A stretch of DNA of 64,000 bases from Thuidium tamariscinum. Taxonomy: Eukaryota; Streptophyta; Bryopsida; Hypnales; Thuidiaceae. This document shows, piece by piece, positions 1-64,000 of the stretch. The translations under genes and the position numbers were made by a program. The notes under the pieces were generated by a model that did not search any database, was not told where the DNA came from, and saw only the letters and a program-made list of their open reading frames with translations. The stretch covers positions 124,001 through 188,000 of the forward strand of contig OX344757.2 in the NCBI GenBank assembly GCA_947034885.2. The letters run 5' to 3'. Positions within the stretch are counted from its first letter, which is position 1. Each line of letters starts with the position of its first letter.

Positions 1-437
1 CCACGTAAATCATTTTGATCACATTTAGTTGCATCAACTTCAGTGGTGTCTCTTTTAGAGACAATAAAGTGGAAACATCCAAAGTTGTCAACATCAAGAA
101 TTCAGCATAGTAGGAGGTAGTGTTTTCAATAAATGATATTCTTGGAGTATTAGCGAGTGAAAATCATGAATGTTAAGAAAAACAATTTTTCGGATACAGT
201 ATTCAACTCCAGATCTTTCCTAAGTGTTGGCCTAGTAGACATGTGAAACTGTCCTTTAAGGCCCCAAAACGGAACCTTCCAAAAATCAAATCTCAGCCTA
301 CCAGATTATATTCTGTGTCCTTCAATGACATTACAATAGCACATGTGGCAAATACAATAAGGGAACTCTATTAAAACATTTAGGTGAATGTACTCTCCAT
401 TGCAAGTATAGTGAATGAACAGAAGCGGGAATGGGTG
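1..437. repeat. Dispersed repeat, copy 1
   Basis: About 370 bp from position 69 onward align by eye, in the same orientation, with 57,745-58,140. Shared words include GAATTCAGCATA, TTAGCAAGTGAAAATCATGAAT and, at the right end, GGGAATGGGTG (seen directly). A more diverged third copy lies near 4.6 kb. There is no open reading frame of note. This is an old interspersed repeat, and its class cannot be told from the sequence. Confidence 0.65.
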
Positions 438-460
438 AATTAGAACTTACAGACCACATT

Positions 461-731
461 TGTAGACATTCAAGTAGAATCGACTTGAATCTACATGTCA
501 TAGAATTATTTCTATTATTCTTATATTCAAATCACGTTGACTTCAATACTAATCGTTGAATCACATATTACAGGTTTAATTTTGAATACATTCAAGTAGA
601 CTCGACTTGAATCTACATTTCATAGAATTTTTCTCATTGTAAACAGAGCATTCTCATGTTCAAGTCGAATGGACCCAACTAGTGATGCCTGTTTCACTTA
701 TTGAAGAACTTTTAAGTAGATTCGACTTGAA
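461..731. repeat. Dyad cluster, locus 0
   Basis: Three clear 21 bp dyads lie at 469-489, 591-611 and 711-731, each with half-site TTCAAGTAGA (once TTTAAGTAGA), one central base, then TCGACTTGAA. Degenerate versions near 527-547 and 659 give a spacing of about 60 bp. The first site is extended by an outer TGTAGA/TCTACA pair, so the symmetry spans about 35 bp. The motif resembles that of locus A but has its own right arm (TCGACTTGAATCTAC). It probably belongs to a leader or intron of a locus lying partly outside the window. Confidence 0.75.
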
Positions 732-739
732 TCCACCTA

Positions 740-2470
740 TCACAGAATTTCAATCGTTGTAGTCCCGTCTTTGTCATGCACACGTTGTGCCCACTTAAAT
801 TCCTGATTTTCTTTCACATGTGACTTCCTCATGCGCTGAGCACAATGTACCCGGATTTTGCGGCGCATTTTCAGGGGAAGTTTCATTGAACAGTGCAAAC
901 CAGCTTCACAAGTTCACGTCAACAGAGGAGAGGCACCGAGGAGAGGCACCGAAGGAATAGAATTCAAAACGCTGCAACATGCGCAACGGAAATCTGGAGA
1001 AGCAGACAAACTGCCGCAAAGCATCGTCAACCGACTACCATGATCATGAATCTCGAATGCTAGGGTCGCAGTACAGACAGCAATCCCGCATTTGCAGAGA
1101 AATTTTTTTTCATTCCGACTGAAGCAGTACATCTAAACAACTGAAACAGCCATTGTCTCCGTGTGTCAAGCTCACATTGATTCCGTGCACATTTTCACAA
1201 ACCACAAGCATACTACAAACTCAAGAAGAACAGAGGCTGCTACCCAAACGTGAAACCTTTGCAATTATAAATCAAATTCCTGAAAGTGAAACCTGATTCA
1301 AGGGAACTACAGCACTCCGAAGGCGAGCAAACTGAACTCCAGTGTGAGCGGAAGAACAACGTGAGCGGAAGAACAACGTCGTCAGAAAAGGAGAGCGACA
1401 AGAGTTTCAGGCAGGCAGGATAGGTCTACAGAAACAAGAGTTTCATTTCGGACGGCAAAATGTGCGCGACTTTCAAACACAGATGGTCTCCCGCGGTCCC
1501 GGCCCCTAGCGCACAGGTTTTTTTAGATTATTCCTTTTCAGAAATTTCAAGGAACCTCACCGCGAAATTCAACTGAAGATTCAACTTCAATTGCATACCG
1601 CCGGGTTTTGCATCTATCAAGGATCAGAGTTCGGGTCAACAAACGGAAACTCACTCGCATTTTCCAATTCCATACAAAGCTGCTCTGATCCACGAAGGGG
1701 GAATCCACTTAGACTCCAAAATATCCAAGATGATAACAAAAGTGAGCTGGAGATTCGCCTTTACTTGCAACGTCCCGGGGCTTTGCAGGGCAGGTGATAA
1801 ATACAGAACCGTTGAAGTCGGACTGCTGCAATCTAAGATTCGTAAATATCAGGTGGCCATGGCATCGATGGCGGAGAGAAACATTGGAGCTCCCTAGACC
1901 GATGATCGAGGGACAGACGGACGGACGATCCACGTCTTCACTGATTGAATGAGTTAATATTAACTTACTGCCATGTAGGTCGAGTGAACTGGCTCCCTCG
2001 ATCCGCCACTCAGGAAAACGCTGAAATTTTTTATTTCCACTACATGAAAAACATTGCAAATTTTGAATTCACTAGTACGGAGTACTGTTTTAGAGATTGA
2101 ACCGATCGGCCATAAGATCGTGTTTGGGAAATTGATTACCGATTTAAAAAAAATCAATGTTACTCAATGAGCCGGAAACTCGGGATCCAGGCCTGGAACG
2201 GCCATTTGGAGGGCCAGCTCCCGACTATGTCAATATCGAGGCACGGCCCAGGTGCAAGTTCTCCTGATCCAATGAGAGCCGGAATGAAAATCGATAAACA
2301 TATTTAATTTTCATCTGTTATATTTGCAAATAATCAGAGGCCCCAAATTTTATCAGAGTGCTGTACAAAGTATATTAATCAAGCACAGAGTAGGGGACTT
2401 TTTTTACTGGCAACCCTAGACTAATGACTTGGAAGGGTTGAGCGAGGGGAACTAAGTTAGTTCACCTTGA
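740..2470. other. No recognisable gene
   Basis: Base composition is more balanced here than in the surrounding AT-rich DNA, and several short open frames exist on both strands up to 116 codons. None resembles a known protein and none overlaps a paralogue elsewhere in the window. The region could be a promoter or noncoding leader of a gene outside the window. I see nothing decisive. Confidence 0.4.
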
Positions 2471-2689
2471 GTCCATGACCGTTTCGGTTGTCCAAGGTTC
2501 CCCTGTGTCGGTGACCATACCAAGGGGGGTTGGACACTTGGACCTTGAAATACTATTTTTGGTCCAATGGGGATCTACGGATGAATTTTATCGGAAAGGA
2601 CCCACCTCTGGTGGATGGGGACTGAAGTTGCCAAGTAATGACGGATGCCAATTATTTAAAAACTTTTCCAAAAAAAACCCCAGGGGGGT

Positions 2690-2910
2690 GCGTTAAATGG
2701 AACCATCGAAGCCCCGCTGAAATTTTTTTTTTTTTGCATTTTTTTTTTTTTCAAATTCTGAATCAGAGACCCCAAATTAATTGAGGGGACCCTAAACATT
2801 CCAAAAAACCCAACACAAATATAAACCCCAAACCCCTTGTCAACCCCTATTAAAATGAGATTTAGACTGTGGGGCCCACTTTTGATGGTTCTATTTAACG
2901 TCTTGCCGTC
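2690..2910 (-). mobile_element. MITE copy 1 (GTTAAATRGAACCATC ends)
   Basis: The ends are inverted copies: CGTTAAATGGAACCATC on the left and the complement of CGTTAAATAGAACCATC on the right. The interior (words such as CCCCAAACCCCTTGTCAACCCC) matches the reverse complement of 10,065-10,300. At about 220 bp with no coding capacity and terminal inverted repeats, it fits a miniature inverted-repeat transposon. A target duplication could not be fixed by eye. Confidence 0.7.
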
Positions 2911-4599
2911 TTCACGCTCCCCGAGGACAGTTGGGCCGAGCGATCTGCCACGTGGGGAGAGTCCATTTGGCATGCACTAAAGGCTCATCTGGCATGCAGT
3001 TTCAGAAGTCAGTCCACAGCATGTCTTACTGCAACTTGCACCTCAAACTTGCCACCCTAAAGTCTTGGGCAACTTAAGTATATATGGTGGATTCATCCTT
3101 TGAGATAAGCATATAATTGCACAAATAAGCAATTTCGCATGATTGCCATTATTATATTGAAAAACTTTTGTGGGGTTGTCTAGATAGTCAAAAGGGGATT
3201 TCAGTTTTTCTTTGAATGCATGTTTTTGATCCACTATAAAAGTATTATAAATTTTAAAAGTGTTGATAGTAGATGATTCTAAAATTAGTCATATACTCCC
3301 AAGAATAAAATAGAGGTACCTATTTTCTATAACTTAAGCATTTCAGCTTGCAAGGTATTGAGAAATTGAGCTCAATCTGTACAAACATAAGGATGAAGAA
3401 AAATGAAAATAAAATAAAATAAAAATATTATTTCCATTAGAAGAGATTTTGGAAAATAGAGGTTTGTTTCAAACTAATTCTCTATATTGTTCTAGCAGTA
3501 GTGATGGAATGGCTAATTGCTATCAACCTTCATAAATAAAATAAATAAATAAATAGATCCTGAAATTGAAAAGAAAAAATAGAAAAAAGATTTTCAAAAG
3601 AAATTTAATTTAATTTAAAATTTAACATGTCCATTACCAACCACATCAGATTTCACCAATGGTGTAGTTTCTAGATTTTTCCACTGTATTGGACCTCACA
3701 GTCTTCTACGAAGCCAAATGTCCCCTAAGGCCATGAGTGAATATTTTATTCAACATAAATGTGGATTTTTCATTGACATCCATTCTTATTTCATAGAATT
3801 GTCTATTATTGTTAGCTTTGGCTCTTTTTTCTAAATAAAAAGGGAAGAGAGATTAGTAGATGGAAAGTTACAAACACATTTTTTTTTTCAATAAATAATA
3901 CATCCAACTATTATTGATAATAGGTACTTCTATCTTTGTAGAAATAATTTATGACAAGAATCTAAAGTAGTTGGTTTTAGAAAGCAATCACAATTACGTA
4001 AATTTGTCCAAACTACTATTGCATAGTAACTTTCATGTACTAATATTGAAGAAAAAAATATTTAGTTAAGAGTCTTGTAATGGATTCCTAGCCCAACATG
4101 TAGATAATCATGTATTAGAGAAGAATCTACCATCATCTTGTAACCTTGAACAAGATCTAAGAAAAAATAGCTAATTCTATTATACAAACAATACTTAATT
4201 GCTCATTAACGCACTAGTACTAAAGTTACCTTATATTGGTAGATACAAGTACGTGAGATATTTCTTTGCAATAATTTGTTCAAAAAAGATTCAAAAAGAT
4301 TGAAGAAAATATTTGATGGTGAATTCATTTTTAACAATGGTTGAAATTGCTACATTGTTACAAAGTCTTGGATGAGTGTTGATTAATTTTTGGATTAATG
4401 CACATGTTTTGGATGAATGTTGAAGCTTTGATCTATAAAAATGAGCTTTGTCTTGTTTCTTTAGCCAAAATAAAAGTAAAAGTAATGTTGTAGTTTTTTA
4501 ATTTGTAAGAATTTTGAAATTCTATATTTTTTATGCAAGAAAGAATGCAATGACTTTGTGTGGTGTGAGAAGTTTTGTTCTAGATACAAATAGACAGCT
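2911..4599. other. AT-rich intergenic DNA, nothing seen
   Basis: Very AT-rich sequence with homopolymer runs and short degenerate repeats. I see no coding frame, RNA gene or clear element. Confidence 0.5.
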
Positions 4600-4910
4600 T
4601 TATGCACAAAGTAAGGTGGATCTACACCCATTCTAATTTATTAAGCAATTTAGCATAGTTGGAGGACGATACTTTTTGCTAGAATTTTTTTTTTGGAATA
4701 TTGGCAATTGAAAACTATGAAGTTCTAAAAATAATAATAAAAGTTTAAAAAAAGCCGTCTATTTTTGGTGATCTTCCAAAGTAGAACTTTCTAAGGCACT
4801 TTGAACCCCTTTGTAGTAAAAGCCTACTTCATTATAATACAGATTAAAAAATCAATACTCACCAACTACAATTAAGTGTGGAAGTAATTCCAAGGTCCAT
4901 CCAAATAATT
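4600..4910. repeat. Dispersed repeat, diverged copy
   Basis: The order of words (TTTAGCATAGTTGGAGGA, AATATTGGCAATTGAAAACTATGAA, TTCTAAGGC) parallels the repeats at 1-437 and 57,745-58,140, with many substitutions and small indels. Same orientation. The match was made by eye. Confidence 0.5.
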
Positions 4911-4960
4911 AACACAATTTTACTTTTTGAACAAAAGAGGGCCTAATATGTATGGCAAAT

Positions 4961-5225
4961 CGCACAAGATATTAATTGCATAATAAACCATATAAGATAA
5001 TAATTGCATAGCAAATCGTATAAGGTTTTGTTTTTTTCGATAAATTGTATACGGACTTCTTTACACAATAAGTCATATAGGGTTTTCTTTATGTGGTAAA
5101 TCATATAGAGTCTTTTTTATATGATAAGCCGTATAGGGTTTTCTTCATACAGTAAATCTTGTACTGTTTGAATAATATAATGAACCCTGTAGGATTTTAG
5201 TTATATGAAAACCATGTAAGATACA
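4961..5225. repeat. Degenerate ~40 bp minisatellite
   Basis: The motif TAARTCRTATAGGGTTTT recurs about eight times with spacing of roughly 30-45 bp, as in ATAAGTCATATAGGGTTTTC, ATAAGCCGTATAGGGTTTTC and GTAAATCATATAGAGTC. The units are degenerate and noncoding. It is another short motif confined to one place in the window. Confidence 0.6.
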
Positions 5226-6129
5226 ACTTTTTACAATAAATTGGTAGTTTTTGAGTGGTTCCAACTTAAATAGGAAGCATCTTCAAAAATTTGATACAAA
5301 ACAATGGTAGTGAAAGCCTCTATCCTTCTAGAGAAACTCTTGTAGACAAACTCGAAAGCATAGTTTTTTTAATTTCAAATGAGAGTGCACAATTAGTGAA
5401 TATAAAAAGTAATTTCCTCCATAGACATGAATGAGCTATCACATTGAATCCTATACGTCAAATGTTTTTGGACATTTTCCACTGTGCCTTTCATGACACT
5501 TGTAGATTTAAGATTAAAATTTAAAAAAGGGTTAGCAACACTTTCCTTAATTTAAATTCAAATTCGGCAATTAGTAAACATGAAATAAAATATGGTCCTA
5601 TAAAACACATGTTAAATCTATGCTATTCGAACTTCAACCTCTATTTTCTTTTTGGCTTCTCTTCACATGAGATTCATTACAAATACATTAAAATTTTTAA
5701 AAGCGTGTACACCAAGCCCTCAGTTCTTCTATTTCAATAGATTTTAGACGATTACAAAATACAAAATGAAATATAAAAATATTAATTTATCAACTATGAC
5801 TTAGAACATGTTATAGGATATTCTAACTATTAAAAAAAATTTGACTTCTACCACAAGAAATTCATGACATTAATCATCTTCTATTCAACCAAAAAACAAG
5901 GTACTATTGCCCGATTTTCTTCAACTACAGAAAAGTAGGCATATACTTGACAAGAAACTTCCTGACGCCTTTACATTTGAATTTCCTAGCACACTCCAAC
6001 TTCTATAAAAAAGAATTTAATTTTCATTAATGTGCATTTCATGACGAAAATCCAATGTACATTTAAACCAAAAAATTTGTATCCTAACCATCATTCATTT
6101 GCACATTAGAAATGGTAATTAAACAAATA
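5226..6129. other. AT-rich intergenic DNA, nothing seen
   Basis: No coding frame or repeat structure stands out between the minisatellite and the satellite array. Confidence 0.45.
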
Positions 6130-8470
6130 ATCTCTTCAATTTACTATTCAAATAAAAGTTTATTAGGACTTTATAATGTTCACATATTATTTTTGGCTTC
6201 ATTAACCTTAAAATTCATGATCTTTCAAGGCTTGTGGTTCGGAGAGAAAAAAATGGCAAGGTACATAGTTTTTATTTCTCAATTCAAATTAGGTAATCAA
6301 ATATCATGATATTGAGATTAGTGATTGCAAATGAGTGTCCTAGGCCTTTACAACTTTCACATATGTTTTTTGTATTTATTTGACGTGGAATTTTTGACAT
6401 TTTATGAACTTTGGTTGAAAGCCAAAAAATGGCAGTGTGGTCCATATTTGTTTTCCAAATTCAAATTAGGCAATTACATGCCATGATATTGGAATTAGTA
6501 TTTGCAAATGAGTGTCCAAGGACATTACGACTTTCACATATGTTTTTTGGCTTTATTAGATGTGGAATTTTTGACAGTTCATGAACTTTGGTTGAAAGCC
6601 AAAAAATGGCAGGGTGGTCCATTTTATTTTTCGAAATACAAACTAGCTAATTAGATGTCATGATATTGAGATTAGGGCTTCCAAATGGATGTCCTAGAAT
6701 ATTAGAACTTTCACATATTTTTTTTATCTTCATTTGACGTGGAATTGGAGACATTTGAGGGATTTGGGGAGAAAGACAAAAAAAGGCAATGTTTTCCTTT
6801 TTTATTTTCCAAAGTCAAATTAGACATTTAGAGGTGATGCTATTGAAATTATTGGTTAAAATTGAGTGTCCAAGGACATTATAACTTTCACTTATGTTTT
6901 TTGGCTTTCTTTGACGTGGAATTTTTGACATTTCATGAACTTTGGTTGAAACACAAAAAAATGGCTGTGGGGTCCATATTTGTTTTCCAAATTCAAATTA
7001 GGCAATTACATGCCATGATATTGGAATTAGTATTTGCAAATGAGTGTCCAAGGACATTACGACTTTCACATATGTTTTTTGGCTTTCTTTGACGTGGAAT
7101 TTTTGACATTTCATGAACTTTGGTTGAAAGACAAAAAAAATGGCTGTGGGGTCCATTTTATTTTTCGAAATTCAAATTAGCCAATTAGATGTCATGATAT
7201 TGAGATTGGTGCTTCCAAATGGATGTTTTAGAACATTAGAACTTTCACGTATTTTTTTTATCTTCATTTGATGTGGAATTGGAGACATTTGAGGGATTTG
7301 GGGAGAAAGACAAAAAAAGGCAATGTTTTCCTTTTTTATTTTCCAAAGTCAAATTAGACATTTAGAGGTGATGCTATTGAAATTATTGGTTAAAATTGAG
7401 TGTCCAAGGACATTATAACTTTTACTTATGTTTTTTGGCTTTCTTTGACGTGGAATTTTTGACATTTCATGAACTTTGGTTGAAAGACAAAAAAATGGCT
7501 GTGGGGTCCATTTTATTTTTCGAAATTCAAATTAGCCAATTAGATGTTATGATATTGAGATTAGTGCTTCCAAATGGATGTCCTAGAACATTACAACTTT
7601 CGCATATTTTTTTTATCTTCATTTGACGTGGAATTGGAGACATTTGAGGGATTTTGGGAGAAAGACAAAAAATGGCAGTGAGGTTCTTTTTTATTTTGCA
7701 AAGTCAAATTAGACAATTAGAGGTGATGCTATTGAAATTATTTTTTAAAATTGAGTGTCCAAGGACATTATAACTTTCACTTATGTTTTTTGGCTTTCTT
7801 TGATGTGGAATTTTTGACATTTCATGAACTTTGGTTGAAAGACAAAAAAATGGCTGTGGGGTCCATTTTATTTTTCGAAATTCAAATTAGCCAATTAGAT
7901 GTTATGATATTGAGATTGGTGCTTCCAAATGGATGTTTTAGAACATTAGAACTTTCGCATATTTTTTTAATCTTCACTTGACGTGGAATTGGAGACATTT
8001 GAGGGATTTTGGGAGAAAGACAAAAAATGGCAGTGAGGTTCTTTTTTATTTTCCAAAGTCAAATTAGACATTTAGAGGTGATGCTATTGAAATTATTGGT
8101 TAAAATTGAGTGTCCAAGGACATTACAAGTTTCACATATGTTTTTTGGCTTCATTTGATTTGGAATTGTAGACATTAAGGGGATTTAGACTTCTATAAAG
8201 GAAGTGGTAGTCTAGTGATATTTTCTTTGAATATTGAGATTCGTCTTTTTTTGTTGATTTGTATTTAAGTTAGTGTTGAAAATTTAGTCTCTTGAGACAT
8301 TACATGTTTTTTCTATCTTTTTTTTACCTTTTTGTTATTTAAAGTTTAAGACACTTAAAGGATTTTGATTTATAAGGAGAAAATGGCATTGTGCTCTATT
8401 TGTTTTTCCCAAATTGAGATATGCGAATTAGAGGTTATGCTATTTAGAGAATTTTACGATGCTGGATTGT
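6130..8470. repeat. ~178 bp satellite array
   Basis: Tandem units of about 178 bp begin with GAGTGTCCAAGGACATTA or its variant GATGTCCTAGAACATTA near 6330, 6508, 6690, 6866, 7044, 7221, 7400, 7577, 7755, 7930 and 8108. There is one degenerate unit before and about two after. Two monomer types alternate or form trimers, giving higher-order units of about 355 and 534 bp. The 76-codon open frames inside are a by-product of repetition. The unit length is in the nucleosomal range typical of plant satellite DNA. Nothing here shows it is centromeric. Confidence 0.9.
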
Positions 8471-10060
8471 ATTTATTGATTGTGCACAAATTTTATCTTC
8501 TAGAATTTCCTTCAAGAGCTGTTTCTGGCTAGTTTCTTGAAATAGTGATAATTAAATGAATTTTTTAAAGTTCATGTGTTCCTAGTTTTTTGTAATTTTA
8601 AGAAAAATTAATGTCCAAGTGTAATATTCTAGAGTGGTTTAGCTTTAAGGGATTCAAATTTTTAGAATTAGTATTGAATTATTCTTAAATTTTTTATATA
8701 TTTTTCATTATTTTATGTTTTTTACATATTGACCTATATGTAGGGGATAAACAACTTAATATGTATTAGTGGACTTTAAAACGTATTTGACCAACATGTT
8801 TGGGATTAAAAATATACATACTAGGGAACTTGAAAACGTAATTGATTGACACGTGTGAGATTTATAGCATACATATTGGAAGACATTAAATCTTTTTTCA
8901 CATAGGTTAAGTATAAAGTTATTTTTTATCTTTGTATATACTTTCAAACTCAAAAATCTTTGAATGAAGTTGTTGCCCTTGCCCAATTTTTTTGAGTAGA
9001 TTAATCCAACTATCCATTTTGGAATTTCATTTAGATATCTTATATGGGCTTCGGATAGATTTAAAAAATAATAATTCACGGTCTTAGGACAGGATGAAAT
9101 TTGGTTGTAGGGCCTCCCTGCTATTGGATGAAATCCGTTCTAGGGTGGTGTTCCACCCCAAGGGGCTGAATACACGCCCATATAGTAGGGCTGCTGCTAT
9201 TGTAGGGACTAAGGTCCCAACTAAAGAACCCGTGTAAAAGGAGAGCATCGAATTTGTAATAATCATCACTCATTTTTTTAAGGGAATTATCATATGAAAA
9301 TGATGATGAAGAAACAAAAGTTCACAAAAATGGAGTTCTAGATTATTGAAAGTGAATTTTGGTATAACCAATTGATATTGCCAATCAAACAATGTTCAAT
9401 TTTTTGGGGGTTGGGGGTTGGGGTGGATGGGTTCAAATAAGGATTGCCAAAATCAATATAATTGATTTCTATATACATCCTGGAACTTGTGGGTGGACAA
9501 AAGCGGGAAAGCTAGCCAGCTCTTTATTCATTCATGGCAGGTCCTAGAGGGCTGAAAATACCACCCGGAATCTCGAGGGAGCAGGCAATTGGCACCAGCC
9601 CTATTTTTTTGGGCGATATGGTGTTAGAAAGCACCATTTAAAAAAAAATCATTTTTTTCGCCAGAAAAGTATCAAAAAAAGTAACCTTTCTTCGCCAAAA
9701 ATTTACTATATTTATAAAAACCGTGGATGAAATCGCCAAATTTAGATGATAAAGTGTATGAATATAACTATACAATATTTTTTAGTGCAAAAGTTGGATG
9801 AATGCAGAAATACAATGCTTCACCAAATTTTAAATGATCGCCATGTTGGCACTTTCTCAAAATGAAAAAAAAGGGTTGATTGGCACCCATCAGTTGGAAG
9901 CAGGGCGGAGACTCTAGCGAGGACAAAACCCCAAATTCGAGGCACCTAACTCAAAGCGGTGACCAGAGATTCACAGCTAGCAGCGGAAAGAATCTTGTGA
10001 CGCAGTGTCAGCAACTCCCGATGAATCACAAGTTCACAACACGGACTTTGAAGTGCGGGA
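8471..10060. other. Intergenic DNA, nothing firm
   Basis: AT-rich except for two more GC-balanced patches (about 9,085-9,270 and 9,530-9,620) with words like GGGGCTGAATACACGCCC. These may be remnants of elements, but I find no ends, no repeats of them elsewhere in the window and no credible coding frame. Confidence 0.4.
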
Positions 10061-10064
10061 AGGG

Positions 10065-10300
10065 CAAGACGTTAAATAGAACCATCAAAAGTGGGCCCCG
10101 CAGTCTAAATCTCATTTTACTAGGGGTTGACAGGGGGTTTGGGGTTTATATTTGTGTTGGGTTTCTTGGAATGTTCAGGAATTCCTAGCTAATTTGGGGT
10201 CTCTGATTCCGAATCTGAATTCCGAATTTGAAAAAAATAAAAAATGCAAAAAATAGAAAATTTTCGCGGGGCTTCGATGGTTCCATGTAACGTGCTCCGC
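10065..10300 (+). mobile_element. MITE copy 2 (GTTAAATRGAACCATC ends)
   Basis: Inverted ends ACGTTAAATAGAACCATC and the complement of ACGTTACATGGAACCATC bracket about 230 bp. The interior is the reverse complement of 2,690-2,910. It lies just upstream of the candidate 5' exon of locus A and so may contribute to that promoter region. Confidence 0.75.
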
Positions 10301-11062
10301 GGGAGCCCCCACCGAACACGTGTCTATTCCACACTGGCCCTCGCCATCTCCGTACAACTCGACACAGCGAACGGATAAGAAGTGGAAAAGCTGGTTCCGC
10401 AAAGCCAGAGCAGAGCTGAGCAGAGAGACAGAGCACAAGTGCATGCATGGGCCTGAACCTAGGCTCGGAAGTCGGGACCTAGTCAGCCGTGAGGGTTTGA
10501 CAAACACCGGAGAAAATGAAAACCGGACAGCCGGTCACCACAGGGTCAGGGCCGAACCCAAAGGCTGGGCCGAACAAGAAGGCCGGAAACTCTATTATTA
10601 GGGGCTCGGGGGAAGGGCGGAGGAACACCGAACCCTAGCCGCTCATTTCCTAGCTTTCGAAGTCTCAGTTTGCAAGTGAGCACCTGAGCGGGGTCGAGTT
10701 AGTCGCCGAATATGTCGAACTTCGTTTGAGGAACTGTGGTGTCAATTGTTACTGAGCTTGGAGGGTGACAAGATTAGGAAGGCGGAGAGTGTGAGTGAGT
10801 TCATGTTTGTGGATGAGGCGGTTTTGATGAAACCTTACTTCGGAGTGTGGTTGCGGCAAGTTCCTCTTTTTACGGCGACAGTGGTCGAGGTTGGTGCGTC
10901 TGCGATCCTGAGAGCGTTTGCGGCTCAAATTGTTTGTCGGAGCGTGCTTCGTTGCGTTGGGGGCGGTCGAGTTCGCGTTCTTACTGCTGGAGTTGGACGT
11001 TGCAGTGATAAGGAAGTCGTTCTTCCGTGCTCTTCGGCTGCGTTGGAGGTGACTCGCATAAG
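10301..11062 (+). promoter_or_regulatory. Candidate promoter and leader exon of locus A
   Basis: GC content rises sharply here. The stretch contains GAACCCTAGCCGC near 10,625, a motif common around plant transcription starts. A good splice donor, ATAAG followed by GTATGTG, lies at 11,063. The first coding exon of A begins just after an acceptor at 14,393, so A has a spliced leader, and this is the best placed candidate for its 5' exon. The open frames here (124 codons on +) look incidental. RNA evidence would be needed to fix the start. Confidence 0.45.
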
Positions 11063-13170
11063 GTATGTGTCTTTCCACTTCTCTAGTTGTAGGGCTTCAT
11101 TTGGTTTTGCATTTGTGTAATCTTATGTTGGTACATTGAATTTACTGTTTTGGAGGCTTGCTAGGCGTAGGGTTTCTTTCTGTGTAGAGGTCGGTGTTGT
11201 TCGAGAGATGGAAGTTTTTTTTGTTTTTTGTTTTGTTTTCCCTTCCCTTGCGACTTGAATTTGATGGACCAGGAAAGCAATTGAGGCACTGTTTGAAGAG
11301 TTTACTGTTTTAGGGTTCGTTGCTTTGGGGTTTAGGGTCAGGCATACGCTGATCCTTCTTGTTGTACAGTTGCTGCTGAAGGGCTGAAGTCTTTTGTTTT
11401 GTGGGGGGACTTTAGGGTTTCCAAGCAGCTTCAGTTGAATGTACCTTGTTCGTTCTCTTTCTGCTGTTGGTGGGGAAGGGCCGAAGGCTTTTATTTTTTT
11501 GGGCTAGGGTAGGGTTTTCTACCCATAACAAGTCAATGCTGATGCAGAGATTGAAGGCATCAGTTTGTCTTGCTGTTGCTTTTCAGTTTCCTGTGATGCT
11601 TGAATGGAGGCGAAATTCAGTCTGTCAATCGTACTGCTTAGCTGCATCGGTATCTTGTCAATTAACGATTCATCGTTTGAATTCCTACAGCGTATTCTAC
11701 GGTCTACTGGTTCTAGTGTGGAGTGCACAACGGCGCGTGAGCGGACTGAATACAGCAGTTCTCCGTCGCAACGCAGACTGCTGTGCACAACATTCTCGGG
11801 AAGCTCCGGCAGCAGGTGTTTTTTCTTTTTCCAATGTTTTGATGTGAAGTCGTTGTTTGATGGGTTCAGTGTTTTAAAATTTAGGGGTTCAGTTTTCAAG
11901 TAATCCTATTCTTTTTTTGTTTCAAATTTCTCTGCCCCGCTTATCTAATGTACTGTCTAGTGTTGCGGTTGACAGAAAAGTGAAATTGGTAGTCTGTACC
12001 GTAGATTGCTACCTCAGGAGGGTTAAGCATGAGTGTGAAAGGTTGAAAATTTTGTTTCTTTCAGAACTAGTCTCAGCGCTACTGAGTTCCTATTTTATCT
12101 TGTTTCAACGTTAATTTGTGATTTTCCGTGCTGTAGTTGGTGGTTTTGGCTGTTGTAGGTTAGGGGGGGTCAAAATTCTTGTAGTCGCTGCAATCGGAAA
12201 GAACCCAGCGCTGATTGAAATTTTGGAGATGTTTGTGTAGTCTGTGGGGTTTTGGAAGCTTCTGTCTTCATTTTAATGTTGTATCATGTGGGTAGTCTAA
12301 GCCGATAAGGTGCTGCCGTGGTATGATTTTTTTGTGTGTAGATTTTTGTTTCCCTGTTTTCTTTGGACGTCGAGTCAGTTGTGTTGGAAGAGTTCTGAAT
12401 TATCTCAGTCCATTTCTAGCTGTAATTGTTTTTGTGTGGTTTGGAGTTTTGGTGGTGGATGCAAATTTGCTGTGGTTATTTCTAGCTGTGATTGTGCCGT
12501 GTGGTCTAGTGTTTCGGTGATGGATGTAAATTTGCAGCGGTGTATGTCAATTCCATGGTCTCAATCTGGCTTTGGAAGACTTTAGGAATTCATTGTTGAA
12601 TTTACTTTGAAGTTGTGGCTGTAGGAATGGTTTGGGGTAATTGATCCATGGAGTTTAAATTGAATTAGATATTGTAGCTTTTGTTTTTATTGAATTTGTA
12701 TTTTTTGAATGTATCCGGTTTTCTTGAATGAATCAACATTATGGAATGTAAGCAGCTTGGAAGCTAATAAATAGATGTGTTGTGTATGTGCAGGGAATGT
12801 TTAAGCGATTGCTGAATTCAAGTGGGAAATCTTAGGAAAATTAGGACAGGCACCAATTTCAGGTCTTATATTCTTCAGTGTTTGTCCGTTCCCTATAGTG
12901 AAAAACTATTGTCTCCATGTCCTAGCAATAGCAATAGTTAGGTTTTGGTTTAATCCTAAAGGTTTGTGAATTTTGTAGTTCTGGTCTTCATTGCACATGG
13001 ACTTGAATTGGCTGAATTATGAATAGTAGAAACTTGTAAGTATAAATCTTTTGAGTTGCTGAATCAAGTAGATGCCACTTGAAGTTGGGAAGTAGGTTCG
13101 TTTTCAGCTTCCTCTCGCATCTGCTGCGGCATAGTGTGCATAAATAATTTGTAGGAGTTGAGGCCCCTGT
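11063..13170 (+). other. Probable leader intron of locus A, 5' part
   Basis: T-rich, moderately structured sequence with no recognised protein. Several frames up to 133 codons exist, none with known similarity. A possible acceptor (GTGTATGTGCAG) at about 12,793 could define a second leader exon. I treat the whole stretch as intron or leader of A. Confidence 0.4.
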
Positions 13171-13173
13171 GAA

Positions 13174-14047
13174 ATCAAGTGGCAACGACTTGAATTTCTA
13201 TATGTTTTGCTAGTTTAATGTGTCTCTCAGTAGGTTTCAAAGCAGAACCCTAAATTATCAAAACTTTATTAAATTAATAAAAAAATGTATAGGTGGCAAG
13301 GAATTAGGTCAACTCCTCAAGACAAGTACGCTTGTAAATTTAAGTTGGTACAACTTGAATTAGAAATAGCGACCAACCCTTAATCCTTATAATCCAAGGT
13401 AGAAATCTTTTTGTACATTCAAGTAGATACTACTTGAAATGCAAATATTAGTGATCTTTAAAATCCTTAAAACCTCATTAGGTAATGTTTAAACACGCTG
13501 CTTTAAGATTTAAGTAGATACTACTTAAAATGTAAAAACATATAATTTGAAACAACTATAAAACATTAGGTTGTCCATAAAATAGTTCACTTGTAGATTA
13601 AAGAATATACTACTTGAAATGTGCATAGCAGTCAATTTCTACATCTTTATAAAAAGAGTAGGTCCTAAAAAAAGCTTGTAGTTTCAAGTAGATACCACTT
13701 GAAACGTATTCATTTGTCAAAACCCTCAACATCCAAACATTAGAAAATATCTAAAAAAAGCCACTTGTAGATTCAAGTAGATACAACTTGAAACTTATTA
13801 GTCAACCCTCTCAACATCAAAACCTTAGATAATATCTACAAAGTCACTTGTAAATTCAAAAAAATACAAATTGAAACTAATTAGTCACCCCTTTCCAAAT
13901 AAAAACCTTAAAAAATATCTTAGAAAATGCACTTGTACATTTAAGTAGATACAACTTGAAACGTAATAAGTAGTCACTCTTTACAGCATTAAAACCATAG
14001 AATTTTTTTTAAAAACCATCTATAGATTCAAGTAGATACAACTTGAA
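13174..14047 (+). repeat. Leader dyad array of locus A
   Basis: Ten sites share the plan half-site TTCAAGTAGA, a short centre, then CNACTTGAA. They lie at 13,174-13,194, 13,339-13,359, 13,418-13,438, 13,509-13,529, 13,598-13,618 (degenerate), 13,683-13,703, 13,772-13,792, 13,854-13,874 (degenerate), 13,940-13,960 and 14,027-14,047. Spacing over the last eight is about 80-90 bp, and the DNA between them is loosely repeated (CACTTGTAGA before, TCAACATCAAAACCTTAGA after). The dyads are better conserved than the spacers, as expected for binding sites or for hairpins in the transcript. The array ends about 350 bp before the first coding exon. Confidence 0.85.
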
Positions 14048-14395
14048 ATGTGAAATGCAAGTAATCCTAAAACCTCAAGATCTAACAAAGAAAGCCCAAA
14101 TAAGATATCAAATCTCATATGAAGAATTGAGAATACTTCCATAATTTCATATCAAAAAGTATAATCTCTATTTATCTTCTATAGTAATTTGAATAGATTA
14201 GATTAATTAGATTCATAGCACATTAGTTCCAATGGACTTGAAACTTTTCCATAGAAATTCTCAGAAACTATAGGAATAATTCACATTTGTTGTTATTTAG
14301 TCAACTACACTCAATGAATTGTAAAATTGTTTTTGCCCTAAAGACAAAATATGTTGACCCTATTTTAATCATCATAGTCACTCTATTCTGCAGGG

Positions 14396-17300
14396 ATGGA
14401 AGAGCAAAAAAAAAGATTGGAGGCCCGTTTCAAGAAATTCCTACTTGTTGGAGATGAAGACCCAGACGAATACGGAGATCAACTTATTCTTGGGGAGTGT
14501 TGGACTTGGAAGGAGCCAGAGCATGTTGAGTATTGGAGCATTGTGTTGACACCGGCATCTGGACACTTGAGCTTCACAACAAAGTACAAGAACACCCCAA
14601 TAACTTTGCCAGTGTCTTTGCACGAAACGATCACGGAAGTGACCACAGGAATCTATGATGAAACTTTGGTGTCCTGCACAACTTCTTTCCCAGATCAAGA
14701 AGAACCATATGTTTTTACGTATGTTGTGCCAGCCAAAGAATCCACCTTCTCCATTGCAGCAACATGCAGAAGCTTGGAGAACATTGATTTTGAAGGATTG
14801 AATAAAGACATTTGTGACCACATAGACAAGAAGCGGTGGGTTGGGAAAGACGATGGAGCTCTGAAACCAAAGGTTCTAGCTTCCAGGTTAAGGGAGGTTA
14901 TAAAGGCCTTTGACAAGCTGAAGATTAAAAACAAAGCCCGAACTATCAACCTTAAGCCTCTTTCTATTACTAAGGAATACACTGGAGGTGGTACTAGCGA
15001 CGGATCTCTTGTGGTTGAGACATCGGGTACGCAGAGGAGCAAAACCAAGATGAAGACAACTCCAAAAGAAGGCAGAGGTACTCCATCAAAAATTGTACTT
15101 CCGGGACCGAAGACAAGAGGAAAAGACAAGGCCGAAGCAAGCAAGAAAATTCAAGAAGATGATAGTATGGCGTCAGCGATAACTACGCTTCCAAAGGATG
15201 CTATGGGAGTAAAAGAGGATATCGATTATAGCGAGTCCAAGAAGGTGTACGAAGAGTATTGGTCTTCATGCACAGATTCATATATATTTGGAATTTATAC
15301 AAAATTTGAGATTCACGTGGACCAGCTAGAGACTCCGCCTGAGACTCACAATGTTCGTTGCTTAGAAGAGAGAGGGGTGACAGCCGCGTTGAACTTCTTC
15401 CTTGAGATGCCCGACCCGGACAAGAAGATGACGCTCTGTGCCATGCCGCAAGATTTATCCGCAGCGCCAAAAAAGTTTGAAGATATACAAAACGGAAAGT
15501 TTTGGATGATTAATGGACAGCATAGTGTAGCCGCCACAAAGAGGATGAAGACTTTAGATGGTGCGGAGGTGAAGTATTCCAAATTCCAGAAATGGGATTG
15601 CTTCATCGTCTGGAACTCGGACATCCGAATCATCCGAAAAATCTCAGCTTATTACAATCGAGTTAACCACTTCCAGAATTTTCAACCAACATGGGCCACA
15701 AACATCATTAGTGCAAGAAATGTATGGATCAGTTTGGATCGACCACCACCTCCGAAAGAAGCAACCGAGTTGGGGAAAGCCGTCCAAGCAAAGAATCGGA
15801 CAACAAAGGATATTGCTCAAAATAAGAAATGGACGGTTAGTTAAACAATTCAAGTTGGCTCTACTTGAACTAGTGTCTTGCAATTAATTTTGATTTTCTA
15901 TTTCTTGAGTCTATTCAAGTTGATCCAACTTGAATTGTTTAACTGACAATGCAATGTTTTTATGTAGGAGTTTCATGACGCCATGAAACAACGCTTTTCA
16001 ATGATCGAAGTCAAGAAAAACCAGGGGGCGTTGATGAAGAAGCTAGACATCAGCATTCACAATGAGATCAAACTCATAACAGCATCCGATGAAGTTCATG
16101 GTCTCTGGAAGGAGGTTATTTCTAGTCAATCAAACGGGCTTTTGATCGATCCCGAGACGTTACTTCCCAATAAAGACACGAAGAATTGGGATGCTACGAG
16201 GGACGGTGTAATAAGCCGCGAGTTCTTCAGGTGGCTTGGTAATCTCCCTGAATCAGGCTTCCGAAAACTTGCGCTCCACCTTCTTAATAGGACACCAAAC
16301 AGATCACTTCCTCATCCAAAGGTTACCTTGAAGAAAATAAGCGGTGTGATGGTAGACTGCTACAGCGCTAAAGAATGGCTTGAGCGAAACAAGAGGAAGC
16401 AAGTAGTTCAGAAGTATTTGTACTTCGAGAAGCGGAACTTGGGCTTCTTTGACACCGCAGGGAACTACAAGTTGGAGGCTTGGAAGGCTTTCAAGAAGAA
16501 ATACAATGTCACAAAAGCAACCAAAAACTTGCTTCTCACGGCACCGAAGGAAGAGTTTTTTTCACAAGTGAAAAGACCAGCTAACAAGAACAAGAGTGCA
16601 AGGGATCTTTCACCGTTTGCTGCTGAGTTCTTTAGGACCTTCTTACGCAGCAAAGGAAATACAAGAAGCCCGAAGCCAAGGCTTTCTTGAGACCTTATGA
16701 AGTCGAGGGTGACGTGATTACTACGTGGACTAACAACGCATGGGATGGTGATATGAAGGATTCCATAAAGCTTGCAGTGATGGATTTTCGCAACATCCCT
16801 GGAATTATCAACAAGGAGACAGCTTCTCGAGATGCTCCGTACTTTGTAGACTTCTTGAAGAAAATAAAGAAGTTAACTGACCCGGCTCCAACCGATCCAG
16901 ATGTTTGGCTCTGGATTTGTGGTGATCAAGATGTTGATGATGATCTCCGGGTCGAGATAAGGAATGGTATTTTTGGATCACATTACAGCACACACTACGC
17001 AGAATACATTCCTGCTCCAGTAGAGAGATTGGAAGATCTTGCTGCAAGCTCTGCCCGTGCTAAGGCCCCTGTAAACTTAATCTTCCTCATCAAGAGAAAT
17101 GTGAAGATGAAACCTAAGGTTATTCCCAGGACGTTTGGATACAGTGAGATTCCGAAGTGGTTGAAGATGGGACTCTACAATGAATTGGACTACAGAATTT
17201 ACAGCACAGAGCTTCGAATGGAGATGTATTTGCACGTGCTCCAGCTTTTTTGTAATCCAAGGACCAAAGTTTTCTCTATGTTTGCTGGAGGCAAGTTTGC

Positions 17301-20042
17301 TTGCGCAGCTTGGGTAAGTTGTTGCATTATAAACTCTTGGTTTTAAGTTGGTACGACTTGAACTTATACTTTTTAGTGATATGGATTGCTTTGTAATAAC
17401 GTTCGTTGTTTTGAATTGCTTCCTTTAAATTCAAGTAGGATCTACTTGAATTGCTCCATAGTTATAATGCTCATTTGTGCCTTATTTGTCAGATGAGTGG
17501 CATTGATCACTATGCTATCGCGGATAGTGAAGACAATTCCAAGTTCCGGAAATTAGTTCTGATGTCTGAAAATCTCGACAAGGAAGATTTCCTAGACTCA
17601 AGCTATTACGTCAACGAGAATGTGCACCCAACCAAAGGATCTAGGGACGCTTCTACATCAGGTCGGGCGGGGTCAAGTTCAAGAAAAGGAAAGGAGAAAG
17701 AGCCAACCCCACCTCTAGAGGATGAAGAAGAAGAAGAAGAAGAAGAAGAAAAAGAGGATGAAGATGAGGATACCACTTCTAGGAATGATTCAGATAGCGA
17801 GGGAGACAATGATGACTTGCAAGATCCCGCAGACCAAATTTCTCCGGAAGTCGGTGGAGAGGACATTCAAATCGTTCAGGCGGATGGGACTAGTATTTTG
17901 GCAGAAGCTGGTGCCACAAGTGCTGTGGACGCTAGTACTGTAGGTGCTCCTGCTGCATCAAAAGCAAAGATTACTAGTGAAACTCCAAGCTCATCAAAGA
18001 AAGCGCCCCGAAAGAGAAAGAACCCGGAATCCTCAACTAATGACAGTGATATGAGCAAGTTTCTTAAAGTGTTTATAGAGGAGAATAGGCAACAACGAGT
18101 GCAAGATGCAGAGAAATGGCAAAATTTTGTGGAGAAAGTTGTGCCCAATATGATGGTCACGGTTGCCAAAGATGTTGCTAGGGATGTTGCCAAGGATGTT
18201 GCCAAAGAGGTTTATCTTACAATGGCCACGCACAATCCAACCCCTCTAGCAATGATTGCACCTAATTCCTCCCAATCGCAACCGCTTCTTCTCACTGGTC
18301 ACGCTAACGAGTCCTCTGATAGTGGCAAAATGGTCCAACAAGGGTCTGCAGATCGCTCTACCGCAGTAGCTACTTCCGTTGGGATGCCAACTGCAGAAAT
18401 ACCTAAGTCGGAATCACCAATCGATGAGGACATGGTTGAGCAGACACAGGAGGACTCTCTAACCATGAATGAAGAATCTGCGGATCCTAGCCTTGAGATC
18501 CAACCAGGTTGTTGACAATGTCCTCTTCCCCCTATTTCAAGTAGAACCCACTTGAACCTACTCCAGTTCTTGTTAAGTTATATTATCAGATAGGTTGTTG
18601 GACATAGATGGACATAAACTTTAGTAGAATATATTATGTATAGTAATTCCTCTTTCGGAGAGTATGTAATAAATTTTTTTCTTACTTTATATTTATTGTT
18701 GACAATTTGTCACAGCCGCAGACATGCCATACGAATGCTCTCCTCTTCAAATTACAACCAATGTTCTTTCGTCTGCTGTATCTTTGGAGAATGATCCGAC
18801 TTGCTTGAAATCATTATCGATTAAGGATGATTACCTTGAGGAAGGAAATGATGTTGTTTTGCCATCTTCGGATGTCGACAATGCTGCTCCAGTGATGCAG
18901 GCAACAATAGACAATGTGTTGAATGATGATCTCCTCGACATCAAGAGTTCTCCTTTGGAAGATGTAGGTTCCCTACCAGAAACCAAGTCTCAAAATCCCG
19001 TGAGTATTTCTCCTTCTTTTTAAGAAACATACCAATGAATGCAGTAGTCATTGTTCTTGCAATTTTTTTGGTTTATTTGAATTCACGTTCTTCACGTTAC
19101 TCACGTTCTTCCTCGGCTTCATTTCTTTGATTATTTTTGTATAATCGTGGACAGGATAGCAATGAGGATATCGTTGCGCTAGGCGATGCGCCATGCAAAG
19201 TTATTGCTCCATCCACGTCTGGGGTGACAGAGAAGTGGCTCAATGTCATCCTAGATTTGAATGGAGTGCTCTGTGTCTGTGAGGATAAGAGATCTCTAGG
19301 AAGAATTGGCAAGAGTGATGAGATTCCTCTTGGGATAGAAGTCCAGTTTATTGGCCTCAAAAGAGTCGCTATCAGACCGCATTGCTTGACGTTCTTACGA
19401 GAATTATCGTCCTTTGCAAATGTTTCTATTTGGAGCTCTATGAAACGTTCAAACGTGTTGCCTGTTACTGAGCACTTGTTCCAAGGCATGGAGCCCCCAT
19501 TGTATATCTTGGGACAAGAACAGTGTAATATCCTCAAGTGTAGAAACAAGCGGAATAAGATAGTGAACTACAAGGTGAAGGGGGCCGACAAGGATTTGTT
19601 TCTAAAGCCGTTAGACAAATTGTTTGACCTTGAGAATTCTATCTTCTCATTTGAGAATACAGTGATTGTTGATGACAGTCCTGTGAAGCAAGTCACAAAT
19701 TTCTCATGGGGGGTGCTTTTGGTAGAAGGTTGGACCTACAAAGGAGATGGGCCTACAGATAGATTTCTCATTGATGAACTTCTCCCTTGGTTTCAACACT
19801 TGCACTTCTCGAGGCCTCCATCGTTGTCTGCCTCCAGGAGAGATAATGAACTTGGGCGTCTCTACTTAGATGAAGAAGATGACAAAGAAGAATACGAGGA
19901 GTTAGTTCGAGCCGTCAAAGACTCAAATAGTCTTTATGATGAGTGGAGAGTAAATAATCCAAAACGTGTAGTTGTATTTGAAGAATCAGACAGGGCTCAA
20001 CACACGGAATTAGAGTTCCGATCCTTTCAAAGGGCGGAATGA
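14396..20042 (+). CDS. Locus A: DGQHR/ParB-like plus FCP1-like HAD protein
   Basis: The spliced frame is supported exon by exon against paralogue B. Exons: 14,396-15,835; 15,968-17,313; 17,493-18,507; 18,716-18,999; 19,155-20,042. All have GT-AG borders and phases matching B. The product is about 1,650 residues. Exon 1 carries NGQHS (residues 373-377) followed by ISAYYNR and WATNI, reminiscent of the DGQHR/DndB/ParB superfamily but with Ser for Arg. Exon 3 is low-complexity: acidic EEEE run, KRKN basic patch, and a VAKDVARDVAKDV helix. Exon 5 is FCP1/NIF-like HAD: DLNGV at nt 19,254 and VDDSP at 19,668. The usual second Asp of DxDxT is Asn, so phosphatase activity is doubtful. Exon 2 lacks one base near 16,650, shifting frame; 1,346 nt plus one would be in phase. 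This is either real damage or a sequencing error. The start ATG follows an acceptor and matches the MEEQ start of B. The cellular role is unknown. Confidence 0.8.
15849..15934 (+). repeat. Dyads in A intron 1
   Basis: Two 21 bp dyads at 15,849-15,869 and 15,914-15,934, half-sites TTCAAGTTGG/CTACTTGAA and TTCAAGTTGA/CCAACTTGAA, fill most of the 132 bp intron. The matching intron of B has a B-type dyad instead. Confidence 0.85.
17342..17450 (+). repeat. Dyads in A intron 2
   Basis: Dyads at 17,342-17,362 (TTTAAGTTGG, then CGACTTGAA) and 17,430-17,450 (TTCAAGTAGG, then CTACTTGAA) lie in the 179 bp intron 17,314-17,492. The homologous intron of B carries a single TTCAGCTCGA-type dyad. Confidence 0.85.
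18536..18556 (+). repeat. Dyad in A intron 3
   Basis: One dyad (TTCAAGTAGA, then CCACTTGAA) lies 28 bp after the donor of the phase-1 intron 18,508-18,715. The B counterpart at the same relative place is at 38,455-38,475. No such dyad is seen in the later introns of A. Confidence 0.8.
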
Positions 20043-20255
20043 GTATGGCTTACAAAATGAGTAGAGCTATTAGTTAAACCTTGTATTTTAGGTACTTCTA
20101 CGAATACTATCATATTTTGATTGTAGTTGTGAATATGATGACTGCGTATCAAATTTTTTATTTGATATTTCGCCATGTTATTGGAAGGAATGTGCACTTG
20201 TAATTGTTATGGCGTAGATGCATTGTTTTGATAGGCATTTCTTGTTGGTTTACAG

Positions 20256-21065
20256 GTAGACCGTATGGATATCGTTCATGAAAATGGCTGTGGCATACTT
20301 TCTGCTGCCTCAGCTGATTCATATGCTGACTATGGGCAGTTTACCATATCGCAAAGTGGATTGGGGCACATTATGTACTCTGCAATGACAGCCAGATCAA
20401 CTATAGATTTCTCGGCAAAGCCAATTGAAGACGGTGTTGTAAATAGCCCTCCAAATGGGGGAAAGCATTCAAAAGCTGTGTGCTCTCCTTCTCCATTAAA
20501 ACAGCATCGGCGATCAATGTCACCTCCTGTCTTCCCTTCAACTAATGTCGTTGCGCCTAGAAAATTGTATGATGAAGCAATACCTATTCCAGTTCCTTCT
20601 AAGGTATGGAAATTTGGATTTTGTTTGTACCCTTAGATAATGCATTTTTTTTCCTTGATTGATCCCCTTTATTATATTTGTATGCTAATAACCCAAATAA
20701 TCTATTATTTGATGCAGTGTCCTCCAAGACCTACTCACTCTAATCCTTTACACCTCCACAACTCAAATAAGGGGGCAAGAAAAATTGATAAGTTTGAAAG
20801 GTTGCCTTCTTCATGTACTGTCGTACAACCTCCCCTACCTCAATGTGATTCAATTGTCTTTGTTCCAAAGCAAGGTTCAAAGACACACGAAGGAGAATTT
20901 TGTGGGCATTCCATTCGACATCAATGGGACACTTGGGACCAAAGGTCTCTCAAAAAACAAGTGCGAGAAAGTGCTTGTCAAAGATCTGGAGGTTCTAGCG
21001 GATATAGTCAAGGACCAGAGTTGTTGAAGGCAATGGAGAAATTGAAGAGTAGATCACATTTGTAG
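20256..21065 (+). CDS. Locus A 3' exons, conserved C-terminal module
   Basis: Two exons, 20,256-20,603 and 20,718-21,065, both phase 0 at the joining intron (donor AAG/GTATGG, acceptor GATGCAG). They encode a Ser/Pro-rich segment with STIDFSAKPIEDGVV and end in GYSQGPELLKAMEKLKSRSHL followed by TAG. B has the same module at 40,021-40,656 (STRPIEDGVVDSP, GYSRGPEILMAMAKMKSKS). It is unclear whether these are the last exons of the A transcript or a separate downstream gene: A exon 5 ends in TGA at 20,040, and no convincing donor precedes that stop. The conserved order in B favours one unit or a tight pair. I recognise no domain. Confidence 0.6.
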
Positions 21066-21234
21066 TACTAGATGTTGGTAGGTCATAGCATGTAAATTTT
21101 TGTAGCCGATTGTATAGTCGAGAATTAGATATATGACATAGTTAGTTAGAATACTTTTATTACATAAGACAATATATTGAAAACATATATTGAAACCATT
21201 CTATGCAAAATGGTAAAAAATATTTACAAACTAG

Positions 21235-21607
21235 GTAGTTGAAGTATCTCATCTTCGTTGACTGTGATGGCCTTGTGAGTTGAAGCTTTAGAAGAAGGAT
21301 CATGGTTAGAGAAGAAGAAATTGCAAGATGAGCTCCAACGTAGATCTTTGCACAAAAATTGTAGAAACAAAAAATCCATTAGTCACTCGAAGCAGGTCCA
21401 TGAGCGGCAATTTAAAGCATTGTCTTTAAAATTGCCGTTCTGGGAACTGTGGGGTGACTTTTGGATGTTATTGAGTCTATAATTTCTTTGCAAGGATTTG
21501 GGTTGAAGTTTATCCTGTAATTTCTTCTTTTCTGACCATGATGTCATCTTTTGAAGTTTCAACTCACAAGTCCAGCGCAATCCGGGGAGATGAGATGCTT
21601 AAACTAC
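21235..21607. repeat. Foldback downstream of locus A
   Basis: The two halves are imperfect reverse complements, arms about 183 nt around a loop CATTGT near 21,419. The outer ends are GTAGTTGAAGTATCTCATCT on the left and the complement of GTAGTTTAAGCATCTCATCT on the right. The same foldback follows B at 40,872-41,239, so it predates the duplication. It could be a 3' hairpin of the transcript, a small-RNA precursor or the terminal structure of an old element. Confidence 0.85.
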
Positions 21608-21881
21608 AAAGAGTGTAAATAGTAGTGCACCTAGTCCTTAGGCTTCATTATATATATGACAACATATGCACATTCAATAACCCTTGTTTACAATATCAAT
21701 TATGAAGTTCTTTGTAATTACTTAAATAAATTTTTCTATTTAGTATTTATAAAAAGTGAATGGGTATTAACATACTCTATATTTGATGATTCTTCATATT
21801 TTATCTTCTCTTTTTTGTTTTCTATTCTTATTTCAAACTCCCATTTCATTGGAAAACTCCCAAATTAATGAATATGATGTT

Positions 21882-23800
21882 CAAGGCCTCTTTTCTCTTC
21901 AATTTCACGTAAAGGGAAGGCAAAAAAAATGGGTACAAGTTGGAATAAGTAGCAACTTGAATGTTGTATGTTTAATATAATGTTTTTGGTTCTTTTGTGT
22001 GATTTATTTCTATATTTGAAGATAGTACACAATCCTGCCATTTTTTGCAAACGAATCCAAGGCCTCTTTTCTCTTCAATTTCACGTATTAAAGGGAAGGC
22101 AAAAAAAATGGGTACAAGTTGGAATAAGTAGCAACTTGAATGTTGTATGTTTAATATAATGTTCATGGTTCTGTTGTGTGATTTATTTCTATATTTGAAG
22201 ATAGTACACAATCCTGCCATTTTTTGCAAACGAATCCAAGGCCTCTTTTCTCTTCAATTTCACGTATTAAAGGGAAGGCAAAAAAATGGGTACAAGTTGG
22301 AATAAGTAGCAACTTGAATGTTGTATGTTTAATATAATGTTTTTGGTTCTTTTGTGTGATTTTCTTCTATATTTGAAGATAGTACACAATCCTGCCATTT
22401 TTTGCAAACGAATCCAAGGCCTCTTTTCTCTTCAATTTCACGTATTAAAGGGAAGGCAAAAAAATGGGTACAAGTTGGAATAAGTAGCAACTTGAATGTT
22501 GTATGTTTAATATAATGTTTTTGGTTCTTTTGTGTGATTTTCTTCTATATTTGAAGATAGTACACAATCCTGCCATTTTTTGCAAACGAATCCAAGGCCT
22601 CTTTTCTCTTCAATTTCACGTATTAAAGGGAAGGCAAAAAAATGGGTACAAGTTGGAATAAGTAGCAACTTGAATGTTGTATGTTTAATATAATGTTTTT
22701 GGTTCTGTTGTGTGATTTATTTCTATATTTGAAGATAGTACACAATCCTGCCATTTTTTGCAAACGAATCCAAGGCCTCTTTTCTCTTCAATTTCACGTA
22801 TTAAAGGGAAGGCAAAAAAATGGGTACAAGTTGGAATAAGTAGCAACTTGAATGTTGTATGTTTAATATAATGTTTTTGGTTCTTTTGTGTGATTTTCTT
22901 CTATATTTGAAGATAGTACACAATCCTGCCATTTTTTGCAAACGAATCCAAGGCCTCTTTTCTCTTCAATTTCACGTATTAAAGGGAAGGCAAAAAAATG
23001 GGTACAAGTTGGAATAAGTAGCAACTTGAATGTTGTATGTTTAATATAATGTTTTTGGTTCTTTTGTGTGATTTTCTTCTATATTTGAAGATAGTACACA
23101 ATCCTGCCATTTTTTGCAAACGAATCCAAGGCCTCTTTTCTCTTCAATTTCACGTATTAAAGGGAAGGCAAAAAAATGGGTACAAGTTGGAATAAGTAGC
23201 AACTTGAATGTTGTATGTTTAATATAATGTTTTTGGTTCTGTTGTGTGATTTATTTCTATATTTGAAGATAGTACACAATCCTGCCATTTTTTGCAAACG
23301 AATCCAAGGCCTCTTTTCTCTTCAATTTCATGTATTAAAGGGAAGGCAAAAAAATGGGTACAAGTTGGAATAAGTAGCAACTTGAATGTTGTATGTTTAA
23401 TATAATGTTTTTGGTTCTTTTGTGTGATTTTCTTCTATATTTGAAGATAGTACACAATCCTGCCATTTTTTGCAAACGAATCCAAGGCCTCTTTTCTCTT
23501 CAATTTCACGTATTAAAGGGAAGGCAAAAAAATGGGTACAAGTTGGAATAAGTAGCAACTTGAATGTTGTATGTTTAATATAATGTTTTTGGTTCTGTTG
23601 TGTGATTTATTTCTATATTTGAAGATAGTACACAATCCTGCCATTTTTTGCAAACGAATCCAAGGCCTCTTTTCTCTTCAATTTCACGTAAAAGAAAGCC
23701 AAGAAAAATGGGTACCAGTTGGAATGAATGGGACCTTCAATGTTGTAAATTTTAAGTAATATTCACAATTCTTTTGCTCGATTTTTTTATATACTTGAAG
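21882..23800. repeat. ~179 bp satellite array beside locus A
   Basis: About eleven near-identical units of 176-179 bp start at CAAGGCCTC (21,882; 22,058; 22,237; 22,415 and so on to about 23,661). Two variants differ at TGTGTGATTTATTTC versus TGTGTGATTTTCTTC, mostly in a trimer order P-Q-Q. Each unit contains CAAGTTG and, ten bases later, CAACTTGAA, i.e. inverted half-sites like those of the A dyads but spaced wider. Short open frames of 61-85 codons are repeat artefacts. High identity means recent expansion or homogenisation. Confidence 0.95.
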
Positions 23801-24190
23801 AAAGTATTTCATATGGGCAATGGACCAATAAAATACGTAGAAGTTGGAATGGTTGTAGACCATTCGAATCCATGAGGAATTCTGGTTTCTTCAAAGGGAG
23901 CATGGCCAATTCCATTCATATTCCGAGAAATGTCTAATTAAACCCTATCATTTTCTCAACATTCAAGCGAGCATCAAATTATGCCTATTTCACGTGCGCA
24001 ATGGATCAAAAAAATACGTAGAAGTTGGAATGGTTCTTCTGCCCGACTTTCTTATGCATTTGAAGATAGTAAAGAATATTGCCATTTTTCACAAATGAAT
24101 TCAAAGCCTCTTCTCTCTTGAATTTAACGTAAAGGAAAGCAAAATGAAGATGGGTACAAGTTGGAATAAATAGCACCAAAGATATTCAAT
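23801..24190. repeat. Decayed satellite remnants
   Basis: Words of the adjacent satellite (GAAGTTGGAATGG, CAAAGCCTCTTCTCTC, GGGTACAAGTTGGAATAAATAGCACC) recur in diverged form, with an internal repeat of AAAATACGTAGAAGTTGGAATGG. These are older units at the edge of the array. Confidence 0.6.
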
Positions 24191-27059
24191 GTTGAAGTCA
24201 CTACTTGGTTATTGTGTTTATTTTTTAGTTCACAAGTCATTAACTGCATGTTAAAAGCAAGTTTATCTTTTCGAAGAATGAAAAAAGAGATAAAAAAAAA
24301 AGGAGTACACTTTATGCAATGATCAATTATTCATTGCTTTGGAAATAAACGTGTGTTCGTCTTCTCTCTAAAATTTTCTATTTTTTGAAGACATTCATCT
24401 TAACAAAATCTTCTTAATTCTTTAAATATAATGAAGATTTGTGGAAAACTTGAACTCTGCGGCACCTTCAATTATTGCTTTCTACTTTTACAATGTATAT
24501 TTCAAATACAAAATGTGCTACTGTATGTTGTAGAAATCAAAGGTAACCTTCAAAGTCCAATCTTTTGTCATGAAGACGTGGTACAAAAGAAACATAAAAG
24601 TTGTAAACCTGTGCGACATTAAAGAGATAATGGAAAATTGAAATATGGACACCTTCTTCTTCTCTATTTTTACATTGTATATTTCAAATTGGGTGTCTTT
24701 TGCTGTATGTTGTAGAAATGAAACCATTGAAGTGTAATCTATATCACGTGAAGGCCAACCAAAAAATTAAAATAGAAGTTTTAAACTTGTGCGTCATTAA
24801 GGAGTCGTCAAAAAATTGAACTACAGACACCTTCTTCCTCAATAATCCTTCATTTGTTCAAAAAAGTTCGAAATCCCATTATGGTTTTGAGAAACTGTGG
24901 TTAAGAAAAATTAAACAACTTGAAGTTGAAGCATAAAACCCAAAAACCCTATACCTTAATCATTAGGAGATTTTAGGATTTATTAATGGAAAAACTATTT
25001 TCTTTATGATTATTGTCTCTATAGTAGAAGAAGATAGTGAATTCCTATATTGAATTAGAAAGCTTTAATATAATTAAGTGGAGACTACTTTAAAATATAT
25101 ATTTAAATTTTTATGTTCCAATTTCTTTTATCTTGTACAAACCCATCCAATTGAAAAGATGAAATGTTACTATGATTAAGAACATGTACAAATTTATAAA
25201 GTTGAACCTATCTTAGAAATAGAAAGGGAAAAAAAGAGTTTTCTTCATTCCATTAATTTTGAATAATTTAGGATTCTACATAGCATTCAGTGAATAATAA
25301 ATAATGTGATAAATAAATGACACTATTGAAATTTTTTTTTAGGGGATTGAACAATCCTTATTTATAACTATAAATAGTTGTCATACTGAAGGTATGTATA
25401 TTTCCATACTATTTAATAAGAAAATTAATTAAATTCATGATTATTTTAATAGTCGTATACTAGAAGCAGTTACTACTATGTTGGGCCAAAAGTTTTTAGG
25501 GGATTGAACTTGTTAAATTTACAAATCCATATTCTGAAATGCATTGAAGAAGCGCACTTTGATGTGCTAAAGAAACGTCATTCACATGCTTGTCAATTAT
25601 AGCACTTAAAATGTAATTCATGATACAACACATGCAATTCCAATTAATGAGGAACAAGTGCTGAACCTATCAAGTTTAATGAGGTACAAGTCATGAACTC
25701 ATCAAATTTAATGAGTTACTAGTGGTGAAATCGTCCAATTCAAAATCAAATAATTGCTTGTATAATGATGCTAGTATGATGGCCTTGCTACTTGTCTTTC
25801 ACTCCTTAGAATGCAACCTCTTAGCATTGACAATCATTTTGTATTAGTAAACGAAGCACATTATTGAAAAGAAGTGTTAATGTTTATTTCTTGAAAAGAT
25901 TATTAATTCATTTCATTTTGTAAAGTTTTGAATTACATACTTCTATACTTCATATTTGGGTAAATTTTTTGTTAATTGTAGAGTATTTTGACTAAAATAT
26001 TGAAGAATTAATGTACAGGACAGCTTACTTCAATTGAAATAGGGAAGTAAGGCAATAACTCATAGAATCCAAATTTAACAAGAAATCAAACATATGAGTA
26101 CTAATTTGTTTATAATAATTAATTAGTAGCCTCTACTTGATATTAGACAATAAAGGACCTTGACAAAATAAAGTAAGATGTATTTATAGGATTTATTTTA
26201 AAATTCAAAAACGTACTTACATTTCCTTGAAAGAAAATGAAATAATAATTAATGAACATTATTTAATTTTGAAGTACATTTAACTATGCAAAATGAAGTA
26301 CATTTGTACATTTATTTAGTCACAGAAATTGTTAATAATTGAAATGGGACATCAAATATTTTCATTTTACTTTGGCATTAGGATTAAATAGATTTTCATA
26401 GTATCTTTTTATGATATGTTTAAAGACATTCTTAGTGGTAGGACAAGGCATAGAGGATTAGTTAAATGTAATGAATAAGAAATAGTCATTGTAGGAGACC
26501 TTTGAAATACAATGTTAATTCTTTTCAAAGATTTCTTTTTATTAACAACAAATAAGTATTTGAATTCATGTTCTCTTGAATTAGAACATTTGAGGAAGAT
26601 TTATACAACAATAATAGGCTCTTCACTAAATCTGTATTATATCATTAAATGATAACAAATTCATGGAAATCAATAAAGGACTTCAAATAAATTTTTTTGG
26701 TAGAATTACAAAAAAAAGATAGAATTACCATAATACAATTTGTACACATAAGATATTCAGAATCCAAATCCTATCGATTATAGGATGGGGGGTGGGGGCC
26801 TTTTGGAATTCATGATTCCTAAAATTATCAGAATCATTGATAATAAAATAATCAAAGGAACTCTTAAATTGAGGTAAAGAATTGTAGAAGATTCCGACAC
26901 TGCACTCTTGAAACTGCAAAAAAATAATTACCATTTTATTTTATATGCAAGTAATCCTTGTTATATGTTCAACCTCTCTTGTTTGCCATTACATTTTTAG
27001 GTTTTAATTGAATATGTAACTTTGAATAGCTTTTGTCGTTTTTTATTGAATATAGTATA
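24191..27059. other. AT-rich intergenic DNA, nothing seen
   Basis: No credible coding frame, dyad cluster or element. Small duplicated words occur near 24,430-24,830 (ATTTCAAAT...CTGTATGTTGTAGAAAT twice), suggesting a diverged ~230 bp tandem duplication. Confidence 0.45.
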
Positions 27060-27465
27060 TTTGTTCTATACGTGTCAACAGACTAGATATCAATTTCTGT
27101 AGGCCTGATGAATATCAATTTAAGTCGGGTGTGCATTTTTTCCAGGTACTATTTTTAAGAGGGGCATGCTTTTCCCGGGTATCAATTGTAGCGGGTATGA
27201 CCTTTTTCGGGTTCCATTCCACATTTCGTAGAAGGTGATACTCGGATTCCAATTCTAAAGAGGGGCATCCTTTTTCGGATATCAATTGCAACGGGTATCT
27301 CTTTTTTTGGGTTCCATCTCACATTTCATAAAAGATGATACCCGGACCTCAATTCCAACGGGTATGGACCATACTCCAGTACCATCCACACGGGTAGATG
27401 ATACCCGGATATCAAACGAAGCGGATATCAACCACACCGGGTTGGATTCAGCCGGGTATCCCAGG
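27060..27465. repeat. GATACCCGG/CCGGGTATC motif cluster
   Basis: The words CGGGTATCAA, GATACCCGGA, GGATATCAA and close variants recur at least ten times on both strands between GATATCAATT near 27,085 and CCGGGTATCCCAGG near 27,450. The motif is not seen elsewhere in the window. It lies immediately upstream of the candidate leader exon of locus B, where promoter elements would be expected. Confidence 0.7.
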
Positions 27466-27918
27466 AAGCGGCTTCCTCGCCCCGCTAGGGTTTGGCGCTC
27501 TTGTTACTCTTCGTGTGTTGCCTTTTCGTATTCTTTGCTTCTTTTCCTTGTTGTTTGTTGCTTTTCCGTATTTTGGGCGAGTCTTTCGCATGATGCTTGC
27601 GAGCTCGTTCTGCGAGGTTTAGCGGTAGTATTCGGAAGACGTATTCGCGCGTGTGAGAGGAGCGCTTCATCTTTGTTTCAGAGAAGCGCTTCACCTGTGT
27701 GTGAGAGGACTACTGCAACTTGTGGGAGGAGCGCTTCACCAACTTCCGAGAGTTTTCCACGGCACCACCGATTTCCCCTTTCGTTCTGTCGTGATTGACG
27801 GTCGCAGTTCCGATTCAGGGTCGCAATGTGGGTTCGCAGTGCGAGGTGTGAGGTTGCCGTCCGAGATTTCTGGTTGCCTTGCGGTTTGCAGTGGGGACAG
27901 CATTTGCGTTTATTGGCG
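27466..27918 (+). promoter_or_regulatory. Candidate leader exon of locus B
   Basis: A GC-richer stretch starting near CCCCGCTAGGGTTTGG ends at a strong donor, TTGGCG followed by GTGAGTGAG at 27,919. By position it parallels 10.6-11.06 kb of locus A. Repeated GAGGAGCGCTTCA words occur inside. Frames of 170 and 89 codons exist but resemble nothing I know. Confidence 0.4.
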
Positions 27919-28617
27919 GTGAGTGAGTCTTCCTAAACCTTATAACCTTCTTTGCAGGTTTAGTGCTTTCTTTGATCAGGTCTTTCTGTAAAATTTGCTT
28001 GTATTGTTTGTTTAGGTTTTAGGGTACATTTCTATGTATTCTATTAAGCTTCATTTAAAGAAGACACAGAAGCTTGTCTTGAGTTGTGGATTCATTTCTC
28101 TTGATTTATTTCGGTTGCTTAGCCCTGCATCCTGTTTGTACAAAAGTAATCACGGTTTCAGTGTGAGAGAACGGAGGTGGGCTTCCGCTCGTTTGAGTTG
28201 CGAGGGTTTTTTTCCTCTTGATTAGGCCTGCATTTCCTCTTGCTTAGGCCTACATTGTGTCTGAGTTTTGAATCACGATTGTATTGTGTGATTTTCTGAG
28301 GTGTAACATGCAAATTTGAGGGATTAGATTGGCAATTCAGCTCAATTCGGTTGATTTGGTAGCGTTAAGAATACGAATTCGAGTGCATTGGACCGTATTG
28401 TGTGCTTCGCCAGTACTTTTGAGATTCAGAAGCTGCATGTAGTGAAATTGTGGCTTTCCTACGTGTCGCAACACAGGGTAAGTAAATTCCCTGTTATACT
28501 CACAAAAATCACTGTAGAGTATAACTAAGTGACTCTAAAGATCGAACCCGCGAGATTCTGTGAAGTATCTGGCTTAGTTAAGCGATTAAGATAGGACAGC
28601 TCCCCAAACTCTATAAT

Positions 28618-29700
28618 CCGGTTCTAGATCTAGAACCGGAAATACACAAATAACCCGAGACGACAACCCGTTATCCCGTTCAAAAACTGATATTCTAGCA
28701 ATCTGGTTCGGAACGGATCCGTTCCTTCACTTTTCCGGTTTCCCGGATTTTATCCGTTCCGTCAGACTGCAACGGATCCGCTCCCTAACGAGTTCCGCTC
28801 CTGGTTTCCTCTCCGGACCAATCCGTTCCGGATGATCCGTCCACACCCGTTCCTCAATCCGGTTTGGTTTTGCCTCTGTTTTACCATCAGAGGGGTCGCC
28901 GCTTGATTTTGTGAGCGGTAGGCCCACCGCTCCTTCCGTGACTTATAGTGGCTGAAGACCCACTGTCTACCTGTTAATTCTAAAAATACTTCAGATCCGG
29001 TTTGATCCCTCACAACAATCCAGACAAAGATCCGGACTGTAGGTCACACAGAGATCCCCCGTACGATCTTCTCATACTACAACGACTTTGACGCGACTTT
29101 CCGTTCCTGGGGAGCCAGGTGGCTACAAGTGTATCCGTCTGTTCCAACGTCAACCAGAACTCTTCCGTTTGCCACAAAGACGGTGAGACCTCACAGGAGA
29201 TCGGACACTCAACTGGGTTTCCCACCCAGGAGCTCTAGCACGATTAAGGAATCCCTCCCTCTCGTCTAGCCTAACAACGGCTTTCTCACCCGGAATCTTA
29301 AGTCCTAGAAGCGCTGAGGCGCTAGAGTTACACTCCCAACTCTTCTCTACCCGTTTTCATATACTCAGACACGGAAAATAAGCACCAAAGGGAGAATGTC
29401 GCCTGCAAAACCACTTGCGCCTTCCTAACTCCGCGTCACGCCGCCCTGCCAAACTCGGGAGATACACACGCAAAGCAAGAGAGAATAAAATACACAAAGA
29501 TAATGCAAAGGAAAAGACTCCCAGTCCACCGCGAGGGGACTGACTTAAATAATGGGCAAAAAAGCAAAAAGCGGCATACAAGTCCGCCGCGATTAACGCT
29601 CGGCGGATCCGTTCCTACCTACTTCTGAACCGGAACGGATTCCAACCCGCTCCAAGTTCCTAAACCGGACCGGATTTCCTCCTGATCCGTTCCTAAGTTA
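28618..29700. repeat. Private motif cluster, left part of element D
   Basis: GGATCCGTTCC, TCCGGTTTCC, ATCCGTTCCG and related words recur many times. Perfect palindromes include one of 22 bp at 28,618-28,639 (half CCGGTTCTAGA) and GGAACGGATCCGTTCC at 28,710-28,725. The cluster continues to about 29,700, just beyond the stop of the D gene, and reappears at the other end of D. It looks like end-region binding sites of a transposon. Confidence 0.75.
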
Positions 29701-29730
29701 AAAACTACAAAAACAGGAAAGTCCTAATAC

Positions 29731-31413
29731 CTACGTATCCGGCTCTGCTACCCTAGATCCTATAGTCGGGCTTTCCGCCCTACTGATCTGCTCGAAGACC
29801 TCGGTGAGGTTCCGATTCCGTTCTCCGTCTGTTGCAACCGGAGCTCCAGTAACCGGACTCGCAGGAGACTCCGACAACTGAATTGCCGCCTCCCGGTTGC
29901 CCGTTGACGCTCGCCCTGACTTCTTGGATTGCGGCGTCCTGTCCTTCCCTGGTCTCTGAGGCAACCCTTCGGAAATATCCGGTAGAGACAGATCGGAGAG
30001 TCTGACCGGAATTTCCGTCAGTCTCCGGCTACAGTCTTCCATCCGTTCGGCCGCCTCCCGAACCTTCACCAAAGTCGTCTCCACCTTTTCGGAGAAGTCG
30101 GACAGAATCCGGACTATCCGGCTTCCGGATAGTTTCTTCTCCTTGTGCACCTCTTTGTCAAACAGTTGAGCCCGGATGACAGCCGATCCGGGTTCCCCGA
30201 ATGTTGCCTTCACGTGCTCCGCCAATTTGACGGTCTCCGCCGCCATCTCCTTGGTAGCGGCCTCGTTGTCCCTGAGAACAAGGAGCTCCGCCTTCAAACC
30301 GTCAACTTCCTCCTGAAGTTTCCGGTTTTCCTCCTCCATCTTGGCGAGATCCGCAGGCGAGGCGATGCAATTCCCTACCACGGTCGGGAGAGTATGATCC
30401 GGTTTGCCATTGACCATCTCCGCGATGTTCTCCAAGACGATCCGCTTGACCTCCCAATCCGCTCGGATGTTGCACAGGATTTCCGTCAGTTGCACGAACG
30501 GATCACTGGGATCCGTTTCCTCTGCTGCTGGTTTGGCCTGACCCGGTTCGGATGGTCCTGCTCTGCCTTCCGTTCCCGGATTGTATCGGACCGGAGGAGA
30601 TCCCCTCGTGTTCGGCGGTGTGGTCTTCTGCCGCTTCACGAGCGGAACTTCCGGTTCCTCTCCCTTATCCGAGTCCTCCCGCTCTGTCTCGGACTCGGAG
30701 CTCTCCTCATCATCCGTTGACGTCTCCCCGTACGTCAAGACTATCTTCTGGGTGTGCCACGTCTTCTCTTCCGTATCCGAAAGGAGTTGTAGATGGTGGT
30801 AGAGGTGGAAGAGGTAGGGGGAGATCGGAGTTGCCCTACTCCCTCCGAGGTTCTTCAGTAACCGGGTGATCAGGTCCTGTATGATCCGGCCCTAGTCCAC
30901 TTTCCGGTCTCCGATCAGCGCACCGAAAATGGTGTTGGCCAGGCCGATCGTGATCCGGGTTGGTTTCTCCGGATGAAGGACCGGAAGCAGAAACTTCAAC
31001 AGGCGCCTATGCCTGTCTTCGTTGCAGTCCATGATCCGGTATCCGTCCTTCGGGTGAGGGGTGCCACTGAACTTGTTTTGGAGGAAGTCTACCTTCCTCC
31101 CGGCCGGTCCGTGCCCCTGGTGTTTGAACCCGTATACGGCCCTCCAGTGCGCCTCCGTCCATTTGTGCGGCATTCCCCGCGCCGTGTTGTCGAACTGATT
31201 CGACACCTTGCCCTTCAGCTCCTTCACCATCCGCTCCTCCTTGAAACCCCAGGGTATCTCTGCTAACCCTAGACACCCCATTGCGATTAAGTCCGCCATC
31301 AAGTTGCTTTTCTCCGGCTCTGTGGAAGGGATGAGCGGAACTACTTTCTTCAGCTTTATCCCTGAGGGTGGGGGTGTAGTGGACTCGGTTCTCTTCCGGC
31401 GTAGCTGCGGCAT
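29731..31413 (-). CDS. Element D protein, interrupted by one TAG
   Basis: A single minus-strand frame of 560 codons is open except for one TAG at 30,892-30,894 (between KVD and GRIIQDL). The first part has a basic start (MPQLRRKR), WRAVYGFKHQGHG and HPEKPTRITIGLANTIFGAL. After the TAG come SPYLFHLYHHLQL, an acidic Ser/Glu tract, KRQKTTPP, a coiled coil (KMEEENRKLQEEVDGLKAEL) and a Pro/Ser-rich tail. I do not recognise the family; the make-up (compact N-terminal domain, then acidic, basic and coiled-coil tail) could suit a gag-like or other structural or DNA-associated protein of a mobile element. It lies entirely inside element D, with a TATA box about 350 bp upstream. The TAG may be a decay mutation, for example TGG to TAG. 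Confidence 0.65.
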
Positions 31414-31763
31414 GGCAACTATCCGGAAAACTACCTCACTGCTCTCCTAGCCGCACGTCCCGTTCCTCACACACACTCACAACACAACTACAAAAGTAAT
31501 CCGCCCGTAATAACCACCTGCACATACACACACACACTCCTCTCCACACACCAGCGTCTCAGCGCACAGTCTGAAACCCGCGCCGCTGACAACTGCCCGC
31601 TCTGACAAAACACCCGCTGCTAATACTGACAGCCGCGTCACAGAAAATTGCGCCACCAAACACGCGCGGAAAACCAACTCACAGAAAAGGCGGAAAACGC
31701 TGAGGGTTGAAAAACACACAACGAAGCGCCTGAGAGCAAATGGGCCAACTGAAAATGTCAGGC

Positions 31764-31773
31764 CTTATATAGT
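31764..31773 (-). promoter_or_regulatory. TATA box of the D gene
   Basis: CTATATAAGG on the minus strand lies about 350 bp upstream of the ATG at 31,413. It implies a transcription start near 31,735-31,740 and a leader of roughly 320 nt. Confidence 0.55.
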
Positions 31774-31779
31774 TTCCAG

Positions 31780-32035
31780 AAATGGATCCGGTCTTCCGTT
31801 CCTGATCATCCGTTCCCGTTCTCATCCGATCGGTCCAAGTCCGGAAATCATCCGTTCCGTTCTGGGACTTAATCCGGATAGAATCCGTTCTATAGGGTCC
31901 GGAATTTTTCCGTTCCGGTATTCCGTCGTAATAAACCGGAATTATTCTGCCACCGGTCTCTACAACATTATCTGGTACTACTTCTGGATCTTACCCGTTC
32001 CCTGAACAAATCCGGTTGCTAAATTTTCCACTTTC
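31780..32035. repeat. Private motif cluster, right part of element D
   Basis: At least ten ATCCGTTCC/TCCGGAA-type words occur between the TATA box and the right terminus, in the same orientation as on the left side. None is seen outside the element in the window. Confidence 0.75.
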
Positions 32036-32507
32036 CGCTCCATACTGACTTTAAATGGAAAGATCAAAAATATGTCTTGCCACACTACGTGATCCGTAAT
32101 TGTTAGCTGTTGTAATAAACCTTGAAAATGTGGAATTCCTTGCAGGTTTTCGAGGTATTTGTGTGTATAGGAAGGTTGGGAAGGACGTTGGGACGACAGT
32201 GCATTCCTCGACCTACAGAGTAAGTGGAGTTCTGTAACCTAAATTGAATTCCAACTTTGGTAATTGAAAGTACAGTGTATATCACAGGGAGATGCCTGAA
32301 CCCTAAACAGAATTCTGCATTGATTCATATCTAATTCCATAATGTGCATCATCTGAATGAGTAGTCTAAAACCCTAAACCCTAAATGAAATGAAAACGCT
32401 ATTTTCCAATGTTTTTAGAAGTCTACAAAGAGTATGACGCTCTGTAATATATGTATCGGCCCCAATGATAAGTAGAACCCTAAACCCTAATCCCTTAGTT
32501 TTTGCAA

Positions 32508-32893
32508 TTTAGCTCCAATCGAGCTGAACTACAGAGTCAACTTCTTTCTATATATTCAGAGTAGTTGGTGGCAGTTCAGCTCGAAACGAGCTGAACTGCA
32601 AACTGTTTTCGTAACTGAGTGTAAATTAATTTTAATATCTTCCTCTTCAGATGACTCTGTTATTCATTTATTATTATTGTATGAGGATCCAATTCCAGTT
32701 CTTTAGCATTGTAAAGATTAATATACGGATCTTAGAACCACAGAGGCTGCAGTTTAGCTCGATTCGAGCTGAACTCCAAGCAAATAAACAATAACCACTG
32801 AAAAAACAATGATCTTTCGGCGTTGAACGTATAATGAACAAATAATCCATTCATTGAATCTCACCTATGAGATTGAGCTCGAATCGAGCTAAA
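32508..32893 (+). repeat. Leader dyads of locus B
   Basis: Four dyads at 32,508-32,528, 32,575-32,595, 32,753-32,773 and 32,873-32,893 share half-site TTYAGCTCGA, one central base and TCGAGCTRAA. Several are extended by outer GCAG/CTGC. The last ends 48 bp before the ATG. Telobox-like AAACCCTAA words occur just upstream (32,370-32,490). The layout repeats that of locus A with an unrelated arm sequence. Confidence 0.9.
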
Positions 32894-34469
32894 CTGCAAG
32901 ATTAGAAGGCATTCTAATCTAATAATCCTTTCCAAAACAGAATGGAGGAACAAGTGGCTAGCCTCGAACAGTATTTTCGAAAATGCAACGTGCAGAACCC
33001 CGACGACATCGATGAGGAGGACATGATGCTCTGTGAGGGCAAGTTCTGGGAATTCAAAGACCCAGACCAAGTTGAAAGCTGGAGTTTTCACATGATTCCT
33101 TTCAAGGAAGAAATAGCCTTCTCATACAAGTTCAAGAAGTTAGCTGTTTTTCTGCAACTGTCATTTGATGAACGAGTGAAGGACGTGGAAGCAGATGCGC
33201 ATCCCGCGATAAAGATCAAGTGTGTGACATCTGATCCAGATATTCCTAAGGAGGACCAGTATCATTTCACCATTTGCCTTGACTCAGTTCTCATACCATT
33301 CACCTTGACTCCATTTTTGAAGAGTCTGGAGCGAACATCATTTGCAGATGAGATAAAGGAGTTAGAAAAAAAACTAGATAATAAAGAATGGCAGAATGCG
33401 AACGGAGCCCCAATCAATGGGAAAAAACTTTGTGCCAAGCTCCGGTATATGTTCAGTGATCTCAACACTCTGAAAGGGAAGATACAGCTCAGAAATCAGC
33501 TGGAGAAGCCACGCACGGTGTCCATGAACACCGAGCATCCGGGAAGGAGTGAGAGTTCAAAACGCAACTCTGTCGTGGAGACCGGGTCTGGAAAACCAAA
33601 GCGTGCCTCTCAAAGGCAACCGAAGAATCCCTCTCAAAAGCAGGGAAAGAAAGCCGGCCCCTCCACGTCCAAAGTCGTACTACCCACCAAATCCACAGAG
33701 CAATCCGAAATTGCGGAAGGGAGCTATTTGGAAGAAATGGTAAACGTTCCTCACTCCCGCAAGACCGAAAGAAAGCAAGATTACAAGCAAGTGAGTGAGG
33801 TGTACCAACGGTTCTGGTCTACTTGCGAAGACGCTTACGTCTTCCCTGTTGGTGAGAAGAAAGAGATTGAAATCACGAAGCTCATCGCTGCTCCTTCAAC
33901 CTTCAACATTCGTTCGAAGGAAACACGCATTGTTGATGACATGGTCACTTGGCTTCTAAATATTCCGGACAAATCTAACAAGCAAACCCTATGCGTTATG
34001 CCGGTGGGACACTCTACAAAGCCAACCAAATGGGAGGATATTGAAGACGGCAAGTTCTATATCATCAATGGGCAGCATAGTGTGGAAGCAAGTGAAAGGA
34101 TTGTCAACGACGCTAACGACATCGATGAAGAGACCAAGAAGAATTTTCAGAAATGGGAATGCTTTGTTGTGTGGTCAGCGGATGAAGAGAAGCTCCGGAA
34201 CATTTCAGCGTATTATAATCGAACAAATCACTTTGTGGCAACACAGCCGTCGTGGGCTACGAATATTCTGGGAGCGCGATCCGTGTGGGAGGCCATGGAT
34301 AGGCCAAAAAATCCGAAGGAGGCTTCCTCCGTTGGGACCACCTCAGCGATTAGACGAACAACGGATAATCTCCGCAACAAAAATAAATTCAATGTAAGTA
34401 CTGAACACCGATATTGCCTGCCTTTTTTGTATGTGATTTTCTTCATACATGATTGTGACTCTTCTGTGG

Positions 34470-34490
34470 TTTAGCTCGACTCGAGCTAAA
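34470..34490 (+). repeat. Dyad in B intron 1
   Basis: Half-sites TTTAGCTCGA and TCGAGCTAAA around a C, in the intron 34,394-34,529, at the same place as the two A-type dyads of A intron 1. Confidence 0.9.
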
Positions 34491-35933
34491 GTAGAGAACA
34501 CCTCTAATGTAGACAGATTGTGATATCAGGAATTCGAAAAAGTTGTTTATGTTCGATTTTCAATGATCGATGTAAACAAAAATCTCAAGCTGTTTAAGGC
34601 GAAGGACAAAGAAGAGAAGCTGAAGTTGACGAATGAGCTGAAGCTGATCACCGCCCCTGATGATGTTTACAATCTCTGGAAGGAGGTCATAACAGCCGCC
34701 GCCCACGGAGAGCTTTTTAACCCAGATACGGAGAAGCTGTTTAATGCGAGGACCGATTGGAACCCAGAGAACTGCATGCTCACCCGGGAATTCTTCAAGT
34801 TCCTTGGCAATCTAAGCTATCCTGAGCTGGGAAAGCTTGCAAAGCATATTTTAAACCAGACGGGTGACAAAAGAAAGCATTGTTATCCTAAAGTGACGAT
34901 TAAGGCAATATCGTCGATGCTGGATAGCTGCTACACCACGAAGGAATGGGCGGAAAGGCGGAAGCGAAAGCATCTCGTAAAAAAAGAGCTTCACCAAATC
35001 AAGCCGGAGCTTGGCCTTATGAACACAAACAACGAAATTATCGTTGAAAACTGGAAGGCCTTAAAAAACGAACGCATGTTTTCCAGGGCCACTATGGATG
35101 TTCTCCTCGACAGGCCTGGGGAGAGGTACTTTGTGGAGGCAAAGATGGTGAGGTCGAAGAACAAGACTTGTGCTCAGTTGTCGCCAGAAGCGTTCTCTTT
35201 TTTCCAGGCGTTTCTTGAGCACAAGACAAAATTTGTCAAGCCAACGGCGAATGGATACTACCGGACGTACAACGAAATAAACAACGTGACGTCGGAGTGG
35301 CCCAGAGGTATGTGGTCGGAGGAGACGCCAAAGCAAATCGGGCTCGGAGTGGTTGATTTCCGTTGGCTTCCAGGCATGAGCAAGAAAGACAAGTCGACTG
35401 TCGACTGTCCATATTTTGTTGAAGTCGTGAGCTCAATGTTCAAAAAGAGTCCCAAGCTCGGAGAGATTTCATCTTGGCTCTTCATTTGCGCAGACGAGAA
35501 GGAACAAGCGTAGGTTTTACGGTTTGTAGAAACCAACAAAGCTCTGGACAAGTACAACATTGAGTACGCCGACTACCACGCTGGGAAGAATGACCGGCTA
35601 GGTGATGCGGCAGCGGCAAGGACACCAAAGAAGGTTCTTCTAATGTTCTTGCAGAACCCCGCGAATCCTGTGCAAGTCAGAATTCCTGAGGAGTTCCTGT
35701 GCCCCGACACGAATAGATACATGAAAGCGCGTGCGTACAATGAACTTGAGTACCGGCTAAACAATCTGGAACTCCGCATGGAATTCTATTTGTGGCTAAT
35801 CCGCAAATTCTGTACCCCTGGGATGTGTGTCTTCTCAGGATTCACAGGCGGGAAGTTTACCTACGCTGCCATGGTGGGTCTATTTCTCATCTACTCTGTA
35901 ATAGCCTTCGCTTACTTGTGTATTTTTATGTCA

Positions 35934-35954
35934 TTCAGCTCGAGTCGAGCTAAA
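35934..35954 (+). repeat. Dyad in B intron 2
   Basis: TTCAGCTCGA, G, TCGAGCTAAA lies in the intron 35,874-36,008. This 135 bp intron is a multiple of three with no in-frame stop, so retention would keep the frame open through the dyad. Confidence 0.9.
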
Positions 35955-37145
35955 ACGTGCTTGCTGTCATTCGTGAGTTATCTAACGATTAATCTCTTTT
36001 TGCTGCAGATGAGTTGCGTCCACGTTTACGCTACTGGGCTCTTAGAAGAGTCGCCTTACTGGGAAGAGCTCTGCTTGAAGGCCATGACATTGGACAAGGC
36101 AGACTTTCTGGAAAGCGGCTATCAAAAAAAGTCGCAAGATGTTGCCCCCGGTTCGCAGTCCGAGCCTTCATCGTCGAAGAGGAAACTGCGATCCAGTCAA
36201 GACTCGCTTGGCATGAAACAGAAGCGAAGGGCGGCTCCTGTCTTCGAAGACTTTGAGGAGTTCTCGGATGATGAGGAAGACGAGCCCGACGACGATGTTG
36301 AGGAATTGGGGCTCGACGAAATAGCGACTCCAACGAGTCGCCCAGGATCAGACGTCCCCGGGTCCGTGGCGTCTTCAATGCTACCGCCAGCTACTCAAAC
36401 GCCGAAGACTCCTACCGATGGTAGTCAGCCAGAACGTAAGATGAAGAGGGACAACATGGCAATCGTCATGAAGCGGATGGAGCAGATGCAGAAGTTGCAG
36501 GTCGATCATATGAATGCGCAGAACACCCAAAATGCGCTTCAGCATAAGAAGCAGGAGCTCGCCGTAGCGCAGCTTCGGGAAGAAAGAGAGAGGGACCGTA
36601 TTCAGCTAGAGAAGGACCGCATGGAGCAAGCGAGGGTGAATGAAGCGAATTTGAAGATTCAAGAGCAAAATGCGCAGTTCATGTGGGAGCAAGCAGAGGC
36701 GAATAGGTTGGAGAGGGAGAGAGACAGGGCGGAGCGAGATAAGAGCAACCAAATTCTGGCCTACTTGTTAGACAAGGCTGGCATTGTGCCGCTGGCAGCA
36801 ATTTCTCCAGCCTCTGAACCTGCGCAGCTGCAGATATCGGGGCGCCCCTCAACATCAAACGACAGCAATGTGGCGAGTCCTCAAGTGGCCGTCAATGTCG
36901 CGCCGCCCCTCCCGATGGAATCTCCAGTCGCAACTCCTCTCCCTCCCCCTCTCGATGAGCAGTTTCCGTAGACCTCAGTCGATAGGGAGCTGAATGTCAT
37001 ACATGACGCGCGCAACCCCCTTGTGGATGACGAGTTTTCGGAGACCGCATTCGACAAGGAGCTGAATGTCATACATGAAGCGCGCAAGCTTGCCGAGCGA
37101 GAGGGAACTTCCGCGGCGGCAGATAGTGTTGTGGTTGGGCACAAC

Positions 37146-38340
37146 CCCTGGGGAAATTACTCGCGATTTTTAGAAAACTACGTGAGTTAAAAGATAGGGT
37201 CTATTTAATTCGAAAGGGATAAATTTTATATATATGTAGAACTACTATAGGGTTCTTGAAATGTTACCTATCCTATTATATATAAATTAGGCTATGTATA
37301 AACATCATTTAGTAGGAATTTTTATTAATAAATTAGCCTTTACAAATAGGGTTCATATAAAAAGTTTGTAGTACAATGAGTATAGATGTAAACAAACATT
37401 TTTAATTGATTGATAAAACTTACACAATTTAGTAAATCTAAGGATATTTTTCAGGAGATTTGTTATTATCATCAAATAATTCTAGCCTGTACATACAAAT
37501 CTTTCCTTAAGTATACCAATTATGTAACAACATGTAAGAATCTATTGTTCCAAGACAAAAGAATTGAGTTGTAAATTTACAATGAGGTTGTACTATGGAG
37601 ATTTGTGTTCACACAAAGTACCCATTAAGAAATTGGTGTAGAATGTGCAACATTCACATGAAATCTTTTTTATACTTTGACACTACAAACTCTAGATTTG
37701 CCTCGACTACTTGAACATATACATGTAAATGTTTAGGATCATCTTCTTTTTATTAGTGTTTAATAAACACTCTTTTATTTTTTGATTCTAAATTCAAAAC
37801 CATTGTAAATGCATATGTAAAAATAAAATACATATAGTCTCTATATTAGAGTAGAGGTCATATTCTTGGGTTAATCTACAATGTTTTTAGTGTGTCAATT
37901 TTTCATATTGTTCATATTATATTGCTAGTATTGGTATTTTTCTATCATAACTATATTTAATGTTTCTATGATGTTTATTATTCACCATCATATTAGGTTT
38001 TTTAGAATACATGGCCTAGAATTTAGAATATTTAAAACTATTGTTGCATTTTACATTTTTATTTGTCATTTGAAAAATTGTACTACAATACAAGTAGTGC
38101 ATATATTAAAAAAATAGTATATATGTAAGGCACTACTTTATAGTGTGTTGTAAATGGATATGAAAAAATTAGACAAATAAATTTTGTATATAAGATAGCC
38201 TAACTATAAAAACCAAATGATTAAATTTATATGGAAAAATACGGTCATTTTAATTACTAAAATGAAGATAAATAGCCCTATATTAAATACCCTCTTAACT
38301 CAGGTGTATGCTTAAAATTACAAGGAGTGATCTCCCCGGG
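37146..38340. mobile_element. 1.2 kb AT-rich TIR element in B exon 3
   Basis: Left end CCCTGGGGAAATTACTC and right end (reverse complement) CCCCGGGGAGATCACTC are inverted repeats with three mismatches. GGCACAAC is duplicated on both flanks (8 bp, 7-9 bp depending on how shared G bases are assigned). Removing the insert joins VVVGHN to LAVDAF and restores the phase-1 exon end seen in A. It is noncoding and very AT-rich. The duplication size fits hAT- or Mutator-derived nonautonomous elements, but the ends alone do not decide. Confidence 0.85.
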
Positions 38341-38454
38341 GCACAACCTGGCCGTGGATGCTTTCGAAGCGGAACTCGGGAGCGCTTCCCTTCCCACTAA
38401 AGATCCACCAGCAGGTTGTGCCCAATGACAACTTGGTTTTCCTTTCTTTGTAGT

Positions 38455-38475
38455 TTTAGCTCGATTCGAGCTAAA
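38455..38475 (+). repeat. Dyad in B intron 3
   Basis: TTTAGCTCGA, T, TCGAGCTAAA lies 40 bp after the donor at 38,415, matching the position of the A-type dyad in A intron 3. Confidence 0.9.
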
Positions 38476-38940
38476 TTGTATAGGAATGGCATAGATGCAG
38501 AGTTTTGGAGGCAGTATTTATTTTTCCATAGTGCTGAGCAATCCTGAGGAAAAAATCACTGTAGGATTGTCTGCAAATTTTGTAATCAATTTTGTATATA
38601 GGCACTCAAATTCTGAGTATGTAATATATGATTTCTCACAAACGGCAGTTCACAAACATTTGTACCGCAGGCCATATAATTGTTGACGAGTTGCATGCAT
38701 TTGTGCCCCCCCTCTCGGAATTTCCTGCGCCGGCTGCTCCAGTAAGCATTGTACATGTCGAGGGCTTGGCAGAAGGTGACAAAGAAAAATCAGAGGGAGA
38801 GCCTTCTTACCTCGAGCGTACCTCCGCAATCGCAGATGACATCAACCAACCCTCAAATTCGACTTATCAAGAGGTAGAGTTCGCTTCATTGGTCATGTCA
38901 TATAGTGTTCCCCCTTTTTTTTTAAATGGTTTATCTTCTT

Positions 38941-38983
38941 GAGCGCAACATGCCAGTTTAGCATCTGTTAACTGGCTGCGCTC
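38941..38983 (+). repeat. Unrelated hairpin in B intron 4
   Basis: GAGCGCA and CCAGTT pair with AACTGG and TGCGCTC around an 11 nt loop. It lies in the intron 38,874-39,001, which has no B-type dyad. Confidence 0.5.
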
Positions 38984-39816
38984 TCCTCCGTTTTCTAACA
39001 GGTGTCTGGCCCTCCAATAGCTCGCGGGGGGGCAACGGAAGATGTCCATCGGCCATTGAGGTCTGGGGGGGCTGTGAAATGGATAAACGTCGCCCTGGAT
39101 CTCAATGGCATTCTATGTGTCACGGAAGACTGGAAGTCAAAGGGGTCGATCAAGCAGTTCAACAACCGATCAAAACCGCACTCAGCCACCGTGGCCGCGG
39201 TTGTGGGGCCGAAAGCCGTCTATGTTCGGCCTAACTGCTCCACGTTCCTTGTGGAGCTAGGAAAGATAGCTTTTGTTTCAGTATGGAGTTCAATGAAGAA
39301 ATCCACAACTGAGGATATTTGCGATTATCTCTTTCGGGACGGGCAAAAGCCCTTCCTCGTTCTCGGTCAAGATGCGTGCAAGACAATTAAATGCAGGGAT
39401 CGCTCTGGGAGGCTGACCTCCTTTAAAGAACCCGGTACTAAAAAGGACTTGTTCTTGAAAAATTTAGACGTGCTTTTCAAGCGGGGGGGGGGTCACTGTC
39501 GATAATACTGTAATAGTGGACGACAGCCCTCGGAAGCACATCATGAACAAGTCTGAGAATGTAGTGCTTGCGGAATCATGGATTCATCGGGGGAATGGAG
39601 AGAAAGATAATTTCCTTCTCGCAACTTTACTTCCTTGGTTTCAGCAATTACACGTCCATCGCGACGTGGGCCTGAAGGTTTTCCGTGAAAATAAAAATGG
39701 AAGAATTGGACGACGTATGCTTTGCGACGAAAGGGGTCATTGTGAATATGACAAGCTTATGGAGGTCGTACGAGGATCTCACAATTTTAGTTAGAAAATC
39801 CTTGCGAGGTATGAAG

Positions 39817-39902
39817 TTCAGCTTGGATCGAGCTGATGTGTAGCTTTTGCATGTTCTGTTCTAGTCGAAATGTCCTTGCGTTTTAGCTCGGATCGAGCTA
39901 AA
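39817..39902 (+). repeat. Dyads after B exon 5
   Basis: Two B-type dyads, 39,817-39,837 (TTCAGCTTGG...GAGCTGAT) and 39,882-39,902 (TTTAGCTCGG...CGAGCTAAA), lie between the HAD exon and the last exon. The matching space in A (20,043-20,255) has none. Confidence 0.85.
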
Positions 39903-40020
39903 GAGTGTGAGCGAGGAAATATTGCTGCGTGTTCTTCAAAGACCTTCACTGCGGATTCCTTCGTGAGTTCAGTGCTTCTTGTTCATCTTCTGGTTTTGAT
40001 TCTGTCCCTTTTCGCTTCAG

Positions 40021-40656
40021 GGGGTCAGCGTTTCATCCTACCCAGGCGAAAGTATCGATCGACGTTGCCGGGCGTCCGAGGACTCCATCCTAGACTACGG
40101 GCAATACGTCATTCTTAGCACTGGGAACTTCCTCGGCTCGGCACCCACGTTAAATTCCTCCATGGACTTCTCGACAAGACCAATCGAAGATGGAGTGGTG
40201 GACAGTCCCCCAGACAGACTGCCATGGCTCCCGGTTTCGGCCTCCCCTTCGCCTCTTCGTTCGAGGGAGCCTTTGCTGTCAACAAAGGATCAGTCTCCCT
40301 TAGACAAAGGGGTCTCCAGGAAACTATATGAAGACGCAAATTATCCTCTCGAACTTCCGGGAGTTATGTCGCCGGTTCCTGATGTTAGACCTGAGCCGGT
40401 CGTTGACTACGCGTGCAGTCGGCCCCGACTTCCTCGACGGTTACCCAGGTTCCAGAGTGAGAGGATGAAGAGAAAACATGAAGGTCCTTCATGCAGTCAG
40501 TGCTCTACTCCGTCATGGGATTCGTGGGAGCTTCGGTCCTTGAAGATGCAACGGAGGGAACAAATACGGGAGGCAGGGGAGATAGCAAAAGGGTACAGCC
40601 GTGGTCCAGAAATTCTGATGGCCATGGCGAAGATGAAGAGTAAATCGCACGAGTAA
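40021..40656 (+). CDS. Locus B 3' exon, conserved C-terminal module
   Basis: A single exon following an acceptor (TTTTCGCTTCAG) in phase 0 encodes SILDYGQYV, MDFSTRPIEDGVVDSP, a Pro/Arg-rich middle and the end GYSRGPEILMAMAKMKSKSHE, then TAA. It is open throughout, unlike the upstream exons of B. Compared with A it lacks the intron between 20,603 and 20,718. It is either the final exon of B or a small separate gene; intactness while the rest of B decays would favour the latter, though chance is possible. No known domain recognised. Confidence 0.6.
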   Translation, partial: GVSVSSYPGESIDRRCRASEDSILDYGQYVILSTGNFLGSAPTLNSSMDFSTRPIEDGVVDSPPDRLPWLPVSASPSPLRSREPLLSTKDQSPLDKGVSRKLYEDANYPLELPGVMSPVPDVRPEPVVDYACSRPRLPRRLPRFQSERMKRKHEGPSCSQCSTPSWDSWELRSLKMQRREQIREAGEIAKGYSRGPEILMAMAKMKSKSHE

Positions 40657-40871
40657 AATTTTGTATATAGAAAAATATTATATAGATGAAGACAGTCAAA
40701 TGTCATTGACTGGCTACTAAATTTTGAGGCACTACTATTGTATAGCCGGGAGTTATAAGTACAGTGTAGATGATATAGTTAGTGACATTAGTGTCATGTG
40801 AAATGACAAATATATTAGAAAAATGTATTCAAATCATTCGATGCAAAACCGTAAAAAATTTTTCAAGCTAG

Positions 40872-41239
40872 GTAGTTAAAGTATCTCATCTTCCTCGACT
40901 GAGATGGCCTTGTCAGTAGAAGTTTTAGAAGATGGGTCATTGTTAGGAAGAAATTGGAAGATGAGCTTCAACGTAGATCTTTGCACAGAAATTGTAGAAA
41001 CAAAAACATCTAGACGCCACTCTAAGCAGTTCCATGAGTGGCAATTCGAACCTTTGTGTTTCGTATTGCCACTTAGGGAACTGCGGAGTGGCACTTAGAT
41101 GTTATTGAGTCTACTGTTTCTCTACGAAGAATTGCATTGAAGCTTTTCCTCCAATTTCTTCCTTTCTAACAATGGCTGGTCTTCTGAAGCTTCTACTGAC
41201 AAGCCCAACACAGTCGGGGGAGATGAGATGCTTCGACTA
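40872..41239. repeat. Foldback downstream of locus B
   Basis: Arms of about 180 nt pair around 41,055 (GAGTGGCAATTCGAA... with TATTGCCACTTA). Outer ends TAGTTAAAGTATCTCATCT and the complement of TAGTCGAAGCATCTCATCT. It aligns with the foldback at 21,235-21,607 along its full length and lies the same distance after the stop codon. Complementary open frames reading LLKLLLT on both arms are a result of the symmetry. Confidence 0.85.
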
Positions 41240-41616
41240 TCAAGAATGTGACGGTAAGCATCAATTGTACATAGTATAAGATTTTATTAGAATTAGTGGG
41301 GACATTTGTATGGAATCTAAGATTTAGGGCTTCTAGTATTGATGTGCTATTTCTATATTGAGAGAAAAACTTGTATACATGCAAAGCATCTGTAGTCTAT
41401 GCTTGTAATTTCAATGGCTGCATTGTACAAAAAGTACTTTCTATTCAGGAGATTGTGCCTATCATTACTAAACTTAAGGCCTATAATCTCGTTTCCTGTC
41501 TTATTGCACTACTTTCTTACTCCTGAATATAATTGTTATTCTTAACTTTGTAAATTTGAGTATCTGCGAATCTCTCATTTCGATAGAAAACTCTCATTTT
41601 AATGAATATGATGTTA

Positions 41617-41957
41617 ATGGTCAAAAATGCATCCCCTTATAAGAATAGTGAATTCAAGAGTATGATGCTCATACCTTAGGCTACACGAATTATTCGTAAC
41701 AAGCATCCACAAAAACAATTCCCTTCACGTGAATCCAAAAGAATGGAAGATCTAAGTTCTTGTTCAAAAAGAATCCCTTGTAGTTAAAATGGTCAAAAAT
41801 GCATCCCCTTATAAGAATAGTGAATTCAAGAGTATGATGCTCATACCTTAGGCTACACGAATTATTCGTAACAAGCATCCACAAAAACAATTCCCTTCAT
41901 GTGAATCCAAAAGAATGGAAGATCTAAGTTCTCGTTCAAAAAGAATCCCTTGTAGAG
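41617..41957. repeat. 171 bp tandem duplication
   Basis: Two near-identical copies (41,617-41,787 and 41,788 onward) share GGTCAAAAATGCATCCCC, GGCTACACGAATTATTCGT and AGAATGGAAGATCTAAGTTC. Noncoding. Confidence 0.9.
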
Positions 41958-42970
41958 TTGTAGTTAGAATGGTAAAAAGTGAATCCCTTCCATGTGATTG
42001 AAATAAAACAAAATAGTATTCATTTAATGCAATGGTTTGCCACTCGTTTTAAAAACAAAAAACAAAAAACAAACAAAGCAATAGTAATTCATTAAAAAAA
42101 ATCCCTTGTACGAAATATAAACCAAAAATGAATTTGTTTACGTAAATCCAAAAGAATGTAAGATTTAATAAATCATAAACCAGAATTGATCCCCTATAGC
42201 AATTGTTTAAAGAATTGAATGTGGTGAACATCAATCTACAAGAATTGAATAACTTTCATTTCATAAATAATCCCTTTCAGCCAAACAATAATACTTTAAA
42301 CATTCAACAAAATTGAGCATAATTTATGAAACGTAGCCTTTACGCAAACAAAGAATTTGCTTGAGGAATGTTGAAAATGAATAACAAAATATTTTGAGTT
42401 GTTTGTTTTCATCAGTACATATATTTCCCTTCAATGTTGTTTCTTTACAAAGTAAACAATGACATCTTCCAAATCAAAGAAGGGGACATGGTCTTTCAAG
42501 AAGTTCCTGTGCAATCTTTTTTTGTTGATCTCTTAATTTTGGTATCTTCTTTTTTTAAAAGAAAACAACCCTAAACCATTGCATTTATTAAACAACAAAG
42601 CCAAAGGTTTTGTATGAATGATACGGTTTAAGTATGTCCTATACATTTATTAAGTATTTCCTAAACATTCCTAAATCAAAGAATTTGTGTGATTTTTTTG
42701 GGAAATAAAATATTTCTTGCTTCAAAGTGGTAAAATGGTTAGGAGAACTAAGGAATGACATCTTGCAACACAAGAAACGGGACATGCACTTCCATAAATA
42801 CCTTCCAAATCTTAGGCCGTTGAGCTCTTTAAGGTGGCATCTTCCTGTCATGGTGTTCTCTGAATTTAGAACAAGCTGTAATTGGTTACATTAATGGTTC
42901 TCCCGCTCCAATAAAAGGTAGATTCAAAAATCTCATGCCCAAGTGCACTGCAAATAGTGCTGGACGAGGA
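41958..42970. other. AT-rich intergenic DNA, nothing seen
   Basis: No coding frame, dyads or ends of elements recognised. Some words of the preceding duplication (AATCCCTTGTA, AATCCAAAAGAATG) recur in decayed form up to about 42,160. Confidence 0.45.
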
Positions 42971-43300
42971 CGTCCGCGCCCTGACTTCAAGTCCGCGCCC
43001 TGACTTCAAGTCTGCGCCCTGAAGTCCGCACCCTGATTTCAAGTCCGCGCCCTGAAGTCCACGCCCTGTCTTCCTGTCCCCGCCCAGACTGCTAGGGATT
43101 CAGGTGTGCATTTTGAACGTTGTCAAACTTCACCGCCCTCAAGTCCGCGCCCTGACTTCCCGTCTCCGCCCTGAAGTCCCCGCCCTGACTTCCCGTCCCC
43201 GCCTTGACGCCAAGGATTCAGGTGTGCATTTTGGAGGTTGTCAAAGTTCACAAATTCTCCGCCCTGAAGTCCGCGCCCTGACTTCCCGTCCCCGCCCTCA
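42971..43300. repeat. GTCCGCGCCCTGA motif cluster, left block
   Basis: The 13 bp word GTCCGCGCCCTGA and variants (GTCCCCGCCCTGA, GTCTGCGCCCTGA) recur about sixteen times with ACTTC or AGTTC spacers. Two inserts share GGATTCAGGTGTGCATTTTG. The same word fills 45,201-45,450 on the far side of a large foldback, so the two blocks may once have been continuous. Confidence 0.85.
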
Positions 43301-43419
43301 AGGGTGTCTGCAATCATGTAATATATTTTGTAGGCTAATTCTATTTAATATGAGAGGCACTTTGACTTCAATGATGAATTGGTTTTGATAGTTGAATTTA
43401 ATTTCAAGGTTTGTGATGT

Positions 43420-44863
43420 GGCTATTTTATTTTGTACAATGGGGTACAAATTAGAAAAAGTCTTTTTCGAATTTGCAGTGAGAATTTTTTTGGTATGGCC
43501 AACTTTGAAAGCCTCCCGAGAGCTCAAAAAGTAGTATTTATCCACAAAATTTTTACCACAGCATAACCTTGAAGTTAATTATATGTATGACAAATTTCAA
43601 GGCCAAAAGATTTAGGAAAGAAAAGTTATTCAAAATCTACCAAGATGGGTAGTAGTGAGAAACATTTCACTACTTTCAACTTTGACACCTTTTTAAGGAG
43701 TAAGGATTGAGTCTTGGTTCTTTTGCCGTGAAATTTTTGTCATGGAATAATCTCTATGTTCTTAATATGTTTTCGAACTATTTGAAGGTAAAAAAAGGTT
43801 TGGTGAAGAAGATATTTGAAATCTCTCAACAGGTGTAGTTCTTTGAAACTTTTGACAATTACCAATTTTGACACCCTACCAAGGGCTAAAAAATAAATTT
43901 CTTACCATGAATTTTTTTTGGTGAAGTCATCTCTATATTCATAATATATGCTACAAGTTTCAATTTAAAATGAATTTCCCCAAAAAAGATATACAAAATC
44001 TGACAAGATGTGTGGTTATGAGAATTTTTTTACTATTGCCAACTTTGACACCCTCCCAAGGGCTGAAAATTTGTCTATTTAACATGGAATTATTTGAATA
44101 AAATCAACTTTATGTTGATGTTCCAAATTTCAAGTTCAAAACACATACCCCAAAAAAGATATTCAAAATCTCTCAACATGTGTAGTTGTGAGGTTGAGTT
44201 TCTACATTCGTGACAAACCTGGCTCCACAAAATAATACTATACTAAGGACTCAAGAACTTAATCTCATAACCACACATGTTGTGAGATTTTGTATATCTT
44301 TTTTTTGGTAATTCATTTTAACTTGAAATTTGTAGCATATATTATGAACATAGAGATAAATGCAGCCAAAAAGAATTCATGGTAAGAAACCAATTTTTTA
44401 GCCCTTGGTAGGGTGTCAAAATTGGTAATTGTCAAAACTTTCAAAGAACTACACATGTTGAGAGATTTCAAATATCTTCTTCACCAAACCTTTTTTTACC
44501 TTGAAATTTTTTATACATATTAAGAACATAGAGATTATTCCATGACAAAAATTTCACGGCAAAAGAACCAAGATTCAATCCTTACTCCTAAAAAAGGTGT
44601 CAAAGTTGAAAGTAGTGAAATGTTTCTCACCACTACCCATCTTGGTAGATTTTGAATAACGTTTCTTTCCTAAATCTTTTGGCCTTGAAATTTGTCATAC
44701 ATATAATTAACTTCAAGTTTAAGCTGTGGTAAAAATTTTGTGGTTAAATACTACTTTTTGAGCTCTCGGGAGGCTTTCAAAGTTGGCCATACCAAAAAAA
44801 TTCTCACTGCGAATTCGAAAAAGACTTTTTTTATTGGTACCCCATTGTACAAAATAAAATAAC
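43420..44863. repeat. 1.44 kb foldback
   Basis: The left arm starts GGCTATTTTATTTTGTACAATGGGGTAC and the right arm ends with its reverse complement. Internal landmarks (TTTGAAAGCCTCCCGAGAGCTC, TTTGACACCCTACCAAGGGC) are mirrored. Arms are about 0.7 kb with a short unpaired centre near 44,215, and each arm is built from diverged ~150 bp units. No coding frame. The high match between arms suggests a recent origin, gene conversion or a foldback transposon. No target duplication seen. Confidence 0.9.
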
Positions 44864-45200
44864 CAATTGAAAATTTTGCATGCTAAGCCTTATTACTAAT
44901 TTTACTTTCCAAGGTTATTTCAAATAATTTAGATTGATTTTTCTATTTGTACTCATTTACATTCATTTTTTGCACCAAAAATTATAACAATTAGAAAATT
45001 GGTACAAAACAAACTGTAATTTCTCATGGTGATATAGAATTAAGAGTTTGAATTACAATAAATTTCAAATTGTTGTTTGAACACTACCCATACTCAAAAG
45101 GCTAAAATTAGTTCACATAAGAAGTTTGACCACTTCACAATTGACAAAGTCCTTAAGGGGTTACGAACCTTCTACCCTATAGAACCCATAACTCACTAAC

Positions 45201-45450
45201 CGTCCGCGCCTTGACCTTTATGTTGAGGTCCGCGCCCTAACACTAACGGTGAAGTCCGTGCCCTACCTATACGCGTCCGCGCCCTGACGTACACGTTGAA
45301 GTCCGCGCCCTACTTGTTCGAGTCCGCGCCCTGACGCTGACGGTGAAGTCCGCGCCCTACCTGTACGCGTCCGCGCCCTGACGGTGACACGATGAAGTCC
45401 GCGCCCTAACGGAGACGTTCGCGCCCTGACGAAGACGTCTGCGCCTTGGA
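45201..45450. repeat. GTCCGCGCCCTGA motif cluster, right block
   Basis: About fourteen copies of GTCCGCGCCCTGA/GTCCGCGCCCTAA in the same orientation as the left block, with spacers such as CGGTGAA and TACGC. Confidence 0.85.
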
Positions 45451-45510
45451 TCTCGCTTTCTAAGCTGACGTGTCAACCAAAAAAAATCCCACTACTTTGA
45501 AAAATGGAGC

Positions 45511-45583
45511 CGTCCGGTCCGTCCGTCCGTCCGGTCCGCCTCGCTCGTCCGTCCGGGACGTCCGGTGACCCTGACTCGTCCGT
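45511..45583. repeat. GTCCG cluster
   Basis: GTCCGGTCC, GTCCGTCCG and GACGTCCGG words fill 70 bp directly after the right GTCCGCGCCC block and a short AT-rich linker. The cluster is followed by ATGACAACCCTGATTG. Confidence 0.7.
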
Positions 45584-46100
45584 TATGACAACCCTGATTG
45601 TAGTTTAAGAGGTCACAATGCTATAAATAAACTTTGAAAATGGTAGTTATATTTAAAAACCATTCTATAAGGCAAGCTTGGTATACGCTTCAAACAAAAT
45701 TAAAGTCTATTGGAATTGTACATTATATAGGAAAAAGATTGTAGAGTACATTTTGAGAAGCCATAAATTGACCGGGGTTATGCTTGTAAAGCCCTTTCAT
45801 CCCGTTTTTTTTAATCATAAACTTTTTAGATTAGACTTGTAAACGGAGGGTTGAATGACTTCAAATCTCTTTGGCAATTTGGACACCATAGTGATTAAAC
45901 ATTATAATCTTTCAATCCATAAGTGATATATGTTTTGTTCTCCTAAATGATCTCTGATATGTCTAGTTTGAATTAGGATGGTTACATTTTAAATTTTCTT
46001 TCTTAAAGCTCATCATGAAGTAATTTTTTTCTTCACTTTAGAAATTAGAACAAATTCCTAGAAACTCCCCCAAAGGCCTTGAGCATTTAGGGGTAAAAAA

Positions 46101-46380
46101 CACCCGCGGTCGCCATCAAAGACAGAGGCGCGGTCGCCCTGCACCCGAGGTCGCCCCTAACCAGAAGTCGCCCTTCTCTTGTACCCGAGGTCGCCCTATA
46201 CCCGAAGTCGCCCTTCCATTGCACCCGCGGTCGCGAAAGAGACGCAGTTGCCCTGGATTTTTAACCCGCGGTCGCGCTTGAGCCCGATACCCGCTGTCGC
46301 CTACCCGCAGTCGCCCTAAAAATCGGATGCATGGTCTCCCTTACCAGAGATGCGGTCGTCCCACCCGTAGTCGCCCTGCC
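46101..46380. repeat. CCCGCGGTCGCCC motif cluster
   Basis: The word ACCCGNGGTCGCCC and variants (ACCCGAAGTCGCCC, GCGGTCGCC) recur about fifteen times. It is followed by a linker (CTCGCTTTCCACGTCAGCGTGG) and a second GC-rich stretch with CGACAGG and GACGTC words ending in ACAACCTTGATATGG near 46,570. The order parallels 45,201-45,605, with different words. Confidence 0.75.
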
Positions 46381-46829
46381 TCGCTTTCCACGTCAGCGTG
46401 GACAGCCTGCCACGTAGGCAAAAACTTCTTACTTCGCGGTAAAAAAATTTACCCTTGCGCGACAGGATGGGACGGGGTAGCGACAGGTTGTCTTATACGA
46501 CACGCGACGTCGGACGTCCAACACGACGCCGAAACCCAAAAATATGTCTAACAGAACAACCTTGATATGGCTTCAGTGCATAGTGCGGAATTTGCTCTTC
46601 TGAAGTTGTTTGTTCTCTGTGTTTTCAATGAGCACGTATCCATAGGATCAAGGTGGGAGGTTAGGTGTTATAGTGAACATCGATATGTATGTAATGCCTG
46701 TGTGCAACCGAAGTCTGTGATTTGTCCCCGAGAATGTCGGCGGAAATACCGGACCGTGACCTTGTCCTCCGCCGTGTACCAATTACTTTAGATACTTAGG
46801 AATCACTAGAAGTCACTGATGTTAGCTGG

Positions 46830-47675
46830 TATCATCGGCTCGACGATAGTATATGGATTTGCAATTTCCCTTGGTACATCGTAGTTATCGTCGGGTCGCT
46901 GATAATTTTTCTACTATGAATTCACTTCCTGTCGAACTTTATTGTGTTCATTTTGAGTAATTGAACTTAGTTCATCGGGTCATAATCTTGAGAAGATTTT
47001 CAGATATCACTGAAGTTCACTGTCATCTTTATAGTAATGAGTATCCTCGAGTCGAGGATAATTCCTCATCAGATCACACACTGGATTATGCGTTGTTGTC
47101 AACAAATCCTTCATGTTCTTGAGACCATCTTCGGCAGGAAGGTCACTTATGCTTATTTTTTATTTCATGGATGTAACATGTTGTAGTTGAACAAATAATG
47201 AACAGAATTTCTCGATTTGATTCACAAAGTATCATCGAGTCGACAATACTCATTAGTTTGAATTTGAGCACGAATGAAAGTGTTAGTTTTTAAGGTAGGA
47301 AGTCTTTGCAAATGGACAGCAATATTCCAATTTAACTAAGGTGATGAAATGATTTCGTATGTATCCTCGAATCGGTGATAAATGTATTCCTTGTATTGTT
47401 AATGTGGACGCAGAGAGATCGTACACCACTTTTGGTTACGGACTTGGTGATATCCGCAGTGCTTGTTTTATCATCGACTCGGTGATAACTATTTTCTTTT
47501 TGGTGATGAAGTCCTCTTCACATACGATAGAAATAATGTGACCTCTTGAATGTTCTGAGAGTGGAGTATGCTGATTGAGCGGACATCCTTTCATTCGTGA
47601 AATTTTCCTGATCGATACATGTTCTTGGATTCCTTTGATTTAGCGGATGTACTACTTATCGTTGAATCGGTGATA
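46830..47675 (+). repeat. Leader dyads of locus C
   Basis: Seven 19-21 bp dyads of plan TATCNTCGANTCGNNGATA lie at 46,830-46,848, 46,885-46,905, 47,042-47,060, 47,230-47,248, 47,362-47,380, 47,468-47,488 and 47,656-47,675. A truncated one is near 46,972. They stop about 30 bp before the likely acceptor that opens the coding region of C, as in loci A and B. Confidence 0.85.
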
Positions 47676-47708
47676 TGTCTTCTGATTATTTTACTTGCAA
47701 TTGACAGA

Positions 47709-50579
47709 ATAGATTTTCATGGACCTGAGGAATTTGAAAATCCAGTGCCTACTCTACCTGACGATGTTCAAATGTGCGAGGGGATTCCTTGTGCAAAATG
47801 GGTCTCACAGTCTGTTACTCTCCAAAACGATGACGGGGTGGATGTTGCTAGAGGAATCTGTCAAAACGTTGATCCCGGTCTGGTTGTAGACCACGATGGA
47901 AAGTCTCTCGGTGATGACCGAGTTGCCATTCAAATTGCGGAGTCTTTGAACGAGGAGTTCTTTTCTTCTGGGAACATGTGGTCACTATAGTCTTGGCATA
48001 TTAAGAGAGTGTTTCTTTACGATGGTGGTCGTCTGTATGATCATGATCAGACACACATATACAACATGGCCATGAACCCCTCTAGCAGAAGAGCTCGTAA
48101 GGGGGTTCAATCATATGAAACAACTCGCGAAAGAGTTGATCCTCAAATCCCTCCCAAGAAAGAACTTCTCTTGACTATGGAATCAATCACCGCAGTTTCA
48201 ACAAAAAATTGTTGTGAGAAGAATTGTGTGCAACCTTTTCCGCGTGCACAAATTCAGGCAATACGAACTGAAATGTATGGAGGAAATGACTTCAAGGCTC
48301 GTAACAAAACTCTTCTAGAGGTGCATAGACAGATCCACAAAGACGATAAAGGCAAGGAGTGGATAACTTTGAAAGGTAGAGAGGTGTGTCCTACTGCTTA
48401 GTGGATAATTCATGGGATTGCAAAATGTACATTCTACAGGTACAAAGAAAAAGCTAGAAGTAGAGAGGAAGCAGAGGTTCATGGAAATGTGGGAACCAAA
48501 AAGCCTCGCATGCATACAATTCAAGCTACTGCTACACTTCGAACTCTTATTGAGTCAGATGCTAATCAAATGCCACACAAGACTAGGACACTTGAGTCGG
48601 GCGAGAAAGTCACGGCAATGGTTCTACCATCCTCATTTCGTTGGAGTGAGCAATTAGAAGAAATCAATTCTTCCAATGCAATGCTTGATTTGCCCCCAAT
48701 ATCTTCAAGCGGTTTGAGCAACATTCGTCGTGCTTCTTTTCCAGGATATGCTCCAAAGGCTCGTGGAGATACTTTTTCTAGATGTGGCGTTTGTGATACC
48801 TACAAGCAACTAAGGAAAGCTTGTATTGGTGCTGAGTCAAAATTGAAGTGGACCAATCTTTACAAGACCCATAATGAAGGGCAAGAGTCTCATAGAGAGT
48901 ATTATTACTCTAATCATCGCACTTCTGTACTAGAACCTGAGAAGATGTTGTGCATCATTCACGATAAGATGGATCATTCGAAGACAGCTTCTCCGCACTT
49001 CTCTCACAAGACAAAAGTAACTGAATCCTTCATGAAAATGCCTATAGCAGTTACAAGTATGATTGCTCATGGTCATGGCGACGTGCGATATGCACACTTC
49101 GGATTGAGCATTTACCCAACAGATTCAAATCATACCATTGGATCAATTGCGAGGTTGTTGCGTGATTTGGAAGGAGCGCCAAAGAATTCATCGCGCAAGT
49201 TATTTTCTATAGAGAGGGACCAATCGACATTGACAAAGGCAATGTTGAATGGAGCAGAAACTTGCTTGGATTCCCTTCTTCCACCTCTACAGGAGCCACT
49301 TCCGGCTAAACCTCTTCCACCAATGCTAATATTGCAATTAGACAATGCTTCAGGGGACAACAAGAATCGATATGTTTTTGCTCTTTGCTCTTTGCTTGTG
49401 TGCAAAGGCATTTTTCGTGAGGTTTATATCAATTTCCTCATTGTAGGACACACTCACAAAGACATTGATGCTCTTTTTGGTCGTTGGAGCTTGAGGTTGA
49501 AGACAAGTAGCTATCCAACACTTCCAAGGCTCATGAAATCCTTTATGGATTGTGAAACGCACCCAGTGATTCTTCATTTCATTGAGGAAGTTCCTGACTT
49601 CAAAACATTTATTCAGGGGTATTTGGGCACTGGAGGGGATTTTCTAGGTGGGCATTCGAAAGCCCAACAATTCAAATTTTTCATGGATTCAAATGGATGG
49701 CCTTTGATGGAGTATAAAAATTTGTATAACGATCCAAAGTGGTTGCCGGAGGATGGCAAAGGAATTAGGTTGTGGTCCGAGACTGAAGATGGACTTCCTA
49801 TAGTGCCGAGTGGCAATCCTCGACCTCTTGCTCCAGAGAAGATGAAGGACTTTGAATACATAAAGAAGGGATTGAATGGTTTTGTTGCGCATTGGAAGAA
49901 AATGGCAAATGATGATTACACAGGAGAGTTCAGGCGGAAGAATGGTACCTTAGAAGATTATTGGAAGGCTGTTCGAGCAGCTCTTGATGCACCTCTTCAA
50001 GTGCGTGAAGCATTACTTGATGGATTTTGGCCGGCTTCCTAGATTGCTCCGGATGAGACAGATCGAATGCAAAGAGATGGCACATTGCATGAGGAAGATG
50101 CAGAAGATGTGCCGTTTGTTGGACGTAGACGTGATTGTCCACGTCCTTCATTCCGTGTTAATGTTGATACGCATGAAGGTTCTTTTATTGCAGTGCGTCC
50201 TGCTAATGGTGATCCTAAACCATTTTGGCTTGCTAGGGCCATTACGGCTCCAAGTCCAGATTCAGGGCATATGCATATGATCCGAATTCAATATTGGACG
50301 CCTGCCTCAAATCGGCACATTAATATGGATACATATGAAGGATGGGACACAAAACAAGGAAATGTGTGGCGTGAAGACACCGTGATTAAGCCAACATAGT
50401 CTAGTACGGGCTGTATCCTAACGGCTTGGAAGCCTCGTTTTCGAGAGAACACCAAAAAACCTAAAGTATCGATTCCAAATTTACAGATTGGCATCATTAA
50501 GGCATCATTGGCGGCCTTTGCAATTGATGAGCGCAACGATGAGCGCAACGATGAGGAGAATGAGTCAATGGAAGAATGA
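47709..50579 (+). CDS. Locus C: DUF7869-type protein with four TAGs
   Basis: After a good acceptor (TTGCAATTGACAG) one frame stays open for about 957 codons to TGA at 50,577, except for TAG at 47,988, 48,399, 50,040 and 50,397. There is no frameshift and no TAA or TGA inside. The protein has VCPTA/WIIHGIAKCTFYRY around the second TAG, a Cys pair (RCGVCDTYKQLRKAC, nt about 48,780), LQLDNASGDNKNRY (nt about 49,332) and FLIVGHTHKDIDALFGRW (nt about 49,440). The last two are hallmarks, as I recall them, of the plant and animal DUF7869 family, often seen in mobile-element contexts and perhaps a divergent nuclease or transposase; no activity is proven. Conserved-looking sequence continues after each TAG, so these look like recent interruptions or recoded positions. 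The upstream start is unknown because of a leader intron. Confidence 0.75.
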
Positions 50580-53056
50580 ATATTTCATAGTTGTAGTAGT
50601 AGGTTTGAGTTGTTGTATTCCAAATACTAGATTATTTTTCCTATTGTAGTTACAAGTTATGAGAATGATATTTGCATAATTACATATGTAGTACAAGATA
50701 TGAATATGTCTTCTGTCTCACTGTAGTGGCTATGTATTAAATTATGATTTCTATTAATAGTACATACATATTTTCTACCTTTGCATCTCAAAATTGTATG
50801 TGCAAAAGATTTCTTATAATTATGAAGAATATGTGACAAGTTTAAGGAGTGAAAGTGTGATATCATCAAACTTCACATGTGTGTTGTAAAAAGTAGAAGT
50901 GTCTAATAAAAACCACATCGAGCTTGAAAATGTTTTGAGCTACTTTGTTTACTTTTAATAAATGATGAAAAGAAGAAATATAGATGTTCATAGTGGATAT
51001 TTACCACTTGTAGAAATAAAAGAATTTTAATAAAGAATAATTTTTGGCATTCTTAAGTCTCAATTTAATGAGCAGTCTCAATTTAATGAAAGCTTTTTAG
51101 GCCTTAAAATAGAAAGTTGTTAAAATGAGACTACAGTTTGTCTCATTTTAACGAATAAGGCCTTAAATGCACTAATCCCAATGGTCATGTTGTTCTAATA
51201 AGCAAGATAAACCATATGGATTTTCTTTTGGAAAAATTGTAAGAACTGCATTTAGAAATGTTTATTATTATTATTCCAAAAAGATGATCAAACTACCAAA
51301 AAAACAAGATTGTCTACAACTTTCTCATAACAAATTCAAATGGAATGAATTAAAGATTTTTGCATAGAACATAATACAATGTATGAGAAGAAGTTTTTAT
51401 TTTTGAAAGAAAATCAAATAAATTTTTTTTTATAGATTGCCTTTTTTCCCTTGTTTTGAATTTATTTAGGCATAATTTTTGTTCCTAGGTTTCAATTGAA
51501 ATAAAATTTGCATCCTCAATGAAGCAAATTAATTTTTCTATCATCCAAAATATTTCAAAAAATCAGGACAAAAAATGAGCCCACATGTACTTGCCCAAAA
51601 TTCCATTTGTCCTCCAAAAGAGCAATAGTCCTTTGAGGGTTAAAATGACCATTTCTAGACTTAAGAATGTAAGAAGTCACTTATTTTGGGGTTCATTCTC
51701 TAAAGAATAAAATTAGGCCTAAAGTGGTATATCCAAATTAAGAAGAAGATTGACTATTGAATTAACAGAAAAATTGAAAGCATAGGTGGTCTAAAGGTAA
51801 ATAGTCAAAGAGTCATTGGATAAAGAATTTTGGCCAGTGAGGTGGAGGCTTTTGTTTTTCTACCTCTTTATGGTTTGTATCTAGTGAAAACCATTAAAAT
51901 ACACATTGTACTTGAATATGAGGTGTTTTCCATTTTTTTTCCCTTATGGTGATTCTTTTCTTGTGTTTCTTCACCTATTATGTTTGACCTTGATTTTTTA
52001 CTTCAAATTTGTGGCAAATCAAGTTCCATTTATCTCATAATTTTTCAAATTTTACAATGAAGGGTTCACTATTGTAAGACCATTTTCTCTCTCATTTGTA
52101 GTCTTGAAAATATAATACTTGTTTAATTTTCATACATATGGAACTTAGGTACCTTGAGAATGAGCCTAAAATGCCAACTTTCTAGAATGTTATGTGTCCA
52201 AAAGAGCCCATCAAAGTACAATTTTTTAAATAACCTTCATTTTATAATATAATCTTGCAATCTATTAATTGGATTGAAACCAAAATTTGTACGGACAATA
52301 AAGACTTGTTTTTTCTACAAGATCCTATGGTTAATTATATCTATATATTTCATTGTCTTTTGAGCTTCAATTTTTTGTAACATAGTAAGAGTTGGGTTGC
52401 AAGGGCATACTTGTGGTGTCCATTGGAAGTGTGTTCTACATTTTCGCTTTCTCAATTTTCTCATAATGAAGCTCATGATTATTGTAAGCTAGCTTGTGTC
52501 TACTTTGTATTCTTAGCTCACCTACACTATTGATTGTATTTTTCTTACAAATTTGTGACAGGGTGATGAGTGCATTTTTTACAGTTTAAGGTCCTAGAAT
52601 TCCATTGTAAGTTCAACCTCTATGACATTCTTTTACTTTAGATTGAAAATTTATGAGTTTGGGACCGAAACCTATTGAAACTTCAACTATTTGGATTTAA
52701 ATTCTACAACATTCTTTTACTTTAGATTGAAACTTCGTGAGTTTTGGGATCAAAACCTACCAAAACCTTATCCAAACTCTAACATTTTTTTATTTTAGAC
52801 AAATCAAAGCAAAAACAAATATGTACAATGAAAATTTGATAATTGAGATTTGCAAGCAACAATAGTGACAATTAGAAACCAAATATCCTAACTTGATGTA
52901 AGGATGAATAAAATTGAGGAGACCTTAACAATTACAAGTGTGTGGTGTTTGAAAGCATGAAGAAATTAATGTAGTTACGTACACCTATGATACCATGTAC
53001 TTCCAAACCTAATAGCCATTGCAACTAGGTCAAGAACATCATCTCGTACAACCAAC
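50580..53056. other. AT-rich intergenic DNA, nothing seen
   Basis: The 3' end of C must lie early in this stretch. Beyond it I see only AT-rich sequence with short repeated words (TCTCAATTTAATGA twice near 51,060; ACATTCTTTTACTTTAGATTGAAA twice near 52,630 and 52,710). Confidence 0.45.
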
Positions 53057-53805
53057 ACTAGAAGAAAAGCCTGAAATTTTGTATTTGTTTCAACACAACG
53101 CATCAAGTGAGTTATGTTGAAACAAACACAAAAAAGGCAGTGAAAAACTGCAAAAACGCAGAAAACCCGGGTATGCAACTCCCATATTATAAGGCCTTGA
53201 TTATAATCACTTTTAATGCATTTTAATCTATTCTCAAAGTATATAATTTGTTCTAATGTAGGAAATTCTTGTAGCCCTTTTAACAAGGAATCCAAAAATG
53301 TAATTATATATGTAAAATGAATATTTTTGAAGACAATAATAGCATTAAAAACCTAATTATATGAGTTTTTTTAATACATGTATCATAGGCCAAGCTACCC
53401 AACTTTTGGGGCTTTTTAATAAAAATTTAATTTTAATTGGAGAGAACTTTTTGTATGGATTTTTAAAAACTATGCATAGGTGTTTTAATTCTTCATATAT
53501 ATTGTGAATTTTTTTTCTAGAATGTATGTGATGAAATATTTTCTACATATAATTTTCTTTTAATTTGGCCTTCACCTAACTTTTTGGTCTTTTTAATTTC
53601 ATATAATTTTAACAAAAGCCATCCTCTAAGCCATTTTAATGCCGATGACCCCTGTATATAATACAAGAGTTGCGTACCCGGGGCAGAAAAATGCATTTTT
53701 CTGCGTTTTCGCAGTTGTTCACTGCCTTTTTTGTGTTTGTTTCAACACAACTCACTTGACGCGTTGTGTTGAAACAAACACAAAATTTCAGGCTTTTCTT
53801 CTAGT
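53057..53805. mobile_element. Foldback-ended element (ACTAGAAGAAA ends)
   Basis: Terminal inverted repeats of about 150 bp start ACTAGAAGAAAAGCCTGAAA. Each contains its own palindrome (TTGTTTCAACACAAC ... GTTGTGTTGAAACAAA) and a CGCAGAAAA/TTTTCTGCG segment. About 450 bp of AT-rich DNA lies between them. No protein. The element resembles a nonautonomous DNA transposon. No clear target duplication seen. Confidence 0.75.
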
Positions 53806-56111
53806 GCAAGTTGAGAATACAAAGTATGGTAGCCAGTCAAATAGAGTGGCTAAGTAACTTCTCCAAATATCACAAAAAAGTTGACATTTTGATTGGAGTT
53901 TGAAAACTCTAAATGGCTTTCAAATTCTATTCTTTATCTCTACTTTTGTTGGAAAAGATCCCCCCAAACTAGGGAAGACTCTATGAATAACTTTATTGTA
54001 CATGCAAACTTTGTGAGTTTTCACCCTTTAGCACTTTAACATTCAAAAATAGGACAACAAATAGAAATGACTATAGATAAAAGATTGATATATGATGTGA
54101 AGAAATAAGAAATTAAGATATTTCATTCACAATTTTTTTTCTCAGTTGAGATATAGATTTTGCATTCATTAGTCATGATGGCAAGAGTATTAGGCAATTG
54201 GAAGAAAAAAATGTGTACAATAGTGAGATATGCTTAGTTTTGGAGGAACTTTGGATGTTACTAGGTAAAAGGAAGTATTGAAATGAGTTTTGAATAGAAA
54301 ATTATAGTGGGATAGTATATATTGGGCATCGGATTTTGGCTTTGTTTTTCATTAAGAAAATTAGGGTATGTGGAAAAAAAGTGGGTTGAAGAAAACATTT
54401 AACATTCTCTAGGAAAATATAAAGATTTATGAAAATGTGTCACAATCAAAAACAATATATATATTGTTCTCATATAATTGAGTTGAAATGGTGGTTGAGT
54501 AGTTGAGCCTTAGAACAATGGTAGTAGACATATCTGTAGACAACATGGGTTGATCCTTCATTGCAAACCACTCAATTTTTAGTTAGTTCATTAATGTATA
54601 AAGACTATATCAATTGCAATTACAAGGCAAGGCAACAAAGGAATTCAAAATAGCCATCTCATTGTTATTGAAAAAAACTTGAAATTGGCACATTAGAAGG
54701 ACAATAATTATGACTTGAACTTCCAATAATTTACCAATTGAACTTTTGAGTATGAAAGTTTGACAAATTGTAAGAGGAAACTTAAGAATCTAATCTAATG
54801 ATTTTATAAAAGATAGACAAATGTGCAAAATGGTGTACACATAAAAGATGAGTTTATCAAACATTATTGATACGTGCTCCTGAACCTTGTGTTGTAAACT
54901 TCTTGTTGATACATGTCCTTAATTTTATAGTATACAATAATATATAAGCATCTTAGAGAATGCAATAGTAGTTGCTACAATATGTCTTTTTACTATAGTA
55001 GTAGAATTTGAATAGCCACCTTAAGATTAATGGATACATATCATGAAGACAAAGAGAATGATACCTAAGAAGTTCACATGTAGTTTTAGAATGGTACAAT
55101 TATATTTCATTTAAATTTGATAAAACTAATGAAAATTGATTTTTTGGGGTTATAGAGTGTTCTTTTTATAAACTCCAAGAAGTTAAAAAAAAAGACCTCC
55201 AACATTGAAGGGTCACATGATTTAAATTTTTTTTCAAAATTATCATTGACTTTCAAGGTGTCTTAGATCCTAATTTTGTAAGTGTGCCTTTCCACCTCAA
55301 CACTTGTGCATCCATTCAAATGTAGAAACTATGCCCTCACGCTTCAACAACCACCTACATTCCGGAAGAAGCCACGAGTGTGTCTCCTACCTCCTTTGAA
55401 CACCTGCCAAAAAAATCAAAACAATAGCATTTCCTCCCTCACCGAACACCTATGAGAAAGCTCACAACATTGAACCTCAAAAGTGGGGTTCAAATTATTT
55501 TAGGGCCATTTCGATGCGAAGAAAAGTTTCATACTCACTTCTGTTCTTGGTATGTTGACTCTGAATGACTTTTTGTACAAAACCTGCTTTTTCAGAAAAC
55601 TGGTGGATTTAAACCCAGTTTAGCCTACTCTACGAATAACTCTAATATTGAAGAGAAATTTTTTGGTGCTTGAAATCAACTTGCAAATAAAGACATGATT
55701 CTCATAGAAAAACACTCATACTAGTGCACCCCAGTGCAAAATTTACAACGATCTCTATATAAATAGAAGGATCCATTGCATGGACATAACCCAAAATATG
55801 GATGATGGGGTGAACATAACGAAGACAAGAATGAAAGCATGACCTTCTGAATATACTATGATAGAACTACTACCGGTACATACGGCATAAAGTAGAGTGT
55901 GAGAAGATAGACAGTGAAGTTGTGTATCGTAAATGTGAATCTCAGAGTTGATACATGACAGATACCAGGCTCAATCATGCAACATCAAGTTTGTTGACCT
56001 ACAATTTCGCACTGACGACCAGTGGAGCAAGCGAGCGTGCATTCTATCATCAATCCCCAGGATGAGAACGTATGCAAATCCAACAACTAGTTGCTCCTTC
56101 TCTGTCTCTTA
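53806..56111. other. AT-rich intergenic DNA, nothing seen
   Basis: No coding frame or repeat is convincing. The last 300 bp are less AT-rich and will include the 3' untranslated region of the TTM3-like gene on the minus strand. Confidence 0.45.
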
Positions 56112-57523
56112 TTAGTCTAATGCACCAATTTTACCTGCCCTGAAGATTCCAAATTTGGAGATAGTGGAATACCGATAGGATATCCCGTTCTTGTCCAAGA
56201 GCTCACTGAGCAGCTGCCGGAACCTCTCGGGGTCTGTGGTCTCACATTCAATCTCATACGTGGTTCCAAAAGCGTAATGCGTTTCATCCAGCTCCAATTT
56301 TACACCCTCCCAATCGTAAACGTTGCGTACATTCCTGAACCCACCGAGGCACACAAAGCTCTCGCACTTGTACTCACAGATGATTTGTTGAAGCAGCTTG
56401 CAGTCGGAAACCACAAGTTGAGAGGCATCTGCGACGCAAGATCTGGCTAGCGCAACGTCGATGTCCTCCTCTACCTGCAGTCGGAATCGAATCGATGAGA
56501 CGTATTGGGTTCGAATGCGTACGCCAGTAATCCCATTGGATCCTTCTCAACTATACCAGAAGCAGTGCAGCGTCGTTCTGTACTGGATATACCACCAAAT
56601 GGCAAACTCATCTGCAGACGATGGTTTCCTGTATGATCGAGTGCAATTGCAAGTGCAAAACCTAACATGTGGTGAGAAACAAGCAGCTGCGCTAAAATGG
56701 CTCTGACCCTGTAGCATTGGCATACATTTTGCATAACGTACCTACTCAAACTAGTCAGGGTAGATAGCTTCCGTTGTCGCAAAGCCTCCTCCCCTTGCGG
56801 TCCCAAGCCGATAGAATCTAGGGTAGGGTCGGCTCAGAGAGGTGACGCCATGCCAAAAAAGAACGAACGCTGGCTTTCCATTGCAGTAGCGGCGTACACG
56901 TGACATATTTGCAATAACCTACTTCCAATGGCAGGACGCTAAACCCGTCATTCGAAGCGGGCCCTGCAGAGACAAATTTTTATCTGCCACGCACAATAAG
57001 ATTTGCAAATTTTGAAGTCATATTTGCAATCAGAGGCTCCAGTTTAGCTAGCGGAGGTGAAGAACATAGGATTAACACACCACAGAATAGAAGGCCGTAT
57101 TATTACAATCACCCTTCGAATGGCGGTTTAGCGTCCTACATTCCAATGATCTGAAATCGATTCGCGAGTAGTTCGGTATCTCAATTAGGGCGACCATTCT
57201 AAGTGAAGGGCAGGACTGACAAAGAGAGGACAGACAACGAAGAGGAAGGAGAAGGGAGGAGAGAGAGAGAGGACACAAACCTCAGAGCCACGGCTAATGC
57301 CGTCGATGATGACAGCCTTGCCCTTGAGTGTGACAACGCAGCGCTGGTCGCCGTTATAGAAGCGCAGGCGAAGCACCATGCGCGCGGAGCTGAGCTGCTG
57401 GGTCGCTCCATCGAAGAACACGTTCTCCTGCAGATAAGTGACCTGGTGCGAGGCTGCCAGCAACCCCGCAACTTTCTGGTGCGCGGCGGCATCGGCCAGG
57501 CGAATCTTCACTTCCACCTCCAT
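56112..57523 (-). CDS. TTM3: TTM3-like CYTH tripolyphosphatase
   Basis: Two exons on the minus strand, 57,523-57,281 and 56,474-56,112, joined in phase 0 (donor GAG/GTTTGT, acceptor CTGCAG), give 201 residues, close to Arabidopsis TTM3. The CYTH signature ExExK is at residues 2-6 (EVEVK). Further tunnel residues follow in VLRLRF, VTLKGK, KLELDE and YEIECET. FVCLGGFRNVRNVYDWEGVKLELDE matches the plant TTM3 pattern. Family knowledge: TTM3 proteins are divalent-metal-dependent enzymes that hydrolyse tripolyphosphate inside a beta-barrel tunnel. In Arabidopsis TTM3 shares a bicistronic transcript with CDC26; I see no CDC26-like frame upstream here. It appears intact and is the one ordinary gene of the window. 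Confidence 0.92.
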
Positions 57524-57744
57524 CGAAGAAAAACCTCGTCCCTCGTCTCTTGACGAATGTAACTGAACACAATGTGCAAATCTGCCCAGCCGGAAGACGG
57601 AGCCACCGTGGATTATTAGCCCTGCAACGATGGTCGGGGAGCCGTGACAAAGCAGCCGACAATTCTCCTATCACCGCGGAGTTCTCGGCGATCCAATCGC
57701 ACTGCCTGCTGAAATGTGAAAACCTTCTGTGAAACGGAGAAAGT

Positions 57745-58140
57745 TTGAAAGGAAAAGTACACAATGAAAACACCCAAAACCGTCCAAACAAGGAATTCAG
57801 CATAATTGGAGGCAGCGTTTTCTGAAAATGATATTTTCCTAATATTAGCAAGTGAAAATCATGAATATTGAAAAAAATTTAGATTTTTTGGACATAGTAT
57901 GTGAATTCTACAAATTTTCAAATTGTTTGCTCTCGAGACCTATGGAACCATCTTGTAGGTGTACCTGAAACTGAACCTTGTGAAAATCATTACTCAGCCA
58001 ACTAGATTTTCCTATGTGTCTTTCAATTGTGTCAACAAATTACAATCACATGTGGCGAACACATTAGAGGAACTCTATTGATGCATTTGGATGAATCTAC
58101 AATCCATTGTAAGAAACAGGTGTGGGAATGGGTGTTTTGC
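57745..58140. repeat. Dispersed repeat, copy 2
   Basis: Aligns along about 380 bp with 1-437, including GAATTCAGCATAATTGGAGG, TAGCAAGTGAAAATCATGAAT, ACATGTGGC, GGAACTCTATT and GGGAATGGGTG. It begins about 220 bp upstream of the TTM3 start codon, so it may form part of that promoter region. Confidence 0.7.
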
Positions 58141-58700
58141 TCGTACCCCATTCCAAACCAAGTAGGAGCAAGAAGCACGACCATTGGTCGGTCATTGGTG
58201 GGCTGATTTAACTATTTCCAACTACGCAAGGGAGGGTAACCAATATAGTTGTTCTGTGATAGGTAGTACAACTCCAGTGCAAGCATACCAAGTTGTCAAG
58301 AGTACAATTATAACTTCGGCCCAAGCTTGTCATCGGGGTCCTATTCGGTGATTGTTTCCTTGGTTGGACATTTACATTTGAAGTTTCATGAGAAATAAAG
58401 ACTAGCACATGTGGGTTGAAGTATGAGTCACAAAGCTATTCTACTCATCTTTTTCAATTGCATTGAGCATGGATTCCATTAGTTAAAATTGATCCACATC
58501 CATGACTTTGTTTAGTAATTCTATTGAAACCTTTGTTTTGATAAGATCTCATTTGTGAAGTTGTCATCACCCTACAATGACAAGATCATCTTTTTGTAAA
58601 TTTTTTTATTAGAACTACAAATTAAGCTTTAGTAAGCCTAGGTTGTTGGCAAGTGCTTCTAGCTAGGATTCCAATTTGCAACTTAAGAAATACTCATGTC

Positions 58701-58860
58701 ATTAGAAGAAATCTGCGTTTCGTTCAGCACAATCTACTAGACTACTTTGTTGGTGAAAACACAAAAATGCGTTTTTCTGTGTTTTTCAACGCAATTTTGT
58801 GTTTGCACCAATATAGTAGTTAAGTAGATTATACTGAACGAAATGCAGATTTCTTCTAGT
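58701..58860. mobile_element. 160 bp foldback element
   Basis: The whole 160 bp folds back: AGAAGAAATCTGCGTTTCGTTCAG at the left pairs with CTGAACGAAATGCAGATTTCTTCT at the right, with further pairing inside. Its terminus (TTAGAAGAAA / TTTCTTCTAGT) resembles that of the 53,057-53,805 element, so both may belong to one MITE group. Confidence 0.8.
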
Positions 58861-61800
58861 GAGTACATTCTTCCAATTGCCTTATCTAATGAGCAAGCCT
58901 CTTGAAGTTTATTAACCCCTAAACATCCCTTTAGGTTCTAGATATGACATTATATCTGTTGACTACATTAGCTAGTGAAATTTGCAAAGTGTTTATGTGA
59001 CATGAATTCAAGATTGCAACTAGACTAATTGAATTCTTAACACTTGTAATGGACACTAAAATTTTCATGCAACCATAGATTGCCAAAATTAGCTTCAATT
59101 TCACTAAAGTGATTCTCTATATCATTGGCTTTGTCTTACATACCATTGACTTGATTTTGTAAAATTCAAGCTAGTGTTTTAGGCCAATTGCGTCGGTGGG
59201 TGGTTTTCAAAGGAATCAAGTAATGTGCTGAAAAAACTTGGAAGCAAAATTCCAAGTAGATCTTTGGAAATTGAACTCTGCAATGTCATAGACCTATAAG
59301 TCGAGTTGCTTAGAGAAGCAATGGATGCTAAACATCTATATACTATATGCATTGTCCTAGATGGTACACTCGTTTATATGATGTAGGGAGAGCTAAACAT
59401 GTTCGTAGCAAGAATAGTGGCGAGACTGTCAGTGGTTTTACCAAAAAATCCTACTGGCAACAAGATAGGCCTAACTACCTTGAAGACTTCAAGAGACGAG
59501 AGAGACACAACACCATGAATTCACAAAAAATAGCAAAGATTCTCTAAAAGTTTTGGTCTTGATTTATAATATCAATAAACTAATGTTCAACAAATTCTCA
59601 ACAAACATACAAAGTGACTAGTTGTGAATTCCAAATTCATCAATTGGGCCTTACTATTTTTTTTGCTAGATATAGTATATAAAATAATACAAAAAATCTA
59701 AAAAAGAGTATAAAATCAATATAGGTATATTACTATCAATATAGTATTTGGTCATATTTTCAATGTTTTTATCCATTTAGATGCAAGTCCCTCTTATAAG
59801 TAGGTTAGAAACTGCTAAAACTTAAGTAAAACCAATCTTTGATGGATTTATTTGAAATAGCTCCACCTATTGTGCATAAAATGAATTTGGCTAAAATATG
59901 CCTAAAAGGATTTTGTAAAAACCTAAGAATCCATTTCCTTAGATAAGTTTCAAGTCCCCAATTAAAATCCAATTTCTTGTAGAAACTCCATTATTAGCCT
60001 ATAGATTTGGAAAACATGGCAACAAACTAAGGAAGGGAATCTATAGCCAAAGGACAGGATTTTGGGGATTAGATTTACATTAGGAATTCAATACCATAGT
60101 TGGTTTGCTAAGATTCTTTTCTATATAAAAGTTTCCAAACCCCAATAATTGAAAGATGATGCAAGATTCTACTCTCTTTTGACAATCATATAGAGCTTAG
60201 ATTTAAGCTTACATATATTTTGTAGGATTTGATGGAAGGTTCCTAAAAAAATTTCATAATTTTTTGGTAACCAAAATATACCTCTCTAAATGGACAACTA
60301 CTTTAACCTCCAATAGAAAGTTTTCATAAAATACCCAAGTTGTTGTAAAATCTCACTAAAAAATAGGATAGTTTCTTTTATATTATTAAGAAGTTTTGAC
60401 AAGTTTCAAGACATTTCAATAGCCAAAAGTATCCAAACTCAAAGAATAATCTTCTAATGGGCAAAATCAAAAATTATGGTGGGAGGTAAACTAACATTTT
60501 GGATGCTCTCGAAATTGGAATGAGTCCAAGTTAGGCTTTTTTTACTCTCTTATATCTAATAAAGACCCCAAGGCTAGTTACTTTTCATAGAAAAGTCAAA
60601 TTTCAAAAGTTGGATTTTTACCTTTTTTGGTAATTAAGTTGGTATTAGGATTTATTGAATTTTTGGCAAATGAAAAAGGGGTGAAAACTCCAAAAGTCTA
60701 TAAAGTAACTTTTGAAGCCAATAGCACAATCTGTTTGTAATTTCAAGTTAACTTTCAAAAGTTAGAAAATGGTCCAACATAAAAAGTTAAAACAAGATAA
60801 TTTAGGATGAAAATCTTAAGTGATAAAATTAATGCATGAAAGTGGGAGGAAGTGGTTGCCACTAGAAGAGCATAAATAGACAACCCATTAGGGTGAATGC
60901 AAGATATACTTGTACTTGTATTTGTTGCGTTTTAGTCCAATACTCATGACTTTTTCTTGAGTACTTTAAAATTTGAAAATTAATTTGAAAAAAATTTGAA
61001 AATTATGAACAATGTATATACCTCTAAGATGAAGGTTTTCACCAAAGGAAATTGATAGAATTTTTTTCTAAAAGTGCCAAACCTCAATACCTTCATGTTT
61101 TAATTGGGGAAAAATAGTAAAAATAAGTAAACACAAAAAATAAAAAGTGTTCATTTGCAATAGTTCTATGAATATGATCATCCACCAAAAAAATCACCAA
61201 AATAATATTTTATATGTTTCAAAATTCAAGCAAAAAGAAGCTCACTTTGTAGACTTCTATACCACATAAAAATAATTATTTTCAAAATCCCTCTTGTGAA
61301 AAGATGTAAGTGTACTAGAAGACCATTTCATCCAAATTTCATCTCAAAATCATTAAAAAAAAGGTACTCCTTAGTACTAAAAAACTCTAAGTTCTCATTT
61401 GTGACATTTAATCACTAGTACTATTTTAGTATTTTATGATTAGATGATTTAGGTATTTAGTCCTAGTAGAAATGACAACATTCCATTAAAAGATATGAAT
61501 TTGTTTTTGAAAATTATGAAAAAAATTATGTAAGGTGTATAATAGACATGAGTACCTTCTTTGAAAATCTTGAGTCATTTTGAGCAAAAATGCAAAAGTT
61601 ATGGCTAAAAAATAGATTAGCACTTAGCTTGTGACAAAAAATAGTACAAGTGTTTCTTGCATTCACCCATTAGAGCAAATCTAGCCCATTTCAAGCCAAT
61701 TCCCCTTGTTGCCCCCACAGTAGTGAGAGAATGGTTGATAGTAGTAAGCCATCATTAATACAAAAAAAATTAAGCCAATGAAATTGCAAAAAAGTCAAAA

Positions 61801-64000
61801 AAAATTGCAAAAAAAATCTAATGTAATTGTCACTCGGCTACTTTAGCTCGATGTTGATTTGCAATTCCTACAGTTCTGGATTGCATAGGAACTCGCAGTC
61901 TTCTATAAGCTGAAATCTCTTCTAATGATTTCTCTCTAATTTCACCCCTTTGTAGCCAATTTTTGAAATGTGCTCATGTTGATCCATTAATTTTGATTTT
62001 TAGTCAAGTTTGAACCAAATTGCTTACAATGTGTTTTTTGGACTTATTTAAAGCTTCCATCTTTGTGTTTTATTGAAATTTTGAAGGACATTGAAGTTTG
62101 ATAACATTTAGTATTATTGTGGAGAAGTTGTGGTTCATTTTGTTGAAATTTTGAGTGTTTTTGTAGAGTTTACTAACTTGTATACTAATTCTAGAGGCCT
62201 CTTCCCTTAGAAGAGACCTTCAAAGCTTATTTATGGAGTATTTTGGTATACTAACATGTTATAGATTGTTTCTAATATTTGTACTAACTTGTTGTAGTTC
62301 GTTGTAGAAGTAGAATTTGTGTAAGAAGTTGAGAGAAAATTTCTCTAAAATAAAGGGAATTTAGTTAGTTAGTTTTTATTTGTTTGTTGTAAAAAGGGTA
62401 TATTAAACTTTCTTTGTTTTGTTATTTTATTTGAGAGAACAATTTAATAATAATAATAATTCAACTAATCAACTCCTTGTCTGTCTAGCCTTACTGCCTC
62501 AAATGGACTAGAAGGGGATAAACACTACCTGGCTAAGGTATTTGTCCAAGTCGGGCCTCTCTAAAGGTCAACAAGTCAAGGCTCCGACTTGACCAAGGGG
62601 CTCCCAGATAGGGCGAGAATTAGACGAGTTAGGGAGAGGGATTTAATCACTATCCTTCAAAACTAACATTTCTTTTAGTTAGTTTTATTTTTATTTTTAA
62701 AAATTTAAGAAAATTAGAATAGAGAATAGAAAGAAGAAGGAAGAGAAGAGAAGAAGGATTAGAGAAGCAAATTAGGAGGGAAAAATAGAAGATTAGGGAA
62801 GAAATAGGAGACATTAGAAGGTAGAAGAGAAGAAATTAGAAGAATAGAAATATAATTAGAATAGAGTGGAAATTAGAAGAATCAGAAGTTGATTAAAAAG
62901 TAGTAATTGTGAATTAAGGAGAAAGGTTTAATAAGTAACTCACCATTCTTTCTCTCTGTAAGCATATCTATTGAGTTTTCAAACTCATAAATGATTGACG
63001 TGTGAAGTATGAATGAAGAATAAAGGTAGTTATACAAATTATGAAGTAGAATTGAAGAAGATAGGAAATAAAGAAGAAATTTTAAAATTTCATTTCAAGC
63101 CATTAGTTCTTAAATAGAATAATAATTGACTTCGATAGGATAAGGAATTCAATTATTTTAAAACATTATTGAATCAAATTCCAAGTCAATTCCTGAAATT
63201 CAATAATGTAATTTCAATAGTTTAGAAGGAAAAGAAATAGATTTAAGTAAAAGATAGAGTTGGGACGAACTAATTTTAAAAACTTACATTTTCAAGTAGT
63301 GAACAAAACTTTCAAAAGCATTCAAATATGAAAAATAAGGAAGGTTGGAAGAATGTCTACAATAATCTATAAGATGATCTACCAACATGGCCTCAAATTC
63401 TCAAAAGTTCAATGTGCGTGACAAGAAGGCACTTGGCTATATTTGATTTGAGAATCGATGTCTATCATTTATTGCAAATTTGCAATTACAAAAAAATTGT
63501 GTGTGAAGGTTTCTTCCACTACATTAAAATTCTTCTTTCATGTATTGGGGGATAAGGAAACTTCACACGGAGTACTACAAGAGAAAATATTGATAGTACT
63601 TTCATATGGACCCGGTTAGTGGAGAGGGATTAAATAAAAAAGCACATGTATGAGATTCTTTCAAGCTTGTCAAGTCTCCACCAATGAGATTATACATCCA
63701 CCAGTATCAGTAAAACTTCTCCTCGTCCTTTTCCATTTGTCAATCTTGACAAGACAATCAGTAATAGTAGGGAGATACTGCCTCTTCATGGTACATAGTA
63801 ATAAAACTATGCACTGTGAAGTAAAAAAAATTTAATTTAAAATTTAAAAGTTTAGAAATCCCACCTCCACTCCTACCCTCACTCCCACCCCCTCTTCTAA
63901 TTTTGAGAAGGTGGGGTCAATTCAATTAGTATGAGACAAATTTTGTTTGTTGTATGCCATATCTTATATGCATATTGTATGTAGTATCCTATATGTTATA
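58861..64000. other. AT-rich DNA, no gene recognised
   Basis: No convincing protein or RNA gene. A GC-richer island at 62,470-62,650 (GGCTAAGGTATTTGTCCAAG, CAAGTCAAGGCTCCGACTTGACC) and a GAAGA-rich purine tract at 62,700-62,880 stand out; the island could be part of a retroelement or SINE, but I find no ends. Confidence 0.45.

Follow-up and report, generated by a model that had tools for sequence, protein, structure and literature searches.

Lineage-specific paired half-sites in giant DUF7869 transposons of the moss Thuidium tamariscinum: a possible code for self-recognition

A question of transposon biology is how an element can escape silencing without harm to its host. The closest described plant system is VANDAL/VANC in Arabidopsis. 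VANDAL elements are reported to carry short motifs in introns and in intergenic and terminal non-coding parts, partly in tandem repeats and in versions that differ among related families; VANC, for which the domains DUF1985 and DUF287 are named, changes faster than the conserved transposase VANA, and silencing is said to be escaped without host harm by acting on the protein's own element only (PMC5735166, PMC10398659). The motif given there for VANC21 has nine bases, YAGTATTAY (PMC5735166, PMC10398659). In maize, TnpA of Spm (a CACTA element) and MURA of MuDR are further element-encoded proteins tied to methylation loss on their own element (PMC10398659). The original prediction for the locus described here held that no described plant system shows clustered dyads with arms that differ from place to place; VANDAL/VANC has such a pattern.

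The window analysed is a stretch of 64,000 nucleotides of the Thuidium tamariscinum genome (GCA_947034885.2, contig OX344757.2, positions 124,001 to 188,000). A recount of this window found clustered, mirror-symmetric 21-letter sites at the predicted places: with a cut-off of at most three mismatches to the family consensus, there are 17 sites of A type, nine of B type and seven of C type. The dyads are real and far beyond chance. Forty local dinucleotide shuffles of the window served as the control: there were 23 odd 21-mer dyads in which nine or all of the ten pairs match (mean in the shuffles 5.95, s.d. 2.34, maximum 13), and similar odd dyads were paired within 8 kb in 81 cases (shuffled mean 0.18, maximum 1), so that the shuffled sequence yields no comparable clusters. 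Among these 81 pairs, 76 join two family sites, three re-read the left A sites in a shifted register, and a 177-bp tandem array accounts for two. The proposed GANTC core is found in most B and C sites and in the left A cluster; most sites around A gene 1 have GATAC instead.

Element A is a DNA transposon of 26,301 bp (C9:119581-145881), of which the window takes in the right 21.9 kb (1..21881, plus strand); the remaining 4.4 kb, on the left, fall outside it. It has paired ends formed by the inverted repeats AACATCATATTCATTAATTTGGGAG and a 4-bp target duplication, and its right inverted end repeat (21856..21881, plus strand) is followed by the target duplication CAAG. Copies match at 97-99% over window positions 1-6200 and 8000-14395, and most end at 21881 or a few bases away. 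The four loci first proposed are thus fewer, since the cluster at 0.46-0.73 kb and the A locus are parts of this one element and have identical arms. Three A-type dyads (469..731; starting at 469, 591 and 711) lie upstream of A's DUF7869 gene, which is on the minus strand to the left of the window. Nine more (13063..14047; starting at 13063, 13339, 13418, 13509, 13598, 13683, 13772, 13940 and 14027, the last four inside 83-85-bp tandem units at 13.67-14.05 kb) lie upstream of gene 1 (14396..18515, plus strand; open frames with exons at roughly 14396-15835, 15968-17313 and 17493-18515, the introns read by eye). Two are found in intron 1 of this gene (15849..15934; starting at 15849 and 15914), two in intron 2 (17342..17450; 17342 and 17430) and one in the spacer between genes 1 and 2 (18536..18556). 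Gene 2 has a NIF-type (FCP1-like) phosphatase exon (19137..20042, plus strand; Pfam NIF, E 1.2e-12, above cut-off). A possible eighteenth A-type site at 5250 has three mismatches and may be due to chance.

Element B, a relative of A into which A has inserted, is represented by its right part (21882..41615, plus strand; C9:112840-165615), which holds further insertions at 28466-32084 and 37147-38338 and ends in a right inverted repeat (41590..41615, plus strand) followed by the target duplication AATG. Four B-type dyads (32508..32893; starting at 32508, 32575, 32753 and 32873) precede B gene 1 (32942..36971, plus strand), a homologue of A gene 1 with open frames and exons at roughly 32942-34393, 34530-35873 and 36009-36971. 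Single dyads lie in its intron 1 (dyad 34470..34490, intron 34394-34529), in its intron 2 (dyad 35934..35954, intron about 35874-36008) and in the spacer between genes 1 and 2 (38455..38475); two more (39817..39902; starting at 39817 and 39882) are in the region of gene 2, whose NIF-type phosphatase exon is at 39002..39505 (plus strand; Pfam NIF, E 1.2e-6, above cut-off). B's DUF7869 gene has five B-type sites upstream, and in both A and B the DUF7869 gene and gene 1 are preceded by dyads of one and the same type. One extra A-like site, at 25073, lies inside the B part.

Element C (46567..51164, plus strand) belongs to a sister DUF7869 family and is truncated at its 5' end. Its seven C-type dyads (46829..47676; starting at 46829, 46885, 47041, 47229, 47361, 47468 and 47656) lie upstream of a DUF7869 open frame (48402..50039, plus strand, stop to stop); in another copy the frame is longer, at 992 aa. 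The left end of C was not found within 2.7 kb. A reading of C as a small one-gene element was dropped because two other C copies have sequence in common beyond the point, on the left, where the window copy breaks off; a comparison of coordinates also shows C-type places at distances of roughly 4-14 kb upstream from C-type DUF7869 genes.

All three elements encode a DUF7869 protein, likely the transposase, and this is the only protein seen across the three families; Pfam assigns the domain in the A and C proteins. Gene 1 is the less conserved gene between A and B (37.1% identity over 469 columns of exon 1, as against 62.7% over 931 columns for DUF7869), which resembles the reported relation of VANC to VANA. 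For gene 1, Pfam and NCBIfam gave nothing above cut-off, and PHROGs and the PDB nothing of note. These elements differ from VANDAL/VANC in their proteins, with DUF7869 in A and C in place of a MULE transposase and a gene 1 that matches neither the VANC domains nor any other Pfam family above cut-off. NGQHS in gene 1 may be a resemblance to ParB-type DNA-binding proteins; an interpretation of gene 1 as a decayed ParB-methyltransferase had no support from the sequence libraries searched. CACTA/Spm elements have CACTA ends and a 3-bp target duplication, whereas the elements here end in AACATCAT and duplicate 4 bp, exactly in eight of nine insertions and with one base off in the ninth. Target duplications of 4 bp, together with a transposase of its own kind, characterize the Sola superfamily, and the likeness is to Sola in this general description. 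Among the titles and abstracts retrieved by literature searches on ParB, Sola, giant transposons, Spm and moss anti-silencing, none describes such elements.

The arms follow a simple scheme in which positions 5-6 of TTYA--TCGA are AG in A, GC in B and GG or AC in other lineages, mirrored in the second arm; the C-type arms are TTATCNTCGA, and one further relative (L028) has a one-base variant of the half-site code. Each lineage read has its own version. The arms are not private to single loci, as had been proposed, but are shared with relatives elsewhere in the genome: the pattern TTNANNTCGANTCGANNTNAA occurs at 507 genomic places (2 for the reversed control) and the C-type pattern at 459 (control 0). 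The accompanying expectation that each arm family adjoins the same gene families did hold. When the six dyad types were placed on a tree of 28 gene-1 proteins, five changes sufficed, which is the minimum possible and was matched by none of 200 shuffles, a result weakened by near-copies among the proteins and by type labels that we assigned ourselves. Positions 5-6 agree between the two arms in 220 of 252 sites (arm-shuffled mean 116, maximum 136), and hybrid sites with exchanged half-sites occur at 59 places genome-wide (control 0). Across 20 relatives, 167 sites were counted and the exon zones of gene 1 contain none; a site is present in intron 1 at 18 of the 20 loci and in intron 2 at 15. 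Two loci (L031 and L059) gave no upstream site. The elements thus resemble VANDAL/VANC in having lineage-specific short motifs in their non-coding parts, arranged partly in tandem (the 83-85-bp units of A; hybrid sites 60-62 bp apart at 36 of the 59 places), and differ in that the site is a 21-bp dyad, unlike the 9-base motif given for VANC21.

These data have led us to propose, at a probability of roughly 0.55, that the dyads serve as half-sites for a dimeric DNA-binding protein which the element itself encodes and which recognizes its own lineage, for regulation or for escape from silencing. Each dyad would present two half-sites of ~10 bp flanking one free base, and the gene-1 product is our favoured candidate for the binder. 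The site version is particular to the lineage and mostly common to the sites of one element, and the protein would therefore cover only its own kind, at the promoters of the DUF7869 gene and gene 1, in introns and in spacers; the element might thereby be kept transcribed or free of silencing, as with VANC on VANDAL elements. Anti-silencing is a property of VANC; for the DUF7869 elements we infer it, along with protein binding and the identity of the binder, and the parallel with Spm/TnpA and MuDR/MURA, in which an element-encoded protein is linked to its own element, would be of the same kind. The earlier suggestion, a family of dimeric proteins with sites that diverge along with their loci, is apt once lineages of transposons are substituted for loci, with binding as its presumed part; the five-change tree, the agreement of the arms and the hybrids all point to it. 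Counting against our proposal are that the libraries searched do not recognize gene 1, that DUF7869 is the one protein seen across the three families, that L031 and L059 gave no upstream site and that some elements (L022, L025, L027, L034, L046 and L047) mix dyad types.

The DUF7869 protein might instead bind the dyads, with a role either in the control of its own promoter or in the assembly of a transposition complex. It is encoded by A, B and C, each of which has dyads upstream of the gene, and a narrower A-like dyad, AAATCAAGTAAAACTTGATTA, is found ~70 bp inside the left end of A. However, many dyads lie around and inside gene 1, and DUF7869 is the more conserved protein; on balance we regard this alternative as unlikely, if worth keeping in mind. 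The sites of TnpA are short and subterminal. The dyads here are kilobases from the element ends (for the family dyads nearest to the left and right ends, about 4.1 and 3.3 kb in A, 3.8 and 1.7 kb in B). This distance counts against DUF7869 as the binder and disfavours a main role as subterminal transposase sites. Binding of the dyads by a family of host transcription factors, with the element genes under their control, is distinctly improbable: palindromes near promoters and in introns would fit ordinary regulation, but each transposon lineage has arms of its own that track gene 1 with the fewest possible changes, and 45 of the first 50 listed TTNANNTCGANTCGANNTNAA places have a gene-1 match less than or up to 30 kb away by our comparison of coordinates. 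The RNA hairpin code that had also been suggested has very little in its favour beyond the ability of matched sites to fold as an 8-bp stem with a 3-base loop. The core CpGs of 307 sites show 38 C>T changes, which keep the pair, against 44 G>A changes, which break it, and therefore no excess of wobble-keeping changes; hybrid sites, with their broken stem, are common, and one folds poorly, at -3.0 kcal/mol, where three matched sites reach -8 to -10 kcal/mol; no Rfam match was found in the window, and sites are found not just in introns but also beyond both genes. Tandem units do surround the sites at 13.68-14.05 kb and close copies do share sites by descent, but that descent and local tandem duplication alone account for functionless dyads is hard to credit when sites are kept in homologous introns of gene-1 copies only 37-51% identical and the arms change in step on both sides.

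At about even odds, giant DUF7869 transposons with a dimeric half-site code, each element's protein reading its own version only, are a second, independent plant invention of lineage-specific transposon self-recognition. Should they act as VANDAL elements do, through unrelated proteins and at a cleaner site with two-fold symmetry, sequence-specific self-recognition would be a general strategy rather than something peculiar to a single Arabidopsis family. A genome with so many lineages, site versions and hybrids makes the joint change of specificity in a protein and dozens of sites testable, and matched protein-site pairs could be usable as tools. Under self-recognition the many sites of an element would switch together. 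The hybrid sites kept in some lineages look like intermediates or heterodimer targets.

The dyad clusters are carried by three DUF7869-encoding DNA transposons, two of them nested. Element A is 26,301 bp long, is bounded by inverted repeats at C9:119581 and C9:145881, and has its right part at window 1–21881. It is inserted within its relative, element B (C9:112840–165615; right part at window 21882–41615), which is flanked by the target duplication AATG. Element C (window 46567–51164) belongs to a third family and is a copy truncated at its 5' end. The contig, C9, of which the window covers 124001–188000, is part of a 363-Mb assembly of 19 contigs. Paired inverted ends lie 25.8–27.1 kb apart in six copies, element A included, and the 4-bp target duplication is perfect in eight of nine insertions read, with one mismatching base in the ninth. 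The adjoining tandem unit at 41775 still carries what appears to be B's uninterrupted target. A 177-bp tandem array (window 6165–8176) lies within A and its other near-identical copies, and a 178-bp array (21882–23747) is part of B, its left edge being A's insertion point. A block of ~450 bp near the right ends of A (21168–21616) and B (40805–41249) is shared between the two at ~80% and is partly self-complementary. B also carries an insertion at 29731–31446 whose minus-strand open frames, counted from stop to stop, run to 386 and 184 residues. Between B and C lie GC-rich repeats of type AAGTCCGCGCCCTGACTTC (42972–43302, 45224–45564 and 46132–46234) and a ~600-bp inverted repeat, 94% identical (43419–44023 and 44263–44865).

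The DUF7869 frame in A's left arm (minus strand, 958 residues) has homologues in B's left arm (at least 954 residues, 62.6% identity) and in the C family (up to 992 residues, 48% over 938 columns), making it the protein common to the three families; in these elements, with their inverted ends and target duplications, it probably acts as the transposase. A and B both also encode gene 2, a NIF-type phosphatase, and gene 1, of unknown family, which gave nothing above cut-off in Pfam and NCBIfam, only weak matches in PHROGs (best E 0.14) and no match in PDB. Genome matches number at least 87 for exon 1 of B gene 1, 88 for exon 1 of A gene 1 and 83 for C DUF7869, these being lower bounds in which a split copy enters more than once. 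Many of the matches to gene 1 and DUF7869 fall on a single short contig, C11 (17.5 Mb), a distribution that, at a guess, resembles that on a heterochromatic or sex chromosome.

The dyad clusters first noted are real: the window contains 81 similar dyad pairs, 76 with family sites at both ends, whereas 40 shuffles averaged 0.18 and never exceeded 1. Shuffled sequence gives nothing comparable. Genome-wide, the A/B-type pattern occurs at 507 places (2 for the reversed control) and the C-type pattern at 459 (control 0). At a threshold of ≤3 mismatches, family dyads were found in 20/20 B relatives (10 kb each, L009–L028), 19/20 upstream pieces (~1 kb each, L029–L048; none in L031), 6/7 A-lineage pieces (L057–L063; none in L059) and 8/8 C-family pieces (L049–L056), giving 353 sites in total. 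The consensus is TTYAAGTWGANNCWACTTRAA in A and its 88–99% copies, TTYAACTCGANTCGAGTTRAA in A-lineage relatives at 47–53%, TTYAGCTCGANTCGAGCTRAA in B, its kin at 63–96% and L045, ATCAGCTCGANTCGAGCTGAT in kin at 56–58%, where B-type sites also occur, TTYAGCGCGANTCGCGCTRAA in L028, TTYAGGTCGANTCGACCTRAA in most kin at 41–50% and TTATCNTCGANTCGANGATAA in the C family. Among the 41–50% kin, L034 scores partly as A type, and L046 and L047 mix GC and GG. Positions 5–6 of the arm thus show all four combinations (AG, AC, GC and GG) across the various lineages, mirrored on the opposite arm.

Among the 20 B relatives, 167 sites were counted, omitting two C-type sites in a small insertion in L015. None lies in gene-1 exon zones; 83 are upstream (19/20 loci), 18 in the intron-1 zone (18/20), 20 in the intron-2 zone (15/20), 17 between the genes (16/20) and 29 further right (17/20), a placement that is only rough for loci with insertions because the zones follow B's coordinates. 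Both gene-1 introns hold one or two dyads each, in A as in B, with three of the four borders of these introns placed by visual reading. Five B-type sites lie upstream of B's DUF7869 gene and A-type sites upstream of A's, so that each element uses one dyad type at both genes.

Dyad type follows gene-1 descent. On a tree of 28 gene-1 exon-1 proteins, the six types require five changes, the minimum possible, against a mean of 11.5 with shuffled labels (as low as five in 0/200), although any label clusters among near-copies; taken by themselves, the GG rows are not monophyletic. The tree covers loci with gene-1 exon 1, leaving out upstream-only loci, and labels were assigned by us from the main site type, that of L069 being borrowed from its group.

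We propose, with a probability of roughly 0.55, that an element-encoded dimer binds the dyads of its own lineage, sitting at both promoters as well as in introns and spacers, and would thereby keep these parts active. The original prediction of dimeric binders is retained here as a class of mechanism, with transposon lineages replacing loci as the unit of divergence. Its statement that no such plant system had been described does not hold: according to PMC5735166 and PMC10398659, VANC21 acts on its own element, VANDAL21, where a short motif brings it to the introns and to the non-coding regions between genes and at the termini. In these papers, related VANC proteins target different VANDAL families, tandem repeats are a frequent setting for the motifs, and the VANDAL transposase is far better conserved than VANC. 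Gene 1 is the favoured binder because it changes faster: A and B share 37.1% identity in gene-1 exon 1 (469 columns) versus 62.7% in DUF7869 (931 columns). The main rival is DUF7869 itself, on account of its presence in all three families.

The half-sites are separable units, as expected of a dimeric protein. In 252 TCGA-core sites of the A/B families, counted without the A, C and L028 types, positions 5–6 match between arms in 220, against an arm-shuffled mean of 116 and maximum of 136, a contrast inflated by site choice with symmetric patterns and by shared descent. The genome has 59 places with hybrid GC/GG sites (control 0), 36 of them in pairs or triplets spaced 60–62 bp. Compared by coordinates, hybrids lie ~9.6–12 kb upstream of 12 gene-1 copies of the 43–45% group, near the expected position of the DUF7869 promoter. 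An RNA hairpin code, the other mechanism suggested, finds no favour in the core-CpG changes at 307 sites (38 C>T, 44 G>A), which bear no sign of selection for pairing.

Dyads also occur in two further settings. The 254-bp insertion at L015:6873–7126 carries two C-type dyads and has ends resembling the right end of C; it is probably a non-autonomous relative of C. Close to the left end of A (L071:60–130) lie two other dyads, TGGGAGTTTCAGAACCTCCCA and the narrower, A-like AAATCAAGTAAAACTTGATTA.
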